DNA from: Pseudovirgaria hyperparasitica
Taxonomy: Eukaryota; Ascomycota; Dothideomycetes; Acrospermales; Acrospermaceae
Direction: 5' to 3'
Assembly: GCF_010093815.1 (NCBI RefSeq)
Contig: NW_022985564.1
Span: forward strand, 292,590-356,589
Length of the DNA stretch: 64,000 nt
Part shown: piece after piece, positions 1 through 64,000 of the stretch
How the letters are laid out: every line of letters starts with the position of its first letter
Numbering within the stretch: position 1 is the stretch's first letter
Program-made: the position numbers and the translations under genes
Notes under the pieces: model-generated
The model's input: only the letters and a program-made list of their open reading frames with translations
Databases searched by the model: none
Told to the model about the DNA's origin: nothing

Positions 1-1099
1 GAGGAGTTAATCTTTGCCTTACTATACCCTATTACGGCTCCTACTTCCTAGAAGAGGTTAACTATACTACTTAAGAGCTATTCTACGAGGCTAGTGATAT
101 AAAGGAGATTATTAAACGTGTCTAGAATATAGTCCCATCGCTCTTGCGGGTCCTAGATGGCGATGATTCGGTTAATAGTGGACTCATTTATTTCCGTAGC
201 TTCTATAGCCTATCCGTGCGGAGTAGTAGATGGCCTCGATACCACGATAGCCGTCGATGGCCCTGCTTTAGCACTCACGACTCTTAACTAGGACCGCGTC
301 TATCTTATTAGTACTTAACGATCTTATAACTCTTTACGGGTAGGCGTTTTCTTCTTCGGCGGGGCTATTATTATTATTAGTTCTATCGGCGAGTTACGTT
401 CTAAGGAGAGGTGGTTTAAGCGAGGCGGAAGTAGAGAAGGAGGTTTTATCGATTAAGGAGGTATAGAGAGGTGTAAGAGGGAAGAGTTATGTACTATCTT
501 AAGTTCTCTTTTTTATGCCTCCTCGAATGCCGGGTATATGGTAATTTTTATAAATGATCCTTGCCAACGGCCGTAGGCCCGTATACGTGTCGAATCTGTG
601 AATGAATATATACTAGGTACATAGGAAATCTATGAATGAATGTGTCTACCGGGTATATGGCGGAATCTATGAATGAATAGATACCGGGTATATTCTCATC
701 CTCATGAGACTTCCTATAAGTATCTTTTTCTCTTATACCTCCTCCTTCTTTTCTTCCTTATTAGTTTCTAACAGGGCCCGTTCCATAGTAACGAAATAGG
801 CCTTCGATAGGTAGGCTTCGATTACACGACCGGTTTCAATGTGTGGTGGGTGGAATTTCGCGTAAACGCTATTATGTCTTCTTTCGAGCATTGCTTGCTT
901 TAATAATGGGTTTTATCATTTTATAGTGATGATGGGGTTCATTATCCTCTTTCGATGATGGAGTTCATCGTCATGAGACTGCTTTTACAAGCATCCCTTC
1001 CCTCCTTAAAAAAACTTCTATCCTCTAGAAGGAGATGTCGATTCTAGGGAAACGCAAATATTCCTCTCTATTAAAGCCTTGCGGAGTAGGAATCACCAC
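1..1099. other. Degenerate repeat sequence with short tandem motifs, left of the first Gypsy element
   Basis: No gene is visible. The motif GAATCTATGAATGAAT and close variants, each with a nearby 'accgggtatat', recur about three times between 590 and 690. A second motif containing CATGAGACT recurs near 707 and 972. This stretch lies just past the end of the leftward pol reading, so it may be the 3' untranslated region or LTR of that Gypsy element (inference). I could not find a matching copy near 7.5-8.3 kb, so no LTR is claimed. RIP-type base bias is present but milder than further right. Confidence 0.4.
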
Positions 1100-4000
1100 T
1101 TCCACCCGGGTTCGTGTGGCGTCGTTAAGGTGTTCCGTGAGTTATTTATGATAGTTTTCCTCATCGCTACTCTCCTTATTTTCCTCGGTAATTCTTCTGA
1201 TTGGTAGTCGTGAGGGCTCGTCGTGACTCTCGTTACTCGCATTTCTTATAAAATATTTCTTTAACCTATAGCTAGGAAACGTCCCTCTGAGCATGGCTCT
1301 ATTAAGCTCCGCGAGCTTGTAAGTATAATTAAACACGGACTGGATTCTATATGGCCCCCTCTAATGCCACCTTAGCTTCCGCCCTATATCCTTCTATCGC
1401 TGCGAGTCGTATAGGAGGATAATCGTATCGACTGGTAACGACTCTTAACGAAGGTGATGGTCGTCATTCTATGCCTCTCTCGATTCCTTACGCGTTCGTG
1501 TCGCGTGGGCATGGGCCTCCTTAAGATCCTCGGATCTTCTCTTAAGTTATCTAGCTCGAAGAGCGAGTAAGTTAGACGTCGATCGCACCTTATCCTAAGG
1601 GAGCATTCGGAGCGACTCGAATTCGACTTCGATAGGCATGATTGGTTTATGGCCGAGCACGAGGTATACGGTACTATACCCTATACTAGCACGTGTCGTT
1701 ATTCTGTCTACCTAGATGACCGCATGGAGGTGGTCGGGCTAGTTCTTGAATCCGCCATTAGTTATCTTCGCGAGAGCATTAGCGAGTAGTATAAAACTTC
1801 TCTCGATAATCCCATTTGCTCGGGGATTATACGTAGACGTAACCTTCTAATAAATTCTATAGAGTCGGAGGAGCTTCTCTATGGCACCTATATTTTCTCT
1901 ACTACCGTTATAGGTGATTTTAGGAATGATTCTATATCTATAGATTACGTTCTTAAAGAGGAACTTTACGACGACTATGGACGTGGCCGCCGTACATGCC
2001 TCCGCCTTAGTCTATCCGCTTAGCTATTCTCGTATAGATACCACTTTACTATACCCCATGGAAGGTGGTAGTGCCGTTACGTCTAAGTGTATTCTTTACT
2101 AAAGAATAGGCGTTGTAACGTGGTAGAGCCCTTTATTAAGACCTCCGAGGAGCTTACTTCGTCGTTAACATTCGTTATAGGTTTTCACGTGCTATCGCAC
2201 GTCTCTACGTATACCTACCTACTAATACTTATCCTTAATCCTTCCGAGGGTCCCTTCGCTGCCTCTATGATCTATCTCGTCGTGAGTGGTAGTAATTATA
2301 CGCGCCCTAGTATTCGGATCCTTAATTACTCGTGTGTGTTAGTAATACCTATCTCCTCTCCGCCAGAGTATTCGGTCACGCACAAGGAACTTTAGGTAGT
2401 CGGTTATAAAGGCCTTATACGCTCGGTTGGTTAGGTCGGTTAGCCTCTCGAGTGTAGTAAGATACTTCGTAATCCTCTACCATTTATCGCTATATTCATC
2501 TATTAAGGGAGACTTAATGGCGGTATAGTCGAGTGTCCCTATCGTGTAATCTCTCCCGCTAACGGGCTTGATTAACGACGTCTCTAGCACGTCTATATAT
2601 AGAGCCATGTCCACGAACTCGTCTAGGTTAAAGGTAGGGACGTCTGGTGGTTCTTCTCCTTCGTATATCCGTGAGATGCCGTCGGCGACTACGTTACGCT
2701 TCCTAGGTACGTGCCTAACTATGAAGTTCTACATCTAAATCCACGCGAGCCACCTAGTAACGAGCGCCCCTAGTAAGTTAGTTACGGTGCGGTTGATTTA
2801 AGCGACTAGAGTATTCGCGTCTATTTCTATAATAAAGTGCGTGCCATAGAGGTATTACTAGAACTTCTATAACGCGTGGAGGAGGGCTCGGTACTCTAGC
2901 TTCACGGTGTCGTAGTTTCTCTTAGCTTTTGACTATATTCCTCTATTATACCGCGATAGCTAACGTTTACGATCCTCGTTCTCCTACATTAACGTAGCTC
3001 CCCACCTAACGTTACTAGAGTCTACTACTAGGATTATGTCTCCTGCACCTGTCCCGTACCGTAACGTTATTAGTGCGGGAGTAGTGGTTAGAGCCATCTT
3101 TAGCGCGTCCATCGAGGTCTACTCCTTAGCTATCTACTACTAGGCCGATTTATTCTTTAATAGTGTAAATAGCGGCGATGCGATAACAGCGTACCCGGGG
3201 ATCCATATCCGGAAATATATATAAACGCCAAGGAAGGCTCGCACATTCGTCGTGTTTTTATAGGGTTTCCAGTCCCTAATAGTAGTAACCTTTTTATTAC
3301 TCGGTCGCCTCCCTTTAATATCGTAGACGTATCCTATAACGTTAGCGGCTTCAATACACCACTAAGTCTTCTTACTACTTAGGGCGTATCCGGCGCGCTC
3401 TATATCCGCGAGAACCTTATCCACGTTAATTAAATGTTCTAGGATATACCTACGAATTCTAGGCAGGGCCTCCTTAGAGTTATATTTCGTCGTAGGTCCT
3501 TTAATACCTAAGTCATCTAGAAATGGCAGAGCCCTCTCCGGGATGTGTTCTTATATGATAGTTAACATGATTCTAACGAACTAAGCTACTGAATTAGTAG
3601 CCCCTTAAGGCAATGTTATCCCGCGTAGTAATCCTAGGGGCGTTATAAACCCCGTTAAGTCTCGGTAATGCTCTACTAATGGAATCTAATCGTATCCTAA
3701 GAAGAAGTCGGTAAACGTCAAGACGGCTATCCCCGTAAAGTACTCCGAGAACTCTTTATACGAGGGCGGCATGGCCGCATCACGAATAGTAACTCGGTTG
3801 ATTTCTATCGCCGAATTAATTAACCTGTAATCTTGTTCCTTATTGGCTTCCTTCTTCTTTTCCACGAGAAAATAGACGTTTCGATAAGGACCACTATAGG
3901 GCTCGAGCCTTCCGCTATTAAGACGCTCTTTTAGAATCGTGAGTACCTTCCTATAAAGGGCTCTAGGAATATTAAAGTTCTTAGCCTACCATGCCTTATG

Positions 4001-7000
4001 TTCTACCGTTCGGATCTCCTGCGGAGGTGCCACCTCCTCGTTAAATTTACCAAGGTGTGAGAATTCCCATGCTAGTGCTTCCTCGCGATGTAATAAGATC
4101 GTATATAGTAACTTGAGTTCCGCGGGACGTAGCTCTATTCTAATCTTTAGCTAACTTATGCGTAGAGGCGTTAGACGTGTTCCTAGCGGGATAGTTACCC
4201 TTCGAGGCTCTATTAGCCTATTAAACGCGTTAAGGCCTAGGTGGACGGCTAGAAGAAGTACCTACCGTGCGATTACTCGTTCACGCTAGTCTAGATACCC
4301 TAATAGATTCCTAGGAACCTTTCGGTGGGCTTCGGAGTCATCTACGGGGTGTACTTTAACTCCCTTTCTTTTATACATGGTGGCCATACTAAATCCCTTT
4401 GATACCCCGGATGAATACCGTCTTTAGAGGCCGGTGGAGCCTGCTATAAGCTATTCTATTATCGTGCCCTATTTATGTACGAAGGTAGCATACCTTGCCG
4501 CCGTAACTAGGGCGGCTAAGTCATCTTTTCTCGACAACCGAGTAACATTTTTAGGCCGGATTTTCTCGGAAAGCAACTCTATATAACTCATTTCTATATC
4601 CGTATAAAAATATAGCCTATCCCCTTCGTTGGTGGGTTTACCGGACCCCATTTAGTACGGATTATTAGTTAAGGGTAGCCCTTAACTAATAATCCGGCTC
4701 AACTCCGGCTTCCGGCGACATGCTCCGCCATATAGTTAGTCTCTAGCCACGGAGTTACCCTCCTTCTCTAAGACTAGAATATACTCGTCCGGGCTGGTTT
4801 CGAAGGTTACACGTTCTTATCTATATACGGAGTGGACTATTAAGAGTACTTACCCGGAGGCTAACCTCTGCACTATAAGTAAGGCCTATCTGGTATATGG
4901 CTCCCCTAGGATAAGGTTATGATTGAGTTCGCTATATACGAATATCGAAGTGGCCGTAATAATCCGACCTATGCGGATAGGGCATTACTATACTATTCCT
5001 ACGAATAGAGTGCTATGCTAAGTAGCGCTAACCAAACTCGAGTTCTTTATATATGGTGGAAGCGAAGATATTACTAGCCCGAGACGCCTCGTAGCATCTA
5101 GTCGAATACCATTTATCTATGCGCCACTATCGAATAGTGCTATACTAGTTGCCCTTTTAGGACTAACTTCCACGGGGTACCTCGGACACTCGGCCACCAG
5201 CCTTACTATCCCTTCCTTAAGCTAATTAATATCTTGTTACGTGATGGCCGTCCCCGTGGCATGGAGGGGTACTAATATATTAAGTTTATTTATCTCGGGA
5301 GCTATAGCATGGTCGTTTCTTTCTTTCTTCTCGGCTCTCTCTTCTCGAGCCTCGCGGACCTCTCTAGCTATAAAGTCGGGGGCGCCCTTCTCGAATACCG
5401 CGTGACGTAAGTCGCTATTAAGGCTTAATAGTTCGCTAATGGTAATATTCATGGTTGTCCCTAGAACGCGCACCAGCCATGCTTCGCTAGCTTCTATGCT
5501 TAGCCGCTGTCCTTCGCGTAGATAGTTATTAAGCTTAACGCCTCGGATGCGTGCCTTTTAACTAGGATTTAGGCCATCCCCTTTATCTATCTTATCCTCC
5601 GGCGCCGTTAGCTCTTATTTAGACGTTCCCTGGTCGCCACTCTTCTCGCCGTCCTCCTATTCCTCGATAATCCTTACGTACTACCCTTCACGCATTCCGC
5701 GGAGACGGGCGATCTTTCTTTCCTTAGTACGATTAGGTGTACTCTTCGTGATCCCCCTTCTAGATATTATAAGTATAGCGGGCTCTTCTAGGGCCATCTC
5801 CTCGCGGATATATCTATTACTAGCCACGTCGAAGCGTTCGTGGAATTCTATATGTCTATCTTTCTTACTCTCGGGCGACGTGACTTCTTCTTCCGAATCG
5901 CTATCCGCCGAGGCCTAGTAGGGACCCTTCGTAGGTTTTATACTAATACTATATACCGGCACTCCCTATAAAGCGTTAATGTTTACTACGGACGTAGAAA
6001 CCTTCACTCCTCCTCCGTACTAGCTTAGGCCGTTTTAAACCGTTACTACGTAGTTCTAGATAGCTTATAGAGTAGCTTATAGCCCTACCGAGAAGGGTAG
6101 TAATGGGATTTCTTCTCCGTTCGCCCCGAAACGCCCTCGGAACACTCGCACCCCGTTAACATTTAGTAATCCGTCTCTAATGTATCCTACCATCTCCGGA
6201 CATCTATATATTAGATAATCTCCTCCGTACGTAATGCATACGATCGGTCTTCGAGGCCTATCCTAGGCTATAACACCTCCTTGGGAGTCTCGGGTGGAGA
6301 CGTATTCTCTATTCTATGTATAATTCTATGGATAAACTTGCGTTAGTTCCATGGGCATGCCTCGTGCTTAGGGATATGCTGAAAGATTTAGCCTTCGCGC
6401 CTACTAGTTAATAATGGCCGAAAGCAGCTTAGGTTCGTACTTCTTAAGGGATGGGAATGAGGGATTAGAGGCAAAGCAGGACTTTATCTTAATTAACGTA
6501 AGGTCTAGTTTGCTAAATCTTTCTACTATCTCGTTAAACTTATCCGATTCTAGCGCGACGTGTACTACGACTAGAGAGGGGTGGTTAAATTCATTAGTTC
6601 TTCTTTCTTTATGTGACTACTCTTCTAAGCCGGTCTTCTTACTCCCTATCTTTAATTTATGGTACATGGCTATGGCTAGCTCTTGTGCGGCTAAGTGCTT
6701 ATTAATACGAGCTAGTTCCTTAAGTGCTCTGGCCTTTCGTGATACGAAGCCATAGATAATTACCTAGTTATAACTATGTGCTTCCATCGTGAGTTGACAT
6801 TTCTCTATAGCCCGAGCCTTAAGACTATTAGGCAGCCCTTCTAGGAAGAGCTCTATTCGCGAATACGAGCTTAGGCTTCCTTTAGCCGTAAGTTTCTCCG
6901 TGATAACACGATACCGGGAGTAGTACATAGGGAGAGAGTAGAATAGGTCTACTTTAACCATTTCCACGTATTTTCGGACAAAGTAGATGGTGCCTTCCTC

Positions 7001-7430
7001 GAGGGTAGAGTTAAATGGAGAGAATTCCTTTAATAATTCTTCACGTAGCGTGGCCTACTACTATTTCTAAAACCTACTTATTCCTTTAATAGTAGGACGG
7101 AGATAGTCCTCGTAGTATGATGGTAGGGAGGTTATCTTCTTATTAGGCGGAACTTCGTAGTTTATATACATGTCCTCGTACTTCCGAAGGAAGGCCGTAA
7201 TGTTTATTCCTTCAAAGCGCTCGGGGGCTAGGGTGGGTAGAGGTACTATCCTTCCTTATCGCGCAAATACTACGAAGAAGTCAAGCATCTCTCTACGAGT
7301 TACTAGGTCGTTGTTTTAAGCTCCTATCGCACCATTACTAGTAGTAGGTATACTAGTAGAGACGCTGGGGGTAAGGTTATTAGTCAAGGGATTACCTTAA
7401 CTAAAGGTTGGCCTAATGCGCCTACCCACA
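1100..7430 (-). mobile_element. Gypsy (Ty3-like) LTR retrotransposon fossil 1, leftward
   Basis: Reading the minus strand gives the Gypsy order gag, protease, reverse transcriptase, RNase H, integrase. Gag-like sequence lies around 7,320-5,950, with a zinc-knuckle-like stretch near 6,200. A protease active-site-like stretch lies near 5,150-5,050. RT similarity runs about 3,930-3,450 and RNase H-like sequence about 3,200-2,680. Integrase spans about 2,600-1,140 and ends in a typical Gypsy integrase C-terminus (YKLAELN...RLKKYF) at 1,142-1,336. The element is broken throughout by many RIP-type changes and is not functional. It looks less heavily mutated than the elements to its right, so it may be younger or less RIPed. 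LTRs were not identified. Confidence 0.8.
4658..4696. repeat. Perfect palindrome, 18-bp arms, inside Gypsy fossil 1
   Basis: The arms are CGGATTATTAGTTAAGGG and its exact reverse complement, separated by a 3-base loop (TAG). The inner 31 bp (4,662-4,692) is the same palindrome found five more times in the LINE copies to the right. It is the most extended copy, with four extra paired bases at each end. Confidence 0.9.
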
Positions 7431-8280
7431 ACACCTATCATCCCTTCTCCATGTTAACTAATCCCTTTATAAGGTGAACTATTACTATCGTCTTCATCGA
7501 TATAAGGTTCACGGTACCCTACTTATGTTATTATCTTCGTGTAAGGCGTTCCTAAAGTAGTATACTCGTGTGGCCGTGTTTGTAAATGACAGCTATGGCA
7601 GCACTAAACAGGTTGTATTTGTCATTTTTGAACTCTTCTTTACTACTTCATCTAGCCCTGTTTTATATCCCATTCCCCTAAGACATTTTCGAGTCGCGCT
7701 ATCACCCGTGTTAGCATACGCATGCTTTTTACGGCTTCTTTTAAGAGGCTAGCCCCTAGCGACTCCGGACTCCCTGTTTTCCGGACTCGTGGCTTCGATC
7801 TAGTAAGTCTAGACTGCCTTATTAGGCACGCCATATACTTCCCCTAAGCTAGTTTCGGAGTCCTAATCTCCCCCTGTAAGTTCGTAGTCCGGGTACGACC
7901 TCTAAAATTATGGTAAGCCATCGCCACGTGTATCCCTTAAGTAAATGGCTGTGTTCCTAGTATAGTAGTCACGACGAACTCACAAGTATCTCTCCCAGGT
8001 ATTATGAGTTCTCTTTGAACGCACGACTTCTTATTAGTTCTCTTTTACGATAGGACGGGTCTATACAATACTCTCAATCAATTCTTCAATAGCTAAGCCT
8101 AATAATCAATACCCATAGAGGCCCATGAACGTAAGGAAAGGTCGAATAGTCGAATATTAGTGATGGGGGAAGCGTGCCGAGCAGAATGACCAAGGAAAAC
8201 GCCCTCCTTAAATATACAATGAGCCATGTAATCGAGCTAGGGACACATACATGTAAGGCTATAGGAGCGGCCTTCCACAA
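7431..8280. other. Unassigned sequence between Gypsy fossil 1 and a protease fragment
   Basis: No convincing gene is visible. Base composition is more balanced around 7,560-7,700, where CA and TG occur at ordinary frequency. A short inverted pair, AAATGACA and TGTCATTT, lies about 28 bases apart near 7,586-7,629. The stretch could include the 5' LTR of the leftward Gypsy element, but no matching partner was found, so this is only a suggestion. Confidence 0.35.
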
Positions 8281-8704
8281 TAGATTAACGATAATTAGGT
8301 CTATATAGCGAGGTTCTATATCTTCTTACTAATAGTTATAACTTACTAGTATAATTTACTATAGTATTATCGGAACGTTAATATCTCCTTCTAAAAATTA
8401 AGGATAGGGTTTAGGCGTCTAAGCTAAGGTATCCCTAGAATTATATTCTATTAGCTAATATTAGCTATGATAAATTTATTAGATATCTACTATTTTATTA
8501 TCTTTAAGTTATGAACTTTATAATTTATTATAGCTTTATCTAAAGTTCTAACTTTATATCTATTAACTATAATAGTTTAGCTAACTTTACTAAGATTATA
8601 CGATAATCTATACTCCTTTATAAGAATCGATAAAATATAGTTATCTTCTATACTAGTATCTACGAGGGCCTATATAGTTTTATTACTATTTACTATAGAT
8701 AATA
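8281..8704 (-). mobile_element. Isolated Gypsy protease fragment
   Basis: This segment of about 424 bp is near-identical to 20,823-21,244, apart from mostly C/T and G/A differences. Read on the minus strand, the shared sequence has the hallmarks of a Gypsy aspartic protease (a VDT-type active-site start and a later ILG-type segment). Homology to the third Gypsy element stops abruptly at both ends, so this is a stray fragment and not part of a whole element. It is a fossil with no coding capacity. Confidence 0.7.
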
Positions 8705-11049
8705 TATAAGAATTATAGACGTAGGATAGTAGTCTAATAGGTTATAGGAGGATTTAGAAATATATTTAAAAGGGTAGTCTACTCTTCTAACGAGGTTAAT
8801 TCCTAAAGAGTAGGAATTAAGTATATATAACCTACTTATATAGTAGTCTTGCTTATTCTAGCTAACTTAACCTAGGTCTACCTATTACGGACCGTACTAG
8901 ACTATAGTAGTCTAGTTAAGTCTATTCTAGTATTAGCCCTAATAATATCCTTCTTCTTTTTATACTTCGCTCTAAAGTACTTAGCTATATATAAATCTAT
9001 AATTCTATAAGCGTTATATTTATACGTATATCTAATTAAATCTATATAATATTATTAATAGTCTTTATATTAGTAAACTTAAGCTCTAGTTTACTTTTAT
9101 TTATATACGCGTTTATCTCTTACTTCCTAGCTACTACCTTAGAGATAGCTCCGCGGGTTATATAACCGCTATATTAACTAAGCTTATATTTAGTTCTCTT
9201 ATTCTAAATTTTCTTCTCTAGTATATCTATCTTACTCTTAAGGTAAGTTATTAATTCGTATACTATCTCCTTTAGTTTAGATCCGTTCGGGTCTAGAGTA
9301 GTCTATTTTTATTAGAGCTAGTTCTATATAATCTATTCGCGTTATTACGGTTACTAATTTAGCTTCTTTAATCGCCTTTAAGACTAAATAAGTATTCTAC
9401 TCTTAGATCTCTAGCTAATATATATATATAGATATCTAATACTAGTTCTATTTCTAAGCCTATCTTCTTCTCTTATAAGACTTACTCTAAAGGGATTATC
9501 TCTACCCTAGCTATACCGGCTAAAAAATCTACTTATTATAGTAGTATAAAGGCGTACTCTAAGTTAGAGAAGAAGGTAGCTAAGACTACTACTACTATTA
9601 CTACTAATATAACTACTAGTTACTCTAATCTAGATAATTCTAGTACTAGTATTACGGAAGAGATAGCTATAAAGCCTATCTATATCTACTCGCGCTGTCT
9701 ATCTACTCTATCTCCTTTAGAGGATAAAGAAGATCTTATTATAGATAATAATTGAGAGTTTACGCCTTTGCCGCCTTACTCTAAATACTATTTCTCTTTT
9801 TAGTCTAATATAGATTAACTTAGTTACTCTAGGTTCTTTTAGAACCTTAATATTTACTCTAAATCTAGCCCTAGTAATAATAAGATCTAGGTTACTAAAG
9901 ATACTAAATATAGTTATAGTTTACACTATAGAAAAACAGTAAACTATAGTTTAATATACTTTAAGTATATTAAGGCTCACGTAACCGGCTCTAAATATCT
10001 CTTCCGCTCTAACTCTAGTATTAGCTACTACTCTACTAACCGCGATAGGCCTATATACCTAATCTTTAAGCTCTCTACCCGCTACCACCGCTATACTATC
10101 CTTAGTAAAGTTTATCTTTAGGTAAGTCTATTAGACTATTTTAGTCTAGGGTAATCTAAAGTTATCTATACTAATATATTTTTAGATTTCTATTTATATA
10201 TAAGATATATATAACGATCTTCACGTCCGTGAGACTCTTAGCGGTTCTAATAATTATCTAGCTTCTATACGTAGGGAGTTTAGGGAGTACTATAAGCTCT
10301 TTTTAGAGATTATTAAAGTATAAGTTTAGAAACTATTAATTATTATTAACCTTAGCTTATAATTTTTAGTCGCCGTAAGATTTCTAGTACTTAGACTATC
10401 TATTCTAGAGAGTTAGTTTTAGCTACTAAGGCTATAGAAGAGATTCGTGCTATTTCTTCCCGTCTACCTCGTGCTACTAACGGGTCTTATAAGAGATCTA
10501 CTAGTTCTCCTTCTAAGTTACCTTATAAGAGGGTATATATTCTATTCTAGATTATTCTAGACTATATTAGCTAACTTTAGGTCTAGTTACTCCGCTCTAG
10601 CGCTTAGTTATTATCTTACTAGACTCTAACTAAGCGCGTGGTTACTCTAGAAAATAAGGTCTCTAACCTCTATTACTCTATTACTCGGTTAGTTCGTTTA
10701 CTACGCTCTAAGAGTAATAATAAGATAGAGGAGTAGCTCTATGGCTCTATTTACTAGGGTTTCTATATAGTATATATTAGCTCTATCTACCTAGTTTCTA
10801 TCCGTTTTAGTCCTTTTTAGACCGTTTAGATATCTATCTACTAGTTTTCTAGTAATTTAATTCTTAACTTAATAATATTATATACGTTCTTATTTATTCT
10901 ATAACTATTAAATTCTAGGTTCTAATTTCCTTTAAGTTACTTAAGTATAGGTATTATATATAAATTAGTTTATCTCTCTAAATTATATTAGAGTACCCGA
11001 ACTAGTAGTCTAGTAGTTATTAGTTCGGGTACTCTAACCTTTTATATTA
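8705..11049. other. Unclassified RIP-degraded repeat sequence
   Basis: The stretch is very TpA-rich, with CA and TG scarce. Plus-strand translation gives low-complexity Ser/Thr/Lys-rich stretches, for example around 9,480-9,750, which cannot be assigned to any family. No terminal repeats were found. A strong 46-base hairpin occupies 10,990-11,035 and is listed separately. The stretch is probably the remains of one or more transposons, judging by composition and position only. Confidence 0.45.
10990..11035. repeat. Inverted repeat with 15-bp perfect arms
   Basis: AGAGTACCCGAACTA (10,990-11,004) is followed after a 16-base loop by its exact reverse complement (11,021-11,035). The perfect pairing stands out within heavily mutated sequence. 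It lies just left of the second Gypsy pol region, so it may mark an element end. It is unrelated to the recurrent TTATTAGTTAAGGG palindrome. Confidence 0.85.
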
Positions 11050-14000
11050 TATATTACAAGTTTAATTCCGTAGTAGGGTACCTTTTTAGTTTCTTAGTCC
11101 TATATTCTTCTTATATATAATAGTCTATATTAGTCTATTCTAGACTTCTCTATATTATTCTATTATAATATATCGCGTCGCGTACCTATAATGGTTATTT
11201 ACGTTTTCTTCGTGTTTAGTAACCGTATATCGCTTAAATTATAGGGCTATCTTATAGAGTTTTCCTAGTATACGTTTAGGATTTATAATTTAATACTTCG
11301 TTCTCTATAGTATTCTTCTTCTTTTTATAATAGCCCCGATAGCGCTAGGTTTACGGTAGTAATATATTATTCTATAACCTCTATTTATATATAGCTATTA
11401 TAGTACTTAAGATATACACCGTAGGTTTCTAGGTATTCTTATCCTTAGTATAGTTCTTCTAATAGATTTAATACTTTTAGATACCGTTCTCGTCGAGCCT
11501 ATGTTCGATAATATAGTCTACTTTATATATATCTAGTCTATCTTAGGGTATAATAGAGTATAATTATACGTTCATGCGTTTATATACGTTAGGTCGAAAC
11601 CTTTTAAGTAATAAGATATAGAATATATTATAGACTTTTATATCGTTTCCTAGGTCGAGCTTATAGACTCTTATACTAATATAACATTTAATTTAGAAGA
11701 GACTAGCCATTTTATAATCGAGCTTTTTATTTACTCGTAACGTTTATATATTATAGATATTAAGAAGGACTTTATCTCCCTTCTTATATACTTAATCTTT
11801 AACTAATCTATTATAGTACTTTATATATAACTTATTTACTTACTAGATTATTACACGATAGTTACGTGCGGTTTTAAAGATTTTAATTACTAGTTTCTAT
11901 ATATAGATGTTAATATCTATCGTTTAGTCGAACTAGACCGTATAAGATTCGAAACCTATTCTTAGACTACGTTCTAGGTTCGCCTAGAAGGGCGTGATAT
12001 CTATTATACTATAATAACTATTATTATACACGAATTCTACTATACTTAGTAGAGAGGCCTAGTTATCTTATTTAAAATTATAGAATATATAAAGGTAGGC
12101 CTCGAGTGTTTAGTTCTATCGCTCTATCTAACTATCTATTTATAGATGGAATACTATTAATATATTTCTATTTATACTAGCTATTTCGTAGAATAATGTC
12201 TAGAATTTAGACGTGAATATACTCCCTTAGTCTATAATAATTCTTTTTAGTATACTATAGACCTTAATAATCTTATTCTAGAATACTTATACTAGTTCTT
12301 TTAATATAATCATCTTCTATATAGGGACGTACCTAGATATCTTTATAAGTCTATCTACGATAATAAGAATTAAATTATAACTTATTCTAAGTATCTTACT
12401 TAGAGATAAGTTAACTATAAAATCTATAGTAATATCTTTCTATATAAAGAGGGGGACTAGTAGAGGCTATAAGTTCCTATATAGCTTATATCTAGGTACC
12501 TTTATTCTTTAATAAATTAGATAAGTAGCTATCTATTCTTTAATATACTTAGGTATATCTTTCTAAAAATAGTACTAACGAATTAAGCTTAGGGTACATA
12601 TATACCCGAAATATTCTACTAGGTTAGCGTTATAGTATTAGCTAACTATAGTAAATCGTACGTTATCTATCGGTATATAGTACTTTCTATTATAGTAGAG
12701 TAAGCCGTCTATAAAGGTCTACTTATAGTCTACTTCGGTCTATAATAACCTATCTTACTATATTTTATATAACTTTAAAACTATTAGGTCTATCTTTTAT
12801 AGATCCACGATTAACTAGGCGAGGTCTACTTAATATATATACCGGGTACTATCGCCCTCTCTAATAGCGCTAATAAATAGCTCGCTAGGGACTTCGGTAC
12901 CACGTCTTTAGTTACTAGCTTCGGTCTTATAAATTTAATTACTAGTATTAGTATTAGTATCTCGCTAATTATTAGATAACTTATTATCTAACCTCGTCCT
13001 TAAGAGTTAGGCCTATAGCTACTCTAGAACCCTATAGCTACTATAATTCTAGGCGCCTTCTTTATAGTTAGGTCTTCTTAATATTCTATTAGCTAGATTT
13101 ATACTTCTAGGTTAATAGTAGATTATAAAGTAGAAATTTATAAGCTACTTAGTCTATTAAACCTATTAACGATTTAAAACTATTATACTTATAAACCCCT
13201 TTAAGTTATAGTAATTAGTTAGTAACTTAACATTATATATAGTACCTTTAAGATAATATCACCACTACTTAAACAACTCTACTATTACTAGTAGCTCTTA
13301 GTTATAAATAGTATATCTAGTCTTAATATTAGCTATCTTACGCGAGAAGAACGTAACTAGATACTATTAGACCTTTTTAGACTCTATTAGTCTAGGCTAG
13401 AAGAGTATACCCGAGATTATAAATTCTAATATATTAGTTTTAATATAAATAGATTTAGTTAGGTTAAAGTACACTAGTAATAGAGCGGTTATAAATGCTT
13501 CTTTAATCTTCTTAAAGGATATTCTTTTAACCTTAGTTAATTTAATAGGTTATAATTTAATATTATGCTATTTCTATCTACTACGGACTATAATAGACGA
13601 GTTAGTAGTAGTAGTATACGTATTAAGTAGTGCGGCTAAATAGAAGAAGTATTTAATAAATTTTTAGTAGTAGTTAGTAAAGTTAATAAAGATACATATA
13701 TCTTAAACGGATTTTAGTTTAGGCTAGTCTATAATAGTAGTAACTCTATCTCTCTCTATAGTTATACCTTAATTAGTAATAATAAAGCTAAGAAAGTTAA
13801 TATAGTTCTAATGGAACTTATATTTAGATAGCTTAATATATAGCTTATACTTTTCTAGTCTATCTAGGACTATATATATATACTAGATATACTCCTTCTT
13901 ATTATCTAAGAAGATAAGAATATTATCTAGGTACACGATATATATCGTGTTAAGTAGGCCTACTAGCGCGTTATTAATATATACTTAGAAGGTATCTAGC

Positions 14001-15541
14001 GCGTTAGTTAGTCTAAAAGGGACTATAGTATACTTAAAGTATCTATAATAGGTCCTAAAAGCCGTTTTCTATTTATCGCCCTCCTTAATATAAAGGCGAT
14101 AGTAGACGTTATATAGATTAAGCTTAGTAAAGATCTTTATACGTTCTAGTCTATTAATAGACTTAGAGATAAGAGGTAGTAGATAACGATTCTTTCGCGT
14201 AATATTATTTAGACTATAGTAGTTAATATATAGATAGAGGCTCCCATTCTTCTTCTTTATAAAGAGGATTAGAGCTCCGGCTAGGGATATACTAGGTCTA
14301 ATCTATTCTCGCGTAAGGTTCTTTTTAATATATTCTTAAAGGGCTTATAACTTAGGTTCTAAAAGAGGGTAGATAGGTCTATATAGAGGTTACTAGCCGT
14401 CTTTAAGATTAATAGTAAGGTTAGTAGATTAGTATTAAGGTAGTTTAGAGAAATTAATCGCTAATATAATATATTAGTATATTTTATACTAATATAGTAG
14501 GTTTTCATCTACTTTAATACTAAGCTCGCTATTTTACGTAAGTAAGAGTACGTAGATAGTAGAGATCGCCTTCTTATAATCTTTCTAGAATTATTTATTA
14601 TTAATAAGCTATACTAGTTCCTATTAAGGTAGGTTTATATACTAACTAGCTATCTTCTTAAGAAAGTCTAGTTTTAGATTATATTTCTTAAGCTATAGTA
14701 TACCTAGAATTATATTAAAGGGACTATCTACTATAATAAAGGTTAAGTAGTAGAGTTTCTATTTCCCTCCGCTATCCTAGATACTATATTTAATAGTATA
14801 GGTACCGTATAACTTAATAGGACTGTCGATACCATAGAATATAGTACCTATTAGAGCTTAGATATCGGCGTTAAGTTCTTATACTTATTAGGTCGATATA
14901 ACGTTAGTAGCCGACCTACTATTAAGTATTATAGTCTAATATTATCTATAAGGGATCTTAATAGGTCTAGCCTATAGTTTAATATACTATTTAGCGGATT
15001 ACCCCTCTATTATAGTTATATCTATAAGTCGCGAGGGTTTCTTATAGGCTATTAGTTTTTTATATTCTATGCTAGATAGTTAGGCGCGATATATTCTAGC
15101 TACTAGCACTTATAGTATATAACTAGTTAGTTAGTTATATTAGTACTTAATAGCTTCCCTAAATAGTAGTTAGGTACTATATAGTCTATTCTACTATAGA
15201 TATAGTAAGTAACTTTAGGTTATTTATATAAGTTAGTCCTTATATCTCGATATATTAATTAGTAGAGAGATCTATAATATGATCCTCGTGGTTTTAAATT
15301 TAAGGTATAGTAGTAGCCTTATAACGTTCTATAAGATCTATTACTAAATTAGTTTTAGTTAGATAATTTTATATTAGATTAGATTATTAGGGATAGTCGT
15401 GCACTAGCGCGGTATTAATTATTTATTATATACTAGTATCGCTCTATAAGGTTTATAAGAGCTTAGAGGTCTATAGAGATTATTATTATAAGGTCGAGAC
15501 GGTCCTTTATATTTAGGGCGAGGGACTATTTAAAGTCGTCG
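11050..15541 (-). mobile_element. Gypsy LTR retrotransposon fossil 2 (pol region), leftward
   Basis: Minus-strand reading shows a protease-like stretch at about 14,950-14,600, then strong reverse-transcriptase similarity at about 14,400-13,600. The RT part includes the region equivalent to the Gypsy 'VVYLDDIL' segment near 13,910-13,950. Less well-preserved RNase H and integrase follow down to about 11,100. A full-size gag is not visible upstream of the protease, since only about 600 bp separate it from the 228-bp repeat at 15,542. The element is a heavily RIPed fossil with many breaks. It belongs to a different Gypsy lineage from fossil 1, judging by its protease and RT text. Confidence 0.75.
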
Positions 15542-15769
15542 TATAAGAATAGGGTTATTAGATAGTAGTATAGTTAGATAGAATAATAGAGTATATTCTA
15601 TTATAGAACGAATTACTACTAAACCCTTTTAGTAGAAATCTAAGAGTATATATATAAAGGGACGCCGATCTATCTAGTACGTAACTATTTACCGCCCTTC
15701 ACGTTACCTCCTAACCCTATTAGCTAAGGTACGTATAGATCGGGTCCTACCTAAGGCTAAGTCCTAATA
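15542..15769 (-). repeat. 228-bp LTR, left copy
   Basis: This is a direct repeat of 22,702-22,929, the same length to the base, with roughly 20 mismatches that are nearly all C/T or G/A. It contains a TATA-like stretch (tatatataaaggg) in the plus-strand reading. Read on the minus strand it begins TATTAGGACTT and ends CTTATA, consistent with TG...CA ends altered by RIP. A purine-rich stretch (agagtaaagagataat) lies directly upstream on the minus strand and fits a polypurine tract. That favours this copy being the 3' LTR of Gypsy fossil 3. Confidence 0.7.
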
Positions 15770-17600
15770 ATTATCTCTTTACTCTAGGAAGCTACTCTTA
15801 GCGACCTAGATCGTTACCTATCTCTATATCCCTATCCTAAGTCTTGTAAGACCTTAGTCGTTCTCTATGCTTCGTCTTAGATACTTACTAATATTTACTA
15901 ATCTAAGATTTATATAAGCGTTTTCCTAATAAACTAGATTTTATCTATCTTAACTTCTTATATAGGTAAGATAATCTAATTAGGCCTAGCGTATCACGTA
16001 ATATAATTAGATAAGCCCGGGTACTACCTATATTAAAATCTTTTCTTAGAAATATTCCTTTCTTTAAAAAACTTCTTAACTCTTTATAGAGTTTTTTAGA
16101 TTATTAGGTATATCACCCGATCCTTATAGATATAGATTTATATAGATTTACTATAATTTAGTACGATTTACATAATTTACTAATTTTTATACTATCCTTA
16201 GCTAGTAATAATATAATTCGTAATAATCCGTATAAATTAATAATAATTATAATATAGTTTCCCGAAATCTCGACGCTCTAAAGTAATTAGTACGGAAATA
16301 GGCGCTTTTAAATAATCCCTATCTTATATACATTACCGATATATCGAAAGCTATTAATCTACCCTGACCTAGGCCGGGCTCTAATAATCTAGCTATATAT
16401 TATTATAGTTATCGCTTTCTATCGTATATTACTTATAGCGGTACTAAATCTATAATATATAGTACTTATATAACTAAGAAGCGTTATTACTTATAGGTAT
16501 TTAAATAAGTTCGAAGAACTTTATATAGATTTACTTATATTAGTATAGATTACTACTAGGCCTCTAGTAACCCCTACTAATAAGGAGTATAGTACTACTA
16601 ATTATAATACCTTAGAGAAGGCTTTCTATAAGCTATATATCTAAGATAAGGGTTACGCCTAGGAGTACGATTCTAATAAGATCTATAAGGATTTATTAGA
16701 ATCTACTATAGCTATTATTACCGCGATTACTAGGTAATATTATTTTTCTTAAATTATTATAGATTCTTACTAATATATATTAATCTCTATAATAGTACTA
16801 AAATCTCTACTACTTTAGACTTCTTTCTATATACTAGTAATATTAAAATTCCTAGAAAAGGTTCTAGTAAAAAGGCTAAGGTTCCTTCCTCACGCGTGCT
16901 AAAGAGCTATAAATTTAGGGAAGATAGCTCTAATCTAGAAGTTTCTATACTAAAGGTATATAGTTCTATACCGATTATTAAATCTTTTCGCTAATTTATA
17001 TAATTCTTAGCGTGCCCGCGCTAGTCCGTCTCTCTCTATTCTAGATCCCGCTACTCCGTAGGTTTCTATAGAGGAGTTTATAGCTATAAGGCGCGCTATA
17101 TAGAATTTATAGTATTAGAACGAAAGGCTAGAGACTTATATTATAAAGCTCTATACTATACTAAATAAGAACTAGCGGAAGGAATTAGATATAACTATCG
17201 CGGTAATTAGTACTTCTACTCCTACTCCGACTTAATTAGTTTAGATCTATACTAATTAGTACTAATATATCTCTTTTATCTAGCGTTTTTAGTTTTTTAG
17301 TTTTAATTTTAAAGCAATCTTACTTCTTCTAGATAGATTAATACAAGTTTATATAAATCTATATAGATCTTTATATTTTCTTTTAGCTTTCTTAATTTTA
17401 TCTTTCTTTAATAATAACTTCTTTAATCTCTTTAGTAATCTATACCGATCTATACTAATCGGCACCGATTTTTAATATCCATTTCTCTTAGTAAATTATT
17501 TTTCTAAGTCTCTTTTTTAGTTAAATTTTTTAAAGTTCTAAGTTCGAACTTTCTAAGGAAGTTCCTTAATTCCTTAGAATGTTTTAAAGATCTATATCTC
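15770..17600. other. Unclassified tail between the left LTR and Gypsy fossil 3 pol
   Basis: This is TpA-rich RIPed sequence with no recognisable domain. Plus-strand translation around 17,040-17,230 gives a charged, helix-like stretch that I cannot assign. It may be part of the retrotransposon's 3' region or a nested fragment of another element. Confidence 0.35.
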
Positions 17601-20600
17601 TTTTACCTTCTTCCTTTTAGACGGCCGTCCTTAGTACCGAACTATACTAAAAAATGTTAAATCACTGTACTTTAGTATAATTCTCTATAATTCCGTAGCT
17701 TCCTTTACTAATTACTACTTATATACTAATATTGCTACTTTACTAATATTTATTATAGGTTCCTAAGTATCTTCGTTAGGATTATATCCTTTCTAATAAA
17801 TTTTATATAGCTACGTGCTATCTTCGGCGCGTTACTAGCTAAGTATCTACTTAACTTTATAGATATCTATACCTTCTTACGTAACTACTTTATATAGTAT
17901 CTATTTAGAATAATCTAGTAATAATAAGGCATGAAATAGCTCGAGAAGTATAATATAGAATATATTATATATCTTTAACGTAGAAGGGAGTTATAACTTA
18001 TACATCTAGTTATTAATTATACGAATAATCTTATATAGATCTATTATTATATAGTTAAGCTTCTTCTTTAGCCTAATACTATAAATATTCTTACTATTTA
18101 GTAAAACTTTATCCCTAATATTAAAGATCATGGGTTTTCTACCCTTATTATAGTACGATTTACTATAATTCGTAGTATCTTATAGTAACTTTATAACGCT
18201 TCTTTACGTTTAGAATAGTTCTATAGTAATTTCTATTACTTTAACGTTAGGTCGTTCTACTTTAAACTAAGTCCCTAAGAACTATATATTATAGTTCTAA
18301 CCGAAGTTTACTTTGAACGGACTTACGTAGGTTAATATATATCGGCTATTATTATACGCGAATTCCGCGATATAGACTAACCTTACCTAGTTATCCTACT
18401 TATAGTTATAATATACGCGTAAATACGCCTCAACTATCTAATTCTACCGCTCCGTCTATCTATCTATTTATAGATAGAACGTAGTACTAAGTTTCCGCTT
18501 AATTCCTAGTGTATAGTAGAAATCCTTCTAAAATTTAGACGTTATCTACGGACCTCTATCCGAAACTATACTATTCGGTATACTATAGAGCCGGACTACG
18601 TCACGGAGTAGTATATCTATAAGATCCGGTACTTAGATTATCTTCCTTATAGAGATATAGTATAATATCTTCGTAAATCTATCTAGAACTATAAGTAAAC
18701 TATTATAAATATACCTAGAATACTTACTTAGGGGTAGATCTATAATAAAATCTATTAATAATTCCTTCTATACCTCCTTTAGTATAGGTAATAGCCTTAA
18801 TTCGCTATATAGTAAGTGTCTATATACTTTCGTATACTAGTAAACGTTATACGTTTTTACGTAGTCTTTTATATATTTATAAAGACCCGGCTAGTCGTAC
18901 GTCCCTCGGATTAAATCGACCGTCCTTATAATACTAAAGTACCCTACTAACGCGTAATCGTACTATTCCCTTAAAATATTAATTTATAAGCCGCCTTCTA
19001 GCACGTAGAGTCGGCCTTAGAAGTAGATCGCGTCTAATCGTCGTTTCTATCTTAATAACTACGGCGGATCTATAGCGCTTTCTTTTATACTTATAACTTT
19101 CTTTACTAATATATTAGAATTCTAGGTAGATTTAATTAAGTCTTTAAGGGTTTTCTTAGTTTCTTAGACATTTATTTAGATTACTTAATACCCGCTCTAA
19201 TTCCCGCGGAGAATTACCGAAAGTGTCCTAGCTTCTAGTATTCTATTAGATAACTAGTCTTATAGTATCTAAAGTATAGTATAGTCTAACTTATACCGAC
19301 TATCTATATTATTCTATAATGATTTCTTATAATCTTTACGCCGCGATAGAGGATTAGCTTTATTCTCTCTTCTAGCTTTATATAAGATTTTAAAGTTAAA
19401 TATTAATATCCACTTAGCCTAATATACTTATCGGCGATTAAGGACCTTAGTTAATATAAAGTAACGTAGATTTACGTGATCCGATAATAATTTAATCTAA
19501 TATATAGAGCCTTCTAAATAATATTACTATTACTTAAAACTCTTAACGATTACGAGTAGTTTCTAGTCGTGTATATTATAACGCGTCTCTATATCCGCCA
19601 TTTTATAGGAAAAGAAAGCGACCGGGTACTATTATACCTTATCTTTTATATCTTTATACGGTTAACTAATAATTCTAGTAATTACGAATCCTAACGCGTT
19701 AGTTTTAACCTAAATATACTTCTTAGAATCGTAATACCTAAGAATCGGCGTAGTTATAAAGTAATTCTTTAATGATCGGAACGCATCTCGCGCTTCCGGC
19801 GTTAACTATATCTTAACTAACTTAGCTTTATACTATGCTCGCCTACCTATAGGGATTTTACCGCCATTCTCTATAAGTTTATTAAGCGGCGCCGTAATTC
19901 ATAAGAAGCCTATAATGAATTTATGATAATAGTTTATAAAACCTATAAATATTCTAATTTAACGTATAGTAGTAGGTTCTAGCCATTCTATAATAGTCTT
20001 TACACGCTCCGGCTCCATTTTTAGGCCGCTATATATTATAATAAAGCCGAGAAACCTAACTTCTTATTAGTGAAACTCGCATTTAGATAATTTTACGTAG
20101 AGTTTATACTACCTTAGATAATTTAGTACTAATTTCACGTGTCCTTTATAATCCTATATACTATCGGAGTAAATTAGTATATTATTAAGATAAACTACGT
20201 AAATCACGTTAAGTAATCCTACGAGTATAGTATTAATATATCCTTAAAACGCTCCTAGTATATTTATTAGCCCGAATGGCATAATAGTATACTTAAAATA
20301 ACTATATCTAGTCCGAAATGCGGTTTTCTACTTATCTCCGCAATAAATTTAAAGCCGGTAATATATATCTCGTAAATCTAGCTTCGTAAAGTACTTTACC
20401 TTTATTAATTAGTCTAAAGATTTACTAACTAGCGGTAATAGATAACGATTCTTCTTAGTTACTATATTTAGTGCCTAATAGTCGACGTATAGACGTAAAC
20501 TTCCGTCTTTCTTCTTTATAAAGAGAATAGATACGCCGGCTAATAATATACTATAATATATCTAGTCTCTTCTAAGGTATTCTTTAATATATTTATAAAG

Positions 20601-22701
20601 AACTTCGAGTTCTAGTCTTAAAAGTAGATAAAGTAGACTATAAGGGACGTCTACTCCCTCTTTAAGCTCGATCTTTAGCTTATACGGCCCGTAATTAGGG
20701 AGAAGTAATATATCTCCTACCGAAAACATATCCGTATACTACGAATATACGTTAGATAGCGTGTCTTCGCCCCGATTATTACTATTATCCTTATCTTTAT
20801 TAATAATTAATAAGGATATAAGATAGATTAGTAACGATCGGGTCTACATGGCAAGGTTCTATGCCTCCTTACTAATAGTTACGACTTACTAGTATAATTT
20901 ACTATAGTATTATCGGAACGTTAATATCTCCTTCTAAAAATTAAGGATTAGGTTTAGGCGTCTAAGCTAAGGCATCCCTAGAATTATATTCTATTAGCTA
21001 ATATTAGCCACGATAAATTTATTAGATATCTACTATTTTATTATCTTTAAGTTATGAACTTCGTAATTCGTTATAGCTTTATCTAAAGTTCTAACTTTAT
21101 ATCTATTAACTATAATAGTTTAGCTAACTTTACTAAGATCGTATAATAATCTATACTCCTTTATAAGAATTAATAAAATATAGTTATCTTCTATACTAGT
21201 ATCCACGAGGGCCTATATAGTTTTATTACTATTTACTATAGGTAATAATACTTTTAGTAATATTAGGTCTTTACTCGCCGGAAGGCGCTACGGCTTCTTC
21301 TAAGTATATATAATTTAGCTAAGGACGCGGTTAGATCTCGTGTACTAGCCTATTCTTTTTTCAGATTCTTATAGTTAGGCGAAATATATTCTATTTCTCT
21401 ATACTTATAGTAATAAAGTACGCTATAATCCTACTATTTTACGATAGGCATTATATTTAAGTCTATGCCTTATCCTTTTCCGCGTTAAGAAGTACCACCT
21501 TAATTATTTTAGTATCCTCTTAACGCGTTTCTACCCTAATTTATACTCTTCTAGTACTAATCGTGGTAAGGTTACTCTTAATTAAACGTATTCGATTGAC
21601 CTCGTTTCTAACCTATATAGAGTTCGTCGGTTTTACCTAGAGAGCCACGTTCCTTAAGAATACGGTAGTATTTATTAGCTTTCTCCTCTAATTTATATAG
21701 ATAGTTAAAACTTAATAATACTATTTCTAGTCTTTCGTGGATTAACGGAAGTAGTACTTTACGAAACTAGAATATATAAATATTTTCCTATAGTATAGAG
21801 ATATTATTCTATAGGTTTTAGAGATATTATAGTAGTTAAGTAGGTGTCTAGTTCGGTCGTTATACTATACTTCTTAACTTAGATAGTATCTTTCTTTTAC
21901 GTTCTCTATCTGTTCTAAGGGTGTTTAGTATAAATATAGCTAAATATTTCTAGGTTATTATAGATAGTAGCTAGCTATACTTCCTTCTATCTATTCTATT
22001 AATCGCGGGATTATAAGTCTAGGTATCGTTCTCCGAATAAAATATATTATACTTTAGTAGAAAAGAGTAGAGGGTTATCGAGGAAGTACTTTTCGTAGTC
22101 TCTCTTCTAGTCTTTCTACTCCTTTTAGTTCTTCCCTATAAATATAGTCGGGTTTTTAGATTTTAGTATATCTAGAGAAGAAGTAGAGTAAATTAGTAAC
22201 GAAGCGGCCGGGTATATGGTAGATTATCGTAACTCTAATAGTAGATAAACTAATTCCGCCTAAATTAGTATAGGAAGTCGTCTACCTACTATTGTTCGGC
22301 GTAGTTCTTTAAGAGACTTCTTAAGTTCTTATCTCTTTATAAGGAGTTTCGCGCGTTCTATCTATTCTTTAAGAGTTTAAATCTCTCGAGTCTAATTCGC
22401 GATATATTTCTAAAGTTTAGTAATAGTTTATTATAATACCTTATATAGCTCCGCCACGACTCGTTATCCGACTTTATATTATTAGAAGTTACTTAGTATA
22501 TCTACTATTTCTTCGTCTAAAAGCTCCGTAATTTAGTCTAATATCTCTACTTCTTAGTTAGAAATAGCTAGAATTAATTCTAATTATAGAGGATCCCTAT
22601 TATTTAATATAGTATTACTTATCTCTATAGTAGATTATATCGACCTTCTCGGTTCTAGTTAGACTATCTTAACTATAGTACTATATAGAGAGTAATTTAA
22701 A

Positions 22702-22929
22702 TATAAGAATAGGGTTATTAGATAGTAGTATAGTTACATAGAATAATATAGTATATTCTATTATAGAATAAATTACTACTAAACCCTTTTAGTAGAAATC
22801 TAAGAGTATATATATAAAGGGACGCCGATCTATCTAGTACGTAACTATTTACTACCCTTCATACTATCTTCTAACCCTGTTAGCTAAGGTACGTACGAAT
22901 CGGGTTATATCTAAGGCTAAGTTCTAATA
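22702..22929 (-). repeat. 228-bp LTR, right copy
   Basis: Partner of 15,542-15,769. It lies upstream, in minus-strand terms, of the gag-like region of Gypsy fossil 3, as expected for its 5' LTR. The LINE to the right starts within about 15 bases of its outer edge. Confidence 0.7.
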
Positions 22930-22939
22930 GATATATAGA

Positions 22940-25900
22940 GTAGAGGTACTCTTAGAAGGCTACCTACGGATAGTACCGATAGGACTATAGTATCTAGAAA
23001 TATCTATATAAAACCTAAGGGGACTATATACGTAATAAAGACACTACTAAATACTCTAACTATAATAGAAATTACCTATTATAGTTAGCGATATATATAA
23101 AATATAAATAAGTTACTAAGTATATTAACGCTATAAAGGAGAGAGGAGTAAGATAGATATAATAGGCTACGAAGCCTCTACTATCTACTCTAACTATACC
23201 CGCGAATATACTAACTAACTTATAAGAAGGCGGGTCTAATATATAATAGTATACTATATAGAGGAAGATAGGGCGACTCTAGAGTATTCTTAAGGTAGCT
23301 ACCGCGTGGGGATAGTCACGCCTTAACGCTACTAGTATATAGACTTAAGCGTTCCCTAGCACCTAATAAGAAGCCGAGATATACTTATTATTATATAGGT
23401 AAATATATAATATAAACGAGAAAACCAGGCTACGCTTCTAGAAGAGATAGATACCGTAATAATAGCTATCTAGGAGCTATATAAATACTACCAAACTAAT
23501 AAACTAACGATATACCTAGAATACTATACTATCTACCCTCCGGACCTAGATAGGAGAGTCCTATTCTATATATATAAGTCTATCCCGCTCTTAGAATAGT
23601 CCTATATAGAATAGGATAACCTCTAGATAATACTATATCTCTAGATAGAAATAGGGCCTCTCTATATCTATAATATCTATAACTAGAGAGAATCGCTTAT
23701 ACCGGATACTATACTAGAGGGCATTATAGAACTAGAATAATATATCCTTCTAGGCGATTTTAACCTCTACTATAGATAGTAGAGAGGCCTAATAGTTACT
23801 AGGGAAGAGCTTAGGGTAAGGGAACTATATACGAGGTGCTATAACCTTCTATACCTTCTTACGCTAGTTAGATAAATTATATAGAGGAAATATAAGAAGA
23901 ACAAGGAGGGATCTATACTCGACCTTACCCTCGCTATAGAATATATAAGCTATAGAGTATAATATTACTATCCTAGTAAGACGTAGACGGACTTAGACTA
24001 TAAATATATAGAGACTATAATAGATATATCTATATCTAACGAATAATAGGGGAGATAGCTATAGAAAGATACTAACTAGAAGAAGTATAGGGAGGACCTA
24101 GAATTAATAATTCTAGACCCCTCTATAGTCGACGTATCTAATAGCCCGGCTATAGATAGAGCCGTATAAGTCCTTCTTTAAGCCTTCTAAAGCTTAAGAG
24201 ATAAACACGTGCTATACTAAATATATAAGCCCCTAGATATAAGGGATATACCTTAAATATATAAAAGTAGAAGGGAAGCCCGGAGACTATATATATATAT
24301 ATACTATATCTAGATAACTAAGGTATAGAAGGAATAGAAAGAGGTAATCTAATCTTGTGATAGGACCCTCTATAATAAATAATATAAATACTAGTATATA
24401 ATTACTAATAAATATACACGCTAGGCCGTAGAGCTATAGTATATAGTAAAGTAGGCTAAGGGCGCGGACGTACCGACGCTACTACTACTAATACCTCCTC
24501 TAATATACTAGGGAAGAATATATACCACGAGCCCCAAAAAGATAGAGATCCTCTAAGAAGTTATATTTCCCCCCCTAGAGCTAGTAGACCTATTAGATAT
24601 TAATAATAATATATATCTAGACGCGGTTAATATCCCTATAGAGATTATAGAAGAAGATATACTTAATACTATTAAAGTACTCCTAAACGATAAAGCGTCT
24701 AGACCGGATAGAATACTAAATAGATACCTTAAATATACTATATAAGTAACCCTACTACTTATTAGTCTTATCTTCTAGATATATACTAAGAACGGATACT
24801 ACCCCTAAAGCTTCTAGACTATCTATACTATTATACTCCTAAAGCTAGGGAAGAACCCTAACTCCCTAAAAGGATAGAGACTAATTACTCTCCTCTTCTA
24901 TCTTAGTAAGATACTTAAGACTATGATCGCGAAGAAGATAAGTACTATACTATAAGAATATAATCTTCTTCTAGTAAACTAGAAGGTAAAGACCGGGAGC
25001 TCCCTAATTACCGCTATCTAATATATTCTTAAAGTTATCTAGACTATATAGAAGTAGAGACGCGTAGTAATATTACTCTCCCTTAATATAGCCGGCGCAT
25101 TTAATAAGGTAAACCATATAAGACTTATCTATAATCTATAGAAGAGACGTATACCCGAATAGATTATAAAGTTTATATAGTCCTTCCTTGCTAAAAGAAT
25201 CATCTAGATATATATCTCTAGATATTAAAGTATATATAAGAAGATAATATATAGTATTCTATAAGGGAGTACTATCTCTCTAATCCTCTTTCTCTTCTTT
25301 ACTATAGACCTTCTATAGAGGATATAATATATAGAGGTAGTAGAATACGCCGACGATATATACCTCCTAGCTATTAATAATAATACTAGTTTAATATATA
25401 ACCGCCTTAAATAAGACCACGTAAGATATATCTAGTAGGTAAAGTACTACGGAGTAAAGTTTACCCCTAAGAAATACTAACTTATATACTTTATTAACTA
25501 CTATAGAAGATAGGCTACTAAGGAAGGAGAGTAATATCCTAGAATAGATGCTTTTACTAAACTACCGATATAGAGTATATATATACTTAGTATTATAATT
25601 AATAATAAACTTAAATAGAGTCTATAGGTTATATATATAGTATCTAGGGCCCTTAAGATAGAAGCTACTATATACTGGATTACGGCCTCTATATAGGGAA
25701 CCGCCTAGAATAAGGCGCGCTAACTATATATCTCTATAGTACGACCCGCCTTTACATACGGATATAAGTACTAGTATATAGCCCTTATATAGGCTAGGCA
25801 AATAAAGCTTAAGTCTATATAGAACTATATACTACGCCTTATATCTAGCGTATATAAAGCTACTAATATAGTACTTCTATAACGCGAGATAAACGTAATA

Positions 25901-26940
25901 AGTATATAGAACTTCTACTAGATATAGAGGGTAATATACTTTACTAAATAATAAGTATAGAAACGTAAGGGACATGCCGAATATACCTTTACCGCGCTAT
26001 ATATATAAGTTAGTATCTACTATTAAATACTACTATGTATAGACTAGACTCGACTATAATATAAGAGTCTAATAGAAATAGATTTAAACTAAATTATATA
26101 AGAGATCGGGGATAACCTAGACGCCTCTCTAGACCGGTAGAACCCTTAGAAGCTTATATGGGCTATACGGTCGTAGACCTAGAATAAATAGAAGGAAGTT
26201 CTCCGGACCTATTAGATATTCTAATAGAATAGGTACCTAGAATAGATTTAGGGACTATAGAAGAAACTAAGTAGATAGATATATAAGGGGCTTACGAAAG
26301 CCTAAGTATCTATCCTCCTCTAAGCCCGGATAGAAGCTATAGAATTTCTATACTATCTATACTAGAGGGGTATCCTAGATACGTCTCTATAGTATAAAGT
26401 ATATAGCCGGAGAGGTATAATATAGTACTACCTTATAATATACCTAGACTTCTATATATAGAGATAATTACTTATCTATATAATAAGGACCTCTAATATT
26501 ACGCGGTAGCTTAATAAGTACCCTAAGAAGATCGCCCGGTAGATACTTATATATCTCTCTCTCCTCTAATACTAATAGACCCGGATATATATACTAGAAG
26601 TAACTAGGTATATACTAGATAGACCCCGGTATACGCCGGAAGAACCCTAGGAGAACCCTAATTATTAGTTAAGAGTAACCCTTAACTAATAACCCCCGTA
26701 CTCTATACGTGCTACCTAAGGGTAAAATAACGGTACTATAGACTATAGGCCTATAGGTATTTCTAATAGCTATATACTTAAGATAATATAGAGGTTTTAT
26801 AAGATATAGTTATAGAGAGAAGGGAGTTTTTCCTTATATAAAGGTTTCTTCTTATATAATAGCTTAGACTAGAGAAGGTATACGCCTATAGAGTAAACTA
26901 CTCTATCTAGTTATATAATAATATTATTATTATTATTATA
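22940..26940 (+). mobile_element. Tad1-like LINE, copy 1, 5'-truncated
   Basis: This non-LTR retrotransposon reads rightward. Endonuclease similarity includes the GDFNL motif near 23,750, from the typical GDFNxHHPxW box. Reverse transcriptase includes an intact YADD at 25,346-25,357 within EYADDIYLLA. The 3' end is a (ATT)n tail at about 26,920-26,940. Alignment with the full-length copy at 28,687 shows that homology starts around the ORF1 zinc-knuckle region, so about 1.3 kb of the 5' end is missing, as is common for LINEs. ORF1 and ORF2 are interrupted by many stops of the CAG-to-TAG and TGG-to-TAG type expected from RIP. The 3' UTR carries the 31-bp palindrome. No clear target-site duplication was found. 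Confidence 0.85.
26662..26692. repeat. 31-bp palindrome in the 3' UTR of LINE copy 1
   Basis: Arms TTATTAGTTAAGAG and CCCTTAACTAATAA with loop TAA. One arm base differs from the consensus (G to A), which is a RIP-type change. Confidence 0.9.
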
Positions 26941-28671
26941 GATAGGTATTAGAGATAGTAGAGAATAAGATTAAGAGCCTAGTACTATCCGTATAAAAGA
27001 GACTAAGGACTAAAATAATCTAGAATAAGAATCTCTTCTAGGATCTAATTTAAGACCTAGAAATCTAGTATCTTATCTAGAAGGTAGTATCTAAGAGAAG
27101 TTATATAAACGTTAAAACTAAAGAAGAGTCTTATACGCTAAAAATAAAAATTAAGAAAGAGCTTAAGTTAGAGACGCCTAAGGATATTAAGAATAAGCCT
27201 TCTTACCCCTCTCTAAAAGAGAAACTTTATATATTAGATCTTACTTATACGAGTAGTACTAAAGGCTCTCCTTCTATACTATCTAGTTCTTCTAATCTTT
27301 CTACCTAGCTAATATCTATAGTAGAAGCTAAAACCTCTATATAATAATTATCTATTAAGAAGGAAGGTAGAGAGAGTAATAAAGAGGATAATATTACCTA
27401 GAATTAATCTATAGGTATAATAATAAGGTTAAAAGGGAAAGAAAAAGAGTCTTAGTAGAGAAAGCTAACTACTTATATAGATTTAGGAGCTATTACTTCT
27501 TATATAGAAGAGAATATTAAAGTAGATATCCTAGTATACTCTAAATATTTAGAGTTTTTCTTTCGTATAAGGCGCTTAAAGTTATATAATATAATATATA
27601 CTAGTACTAGACTAGGCCTAGTATAGGGCTAGGCTCCTATATTTAATTCTATCTAAGCTCTACTTTAGTCTTACCTTTAATATCTTTAACCTTACCTCTA
27701 AAACTTTAAAATTCTCTCTTAATACCTTATATAAAGCTATTATAGCTTTAAATTCTTTCTCTAGCTCTCTAGGTATTATCTCTTATATCTAGTATTACTA
27801 GATCTTTACTAAATAGACGGATAAGCTTCTTAAAATACTATCTAGCGCTACTAATTCTAATCCTAGTCTTTATATAGGCTAAGCTCCTATCTTTAGCCTT
27901 ATTAGATTATCTATACCTACTATATAAGTAGATATTCTTCTATAATTCTATTATAGCTAATAAGCTATTAGAGATCTTTACCTTTAGTATTTATACTAGC
28001 TATTCTAACTATAGATCTTTAATACTAACTTTAGTATAGAACCTAATTATTATATAAGCTACTAATTAGCCTATTTAAATATAGGAGAATCGCGCTATAT
28101 ATAATAGTACCCTTACTTTAGTTATTATATACCGCGGTATCCTTAAGACTAAGGCTCTCTTATTATAGCGGGCTTTATATATAAAGGCCTTTATTATCTA
28201 CTCTCGCGGTTAGTAATATCTTCTTTAGAATTAGTTATTATATATATACTAATATTAAACCTAGGATTTAAGAATACTATACTATATAATAGATATATTT
28301 ATATTTATAATAGTATAAATAAATTTAAGATATACGTAGGCTATATTAGTCTATATAGCTACTTTAATAATATCTACTCTAACTATATATATACTAAAAT
28401 AACTACCCGCTATAGTAAGAATTATAAGATTAAGGATATAAAGAATCTCTTATATAATAAGTTTACGCGCTATTTCTCTAATAGTCTACTATAGCTCTAT
28501 CTATCTTTAGCTAGTAAGTATATAATAGATAGCCTTAGTAGCCCTTCTAATATAAAATATATTATATAATCTTAGAAAAGAACTAGTTAGTATAGATTTC
28601 TAGAGAGATAGGTATTATATAATATATAAAGGTTATATTATAAATATATAGTAGTAGAAATTAAAGAAATC
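26941..28671. other. Unclassified RIP-degraded repeat sequence
   Basis: The plus strand gives Lys/Glu/Ser-rich stretches in translation (for example 27,100-27,330), but no family could be recognised. A short motif of the form 'taggctaggctcct' or 'taggctaagctcct' appears near 27,625 and 27,883. TpA bias is as strong as in the neighbouring LINEs. It is the sequence into which the LINE at 28,687 inserted, and it ends in that LINE's target-site duplication. Confidence 0.45.
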
Positions 28672-28686
28672 TATACTTAAATTCTA
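28672..28686. repeat. Target-site duplication, left copy, of the outer LINE
   Basis: TATACTTAAATTCTA, repeated exactly at 39,229-39,243 directly after the LINE's (ATT)n tail. Confidence 0.92.
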
Positions 28687-28925
28687 AAAAACTCCGAACT
28701 AGAGGCCTAACGGACTAAACTGGTTAATTCGGGGTAAAATAGCAATTTACATACATTAAACGATAGAGTACACCGAGTATAACAACCTCCGATACACGTG
28801 TATACGTATAGTATATAATACGCGACGATACTAACGTATAGAGATACTATATATATACGCTTAAAGACTCTTCGATAACACGAGTATAGACTATATCTAA
28901 TAAACGCCGATACGCCGACCCCCTT

Positions 28926-28956
28926 TTATTAGTTAAGGGCTACCCTTAACTAATAA
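28926..28956. repeat. 31-bp palindrome near the 5' end of LINE copy A
   Basis: Arms TTATTAGTTAAGGG and CCCTTAACTAATAA, loop CTA. It lies about 240 bp from the LINE 5' end. Confidence 0.92.
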
Positions 28957-31377
28957 CTATAGCGGCCTTAGACATTATAATACCCCGGTATACGCTAGAT
29001 ATACCTCTACTAGTACGGTAGAAACGGCTATATAGCGATATTAATATAGATAGCTAGATACCTATCTAAAATATAGGAACTAACTAAGAGTACGAAGTAC
29101 TATAGATAACCTAGACTAAGGGGACCCTAAGAGGGGAGACCCTCCTAGATAAAATTAAATACTAGGTAATACGTATAGAGAGGGATACTAAGAAGGGAAA
29201 GAAGACCCTTCTTTATATATTCCGGGACCTTATCCGGAATCTAAGAGAAATTATAGAGAAAGAAAGGAAGTCGCTACAAGAGGAATCTAGTAGTAGACTT
29301 AACTAAATAGAAGCTAGCCTACGGAGAATCTAGAAAGAGCTATTCTAAGGTAAGCGCCCTAACACATAGGCTTAGATTATAGTAATACCCGGAGCTACCG
29401 TACTAAGGACTACTAGAACCATAGATAGAGTATATAGTATATATATTATAATCTAGGATAAGGACACGCTAGCGTAGGTCTAATAGGTATCCCTAAAGGA
29501 AATTATAAATAAGATTAACGAATAGAAAGGAATATAGTCGAGTATCGTGGCTACTAAAGTTACGCTAGGTAGGGTAGTACTTACTACTATAATAAATACT
29601 ACGTAGTAAAATATCTCACGAGATCCGAACGTAATAGGTAGTATCTTCCCTAGCGCGTCTATTAGGGTAGCTATATACCCGATTATAGTATATATAGTAC
29701 CCATACGGGGATAGGCTATCGGAGTAGAGAATATCACGCGTATAGAATAATCTAACACGCAAAAATACCCAGGGATTAAGATTATAAAAGCGTGGTAGAA
29801 GAACCTATAGGCGATTAAGACAACGGCGAAAAAACACTCTACTATAATTATAGAGCTCCGAGACCCCGCCCTTATATAATATATTATATAGAAGGGATTC
29901 CTAGTAGAAGGAGAGCTTCTTATAGCCGAGCCATAGAATAGAGTATAGGTAATAATATAGTGCTTTAACTATTAAGGGTATAGATATACTATATAAAGGT
30001 ACTTATAGAAGACTAAGTACGGATAGTACCGTAGGGACCACGCTATCTAGGAGTACCCTTATAAACCGCGAGGAGACGGACTAAGAAATAAGGATATAGT
30101 ATAGTATTTAAACTACAATAGGAAACACCCGTTATAGTCGTTAACGTATATAAAACGTAAATAGATTATAGAATATATTTATATAATAAAAGCGAGAGAC
30201 GCGAGATAGTTATAGAATATAACACCTACTACGGGCCCTTTCTTTATAATACCCCTAACCTCCTCTCCGGAAGGTAGTTAGGTAGGATAGTAGACTATCC
30301 CGAAGACGATAGGACAACTAAAAGGCATAGTTAAAGCCGCTACCGCGCGAGGATAGTCGCGCCTCTAAGGAATAAGTATATAGATATATATACTCCCTAG
30401 TACCTAATAAGGGACTAGAATATACTCTAAATTATATAGGTAAATATATAATATAAAAGAGAGAACTAGGCGACGCTCCTTAAAGAGACTAGGGCTATAA
30501 TACTCGCTATCTAGGAACCCTATAAATACTACTAGACGAGTAAACTAACCATATACCCTGGATACTATACTATATACCCTCTAGGACTAGAAAGACGAGT
30601 CCTCTTCTATATTTATAGGTTAATACTACTCTTATTATAGTTATATACCAAGCGCGATAACCTTAGAATAATACTATACCTATAAATAGATATAGGCCCC
30701 CTATATATATATAATATATATAACTAATAACATGTACTTATACTAGACAAGATACTTAAGGGTACTATAGAACTAGGGTAATATATCCTTCTAGGAGACT
30801 TTAACCTCTACTACTAATAGTAGAGAGGCCTAGCTATAGTTAGGGAAGAACTTAGAGTAAGGGAACTACGTACCCGCTACTACGACTTCCTATACCTACT
30901 TATACTTATAGAATAAGTTATATAGAAAAAATATAAATAGGACGAAGACGGGTCTACGCTTAACCTTACCTTCGCCACGGAGTATATTAGTTACCGGATC
31001 TAATATTACCGCCTAGGCTAGGTATAGACGGATTCCGACTATAAATATATAGAAACCGTAATAAACGTATATACCCCGAATAAATAATAGGGACAATAGA
31101 TATAGAAGGACACCAACTAGGAAAAGTACCTAAAGGACCTAGAATCGGCGATTCTAGATCCCTCTATAGTCGATATATCTAATAACCTAGCTATAGACTA
31201 GGCCGTATAGATACTCCTATAAATATACTAGAATATAAGAAATAAATACATACTATACTAAATATACTAGCCCCCGGAAGTAAAGGGGATTCCTTAAGTA
31301 TAGGAAAGTAGATAAGACGCCCGAAGGCTATATATACGCGTATACTATATAAGAATACCCGAGTCGTAGGAAGAATA

Positions 31378-31396
31378 GAAGGAAGTAATATAATAA
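31378..31396. repeat. Target-site duplication of the inner LINE, left copy
   Basis: GAAGGAAGTAATATAATAA, matching 36,638-36,656. The last few bases merge with the (TAA)n tail of the inner element, so the true duplication is 16-19 bp. Confidence 0.85.
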
Positions 31397-31633
31397 TAAT
31401 AATAATAATAATATTATATAACTAGGTAGAGTAGTACTCTATAGACCTATGCCTCCTCTAGTCTAAGCCACTATATAAGAAGAAACCCTATAGGGAAAAA
31501 CTTCCTTATATCTATAACTACATCTCGTTAAACCTCTATTTCGTCTTAAGTATATAGCTATAGGGTACGCCTATTAGCCTATAGCCTATATTACCGTTAT
31601 TTTACCCTTAGGTAGCACGTGTAGATGCGGAGG

Positions 31634-31664
31634 TTATTAGTTAAGGGCTACCCTTAACTAATAA
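31634..31664. repeat. 31-bp palindrome in the 3' UTR of LINE copy B
   Basis: Arms TTATTAGTTAAGGG and CCCTTAACTAATAA, loop CTA. The neighbouring 'ggttcttccgg' motif is repeated several times in the 3' UTR of this LINE family. Confidence 0.92.
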
Positions 31665-32857
31665 TCGGGGTTCTTCCGGGGTTCTTCCGGTATATATCGG
31701 GTTACTACCGGCGTATACCGGGTCTCTTCTAGTATATATTTCTAGGTCTACTAGTACTAGAGGAGTAGTAGATATATAAGTATCTATTAGGAGACGTCCT
31801 TAGGGTACTTATTAAGCTATTATACGATATCTAAAGTCTTCGTAATATAGATAAGCTATTACCGTTATATATAGAGGTTAGGGTATATAGCTAGATAGTG
31901 GCGTATTATACCTCTCCGGCCGCACGCCTTATACTATAGAGAGATATCGGGAACGCCTCTCTTATAGATATAGTATAGAAGTCCTATAGCGCCCGTTCGG
32001 GCTTAGATAAGTATAGATACTTAGGCTTTTATCAGCCCTTTATATATCTATTTACTTAGTTCCTTCTATAGCCCTCGAATCTACTCTAGATACCTATTCT
32101 ACTAGGAGGTCTAGTAGGTATAGAGTGCCTCTTTCTACTTATCTTAAGTCTATAACCGTATATTTTTTATAAGTTCTTAAAGGCTCTACTAGTCTAGAAG
32201 AGCGTCTAGATTATCTTAGACTTCTTATACTACTTAGCTAGAGTTAGCTTCTATTAAGTATCTATACCGTATTTAATTCCGGCCTATATATAGAAGTGCG
32301 CGGTAATATATACTAATTTATATATATAGCGCGGTAAAAGTATATTCTATATTTCCTATACGTTTCTATACTTATTATTTAGTAAAGTATACTACCCTCT
32401 ATATCTAGTAGAAGTTATATATACTTATAACGTCTATCTTACGTCGTAGTAGTACTATATTAGTAGCTTTATATACGCCTAATATAAGACGGAGTATACG
32501 GTTCTATATAGATTTAAGCTTTATTTACCTAGTCTATATAAGGGCCGTATACTAGTACTTATATCCGTATATAAAGGTAGGTCGTGCCATAGATATATAT
32601 AGCTAGCATGCCTTATCCTGGGCGGTTCCCTACGTAGAGGCTATAATCTATTATATAGCGGCTTCTATCTAGAGGGCCCTAGAGACGGCGTATACTACTT
32701 ATAGTCCCTATTTAAGCTTACTATCTAGTATAACTCCGAGCGTGTATATACTTTATACTAGTAGTTCGTTAAATACGTTGATTTAGGGGCGTTATTCGCC
32801 TTCCCTAGTTACCTATTTCCCTTAACGATTAATAAAGTGCATGAGCTAGTATTTCTC

Positions 32858-33647
32858 NNNNNNNNNNNNNNNNNNNNNNNNNNNNNNNNNNNNNNNNNNN
32901 NNNNNNNNNNNNNNNNNNNNNNNNNNNNNNNNNNNNNNNNNNNNNNNNNNNNNNNNNNNNNNNNNNNNNNNNNNNNNNNNNNNNNNNNNNNNNNNNNNNN
33001 NNNNNNNNNNNNNNNNNNNNNNNNNNNNNNNNNNNNNNNNNNNNNNNNNNNNNNNNNNNNNNNNNNNNNNNNNNNNNNNNNNNNNNNNNNNNNNNNNNNN
33101 NNNNNNNNNNNNNNNNNNNNNNNNNNNNNNNNNNNNNNNNNNNNNNNNNNNNNNNNNNNNNNNNNNNNNNNNNNNNNNNNNNNNNNNNNNNNNNNNNNNN
33201 NNNNNNNNNNNNNNNNNNNNNNNNNNNNNNNNNNNNNNNNNNNNNNNNNNNNNNNNNNNNNNNNNNNNNNNNNNNNNNNNNNNNNNNNNNNNNNNNNNNN
33301 NNNNNNNNNNNNNNNNNNNNNNNNNNNNNNNNNNNNNNNNNNNNNNNNNNNNNNNNNNNNNNNNNNNNNNNNNNNNNNNNNNNNNNNNNNNNNNNNNNNN
33401 NNNNNNNNNNNNNNNNNNNNNNNNNNNNNNNNNNNNNNNNNNNNNNNNNNNNNNNNNNNNNNNNNNNNNNNNNNNNNNNNNNNNNNNNNNNNNNNNNNNN
33501 NNNNNNNNNNNNNNNNNNNNNNNNNNNNNNNNNNNNNNNNNNNNNNNNNNNNNNNNNNNNNNNNNNNNNNNNNNNNNNNNNNNNNNNNNNNNNNNNNNNN
33601 NNNNNNNNNNNNNNNNNNNNNNNNNNNNNNNNNNNNNNNNNNNNNNN
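32858..33647. other. Assembly gap (790 N)
   Basis: This is a run of 790 N inside LINE copy B. Aligning its edges with copy A puts the left edge opposite 37,770 and the right edge opposite 36,935, so about 834 bp of RT-coding sequence should be missing. The gap estimate is close to this. An apparent open frame running through the N is an artefact. Confidence 0.97.
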
Positions 33648-36366
33648 GATATCTACCGCGTATAGATATTCGGCGCCGTGAACGTCTAATAGGTCTACTA
33701 GTTCCGGGAGAGGGAATATAGCCTCCCGTAGGGCCTTAGTTTTCTTAAGGCCCGTAGAGTATATTCTCCCCTAATATATTAGGGGAGGCATAAGTAGTAG
33801 GGGTGTCGGAGTGTCTACGCCCTTAGCCTATTTCGCTATACGCTATAGCCCTATTACGTATCGTGTCTATTAACTAGTAATTATATACTACTATTTACGC
33901 CTTTCGTTACGGAGGACTTTATCGCGTTATTATATTGCTTTCTTCTATTCTTTCTACGACTTAGGTATTCTTATATAGTATACGCGTCTATATAGTCTTC
34001 GGGCGTCTTATCTACTTTCCCGTACTTAAGGAATCCCCTTTACTTCCGGGGGCCGGTATATTCGGTATAGTACGTGTTTATTTCTCGTATTCTAGTATGT
34101 TTATAGGAGTATCTATACGGCCTGGTCTATAGCTAGGTCGTTAGATATATCGACTATAGAGGGATCTAGGATCGCTGATTCCAGGTCCTTTAGGTACTTT
34201 TCCTAGTCGGTATCCTTCTATATCTATTATCCCTATTATTTATTCGGGGTATACACGTTTATTACGGTTTCTATATATTTATAGTCGGAATCCGTCTATA
34301 CCTAGCCTAGGCGGTAGTATTAGATCCGGTAACTAATATGCTCCGTAGCGAAGGTAAGGTTAAGCGTAGACCCGTCTTCGTCCTATTTATGTTTTTTCTA
34401 TATAACTTATTCTATAGGTGTAAGTAGGTATAGGAAGTCGTAGTAGCGGGTACGTAGTTCCCTTACTCTAAGTTCTTCCCTAACTATAGCTAGGCCTCTC
34501 TACTATTAGTGGTAGAGGTTAAAGTCTCCTAGGAGGATGTGTTACCCTAGTTCCGTAGTACCCTCGAGTATCTCGTCTAGTATAAGTATATATTATTAGT
34601 TATATATGTTATATATATATAGGGGGCCTATATCTATTTATAGGTATAGTATTATTCTAAGGTTATCGCGCTCGGTATACGACTATAATAAGAGTAGTAT
34701 TAACCTATAAATATAGAAGAGGACTCGTCTTTCTAGTCCTAGAGGGTATATAGTATAGTATCCGGGGTGTGTGGTTGGTTTACTCGTCTAGTAGTATTTA
34801 TAGGGTTCCTAGATAGCGAGTATTATAGCCCCGGTCTCTTTAAGGAGCGTTACCTGGTTCTCTCTTTTATATTATATATTTATCTATATAATTCGGAGTA
34901 TATTCTAGTCCCTTATTAGGTACTAGGGAGTATATATATCTATATACTTATTCCTTAGAGGCGCGACTGTCCTCGCGCGGTAGCGGCTTTAACTATGCCT
35001 TTTAGTCGTCCTATCGTCTTCGAGATAGTCTACTATCCTATCTAACTATCTTCCGGAGGGGAGGTTAGGGGTATTATAAAGGAAGGGCTCGTGGTAGGTG
35101 TTATATTCTATAACTATCTCGCGCCTCTTGCTTTTATTATACGAATATATTCTATAATCTATTTACGTTTTATACACGTTAACGACTATAACGGGTATTT
35201 CCCGTCATAGTTTAAATACTATACTATGTCCCTATTTCTTAGTCTGTCTCCTCGCGGTTTATAAGGGCACTCCTAGGTAGCGTGGTCCCCACGGTACTAT
35301 CCGTACTTAGTCTTCTATAAGTACCTTTATATAGTATATCTATACCCTTAATAGTTAAAGTACTATATTATTACCTATACTCTATTCTATAGCTCGGCTA
35401 TAAGAAGCTCTCCTTCTATTAGGAATCCCTTCTATATAATATATTATATAAGGGCGGGGTCTTAGAGCTCTATAATTATAGTAGAGTGTTTTTTCGCCGT
35501 CGTCTTAATCGCCTATAGATTCTTCTACCACGCTTTTATAATCTTAATCCCTGGGTATTTTCGCGTGTTAGATTATTCTATACGCGTAATATCCTCTACT
35601 CCGATAGCCTATCCCCGTATAGGTACTATATATACTATAATCGGGTATATAGCTACCCTAATAGACGCGCCGGGGAAGATACTACCTATCGCGTTTGGAT
35701 CTCGCGAGATGTTTTACTACGTAGTATTCGTTATAGTAGTAAGTACTACCCTATCTAGCGTAACTTTAGTAGCCACGACACTCGACTATATTTCTTTCTA
35801 TTTATTAATCTTATTTATAATTTCCTTTAGGGATGCCCGTTAGACCTACGCTAGTATATTCTTATCCTAGATTACGACACGTATACTATATACTCTATCT
35901 ATGGTTCTAGTAGTCCTTAGTGCGGTAGCTCCGGGTATTACTATAATCTAAGCCCACGTGTTAGGGCGCTTACCTTAGAATAGCTCTTTCTAGATTCTCC
36001 GTAGGCTAGCTTCTATTCGGTTGAGTCTACTACTAGGTTCCTCTCGTAGCGACTTCCTTTCTTCCTCTATAATTTCTCTTAGATTCCGGATAAGGTCCCG
36101 GAATATATAAAGAAGGGTCTTCTTTCCCTTCTTAGTATCCCTCTCTATACGTATTACCTAGTATTTAATTTTATCTAGGAGGGTCTCCCCTCTCGGGGTC
36201 CCCTTAGTCTAGGTTATCTATAGCGCTTCGCACCCTTAGTTAGTTCCTATATTTTAGATAGGTGTCTAGCTATCTATATTAATATCGCTATATGGCCGTT
36301 TCTACCGTACTAGTAGAGGTATATCTAGCGTATACCGGGGTATTATAATGCCTAAGGCCGCTATAG

Positions 36367-36397
36367 TTATTAGTTAAGGGTAGCCCTTAACTAATAA
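36367..36397. repeat. 31-bp palindrome near the 5' end of LINE copy B
   Basis: Arms TTATTAGTTAAGGG and CCCTTAACTAATAA, loop TAG. Same relative site as the copy at 28,926 in LINE copy A. Confidence 0.92.
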
Positions 36398-36637
36398 AAG
36401 GGGGTCGGCGTATCGGCGTTTATTAGATATAGTCTATACTCATGTTATCGAAGAGTCTTTAAGTATATATATATAGTATCTCTATACGTTAGTATCGTCG
36501 CGTATTATATACTATACGTACACACGTGTGTCGGAGGTTATTATACTCGGTGTACTCTATCGTTTAATGTATGTAAATCGCTGTTTTGCCCCGAATTAAC
36601 CAGTTTAGTCTGTTAGGGTGTGAGAAGTTTTTTTTTC

Positions 36638-36656
36638 GAAGGAAGTAATATAATAA
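36638..36656. repeat. Target-site duplication of the inner LINE, right copy
   Basis: GAAGGAAGTAATATAATAA, abutting the 5' end of copy B. Copy A sequence resumes directly after it. Confidence 0.85.
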
Positions 36657-38962
36657 CGCGATAAAGTTCTCCGTAACGAAAGGCGTAAATAGTAGTATAT
36701 AATTACTAGTTAATAGATATAATACGTAACGGGGCTATGGCGTATAGCGAAATAGGCTAAGGGCGTAGATACTCCGACACCCCTACTACTTATACCTCCC
36801 CTAATATATTAGGGGAGAATATACTCTACGAGCCTAGAGAAAACTAAGGCCCTACGGGAGGCCATATTCCCTCTTCTAGAACTAGTAGATCTATTAGACG
36901 TTCACGGCGCCGAATATCTATATATAGTAGATATCCCTAAAGAAGTTACGGAGGAGGATATACTTAATATTATTAAGATACTCCTAAATAATAAAGTACC
37001 CGGACCAGATGGAATTCTAAATTAATGTCTAAAAAGTACTATAAAAGCGACTCTACCACTTATTACTCATATATTCTAAGTATACGTCACGTAGGGATAC
37101 TACCCCTAGAGCTTCCGAGTCGCCTATACTATTATACTCCCGAAACTAGAAAAGAGCCCTAACTCTCTAAAGGAATAGAGACTAATCGCCCTTCTCTTCT
37201 ACCTAGGTAAGATACTAGAGACTACGGTAGCGAAGAAGATAAGTACCATAGTATAGAAATATAATCTTCTCCCTCCAAACTAGAAGGTAAAGATAGATAG
37301 CTCTCTAATAATAGCTATCTAATATATTATTAAAGTTATCTAGGCCGCATAGAAATAGAGACGGGTAGTATTACTCCTCTCCCTTAATATAGCCGGAGCG
37401 TTTAATAAGGTAAACTATATAAGACTTATTTATAACCTCCGGATAAGATAAATACTAGAATGGATTATACGCTTTATATAGTTATTCCTTATAGGAAGAA
37501 TAACTTAGATATATATCTCTAGATACTAGAGCGAATATAAAGAGATGGTATACGGCATTCTATAAGGGAGTACTATCTCTCTAATTCTATTTCTCTTCTT
37601 TACGGTAGACCTTCTTTAAGAAATAAAGTATATAGAGGTAGTCGGATATACTAATAATATATACCTTCTAGCTATTAATAATAATACTAACCGAACGTAT
37701 AGATAACTAGAATAGAACTATAAGAGGTGCCTCTAGTAGGTAAAACGCTACGGAGTAAAGTTCGCCCTAGAGAAATACTAGCTCATGCACTTTATTAATC
37801 GTTAAGGGAAATAGGTAACTAGGGAAGGCGAATAACGCCCCTAAATCAACGTATTTAACGAACTACTAGTATAAAGTATATACACGCTCGGAGTTATACT
37901 AGATAGTAAGCTTAAATAGGGACTATAAGTAGTATACGCCGTCTCTAGGGCCCTCTAGATAGAAGCCGCTATATAATAGATTATAGCCTCTACGTAGGGA
38001 ACCGCCCAGGATAAGGCATGCTAGCTATATATATCTATGGCACGACCTACCTTTATATACGGATATAAGTACTAGTATACGGCCCTTATATAGACTAGGT
38101 AAATAAAGCTTAAATCTATATAGAACCGTATACTCCGTCTTATATTAGGCGTATATAAAGCTACTAATATAGTACTACTACGACGTAAGATAGACGTTAT
38201 AAGTATATATAACTTCTACTAGATATAGAGGGTAGTATACTTTACTAAATAATAAGTATAGAAACGTATAGGAAATATAGAATATACTTTTACCGCGCTA
38301 TATATATAAATTAGTATATATTACCGCGCACTTCTATATATAGGCCGGAATTAAATATAGTATAGATACTTAATAGAAGCTAACTCTAGCTAAGTAGTAT
38401 AAGAAGTCTAAGATAACCCGGACGCTCTCCTAGACTAGTAGAGCCTTTAAGAACTTATAAAAAATATACGGTTATAGACTTAAGATAAGTAGAAAGAGAC
38501 ACTCTATACCTACTAGACCTCCTAGTAGAATAGGTACCTAGAGTAGATTTAAGGGCTATAGAAGGAACTAAGTAAATAGATATATAAAGGGCTAACGAAA
38601 GCCTAAGTATCTATACTTATCTAAGCCCGAACGGGCGCTATAGAACTCCTATACTATATCTATAAGAGAGGCGTTCCTAATACCTCTCTATAGTATAAGG
38701 CGTACGGCCGGAGAGGTATAATACACTACTATCTAGCTATATACCCTAACCTCTATATATAATAGTAATAGCTTATCTACGTTACGAAGACTTTAGATAT
38801 TATATAATAGCTTAATAAGTACCCTAAGGATATCTCCTAATAGATACTTATATATCTACTACTCCTCTAGTACTAGTAGACCTAGAAATATATACCGGAA
38901 GAGACCCGGTATACGCTAGTAGTAACCTAATATATACCGGAAGAACCCCGGGAGAACCCTAA

Positions 38963-38993
38963 TTATTAGTTAAGGGCAGCCCTTAACTAATAA
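38963..38993. repeat. 31-bp palindrome in the 3' UTR of LINE copy A
   Basis: Arms TTATTAGTTAAGGG and CCCTTAACTAATAA, loop CAG. The unmutated-looking CAG loop suggests that the TAG and CTA loops elsewhere are RIP derivatives of CAG/CTG. Confidence 0.92.
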
Positions 38994-39228
38994 CCTCTAT
39001 ATCTACACGTGCTACCTAAGGGTAAAATAATAGTAATATAGGCTATAGACTAATAGGCGTACCCTATAGCTATATACTTAAGACGAAATAGAGGTTTAAT
39101 AAGATATAGTTATAGATATAAGGAAGTTTTTCTCTATAGGGTTTCTTCTTATATAGTAGCTTAGACTAGAGAAGGCATAGGCCTATAGAGTACTACTCTA
39201 CCTAGTTATATAATATTATTATTATTAT

Positions 39229-39243
39229 TATACTTAAATTCTA
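39229..39243. repeat. Target-site duplication, right copy, of the outer LINE
   Basis: TATACTTAAATTCTA, matching 28,672-28,686. Confidence 0.92.
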
Positions 39244-40029
39244 TAGAAATCTTAAGCTAATAACTTTATCTAATTAATACTATTAGATCTAGAAGGGACT
39301 TCTATAGAAAATAGCTATAGAGACTTCTAACTTCTAACTTTAACTTCTGACTTTTAAGTTTTAGAAGTATAGCCCGCTAACACATACCGTCCACGGTACT
39401 AGGGGGCTATGATATAGCGAGCCAGTCAAACACCACTAGAATATTCAGTATTAGACTGATTGCCACGCCACCAGTAGAGTGAGCGAATAAACCGCCTTTC
39501 CGCCCAAGTCATATGTTGTACTGCCTCGCTGTTGGGTCGGTAAGATTGAGTGTGGCGTCTGTTGGCCTTGATACCTTCGCAGTTTTTGTTCACTTCTGTC
39601 CCGTGCGCGAGGTTCGCAACATCCTGGACCTAATACTGTGGGCGTCCAACATTCTGCAAGCATTTTGAACAGCCTCTTCTTGTGCTTGTGGGCCTGGCTC
39701 GTGTTAGTAGACGCTGATCTCTCGCAACTGGTTGACTGGCTCTGGTCTGGTCGAGCGGATACCAGCACGCTCCCGTCTCATACAAAACCCACGTCTCGCG
39801 CCCCAACAACCATCTGCCTCTCCCAAGGGCCCCGTTTGCGTATCCTCCTCACAAGACTGCACCAAATTTCCTGTCGTGTTTGTGCCGTTTCGCCAACCCA
39901 AAAGCGACTATATCGACCCAATGCGACACTGTACAAGCCGCTGATTCTCCTAAAGCCCTGATTCCGCTTGAGCGACGTCTCCCAAGAGTAGCATAAGTGT
40001 CACAGTAGCACCACGAAACTCACGCGACC
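39244..40029. other. Boundary between RIPed block and gene space; permease upstream region
   Basis: RIP-like bias (many TA, few CA or TG) continues to about 39,375 and then stops within a few tens of bases. The remaining 650 bp has ordinary composition and leads to the permease start codon at 40,030. Several small open frames here (39,451-39,961, both strands) overlap each other and show no recognisable protein, so they are not called. A short degenerate repeat, (cttctaact)n-like, lies near 39,328-39,350. Confidence 0.6.
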
Positions 40030-41840
40030 ATGAATGAAGAACCCAAAGGGCATCTGGTCGAGTCCAAGAAGGGTGCCGCTTACAGTCCGGAGCGTAGCAG
40101 CGACGAGATCCAGTATGTCCATGCAAATGACCTGCAGCGCCATCTCGGGAACAGACAGATCCAACTGATCGCCATTGGTGGCTCGATTGGAACTGCGCTG
40201 TTCGTGAGCATCGGAGGGGCTCTCAACAAAGGCGGTCCTGCTGGAATGCTGATCGCATACACTCTGTACGCTTGCATGCTTGCTTTGGTGAACAACGCCA
40301 TGGCCGAAATGGCAATCTATATGCCCGTGTCCGGAGGCTTCGTGCGTATGGCTGGTCATTGGGTAGATCAGGCTCTGGGCTTTGCTGCTGGATGGAACTT
40401 CTTCCTCTACGAGGCTCTGCTCATTCCCTTCGAAATCACTGCCTTGAACACTATTCTTAAGTTTTGGAGAGATGACATTCCCGTGGCAGCCGTGTGTGCC
40501 GTGGTCATTGTCCTTTATACGTATGGCCCTCTGTCTTCATCTCCCAAGCGCTTGACACCCGCCATGATATTTCGGAACTAAACGTCCCTTTTAGGCTCTG
40601 CAACTTCCTCGCCGTGAAGGCGTATGGAGAAGCTGAATTTTGGTTGTCCGGCGGCAAGGTCATCTTGATCTTTATGCTATTCTTCTTCACATTCTTTACC
40701 ATGGTTGGCGCCAACCCGCAGAAAGATATATACGGGTTCCGACACTGGCATACACCGTCTGCATTTGCCACATATCTGTCGTCAGGAGATCTCGGTCGCT
40801 TCGAGGGCTTCCTCGGTGCGTTGTGGGCCGCAAGCTTCTGCATTGTCGGCCCTGAGTACATCTCAATGGTATCTGGTGAAGCCAGGCGTCCGCGCATCTA
40901 CATCAAGAACGCCTTCAAGACTGTCTACATTCGATTCGGTCTATTCTTCATCCTGGGTGCTTTCTGTGTTGGCACGGTCGTCTCATGGAATGACCCCAAG
41001 TTGGTCTCCATTCTTTCAGGCGATACTGGGGGCGCCGGTACTGGTGCTGCTTCCCCATACGTCATTGCCATGACGAATCTGGGCATCAAGGGCTTGCCTG
41101 ATCTCACCAACGCTCTGCTGCTTACGAGTATCTTTTCCGCCGGGTAAGTCTTTGTCTCACTGAATCTCGGCATCTATGTATGGCTGCTGATTGAAACCAG
41201 AAATACCTACACTTATTGTGCGATCCGCAGTCTACATGCGTTGTCTCTTGACGGTCGAGCCCCAAAGTTTCTCCGAAAGACGACGAAAAACGGCGTTCCC
41301 ATCTACTGCGCCGCCATAGTCGTCTGCTTTCCGCTGCTATCATTCCTCCAGGTCTCAGATGGGTCTGCAAAGGTTCTGACATGGCTCGTGAGCTTGGTTA
41401 CCGCCGGTGGTCTGCTCAACTTCATCACTATGTGCATCACATATCTTGCCTTCCACCGGGCGTGCAAAGCTCAGGGCATCAACCGCAAAACCCTCCCGTA
41501 CTATGGATACTTCCAGCCTTACGGCACCTGGGTTGCTCTGATCTTCTTGACTGCCGTTGTGTTCTGCTACGGCTACGCCGTCTTCCTGCCCGGGCACTGG
41601 AGAGTGGAAGATTTCTTCTTCAGCTACACCATGCTTGGACTATACCCCATCTTCTATGTTTCGTGGAAGCTGATCAAGCGCACCAAGATCATTCCCGCGC
41701 ATGAGGTCGACATTGTTTGGGACAATGAGGCTATCGAAGCTCACATGAATTCTTTCATCTCGCCGCCTGTCGGCTTCTGGACTGAGATGGTCCAGCTCAT
41801 CGGGTTCAAGCGCCACGTCGTGGTCGACCAGAAGGCCTGA
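40030..41840 (+). CDS. Amino-acid permease (fungal AAT/YAT family)
   Basis: Three exons: 40,030-40,520, 40,595-41,143 and 41,201-41,840 (559 aa). Introns are GTATGG...TTTTAG (74 bp) and GTAAGT...ACCAG (57 bp). Splicing joins frames smoothly through the family-typical 'N(F/V)LAVKAYGEAEFW' and 'SAGNTYTYCAIRSL' segments. The family imports amino acids across the plasma membrane by proton symport with about 12 helices. The cytosolic N-terminus (1-38) is followed by 'RQIQLIAIGGSIGTALF' at about 42-58, the conserved helix-1 substrate-binding glycine motif. Length matches the family (about 550 aa). Substrate specificity cannot be told from sequence here. It is the first gene beside the RIPed block, about 650 bp away, and its codons look normal. 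The start ATG is the first in frame and precedes a hydrophilic tail as expected. Confidence 0.92.
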
Positions 41841-42489
41841 GCCGCAGAGCTTCTGTTGACGTCAAGAGATTTATCTATACCAGCAATACGTATCCAATAC
41901 AGTTTTTTGTACTATTTTGATAGCAGTGTTTGGGCTCATTTCCAGTCAACTGCAACTGAAGGTCATATGTAAACAAAGCCGTACCTCACAACCGGCCCAT
42001 GGCGGGCCACGCACACGTATTCGGCCGGTCTAGATAAAGTATATCACACATCCACTGACTCGTGTACATGCATGCCCGACAATACACTCCAAAGGCAACA
42101 AAGGACGGCTTGTTGACAACCAAATAAAGGCGACCACGACGAGCTCGAGCATGATGATCAGCAGTTGGGGTTAGGCTGCACTCCGGTGCCAGACGCCCTC
42201 GAGGCTTATCAGCAACGTAAAGATCGTTTCGTCCACTCATCCTAGACAACATGTTTATTTCAATCGTACTTACCCATTTGGTGCATAGGATCCCGTCCGC
42301 CACAGAGATATCTACACGTGAGCGGGGTCAGGACTCAGTAGTGGCCTTGGTGTCCCGTGCCAGACCTTCGCCACAGAGGAATACGCCCTCCTCAGCTCTT
42401 CTGTTCACGATTCAACAGAGTCGCCCCCGCTGAAGAGAGTTTGCATCAGGCAGTCTCCGAATATCTTTTCACGTCGACATGAAACAGAG
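41841..42489. other. Intergenic region: permease 3' end to transcription-factor start
   Basis: No gene is supported. The first 100 bases after the permease stop are AT-rich, as in a 3' UTR. The rest would be the promoter of the Zn2Cys6 gene. Small open frames at 41,986-42,433 on both strands show no recognisable protein. Confidence 0.5.
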
Positions 42490-44976
42490 ATGCCAGACTC
42501 AATTGCGATGCCACTCCGCCCACCGCGCATCCTCGCGCCCAAAGATGGCGGACTTGCAAAGAAAGCTGGACAAACCGAGAGCAAGCGCAGACAACCAAAG
42601 AGTCGTAATGGCAGGTTCCCGTACCCAAATGTATTCTCATACATGACGCACAGGATGCGTGCACACAGGACCCGATCTATACTGACGGCGAGAACCAGGC
42701 TGCCTCACTTGCAGAGCGAAGCGTGTAAAGTGTGATGAGGTCAAGCCTGAATGTCGACAGTGCACCGGCCGCGGAATAGTGTGTGGTGGATATCAGAAGG
42801 ATCTGCAGTGGAAAGCGTATGGACAGCCAAAGAGGTTTGTCACCGACCGAAGTTCTGGCTTAGGCATGTATGGGGTTTCTATTGTTATGGACACGCCATT
42901 AACTCGCATAGCGACTCGGTCAAGAGATCACAAAGGTAGTGGTGCTGCTAACCTGCTTGAAAACGCAAGGTCTCAAGGGCTGGGGGATGGTGTCCAGCAG
43001 GACGAGCCGAATTGTTTTGTAGTCTCGGCATTCACGTCGACCAGAGCATCGCCAGAGTCTCGACCGAATGTTGGTGACGCGGAACAGAGAGGCAGGATCG
43101 ATACGTCTGTGAGTAATCGACCGAGAATGAGTTGGCATTGTTCAGGTGATGAGATCGCTGGCAATGGGCAATTTCCCATGTCGGATCACAATGGTGACCT
43201 GAGGCACGATAGTCTCGCCGACAGCACCTTTCCGAGCTTCTCGTTTCCAAATCTAGAGGATTGGACAGCCGACAACGACGATTATGACTGGGACGCGTGC
43301 GAGTGGACCGCACTTGAAGGCATGCTGACGCGACCCGCGCTCGATTATCCGTTGCTCGAGGATGAGACGATGCAGGTGCCAGAACTCGACATGTCGCTAC
43401 ATTCGTGGCTGCACTCGCCCATGTCGCCAGTAACAGACCTGGACCTGGACCTCCCAGGCCTATTCCAGCAGCCGCAGTTCAAATCGGGCAGCGCTGAAAT
43501 GATCTGCCTTGTCTTCAACCAATACACTTGCCATCTTCTCTCAATCGATGATCAGCCCCATCTAAACCCCTGGCGGACCGACATCTGGCCACTTTCGAAA
43601 GAGCACCCGGCGCTTTATCATGGCCTTGCAGCGATGACTTGCTTTCATCTATCGAAAGCTCGGCCGGATCTGCGGACTCATGGCTTCTATCACGTGGACC
43701 GAAGCATGTCGCAGATGTCTGCGACTTATAGTGAAGATGCGAATGTCATGCCGCTCGAAGTTGTAGTGGCCACGTTGTTGGCTCTAGGCTGGGCAGAGAC
43801 GTGGGATAGCCAGCTGTCATCGACAGGAAAGATGCATATTGCGAATGCGGGCGGGCTGATCCGGGGAATGCGTGACTACTCGAACCAGTCCGCACTCCTT
43901 CGCTTCCTGACCAACAACTTTCTCTACATGGACACGATAGCAAGACTGACGTCGACCTTTGACGACATGACGATCAAAGAGACGCCGATTCTGGAGATAC
44001 CGAGTGCGTCGTCCATGGCGGAGCTGCAGTTTGACAACCTCATGGGCTACGCGTCCACGCTGTTTCCAGTCCTGCGAGGCATTGCAGACCTCGTGGGCTG
44101 CATCCGGTACCGTGACCAGAAGCGCAACTCGGCAGCCATGGTGTCGCGCGCCACAGAGCTCAAGACCGCAGTCGAGCGATGGAAGCCGTCTGTAGACCCA
44201 GACACAGTCGACGAGCTGACGGCGACAATGTCAGACGCGGTACAGACAGCCGAAGCGTACCGCTGGGCCAGCCTGCTGCTCCTCCAACAAGCAGTCCCGG
44301 AACTGCCCAACACGACCTCGTACGGGCGCATCGCCCAGACCATCCTCGTCTTCCTCGCCACCGTGCCCCTGACCTCGACAACGCTCAAGGTGCACCATTT
44401 CCCGCTCATGATGGCGGGCACGGAGACGGTCGAGCGCGAGGACAGAGACTGGGTGCGCGAGCGCTGGCACGCCATGGGCCAGCGCATGATCACGGGCATC
44501 GTGGACAAGTGCCTGGACGTCACGACAGAGGTATGGCGGCGACGAGACGAGTATGCAGAGCGGTGGCGCACATGTCCCATCTCCGGCGCCAAACAGCCGC
44601 CTCGAGCTCCGGCGACATGTGCCGGCGCGCCACAGCAGCAGCAGCGGCAGCAGCAACAGGACGGGCGCAAGGCATTCTTCGACACGAGTTCCTTTGAGGC
44701 GGTGGCTGGAGTGGCGAAGGAGGGCTACGAGCGAGGTGCGATGCGCAATGGGCGCCGCTCGACGTCGCCTACGTTTCCGTTGTCGGCGGCGTTTAGCAAG
44801 GGTGTGGACCAGTTGACGCGGTCGGGGTGTCTGGACTTTACGGTGCGGGGGACGTTGCACTGGCTCGGGGTGATGAAGGACTTTGGATGGGAAGGTACGG
44901 CCTGCGAGGGAGTTGTGTTATGTTGTGTTGTGTGTGTGTATGCATGCTGACGTGTGGTGTAGTGATGCTCGGGTGA
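42490..44976 (+). CDS. Zn2Cys6 (C6) fungal transcription factor
   Basis: Proposed exons: 42,490-42,604, 42,699-44,894 and 44,963-44,976 (774 aa). The first intron (94 bp, GTAATG...ACCAG with a CTGAC branch site) restores the DNA-binding domain at residues 40-67. Its cysteines are spaced C-x2-C-x6-C-x6-C-x2-C-x6-C (CLTCRAKRVKC...), the classic GAL4-type binuclear zinc cluster. The second intron (68 bp, GTACGG, CTGAC branch) leaves a 14-base last exon coding ...FGWEVMLG. The middle and C-terminal region (from about residue 300) resembles the fungal-specific regulatory domain PF11951 (Fungal_trans_2), as in ARCA/UPC2-like factors. A Gln-rich tract lies near residues 683-692. Target genes are unknown. 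The adjacent transporters may be coincidental neighbours. The start could lie further upstream, but this ATG gives a basic lead-in typical of the family. Confidence 0.87.
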
Positions 44977-45746
44977 ATGAGGGGAAGTGTGCGGTCTTGA
45001 CGGACGGACGGGCGAGAGAGAGGAGACGAGACGAGACGAGACGGGATGGAAGCTGTGATGATGGGATTATTCTAATGGGAATGATGGGATGGGTGGTGTG
45101 TGTGTGTGTATGGATAGGTAGATTGGCGGGAAAGGAGATGTAGCGGACAGTCTGATGAACGAATGAAACAATTAGCATATCCAAGACCAATCCTCAAATT
45201 GAGACGCTGTTTCCATGTAGTTCTCGGGATGATGAATGACCATTATTATGTGACTGTTATTTAACAAAAATGCTAATAGTACTTGTTGTAATCACGGGAT
45301 ATTGGGTGTGTGTGTCGTTGGTGCTGGTAATAATTAGAACTGGTAGAACAGCTGGGGAAGGTTTGAAGAACTAGGGCAAAGGTAAGGTAGAGCCTGAGGC
45401 AGGTATGCTGGACGAGCAGGCGACTAGGCAGCCAGGCAGGTATTCAGGCACGCAGGCACGCAGGTAGGCACTGGGTCGTCAGGCATGAAGGCACCCAGAC
45501 ATCAAGGCATCAAGGCAGTCATCCAGCCAAGGGTAAGGCAGTCAAGTCAAGTCAAGTCAAGACAAGACAAGCAAGCACGCCCTACCTACCCGTCCCCAAG
45601 AACGCAGCCCAAGAAAACAGGCCAGGCTAGTTAGATTACCTAGGCAAGGCAGCTGGACGAGACAGGACAAGACGACACAAGAAAAGACAAGAAAAAGCCA
45701 AGCGCAAACAAGCACAGCGGCGACGCGACAGGGCCGGACAACTTAC

Positions 45747-45879
45747 AAGGCTTGATAGACACGACAGGGCTGGATAGACACGACAAGGCTTGATAGACAC
45801 GACAGGGCTGGATAGACACGACAAGGCTTGATAGACACGACAGGGCTGGATAGACACGACAAGGCTAGATAGACACGAC
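45747..45879. repeat. 19-bp minisatellite, 7 copies
   Basis: Unit AAGGCTTGATAGACACGAC alternates with AGGGCTGGATAGACACGAC, so the higher-order period is 38 bp. The last unit is a third variant (AAGGCTAGAT...). The array is uninterrupted. Confidence 0.93.
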
Positions 45880-45911
45880 AAGGCTTTGTGAGAGTCTGGC
45901 TGTATGAATGG

Positions 45912-46028
45912 ATGGGATCTATGTATGGGATCTATGTATGGGATCTATGTATGGGATCTATGTATGGGATCTATGTATGGGATCTATGGATGGGATCTAT
46001 GGATGGGATCTATGGATGGGATCTATGG
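45912..46028. repeat. 13-bp minisatellite, about 9 copies
   Basis: Unit ATGGGATCTATGT is repeated five times, then the variant ATGGGATCTATGG four times, showing a clean switch of variant within one array. Confidence 0.93.
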
Positions 46029-47769
46029 ATGGATAGTTGTTACTGGCAATACACGAGCAGTGCATCGTCACATGCCATGCCATGCACTGCCATACCATAC
46101 CATGCCCTGATACACACATACATACACACATGCTCCGGACCGTGTCCCAGCCCTACGCCCCACACCTCTGCAGTTTCACCAACGCCAGACACAACACCCA
46201 GCAGAGATATGGCGGCATTGTGATGGGTGTGGGAGTGGTCGGACGTGTAGTTTATTACTGGATTACTGGATTACTGGACGACTGGATTACTAGACTACTG
46301 ATGGCTGGGTGGTAGATGGTAGATAGCTACTAACGGGCCATGTCACGGGATCTGGTAGAAAAGGAGGGAGGGAGGTAGGGAGGTAGGCAAGGCCGTGATG
46401 ATAGCTATTAGCTAGGAAAGAACGACCAATCGGCAGTGGCGACGACTTGCAAGGCCGAGGGAAGGTGGGGAGAGGAGGGTGAAACAGACAGTCGGGAAGA
46501 GATTAGCAAGAAAAAAGCACGAGCGAGGACAGAAGTTGAGCACGGGAAGGAAGGAAGGAAGGAAGGAAAGAAGTAAGGAGGGAGGCAAGGAAGGAGAGAA
46601 GGAGAGAGTGCCTGAAGGGGAAGGCATGGCCGGGCGTCGGTAGGATATCAGTGGTGATTGATTGAATTGATGGGTGATGTGATTGCGTGCGGCGGCAATG
46701 AACGGGTGGGTGGTGGATGGAGAGACAGAAAGAAAGGAAGGAAGGAAGGAAGGACTTTGCCTCTTTCCAGAAGAGTCAGCGAACGCACGCCAGGCGGGTC
46801 TGGGCGGCGGCGGCGGCGACGACGGCGGCGGTGGGCCAAACGGGGCAGTTAGTTGCAGCAAGTGGGCGTTGTGTGGCGTAGGTTGTTTGCTCCTTCCTGC
46901 TGTTCCTGCTGCTGCTACTGCTACCGGATGACGGCGAGGCGAGATACTTGGATGCGGAAAGAGCGATGCAGAGGTCAGATTGTCAGCAAGAAGAGGGTGG
47001 CGTTTGCTTGGTCGTTCTTGCCAGTCGCTTGTCTGTGCTTGACGCGACTTGGCTGACATGGCTGACATGGCTGGCTGCTCCCGGTTCTACGACATGGGTA
47101 TGAATAGAAAGAGTGACAGTGACAGCGACGGTGACAGCACTCTTGTCTCACATTTTCAGTCATTCTGTCGTTCTGTCATTCTGTGACGGCGGCGGCGGCG
47201 ATGCGTAGTAGTAGTAAATGGCTAATACACCCTCTACCATAATATCATCATCCATCCATCGTCTCATTTCCATCAGACCGTCTATCGTCGTCAATTGTCC
47301 AAGTTAGCGGGTGTGAGCACGCCGAACGCCGACGACCACCGCCCGCCCGGACGACAAGAGAGGTTGCATAACATGTACCACCTTCCCAATCAGGCAGGAT
47401 GTTAGCACACTCGACCGTCCCGTCGTCGGGTCTTGTCACTTTTTTGTATGTGTCTGCTCGCGTTCCTTCCTCTGCTAATTGATTACATTGCTGTTGTTGT
47501 CGTCGCCATTGAAGGTAATAATCATTCACTTTGGTGCTGTCGTCTGTCGCGAATCAAGCATCGTTGTCTATTCTTGACTGCATCAGTCAATCCAGTATCG
47601 CCATCTACTACTGTTAGGTAGTCCTAGTAATCACTATCAAAAGGCACAGGATAGGCCAATGCTACTGTGTCGCGTGCTATCTGACTGTGGATCTCGGTGC
47701 GGATCTCTCTGCTGCTCGACTATTAGCTCCTGCGCCCTTCCTTCTCCACCCGCCCATCCACACATCCAC

Positions 47770-47803
47770 ACATCCATCCATCCATCCATCCATCCATCCA
47801 TCG
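47770..47803. repeat. (CATC)n microsatellite
   Basis: About eight copies of the 4-base unit. Similar CATC/ATCC runs recur at about 52,447-52,471 and 53,085-53,118. Confidence 0.85.
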
Positions 47804-48062
47804 CATCGCGTCCCATGCCGCGTGCAGAGTGCAGAGTGTAGTAATGAGTAGTTGTAGTGTATGTAGTGTCCTCATGCTGCCCTCGTGCTACTGACTGACC
47901 CTCATGCTTCTTTTGGCTGGCTCGCTACCTGTTTAGAGCCACTGTTATACCCCATCCTACTGCCCATCCATCCTATCAATCACCCATCCGGACCCTTCTT
48001 CTATCTGGATCTGGCTGCTGCTGTTATCTGCTCTGCGCGCGCCAATTTAAAGCCGAGCCTGC

Positions 48063-48140
48063 CCTCCACTCTTCTCCTCTCTCTCTCTTTCATCCGCCTG
48101 CTTGCTCTCTCTTTCTTTCTTCCTCTCTCTCCCTCCTTCG
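48063..48140 (+). promoter_or_regulatory. Pyrimidine-rich block upstream of the peptide transporter
   Basis: Nearly unbroken C/T sequence (ctctctctctttc, ctctctttctttcttcc) ends about 125 bp before the start codon. Such CT blocks are common near transcription starts of well-expressed filamentous fungal genes. That role is inferred here. Confidence 0.55.
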
Positions 48141-48264
48141 AGCTTCACGTAAACTTTCCGTCGGCTTTCGTTGCGCGGACTGCCATATTCCTACGCCGAG
48201 GCACTGCTGTTTGGAAGAAGCTACAGCGCGGCAAGGCACCCAGGCAGCCCCCAACCTACACACC

Positions 48265-50257
48265 ATGCCTGGCGACATCACCGACATGGTACGTCCGCCT
48301 CGGCTGTCCACTACCCATACTCTCTGCTAACTGTTCCTTCAAGCAGCAGGGCGTGCAGGTCGTCGACCCGGCCATCATCGACGGCTCCGGCGACCGCAAG
48401 AGATCTCTCGGTGACGCCGCCCACGCCGTTGAGCTGCCTCCCGTCTACGCCGGCGAGACCGTCGCCCAGGACGGCTACCTCGACCACGAGAACCTCCCGA
48501 CCGACGAGGAACTACACACGCTGCGTCGCGTGCCCGCAAAGATCCCCTGGAAGGTCTACACTATTGCTTTTGTCGAGCTGACCGAGCGTCTGTCCTACTA
48601 CGGCACCACCCAGGTCTTTGTCAACTTCATCCAGCAGGACAACCCCGGAACCGCGACCGGCAAGGCTGTCGACCCAGATGCTCCAGATGCGCAGCCCGGT
48701 GCGTTGGGCAAAGGTCAACAGGCCGCGACTGGCCTCACCACCTTCAACCAGTTCTGGCAGTACATGTGCCCGCTCGGCGGTGCTTTCATTGCCGACACCT
48801 ATCTCGGTCGCTTCACCACCATCTGGATCGGTGTGCTCATCTCCATCACTGGCCACATCGTCCTGACTGCTTCGGCGGCCCCCTCGGTCATTGCAAACCC
48901 CAACTCTGCCATTGGCGCATTTGCCGTCGGTCTCGTCATCATGGGTCTGGGCACGGGATGCTTCAAGCCGAACATCTCGCCCCTCGTCGCTGAGCAGATC
49001 CCCTACGAGCGAATGCACGTGAGCACCCTCAAGTCCGGCGAGCGCGTCATCATCGACCCGGCCGTGACCACCACCCGTATCTACAACTGGTTCTATCTGT
49101 TTATCAACATTGGCGCCCTGATTGGCCAGGTCAGCATGGTCTACGCCGAGCGTTATGTCGGCTTCTACCTCGCCTTCCTGCTGCCGACCGTGGTCTTCAT
49201 GTTTGCGCTGCCGGTCCTCTTCTTCTGCCGAAACATGTACAACCGCAGGAAGCCGGAGGGCAGTGTCATTGGTCCCGCCGTCAGACTGCTGTTCCGCGGC
49301 GTCAAGGGCAGATTCCACCTCAACCCCATCGCTACCTGGAAGCACATGCACGACGGCACTTTCTGGTCCGACCTGCGACCGTCTCGCATCGCGCCGGAGA
49401 ACATGCCGTCGTGGTACAACTTTGACGACGCCTGGGTCGACGAGGTGCACCGTGGCTGGAGTGCCTGTGCCGTCTTCCTCTGGTACCCGCTCTACTGGCT
49501 CACCTACAACCAGATCAACAACAACTTGACTTCGCAGGCTGCCACCATGGAGCTGCACGGCGTGCCCAACGACATTCTCGCCAACATCGATCCCTTTGCC
49601 CTCATGATCCTCATCCCGCTCTGGGATCTCTTCCTCTACCCGACCATGCGCAAGTTCAAGATCAAGTTCACCCCGATCAAGAAGATTGCCGCCGGTTTCT
49701 TCACCGGCTCCGCCGCCATGGTCTGGACCGCCGTGCTCCAACACTACATCTACAAGCTGAACCCGGCCTGCGGCTCCTACGTCGGCGGCGACATTCCCGG
49801 CACCGACACCGCCTGCCCCAAGGCGCCCATCAACGTCTGGGCGCAGACGGGCGCCTACATCCTGATTGCCCAGTCCGAAATCTTCGCCAGCATCACCTCG
49901 CTCGAGTACGGCTTCTCCAAGGCGCCCAAGAACATGCGTTCGCTCGTCGCGGCCTTTGCCCTCTTCATGAGCGCCATCTCCGCCGCCATCGGCGAGGCCT
50001 TTCTGCCCCTGTCCACCGACCCGCTGCTGGTGTGGAACTACGGCTCCATGGCCGTCATCGCCTTTATTGCCGGCATCATCTTCTACGTCCAGTTCCGCAC
50101 CCTCGACAAGCAGGAGGACGAGCTCAACCTGCTGCCCACCGGTCATATCGGCACCGCCGCCCAGGCCCAGGATGTGGAGAAGCGCCTGTCTGTCGTGTCG
50201 GCGTCGGCCAATGCCCCGTCGGCAGCGGCGGGCGAGAAGACCATCATCGAGGGATGA
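48265..50257 (+). CDS. PTR2/POT-family peptide transporter
   Basis: Two exons: 48,265-48,288 (only MPGDITDM) and about 48,347-50,257, roughly 644 aa. The intron starts GTACGT, has CTAAC at about 48,327 and ends at one of three adjacent AGs (aagcagcag, 48,341-48,349). All three keep frame and differ by one or two residues. The family (PF00854) imports di- and tripeptides with protons at the plasma membrane. Visible hallmarks are ELTERLSYYG near residue 86 (the ExxER proton-coupling motif), GLGTGCFKPNISPL, and FYLFINIGAL (the PTR2 signature). About 12 hydrophobic helices lie between residues 80 and 600, with a long hydrophilic N-terminus as in fungal Ptr2. The open frame extends upstream to 47,885, but that part is pyrimidine-rich leader-like sequence lacking family similarity, so the 48,265 ATG is preferred. 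Confidence 0.92.
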
Positions 50258-51204
50258 GTTGGGGGGACGTATAGTGCGCAGAGTGGCCTTGATACCTCCT
50301 TGTTCATGATATTGATGCTTGATGCTTGATGCTTGAACATGATATATTATATATATATACCAAAAAATTAATTTTACTTGCAAACCACTCCTTTGTCCTG
50401 CCTGTCATCTTTCTTAAAGCAGAGGCCATGCCTATCCTATCTATCCTGTCCATGATCCAGAATAGTCCGAACGAAGAATGTGGAAACCAAAAAAGGGAAA
50501 ATACTCCTACTGAAATAATTATTTGTTATTTTTATATTTGACGCTCTCGCGACTTTAGATATAAGATAGATAAATGGGTGGTGGATGGGTACTGGATGTG
50601 GGTAGGAGGCAAGATAGATGGATAGATAGATGGGTAGTACGTACTGTACTGTGTACTGTACTGGACTGTACTGTACTGTACTGGACTGGACTGTACTGTA
50701 CTGTACATACGGCGGCAGATGCACAGGCGGGAGGGCGGAGGTGGATATGCACGGCGAGCGAGCGACAGCAACCCAGCGAGCGTTGCGGGGCACTAATTAC
50801 TGTAAGACTGCTGTGTGTGTGTGTATGGCTGGTGCTTGCTTCTCCATTCCTCCATCCTTCATTCCTTCATTCCTCCATTCCTTCATTCCTCCATTCCTTC
50901 ATTCCTTCGTCTGTACCCACTCTATCCATTCCATCCAATCACATCCATTCCATCCATTCCATCCATTCCACCCATTCCATCCAATCACATCCATTCCATT
51001 CATTCTGCTCGTGTCCAATCACATCCCCCCGTTTTCACACAGACGCAACCAATCATACTGCTTCGTTTCCATACTAAGCGATCCAATCACAGCCCGTCTA
51101 ATGCTACCTGTTGTGTTGCATGGCGTCGGCGGGATTGTATTGCGCTTTATCTAGAGTGCTGTACGGATGGTGAGATTGATATTGATGGCTATTTGATGCT
51201 ATGT

Positions 51205-51315
51205 GGCCTATCCGATGCTATACAGCCTATGCTATGTAGCCTATGCTATGTAGCCTATGCTATGTAGCCTATGCTATGTAGCCTATGCTATGTAGCCTAT
51301 GCTATACAGCCTATG
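51205..51315. repeat. 14-bp minisatellite, about 8 copies
   Basis: Unit TATGCTATGTAGCC. The central five copies are exact, and the outer copies carry TATACAGCC variants on both sides. Confidence 0.9.
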
Positions 51316-51424
51316 ATATGTGCCCTATACTGTGCTGTGCTTGGTCATACACACGGTTTAGTCTTCGGGGGTCTGAGTGATGTGTGCCTTTTGCGTTTAT
51401 TGCTGTTTTTATCTGTGTTTGTAT

Positions 51425-51500
51425 GTGCATGTGCATGTGTAGCTGTATATCCATCTACATGTGCATGTGCATGTGTAGCTGTATATCCATCTACATGTGC
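51425..51500. repeat. 36-bp tandem repeat, just over 2 copies
   Basis: The unit combines TGTGCATGTGCATG, TGTAGCTG and TATATCCATCTACA. It is followed by diverged ATCTGTATATCCATCT pieces. Confidence 0.8.
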
Positions 51501-52790
51501 ATCTTCATCTGTATATCCATCTGTATATGCACATGCACATGCGCCGTACAGTTCGAGTATACTGTATCATAACGAGACATAACGAGACACATGACAACAC
51601 ACATGACCATGACAACAACACATGAATGAATGAATACATCCGACAAGACAAGCCAGCGCACCCCTGACAAGGCTGAAGCAGACGAGACTGCACTCGCGAC
51701 ACTACACTACACTACACCACAGCATAGTATGGTACGATACAACGACCGCGGTCCTGAATCTTATGATTTGGTGGTTCTAGGGTGGTTCTGGGGTGGTTCT
51801 GGGGAGGGGGGGATGGCGTTCATGCACCGCACCGCAACCACACCGCACGTATACTGTACTAGATACACGGATACATACACGGACAGACGTAGACATGGAT
51901 AGGCGTATACACGGACAGACACATGGATAGGCGTATAAGCGTATACACGGACGTAGACTGGCAGGCATACACACACACAGACCCATACAGACAAACAAGC
52001 CCACAGCCCACCCTCCACTGCCGACACAGCACTGACACTCTGACACTCTGACGCACAGCATCAGCAGGCTTGAAGGGAGAGAAGGGGGCCGTGTTGAGGG
52101 GACGTGTTGAGGGGAGGTGGGTGCGTGCGTGCGTGCGTGCGTGTGTGGTCCCAGCGTGTGTGGGAATCCTGGGGGTGGGTAGTGACATTCTCGCGAAGGA
52201 TGCTTGGTTTTTTCGTTTTTTTCGTTTTTGAGAGGACCGGGGGTTTGATTTTTGTGAGTGTGTGGGTTTGATTGTGTGTGGCTTGTGGGTTGGTGATGGA
52301 GATGGGTGAGGATGGTGAGGATGGGTGATGGTGGTGATGGTGCTACAAACAGCCGGACATACGGACGGACGGATATCGCGAGTCCGTTACTTTATATACA
52401 CTCAATCACTCCCGACGACGAAGAATCCCAGCGGGCAATCCATCCTGCCATCCATCCATCCATCCATCCATCTCCCGACCGAGGTCGCATCAGACAGGCT
52501 GCCGTCGCATCGCACGCACGCACGACACATGCACACATGCATGCAACCAGCCTCTATCGCTCGCTCGACACTTGTGTTTCGAGTGCCTGTCCCATCTCCC
52601 CTCTACTCCACTCCCCCTCTCTGCTCCACTCTGCGCCCTCCGCCCAGAGGCCCTGCCCCCAAAGCCCACGTGGTCTATCATGCGGGCTCGGCGTGACTGG
52701 AAGCTTGCTCGCCTGTCAGAGAGGGGAGAAGGGAGAGGGGGGAAAGAGGATGATGCTGTACGTGTTCTGCTATTCTTAGCTGGGGCTGGG

Positions 52791-52826
<36 letters not shown>

Positions 52827-53175
52827 TCGGGATTGAGGTGCGGTGTGTGTGGTGCGGTGCTTGTGTTTGGTGTTATATCTGCTTTGTGCCCGTCTGCTTC
52901 TTTTGCCCCCTTTTTCCCCCCTTCCCCGCTTGATGTGTGAAGGGGTTCTGGTACTGCTTGTTTACTACATACGTACGTACATACATACGTCGCATATCGT
53001 TCTTGATCGTTTCTACCATTTCATCAATCTATTCTATCTGCCGCAGAGAATGCTGCTCACGACGCAAGACTCGTGCGCGTGAGGTCCATCCATCCATCCA
53101 TCCATCCATCCATCCATCTACTACGCCTCCGTCGCACACACTCACTCACTCACTCACTCACCCACCACCAAAACA

Positions 53176-54366
53176 ATGCCGCCCGTCCCCCTCGCCGTCT
53201 CCCTCCCCACCTTCATCGGCAGCCTCTGCTCCACCCTCGCCTCCCTCTTCATAATAACCTGCTACACCATCCTCCCGCCCCCCTCCAAACACTTCCGCCA
53301 CGCCCTCATCCTCAACCTCCTCATCGCCGACCTCTCCAACGCCCTCTCCAACGTCCTCTCCGGCGCCGCCGTCCTCGCCCGCCACGGCAAAGTCATCCCC
53401 GCCGGCCGCCTCTGCACCGCCTCCGGCTTCCTCAACCAACTCACCATCCAAACCATCGACTTCAGCATCATCGCAATCTCCCTCGCCGTCCTCTGGACCA
53501 TCAAGCGCGGCGGGGTGGCCGCAAACGGCGGGCTTTTGCGCGCGCCCAGCACAGCGGCGACAATCTGCGTGTGCGTGTGCGTGTGGGTGCCTGGGCTGAC
53601 GACGGCGTCGGTGGCGCTGGGGATCGGGGCGTTTGGTCCTGTGAGTGGGAATTGGTGCTGGATTAGGCAGGAACTGTTGTTGGAGAGGTATGCGCTGACG
53701 CATGGGTGGCGGATTGCGATTCTGCTGGGGACGGTCGGGATTTATACGTTTATTTATGTGCATTTGAATCGGGTTTATGGGGGGTTGAGTTTGTCGAGTG
53801 GGGTTTCGGTGGAGGTGGTGGATGGGGTGGAGGAGGTGGTTGGGTTGACGAGGGTGGAGACGGAGGGGGAGGGGGAGGATGTGGGTGTGAGGATGGGCGG
53901 TGTGGGTGCGAAGGGCGTGGGTGATGGGATTGGGATTGGGATTGGGATTGCGAGTCCTGCTGCTGTCGCTACACCTGAACTACGCGCTTCAACCACAACG
54001 ACAACGACAACGACATCGACAGCAACACGCTGCTTCAACGCCTCCGTCGCCCACTCCGCCGCCGTGTCGCGCCAGCGCGAGCTGAAGCGCATGCTGCTCC
54101 TGAACGGCTACCCGGCCATGTACATCATCCTGTGGATCCCGGGCATCCTGAACCGCGTGGTCGAGAGCACGGCGGGCAAGTCGCCGCTGTGGCTGACGGC
54201 GCTGCAGGCCACGACGCAGTTTGTGGGTGTGGCGAACGCGGTTACGTATGGGTATAATGAGGGCTTGAAGAGGCAGCTTGGGGATCAGTGGCGGGTGTGG
54301 AGGGGGAGGAGGGGGAGGGCGAGGGAGAGGGAGAGGGGGGTTGGGTGGAGGGATGTTGAGGGGTGA
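53176..54366 (+). CDS. Git3/cAMP-receptor-like G-protein-coupled receptor
   Basis: A single exon of 396 aa. Seven hydrophobic segments are visible at about 10-32, 43-66, 84-108, 127-149, 178-197, 306-328 and 337-360. The pair Cys80 and Cys161 (in GNWCWI) fits the extracellular disulfide of the Git3/cAMP-receptor-like class (PF11710, with PF11970 at the C-terminal half: MLLLNGYPAMYIILWIPGI). The family senses carbon source or other nutrients and signals through G-alpha to adenylate cyclase. The third intracellular loop (about 198-300) is unusually low-complexity: Val/Glu/Gly-rich, a GIGIGIGI run and an eight-Thr tract at 273-280. The tail is Arg-rich (RGRRGRARERER). Codon ends switch from mostly C in the first third to G/T in the middle. 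The start at 53,176 gives a short extracellular N-terminus as in the family. Ligand unknown. Confidence 0.85.
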   Translation: MPPVPLAVSLPTFIGSLCSTLASLFIITCYTILPPPSKHFRHALILNLLIADLSNALSNVLSGAAVLARHGKVIPAGRLCTASGFLNQLTIQTIDFSIIAISLAVLWTIKRGGVAANGGLLRAPSTAATICVCVCVWVPGLTTASVALGIGAFGPVSGNWCWIRQELLLERYALTHGWRIAILLGTVGIYTFIYVHLNRVYGGLSLSSGVSVEVVDGVEEVVGLTRVETEGEGEDVGVRMGGVGAKGVGDGIGIGIGIASPAAVATPELRASTTTTTTTTSTATRCFNASVAHSAAVSRQRELKRMLLLNGYPAMYIILWIPGILNRVVESTAGKSPLWLTALQATTQFVGVANAVTYGYNEGLKRQLGDQWRVWRGRRGRARERERGVGWRDVEG

Positions 54367-55750
54367 AGGTGGGGGGAGTGGATGGGATGAGGGATGAATG
54401 ATTGAATGAATGCTTGAATGAATGAAGAATGAAGAATGAAGAATGACGAGTGCAGAATGAGAGGAAATGTGACTGTGACGTTGGGAGTGTTGAGAGGTGC
54501 TGTGTCGTATGACAAGATGCTTCGGGTGAGCGAGCGAGTGAGAAGAGGTCGGAAAGGGGTTACAGACCGAGCTGGACGGGATTTCAGGTACACATACCTC
54601 TCTCTCTCTCCTCGTCAACAACCTCACGGACGAGCACGAGCTACCAACAACCGACAGCTCCAGCCGTCCACATCGACGACATCCTACCCATCATATCTTC
54701 CACCATCCGACGACCTCCTTCTATTCCACCACCCCTGGCTCTAGCACCACATCCTCATCCAAACACGCCCACACTACACTACATCCAAAACACCATCTTC
54801 CTTTCCCACACGCTTCCGTCCAACCACATATCCACACACACCGACCACCCCTAAACACACCGACGCAGAGAGTATCGTCCAGTTGCACCGAAAAGTGGCG
54901 TAGAAAGAGTCCACCTGCCGTGCTCGGCCACACGCTTCGAATCATCCATATCCAGTCTGAATTCTATCTGAATCCAGTCGAGGTCATCAGGGGCGGCGAC
55001 TCAGGGGGTCAAGGGCGGCGAGCGAGTCCCTGCTCTGAATGTAACGAACCAGCTTTGCGCTACACGGGAGTATATCGAAGGTGACATCTGATTGTGTATA
55101 TTTGACGCTTGTATTGGTTTTACTGTTGCTGTTGCTCTTGCTGTTGCGGCTGCTAATGCCCGGATCGTAATATACCAACGGCGCAGCGGATATGGCTGGC
55201 CATTGGGACTTCGCTCGTGATAGTAGAGCGGATCTGTGTATTAGTAAAGGTTCTGTTTGCATTTTGAACGGTTTTTGGTGAGATTTTGCTCGCGCGTGGT
55301 TCGGGGTTTGTAGTTATTGGGTGTTATAATTTAATGAATGTGTTGCGGTTCTGTGCATATATTATATGGGCATACTATGCGTCTATGATACGGTGATACC
55401 TCCGGCGCGTCGGATGAGGACGACGTTACTCGCGGCCATACTTTCACGAATTTTTCTGCCTCGTCGGAATGCTCTGGATATGTGTGCTTGTAGGATGTCC
55501 GGACTCTGCTAGATCCCGATCGCGCGCGGATGTAGATGGAGGATCTGGGACGTTGATGTTGACGATCCCGGATCACCAGATACTATACAGGGGCAGCGCC
55601 AAGTGATTAGATCTGCGCCTGATTTCTGATTGGTCTGGAGCTCCGCATATCCAACCCCGCCAGAATTTCACAGAAAAAGTTCAGCAGCAGCAGCAGCTAC
55701 ATACACAACACCAAACCACCTCCCACATACCACCCAACAGACCAACAACC
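54367..55750. other. Intergenic region: GPCR 3' end to deoxyhypusine hydroxylase
   Basis: Short GAATGAAT/GAAGAATGA repeats (about 54,396-54,450) follow the GPCR stop. C/A-rich sequence lies around 54,600-54,880. Small minus-strand open frames (54,987-55,262 and 55,331-55,576) have no recognisable similarity and are not called. The last roughly 100 bases are CA-rich leader of the next gene. Confidence 0.55.
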
Positions 55751-56855
55751 ATGCCGGACCACTTCCAACCCGACGACGACACCGACCCAACCATCTCCTC
55801 CCTCCGCCACACCCTAACCACCGAATCCACCCCGCTCGCCCACCGCTTCCGCGCCCTCTTCTCCCTCAAACACCTCGCCAGCACGCACCCACCGACCGCC
55901 CAAACCGCGCCCGCCATCCGCGCCATCGCCGCCGCATTCGCCTCGCCCTCTGCGCTGCTAAAGCACGAACTGGCGTATTGCCTGGGCCAGAGCAAGAACG
56001 TGGCCGCGGTGCCGTATCTCGAGGCCGTGCTGCGGGATGTGGACGAGGATGCGATGTGTCGGCATGAGGCGGCGGAGGCGCTGGGTGCGATTGGGGATGT
56101 GGGGTGTGTGGGCTTGTTGAGGGCGTTTCGCGATCGGGTGGGCGAGGAGGTTGTTGTGCGGGAGACGTGTGAGATTGCGGTCGAGCGGATTGAGTGGGAG
56201 GTTGGGAGGGGGGGGAAGGAGGAGGAGGAGGAGATTAAGACGAGGTATGTGATGGAGTATATTGGATCTCTTCATGTTTTGGGATGGTGTGCTTTGCTAT
56301 ATGGCTGGCTAGTGCTAATCTGCGTGCTGCGATAGTGACTTTGTGTCCATTGACCCGGCGCCCCCCCTTGCGCAGACGGCGAGCGTGGATGTGCCTGCGC
56401 TCGAACGCACGCTGCTTGATACGAAGCTGCCGTTGTTCCAGCGCTACCGTGCCATGTTTGCGCTGCGCGATCTGTCCAGTCCGCCCGACTTGCCTACTGC
56501 TGTTCCTGCCGTGCATGCCCTGGCGCGCGGCCTGTCGGACCCGTCTGCGCTGTTCCGCCACGAGATCGCCTTTGTGTTTGGTCAGCTGTCGCATCCGGCG
56601 TCTATTCCGAGCCTGATCGAGACGCTCAGTGATCTGAAAGAGGAGAGCATGGTCCGCCATGAGGCTGCCGAGGCGCTGGGCAGTCTGGGCGAGGAAGACG
56701 GGGTGGAGGAGGTGCTGAGGAGGTTCTTGGATGATCCCGAGCAGGTCGTTAGGGAGAGTGTGGTCGTGGCCCTGGACATGGCCGAGTTTGAGAAGAGCGG
56801 GGCCTTGGAGTATTCTACGATACCGTCGGTTGCGAGTGTACAGCAGGCGGCATAG
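55751..56855 (+). CDS. LIA1: Deoxyhypusine hydroxylase
   Basis: Two exons, 55,751-56,244 and 56,336-56,855, give 337 aa (yeast Lia1 is about 325). The intron (91 bp) is GTATGT...GATAG with a CTAAT branch. The enzyme hydroxylates the deoxyhypusine residue of eIF5A, the final step in making hypusine, using a di-iron centre. The protein is made of HEAT-like repeats in two symmetric halves joined by an acidic linker (about 155-165). The four His-Glu iron-ligand motifs are all present: H72-E73 (KHELAY), H105-E106 (RHEAAEALG), H240-E241 (RHEIAF) and H273-E274 (RHEAAEALG). No key residue appears to be missing. Its stop lies only 70 bp from the stop of the convergent RPA12 gene, so their 3' UTRs probably overlap. 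Confidence 0.95.
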
Positions 56856-56925
56856 AACACATTGTGGCGATCTCGCCGGGTATCGAGAAAAAAAGGAAGC
56901 ATTATTGACGGCGTGGCCATCTGGT

Positions 56926-57404
56926 TCAGTTGTTGGTGTTCCATCTGCAATCACACAAAAGTTAGATCATAGGCTGTAAAACATACAATAGACATCGTAC
57001 CTGTGCCCACAGTCGCAGATGTAGAAGATTGTGCTGCCTTCGTCGGCGCTGCGCAGTTGCTGCTCGTAGTAGCGCACCTTTTCGCGGCCGCATTTCTCGC
57101 ACGTTTGATTGACGACGACTTCCGTCTGCATGTCTTCTGCCGCCAGTGTCTGGACTTCGGACCGTTTCGCCCGGAGTGCAGACGGGAATGCCGACGGTTT
57201 GGAATGCGTGGTGACTACTTTCGAAGACGTATCTACGCGGTGTCAGCACGTTGTTTTCTCTGTCGTAGCGAAATTTTTCTGTTACAGACCCTTATTGGAT
57301 GCGCCGCAGATTGTACATGTCAGCACAGCCTTCTGATGGCCGGTATTGCTATCCAGAAGGTTTCCGCAGTCGGTGCAGAACACGAGCGATCCGATTGCGG
57401 CCAT
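56926..57404 (-). CDS. RPA12: DNA-directed RNA polymerase I subunit RPA12
   Basis: Three exons on the minus strand: 57,404-57,290, 57,232-57,001 and 56,944-56,926, giving 121 aa (yeast Rpa12 is 125). Introns are 57 and 56 bp; the first uses a GTCTGT donor, and the second has a CTAAC branch and a GCAG acceptor. Rpa12 supports transcript cleavage and termination by Pol I in the nucleolus. The N-terminal zinc ribbon has C10-x2-C13 and C30-x2-C33. The C-terminal TFIIS-like ribbon has C83-x2-C86, the acidic RSADEGST loop (D102, E103) and the terminal GHRWNTNN, close to the fungal (F/W)xTNN ending. The last cysteine pair reads C111-D-C113, one residue shorter than the usual CxxC. The terminal exon is only 19 bases. 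The gene shares a short upstream region with the divergent Scc2/Mis4 gene. Confidence 0.92.
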
Positions 57405-57801
57405 GTTGTCTTGCTGTGGTTATGAGAATCTTGTTTCGGAGGAGAAGACTTGGAGATGCGGAGTTCTTGGACCTTGGCCGCCAAGAGTTTGTGGGTCAGG
57501 CGTGCGGCGAGGGAAACCCAAGGTACCCATTCAACTGGAATGTCTGAGCATCACATCAGTATATGATTGTCGCATGCACATCTACCCTCGCCTTCATATC
57601 GCTCTCGCTCTATCGAATCGTGCGTCGCATTGTTGTACTGCGCGCCGTCAGGCTTCCACCTTTGTCGTCCTTTTCGGCCCGGCTACCATGGCATCTTGAC
57701 AGACCTCAGATCCTTCGAATCCCTACCTGAGCTGCTCGCGGCTGTAGACGAATCTATACAAGTTTGCGCCGCTCCCAGATGTCTGTGTGATTCTGGCAAA
57801 A
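57405..57801. promoter_or_regulatory. Shared divergent upstream region of RPA12 and Scc2/Mis4
   Basis: 397 bp separate the two start codons, so both promoters and leaders must lie here. No clear TATA box was seen. Small overlapping open frames in this region have no recognisable similarity. Confidence 0.55.
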
Positions 57802-60800
57802 ATGGAGTCGAACGGGCAGCCTCATCAGCAGTATGGGGCTCAGTTACCCTTTAGACCACCTACCGTGGAGGAAGCTTTACCGTACACTCCCCTCAGCTCC
57901 ATAACACCGTTCAGTCCTGGTGAGTGCTTTCCGGGCGGATATTCACTTGACTCAACTTCACCCTACTTGTTGTGCTCGTGCCGACTGACACTTTACAGAT
58001 GTTATAGCATATCCCTCTGCCGTCCCTTCAAGCAGGACGTCAATCTTCACCAGCCAATCCGAACGTCAAGCGGCCAATCGTAGTCTTGAAGCTTGGGACA
58101 ATGAGATAGATGCTCATGGAAATACTTCTGAGAAGCTGCAGAAGACCCTGAGTGATCTCAAACGGCTACTACAGTCCGGCGACACTCCTCAGTAGTAAGG
58201 CTTGCATACATCAGACAAACCTACGCAGGACTAACCCTCACAGCGTCTTCAAAGAACCTCACCAGCACGCTTCGATGATGGCTACAACTGCGACTACAAA
58301 TGGGAAGCCTCCTGCACCAACAAACCCCAGATTGGGAAAATTCGCGCGGACCGTCCTGAACGCTACGAACATTCGACATAAATGTGAAAGAGTCACTCTT
58401 GGAGGTCACGCAAAAAAGCTAACAGATACCAGACCAGCCCTCTGCTCAAGCGAATGGAAACACAAAGAGCCGTCAAAGCTCGACCCCAGTCTCACAGGTT
58501 CCTACTCAAGCCGTCCGAACACAGCGAGTTGAACAGAATGGGGCAATTACAACGCACACCAACAGGGTACCCTCACAGCAGAATATAGGAGCTTCTGAAC
58601 CTGCTAGACCGCAGGTGGCTCCGCAGAAGACCCCCACTGTACAGCATCACCCTTCGTCAAGCACGCCCACGGTTCTACCTAAGATCAAGTCAGAGGGCTC
58701 GCCGTCTACTCCCAGCCCTGCGAAGAGGCCAATTGGCATGGTTGTCATTCCCGTCAAACGAGCTTCAGCGTCCGCAACGCCTACTAAACAACAGCGATCC
58801 TCCACTCCTCAATCTGTGCAGCCGGTTCAGCCGAATCACCATGTACAGCCGGTTCAGCCTGTGCAGCCTGTGGTTCAGGCACCCGTGCCGCGACCGGCAC
58901 CAAGTATCAGACCCGGGCAAGCACAGGTGATTCTGACGCCTGGTCCCAAATGGAACCCCTCTCAACGCTCGGAATGGAAGAAGTTTCCCGAGCTCGACGC
59001 GATGGTCCAATCCAGGGACGAACCTCTTTCGCAAGAACGTCGTGACGAGTACGACACTAGTCAAGCCCAGGATCGGACCAAAACGCGAGACGTGACTGTG
59101 CAGGCACTCGAGGACTTTCTCGAGGAGGTCTTTGAGTTGGAAGATGCCGGGGATGATGCTCATTCTGCGGCGAACGCTACCAGACTCTTGACAACCATCA
59201 GTGTCGATGGTTTAGACACCCAGACACTGACCACAGAAGGGCTCAAATATCTAGACTCGCATTTGCAGAAGGTGGTAAAGGAAAAGCAGTTTGGAAACTT
59301 GTCAGAAGACTTTCTACGGCGAGCACAAAAGCTTTGCGAGGGCTACGCTAGATCAGTGCCTGAGATCGACCTGCGAGTTTCTGATGACTGGTCGATGGAC
59401 AAGATTGCAGAATTCGACACACGTGTGGTGGATCTGAATGACGGCTTAGAAGCCGTAAAAGTCCTCCTCAGAATCATGGTCGCCGCAGGAAACAACATAA
59501 CCCTCTGCCCCGAGGAAATGCTCAAGGCAGTCATCGCCGCGGTCAAGCACACCTTGGACACTTTGATCATACCGGTAGTGGAATCGCACACACGCGCTGG
59601 CAACAACATCATGAGGACTATCCAGGACTCAAAATCGAACCTCCCAAACGTCCTCATGCGAGTGGGAAATGCGCTAAAGATGCTCGAGCAATTGTTCGCT
59701 AACATGACAATCAATGAAGAAGTCAGGAGCTCGGTTGAGGATTTGGCAATTCGGCTCCTGTTTGTGGAAAACGCAAGCAGCGAACAAAATGCACCTCTGG
59801 GTCTTCAGAAGTTTGAATTGCTCCGAAAACGTGCAATGGACCTTGTTGCCGGCCTTTTTCAATGCTATCCATCACAGAGGGACACAATCGTCCGATACGT
59901 TCTCTCGTCCCTGTCGTCACTCCCGGTCACGCCTCAGCAGGCCAGACATTTCAAGACACCCGGAGGCTGTACAATCCAGGTGGTGACCGCGCTATTCATC
60001 CGATTCGTGCAGTCAAGTGCCTCAAGACCCCATCGGGCGTCTGAAACTCTCTCGTTGGGCGAAGGTGATTATAATAGTGACGTCGGACAAAACATGAATA
60101 CAGCAGCCACAAATGTCTCGGACTCTGATGCCGATGGCGAATCCGATGATGATATGCCCCAGACGACCAAGCCCAAGGCGGTGCAGCAAAGTTCAAGAAA
60201 ACCTTCTCTCGAAGCTATGGTAAACCCGCTCGTCTCTGCTGCCACCAGTATGGCCAAGTCAATAGTGGGACATATGTTTACGAGGTCTTTGGAAGCAAGC
60301 AAAAGCGGAGACTCGCCTTATCAAAAGCTGCTCGAACTGTTCGTAGAGGATTTAGTCGCGATCTTTGTTCTTGATTCTTGCGACTGGCCCGGAGCTACGA
60401 CACTTCTACGCGTTGTGTGTGGGTACTCTCTGAACGTGTACTCCAACGACAACTACCCAGTCGCAAACCGCACCCTTTCACTCGATATCATGGGTCAGCT
60501 GGCCGGCGCGATATATGACCTGCAAAAGGCTGTGCGCCGAGACACACGCATATTGGACCCAAGTGAGTCTCCAATGTCAGCGAAGCTATCGCAGCTCGGA
60601 GAGAACGTTATCAACAATGATGTCGGTCCCGGTGAACTTTACGCGTTCGAAGGGCCGTATCGACTCTGCATTGAGTATATACACGGCAGCACTACTAAAG
60701 ATCTACGCCTGCATAGTGGCCGTGGTTTCTTCCTATCGACTTGGGCCGCTGGTATTCTTGAAGAGACCAAGAAGGAAGATGCCAGCAAAGAATTCGCAGC

Positions 60801-63759
60801 TTTAGCACAGCATTTGAGGAATGCCTTGGCTGATCCACAATGGCTGACATACAAATTCGAGTTCCCCATGGTGCCGAAATCGTATGCAAATCTCGCAGCT
60901 GCCGTGGTTGCTATGCAAAGCGAATTTGGTAGTGCCTTGCCAACGATTCTCACCCATGTTCTGGCCTCCTGCGCGAGCACTTCAACATCAACCAAGAATC
61001 GGGGTCTGAAGGCCTTGGAGCGTCTTGCTATCAAGGATCCTCTGCTTTTGACGCAAAATCCGAAGGTCATTCCTTATATCAGGAGGATGGCATATGAAGA
61101 CCCATCAGCACAAATTCGCGACACTGCTCTGCAACTATTGCAGACTTGTTTTTCGCAGGACCGTACCATGGACAAAGATCTGTACAGCAAGCTCATCGAG
61201 CAGGCTCGTGTTGATCCCAGCGCCAACCCGAAGAAACGCTGCATGCGGTTCCTGAAAGATATTTATCAGAGGAACGACGATGTGGACATGCGCTCTAGCA
61301 TTGCCGGGCTGTTTATGAACAGAATCCTGGATCTTGAAGAGCTTATTGTCAAACTTGCAAAGGAATCTCTCGAAGAACTCTGGATCTCGCCGTTCCGTGG
61401 TGCACGAGATGCTCGCCTGAATGTGACTTTCAAATCAAATGTCACGTTGATCGTCTCTGCTTTACAACAGGACGATTGGCTAGTCAAACCGTTCGGTATC
61501 TGGATCAACAGTTTACTGGACGAGAAATCAAAATCTAGAGCTGAGAATGCCCATGTCTTGAAAGATCTTGTGGCCAATCTGTTCGAGAGCTTCGGCGGAA
61601 ACACCAGTATTCAGCGCCAAATATCAATTCTGAAGGCCATTGCCGTGTTTGCCAAGGCAAATCCGCAGTTGCTAAACCGGCCTCAATTGAACTCACTTAC
61701 TCCATTCCTGAAGAATATACAGACTCTAGATGATGCAGATCTTTTCTTCCCGACGGTCGAGATATTCAATGCCACTCTTAAGACGCTCATCTCGTCGTCC
61801 AAGGACTCGCTACTCGAACACCTCGACAAGAGTTTGGGTGACTCTCTCGCAAGGCTTTCCAAGGTTGCCGTGCGCCAGGTTGCTATCTGTATGGATATCC
61901 TGTCCGGATACCTGACAAGTACCCAACAGAAATGCTTAAACATTACAAGCTCCGTAATAAGCAATCTGAAGAAAAACGAGCCGTCGAATCCTTCCAGCAA
62001 GGTCAGGAAATGGTTGACACTGCTCGGTGTGTTCGGAAATGCTCACGATTATGCGCCTCACCTGGAGAGGTTTCGCACAAGATTCCCTCACTGGAAGGGC
62101 GCTTCAGTGTTGAGCCTTTTCGTGGACGAAATTTGCCCCAGAACCTCCCCCAAGTTCGACAAGGAGGTCAGAGTTGCGGCATTTGAGGCAATCGGCCTGA
62201 TAAGCCTGAGAAAACCGAAAGAGCTGAATCGTGATGACGTTCTCTCCGCCATGAGAAAAGCGCTTGAGGATTCAAGTAGCGGACTCGACATTACCGTTCT
62301 TGAAGTTCTAAGAGATTTCTTCCAGTCTGAAGAGAAACGATCCGAGACTGGGGCGGTGATAGCTGTTGGTAAGGGTGCTGTGCAAGGTGCCGAGCGTATG
62401 GGGACCTCCCTCAATGCCAGCGACAACGATGGTGTCATTACAACGTTGGCGCGCAACTTCTTGCAGCCAGTGAAACACATAGCGCTCTCCACTACGGACG
62501 ACCGAGCCCCGGTAGCTGTCAGTATCCTTGTCAGCATCAGTCGCCAAGGTCTCGTTATACCTAATGAATGCATTCCGGCGTTCATCGCTCTGGAAACATC
62601 CGATAAGGATTCCATCGCCGTTCCAGTCTTCAAGGAACACGAGTCAGTACACCAGAAGCACGAGAGTATCGTTGCGAAAGAGTATTACAAAGGTGTGCTC
62701 CAATCGTATCAATACCAGATGGACAATTTCAGCAACTCGCGAGGTGCCAAGTTTGAGAAAGACAAGGCTGCCATTCCGAAGCTGAAATATCTCTTCTCCA
62801 TCATCAAGGGAGCAAGTAGTAAAGTGCGCAAAGACTTCTTCAAGGTCGCCGCCACGAAACTCCAATTTGCCTTTGATGACTTTCAGTCGACTGGCGACGA
62901 GCCACAGGATCTCTACTTCCCTCAGTATGTCCTGGAGAATCTATTAGCCGCCGAATACGTACAAAACATCGAACTGATCACCCTGACCGACAACTTGCTC
63001 AAGATCTTTTCTTCGACTGGTACGATAGTTGCAGAGGTTATCGAGAGAGAGGTTCTCTCTTCTAAAACAATGGTAGCGCCAGCCCCAACAGACTTGGCCA
63101 ATGTCACGGCCACGACGGAGTCTACTGCGACAGATTTTGATGGAACTCAGCCGGGGCCTAATGGCGAACTTGTTGCCACTGCAGAGCCTCCACATCTTCC
63201 AGCGGTACCTGACCTAGATTTGGACCGATTGCGTCACCTGACAGCAGCCTCTATGGTCCTGAGTCTCATCCTCGAGACGTGCAATTGGCTTAAACGCGCG
63301 TACAGCCTTGAGAAGGCAAAGGCAAAGAAGGACCAGCACCTGAAAGCACCATTCCGAACCAATTTCATATCTGCAGACAAATACGGCCAGCAGAGCGAGC
63401 AGATCATGTCATCGCTCGACAGCAGAGAAAGCATGATATCGCAATGTCGTTCTTTCTGCCAAGCCGTCGCCCTCGACAGCGAGCACAAAGTCGGCAGTGA
63501 TGACGAGGAGATGGCCGATGCTACGAATCACGCCGGTGGCTATATGACTCCGGAGGAAGGGGATGAGTCCGGTAGCGACAAGTCACGTACCCCTGGATCG
63601 GCTCGAGGCAGGAAGAGGAAAGGCAGTCTTTCCGGCGGCAGCGCTCCTACGCCCAAGAAGCGACGTGGCCGGCCATCCGGCGCACCGGGAAAGAAGACGC
63701 AGTCAAAGAAGGCTGGGCAGAGGAGCACAAGCTCGGGCTTTGATGGTCCGGATGGATGA
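57802..63759 (+). CDS. mis4: Sister chromatid cohesion protein Scc2/Mis4 (cohesin loader)
   Basis: Four exons, 57,802-57,919, 57,999-58,194, 58,244-58,383 and 58,433-63,759, give 1,926 aa. Introns are 79, 49 and 49 bp (GTGAGT, GTAAGG, GTGAAA donors; CTGAC, CTAAC and CTAAC branches), and phases match throughout. With Scc4 the protein loads cohesin on chromatin. The N-terminal EALPYTPLSSITPFSPD resembles the Scc4-binding end of fungal Mis4 proteins. A Gln/Pro-rich linker (VQPVQP repeats) lies near 280. HEAT repeats follow, including 'LPVTPQQARHFK', typical of the family, the Cohesin_HEAT segment (LKALERLAIKDP...) near 1,010 and the Nipped-B C-terminal domain. The C-terminus is acidic, then strongly basic with KKRRGRP, an AT-hook-like or nuclear-localisation motif. 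The first three small exons are inferred by hand, and the 49-bp introns need cDNA support. Confidence 0.9.
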
Positions 63760-64000
63760 TGATGAGTAGTAGCATCATGAGCTGTTTGTTCCCATTCCAT
63801 CCATCATTTCGCGCTTTTTCAGGGGTTTGATTTGTCGTTCGAGCGCTTTCACAGTATCAGATATATTCGGCGTCATACAATTTTTTTTGCAGCATATCAG
63901 GCGGCGCTTCAGGACGGGGAGCTTTTCAAGAAGCTTGGCGGAAGATCATTCTTCAAGCATACCCATAGTTTTTCTCTCACACTCCGGAGGAAAATGGCGC
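63760..64000. other. 3' flank of Scc2/Mis4
   Basis: Probable 3' UTR and the start of the next intergenic region. It contains a short CATT/CATCC run and a T-rich stretch near 63,880. No gene is visible before the window ends. Confidence 0.5.

What the first reader, a model, noticed from the sequence alone, without database searches (positions are those of the whole stretch)
4658..38993. A 31-bp palindrome shared by LINE and Gypsy elements
The palindrome TTATTAGTTAAGGG + 3 bases + CCCTTAACTAATAA occurs at 4,662, 26,662, 28,926, 31,634, 36,367 and 38,963, always exactly 31 bp. A decayed likely seventh copy is at about 7,377-7,407. The copies fall at unrelated sites: inside a Gypsy element, near the 5' end of the LINE, and in the LINE 3' UTR. 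Unrelated element classes should not share such a sequence by descent. It may be a tiny mobile palindrome (a miniature inverted-repeat element that duplicates TA or TTA), or a hairpin selected in element RNA or used as a protein-binding site. The arms stay paired although surrounding sequence is heavily mutated. I know of no described element of this form.
Basis: partly seen in the sequence, partly recalled or inferred. Interest (0 to 1): 0.75.

Follow-up and report, generated by a model that had tools for sequence, protein, structure and literature searches.

The report
Tiny palindrome shared by unrelated retroelements
The same 31-letter DNA palindrome sits at several unrelated places inside two unrelated kinds of fungal jumping gene, which suggests that the palindrome itself has been copied from place to place, although nothing in this window proves that it moves.

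Summary
Six of six 31-bp copies are at the stated coordinates, and 0 of 100 shuffles gave one. A seventh, decayed copy at 7377 is very probably real.

The copies are fewer than they look. The five LINE copies occupy two homologous sites: one LINE is inserted in another with a 19-bp target duplication, and a third is older. That leaves four independent sites: LINE 5' leader, LINE 3' UTR, Gypsy pol and Gypsy gag.

Copies at the first three sites agree over all 31 bases, centre included. Flanks show no convincing homology beyond the unit. Both Gypsy copies lie in one frame, gag-pol, at the same codon offset.

The claim that arms stay paired against the odds is weak. The six full copies have no CA/TG in their arms for repeat-induced mutation (RIP) to attack, and 8-15% of LINE windows are as conserved.

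Best reading: a very short mobile palindrome, working like mitochondrial GC clusters, inserted into nuclear retroelements. Insertion is inferred: no empty site was seen, no genome is held and no fungal collection could be searched.

The parts
4662..4692 (-). 31-mer in the Gypsy gag-pol frame, between a protease-like motif (recognised by eye) and reverse transcriptase; arms extend to 18 bp (4658-4696) here
7377..7407 (-). decayed seventh copy in the same frame, about a dozen codons after an ATG at 7441 that may start gag; same codon offset as the pol copy; keeps an unmutated TCAAG in one arm
28926..28956 (+). LINE site A (5' leader, just before the likely ORF1 frame) in the plus-strand LINE
36367..36397 (-). 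LINE site A in the nested minus-strand LINE (homologous to 28926)
38963..38993 (+). LINE site B (3' UTR) in the plus-strand LINE; centre still CAG
31634..31664 (-). LINE site B in the nested minus-strand LINE (homologous to 38963)
26662..26692 (+). LINE site B in the older LINE; one arm mismatch
28687..31396 (+). 5' half of the plus-strand LINE (split by the nested LINE); its own target duplication is 28672-28686 / 39229-39243
36638..39228 (+). 3' half of the plus-strand LINE, from the second copy of the nested LINE's 19-bp target duplication; reverse transcriptase domain
31397..36637 (-). nested minus-strand LINE; target duplication 31378-31396 / 36638-36656; assembly gap of 790 N inside (32858-33647)
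22927..26939 (+). third, older LINE copy; match starts about 1.3 kb into the LINE, no match to the earlier part found; 72% (5' part) to 77% (3' part) identical
2000..7430 (-). Gypsy gag-pol frame: reverse transcriptase, RNase H and, at about 2156-2317, integrase zinc finger, all in this frame; 73 stops, all TAG or TAA

Best explanation
The 31-mer is a very short mobile palindrome that has been copied into retroelements of a RIP-active fungus at about four sites, and has since been carried along as those retroelements moved. Shown: identical 31-mers at unrelated sites of a LINE and a Gypsy element, with sharp edges and no convincing shared flanks; both Gypsy copies in the same frame and codon offset; presence at LINE site B in all three LINE copies, so before they parted. 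Inferred: that it was inserted rather than original, and that it moves as a hairpin or cruciform DNA copied into a break at a T-TA-A-like target. On that model a 25-bp core plus a duplicated TA makes 27 bp, a multiple of three, which would explain why the gag-pol frame survives. That insertion step is the least certain part (about 0.2).
For: Six copies against 0 in 100 shuffles and a seventh at 5 mismatches with 0.005 expected. Perfect inverted repeats with arms of 14 bp or more and a spacer of at most 10: 5 in the window, all of them copies of this sequence, against 0.05 per 39.3 kb in 20 Markov sequences. LINE A (both copies), LINE-minus B and Gypsy pol are identical over 31 of 31 bases in one orientation, centre included, so this is copying rather than convergence of two arms. 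By its central base the unit lies in both orientations relative to its hosts: one way in LINE A and Gypsy pol, the other in LINE B. Flanks: 4 of 6 site pairs do not exceed the 95% point of mononucleotide shuffles; the other two, set against 300 random pairs of places in the same elements, are reached by 19% (LINE A against B, score 31) and 3.3% (LINE A against gag, score 30). Both Gypsy copies lie at codon offset 1 of the one frame that holds no TGA (0 of 73 stops, against 8 of 168 and 13 of 174 in the other two).
Against: No empty site is known: 3 of 3 LINE copies that cover site B and 2 of 2 that cover site A are occupied, so insertion is not demonstrated. No consistent target duplication lies outside the 31 bp. 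The LINE A-versus-gag flank score (3.3%) leaves slight room for shared sequence beyond the palindrome. 31 bp is shorter than usual DNA-transposon derivatives (recalled), and no enzyme is identified. The gag copy differs at 5 of 28 arm positions and in its centre and may be a relative rather than a copy. Orientation rests on one central base. Arm differences in LINE3 are somewhat fewer than expected (1 against 3.8, P 0.094), which slightly favours a selected site. No match was found in any collection scanned, but those hold no fungal genomes.
Confidence: 0.5

Rival explanations
1. The palindrome is a functional site (host protein-binding site or RNA hairpin) that both retroelement families acquired and keep by selection, for example for transcription or translation near the 5' end of ORF1 and gag.
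For: LINE A lies just before the likely ORF1 frame and the gag copy near a possible start of gag (by eye). All 4 contexts folded contain the hairpin, with z -4.27 (LINE A), -2.20 (LINE B), -4.90 (pol) and -1.95 (gag). LINE3 arms hold 1 difference where 3.8 are expected, P 0.094.
Against: Identity over the full 31 bp including the centre is more than a binding site needs. The pol copy is mid-coding and LINE B is in the 3' UTR. 8-15% of LINE windows are as conserved. Two of the four folds are unremarkable: 4 and 7 of 200 shuffles fold as well (LINE B, gag), and any perfect palindrome folds well. No Rfam family reaches its gathering score in window 1-40000.
Confidence: 0.15
2. It is the extreme internal-deletion form (a two-ended micro-MITE) of a DNA transposon that still exists in the genome, with terminal repeats starting near TTAGTCAAGGGC and a TA duplication. 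A transposase in trans moves it.
For: TA is the only direct repeat that fits symmetrically at the ends (inspection). 25 + 2 = 27 bp keeps the frame. The gag copy keeps TCAAG, which RIP would turn into the TTAAG of the others.
Against: No transposon with these ends was seen in the window: the scan for single arms with at most 2 mismatches found, apart from the seven copies, only 19659 and one LINE-internal place present in two copies. 31 bp leaves little room for a normal synapse (general knowledge). A paper search for AGTCAAG with Fot1, pogo and terminal inverted repeat gave 17 papers holding at least 3 of 4 terms; in the 10 listed none held the string.
Confidence: 0.15
3. Template switching or gene conversion moved a piece from one retroelement into the other; the palindrome is a hairpin at which reverse transcriptase jumps, not an element of its own.
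For: All known hosts are retroelements, and hairpins can provoke template switching (general knowledge). The LINE A-versus-gag flank score is reached by only 3.3% of random pairs.
Against: Edges at the palindrome with no convincing flank carried over, and two sites per element, do not look like switching tracts.
Confidence: 0.1
4. Artefact of sequencing or assembly, or chance.
For: One assembly gap of 790 N lies inside the nested LINE.
Against: Chance is excluded. The copy in the older LINE (77% identical there) sits at the homologous place, and the in-frame Gypsy copies fit no adapter.
Confidence: 0.03

Closest known systems
Mitochondrial palindromic GC clusters of yeast (GC42) and other mobile palindromes of fungal mtDNA
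   Same: Tens of bases, palindromic, dispersed, without genes. GC42 is 42 nt; [quoted passage not shown] In Fusarium mtDNA, palindromes present in one species and absent in the other are argued to be mobile, like the double-hairpin elements of Allomyces (PMC7218506, passages).
   Different: Here nuclear, 31 bp, inside retroelements; no presence/absence difference shown and no flanking duplication outside the unit.
Rickettsia palindromic elements (RPE)
   Same: Palindromic repeats inserted in frame in coding sequences of unrelated genes (PMC10969869, passages).
   Different: RPEs are about 150 bp, bacterial, and encode a conserved peptide in ordinary genes; ours is 31 bp, in a fungal retroelement polyprotein frame and in untranslated LINE sequence.
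MITEs of fungal DNA transposons
   Same: Terminal inverted repeats, possible TA duplication, no coding capacity.
   Different: MITEs usually run to about a hundred bases or more (recalled); no parent transposon seen in the window; no duplication demonstrated.

Membership tests
MITE | terminal inverted repeats | tested here: met
   perfect arms of 14 bp or more at 5 of the 6 full copies, one mismatch in the sixth
MITE | target-site duplication outside the inverted repeats | tested here: inconclusive
   none consistent outside the 31-mer (flanks printed); TA inside its ends would fit but cannot be told from the element without an empty site
MITE | empty sites in related copies | not testable with these tools
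   the LINE copies in the window are occupied, 3 of 3 at site B and 2 of 2 at site A; no genome held; other Gypsy elements too diverged to align
MITE | parent transposon with the same ends | not testable with these tools
   none seen in the 64-kb window (single-arm scan); whole genome not held
Mobile GC cluster / double-hairpin element | short palindrome at several unrelated sites | tested here: met
   four sites in two element classes
Mobile GC cluster / double-hairpin element | mitochondrial location | tested here: not met
   window holds RIP-marked LINE and Gypsy elements and nuclear-type genes
Rickettsia palindromic element | in-frame insertion in coding sequence | tested here: inconclusive
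   both Gypsy copies lie in the gag-pol frame at the same codon offset; that they were inserted is inferred
Rickettsia palindromic element | bacterial host, about 150 bp | tested here: not met
   31 bp, beside fungal genes
Conserved LINE or Gypsy feature | confined to one element lineage at one homologous site | tested here: not met
   LINE A, LINE B, Gypsy pol, Gypsy gag

The most novel reading that the evidence does not exclude
A nuclear counterpart of mitochondrial mobile palindromes: a gene-less 31-bp palindrome that parasitises retroelements, inserts without breaking their frame, and rides their transposition through the genome. It would be among the smallest mobile units in any nuclear genome.
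Probability: 0.35. Interest if true: 0.8.

Novelty: new variant of a known kind. Interest (0 to 1): 0.52.

Why it matters
If a 31-bp sequence without genes can spread through a nuclear genome by landing in other mobile elements, the lower size limit for a nuclear mobile unit drops well below that of usual MITEs, and the question of how mobile palindromes move could be studied in a fungus with ordinary genetics. If instead it is a functional site shared by a LINE and a Gypsy element, it would point to a host factor used by both. One whole-genome search would go far to decide.

Tried and rejected
Collections. No genome is held for the window. The exact pattern with a free centre gave 0 matches in viral contigs and genome contigs; RIP-tolerant patterns gave 0 in viral contigs; a pattern for the unmutated centre gave 0 in genome contigs (it fixes C and G beside the centre and would miss RIP-mutated copies). 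These collections hold viruses and prokaryotes, so this says little. Relatives of the Gypsy and LINE reverse transcriptase pieces in viral contigs: none confirmed; 1 and 14 stretches matched a peptide pattern and none passed tblastn. No Rfam match at gathering score in window 1-40000. Pfam found nothing in the scanned LINE 5' half (29000-31380, 3 plus-strand frames) or in the Gypsy stretch 4700-7370 (3 minus-strand frames), so ORF1, gag and protease are named from position and from motifs recognised by eye (motif recalled).

Considered and rejected. Chance. Five independent LINE insertions (nested and homologous copies). Strong selection on arm pairing: at the non-RIP difference rate of 0.134, 3.8 differences are expected in 28 arm positions and 1 was seen, P 0.094. 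A freely varying 3-bp spacer as target duplication. Shared flanks: two of six site pairs exceeded mononucleotide shuffles; against 300 random pairs of real places one of them is ordinary (19%) and the other borderline (3.3%). Other Gypsy elements as empty sites: the best frame scores against the PR-RT piece were 39-53 in five of six frames and 73 in the sixth, against 35-46 in 10 shuffles of one frame; my script printed alignments only above 110, so the linker was not aligned. No 31-mer lies in 8280-22929 (best place 11 mismatches).

Papers. Strings of the arms: 10 papers, all listed, none on transposons by title; 221 papers, 20 listed, likewise. Topic searches: 9 papers; 98,998 papers hold at least one of three broad terms; one listed; 16, 12 listed; 2; 17, 10 listed; 31, 15 listed. 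I saw passages of PMC10969869, PMC4478555 and PMC7218506 and only listings of the rest. No nuclear palindrome of this kind turned up in these searches; that does not show that none is in print.
Full report
What the window is. Bases 1 to about 39,300 are fungal repeats marked by RIP. CA and TG are depleted: observed/expected 0.05-0.22 in the LINEs, 0.10 in the LTR zone and 0.39-0.55 in the Gypsy element, against 1.19-1.22 in the genic part. From 40 kb there are ordinary fungal genes (eight translations scanned, all eight with a Pfam match). A Gypsy element lies on the minus strand at the left; reverse transcriptase, RNase H and integrase zinc-finger domains match Pfam, all in one frame. LINEs lie at 22.9-39.2 kb; the reverse transcriptase domain matches Pfam in the one 3' half scanned. 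Gag, protease and ORF1 gave no Pfam match and are named by position and by eye.

The observation. The seventh, at 7377, differs at 5 of 28 arm positions, with 0.005 expected. There are five perfect inverted repeats with arms of 14 bp or more and a spacer of at most 10 in the window, all five copies of this sequence; 20 Markov sequences give 0.05 per 39.3 kb.

How many sites. The self-comparison and the junctions show a minus-strand LINE (36637 down to 31397, with an assembly gap at 32858-33647) inserted in a plus-strand LINE (28687-31396 and 36638 on), with a 19-bp duplication at 31378-31396 and 36638-36656. The outer LINE has its own 15-bp duplication (28672-28686 and 39229-39243). So 28926 and 36367 are one site, and 31634 and 38963 are one site; the older LINE at 22.9-26.9 kb carries the latter too, at 26662. 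Its match begins about 1.3 kb into the LINE, so it says nothing about site A. Site A is in the leader just before the likely ORF1 frame and site B in the 3' UTR. The Gypsy copies are at two further sites. In all there are four independent sites: three with the whole sequence and one decayed.

The unit. Written in one orientation, LINE A (2 of 2), LINE-minus B and Gypsy pol are identical over 31 bases. LINE-plus B differs only by CAG for TAG in the centre, which is the RIP change; the old LINE differs by an arm G-to-A and a further centre change. The sequence seems to have been a 31-mer with 15-bp arms around one base (inference). The gag copy retains TCAAG where the others have TTAAG, so the older arm may have read GTCAAGGG (inference from RIP). 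By its central base the unit points one way in LINE A and Gypsy pol and the other way in LINE B. Flanks have nothing convincing in common beyond the unit: four of six site pairs do not exceed the 95% point of shuffles, A against B is matched by 19% of 300 random pairs of places, and A against gag by 3.3%.

The frame. From 7430 to 2000 one frame of the Gypsy minus strand has 73 stops, none of them TGA, against 168 and 174 stops with 8 and 13 TGA in the other two frames. That pattern fits a coding frame whose CAA, CAG and TGG codons were hit by RIP. Both palindromes lie in it at the same codon offset. An inserted 31 bp would shift the frame; 27 bp (25 plus a TA duplication) or 39 bp (the full 18-bp-arm palindrome of the pol copy) would not. 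This fits insertion with a TA duplication but does not prove it; a palindrome that was always part of the coding sequence would fit as well.

Is it selected? The arms of the six full copies hold no CA or TG (the decayed gag copy holds one), so RIP has nothing to attack in them now. Identity over the palindrome is 28/31, 29/31 and 30/31 in the three LINE comparisons, reached by 14.9%, 8.3% and 58% of windows. At the non-RIP difference rate one would expect 3.8 changes in 28 arm positions and one was seen (P 0.094). The RNA hairpin appears in all four contexts folded; it beats all 200 shuffles in two (LINE A, pol) and not in the other two (LINE B 4 of 200, gag 7 of 200 as good). No Rfam family matches.

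Reading. A long identical sequence at non-homologous sites of unrelated elements needs copying. Sharp edges, both orientations, two sites per element and the kept frame are what insertion of a small unit would leave. The closest analogues are the mobile palindromes of mitochondrial DNA (PMC4478555 and PMC7218506, passages) and, for in-frame insertion, the Rickettsia palindromic elements (PMC10969869, passages). It is a member of neither: location and size differ. Whether it is a MITE remains open, because duplication, empty site and parent could not be tested. I give the mobile-palindrome reading 0.5, and the specific T-TA-A insertion step about 0.2.

Limits. One contig only; no genome, no related species and no empty site. 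The collections scanned contain viruses and prokaryotes. Insertion is therefore inferred, not shown.

Noticed in passing
window 10988-11037: A different palindrome: 20-bp arms, 95% complementary, and a 10-base loop, also starting TTAG and ending CTAA. A scan with the first 15 bases of its arm found no other place with fewer than 3 mismatches.
   Followed up: partly
window 28672-39243: A clean nested LINE insertion with both target duplications readable, 19 bp inner and 15 bp outer.
   Followed up: yes
window 8280-22929: LTR-like pairs at 8280-8704/20823-21247 and 15542-15769/22702-22929 (both about 92%), with a second Gypsy reverse transcriptase on the minus strand at about 13.8-14.3 kb; no 31-mer there.
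   Followed up: partly
window 22702-22929: An LTR-like repeat ends where the match to the older LINE begins (22927), so that LINE may have been cut by an LTR element rather than born short.
   Followed up: no
window 33766-33787 and 36796-36817: A 22-bp perfect palindrome at the same place in both young LINE copies; near chance level for its length.
   Followed up: no
window 40009-63756: Genes: amino acid permease, Zn(II)2Cys6 factor with Fungal_trans_2 domain, POT transporter, Git3-like receptor, HEAT-repeat protein, Nipped-B-type cohesion protein.
   Followed up: partly
window 50574-53666: Simple sequence repeats that read as runs such as HPSIHPSI and HPFHPF in several frames.
   Followed up: no
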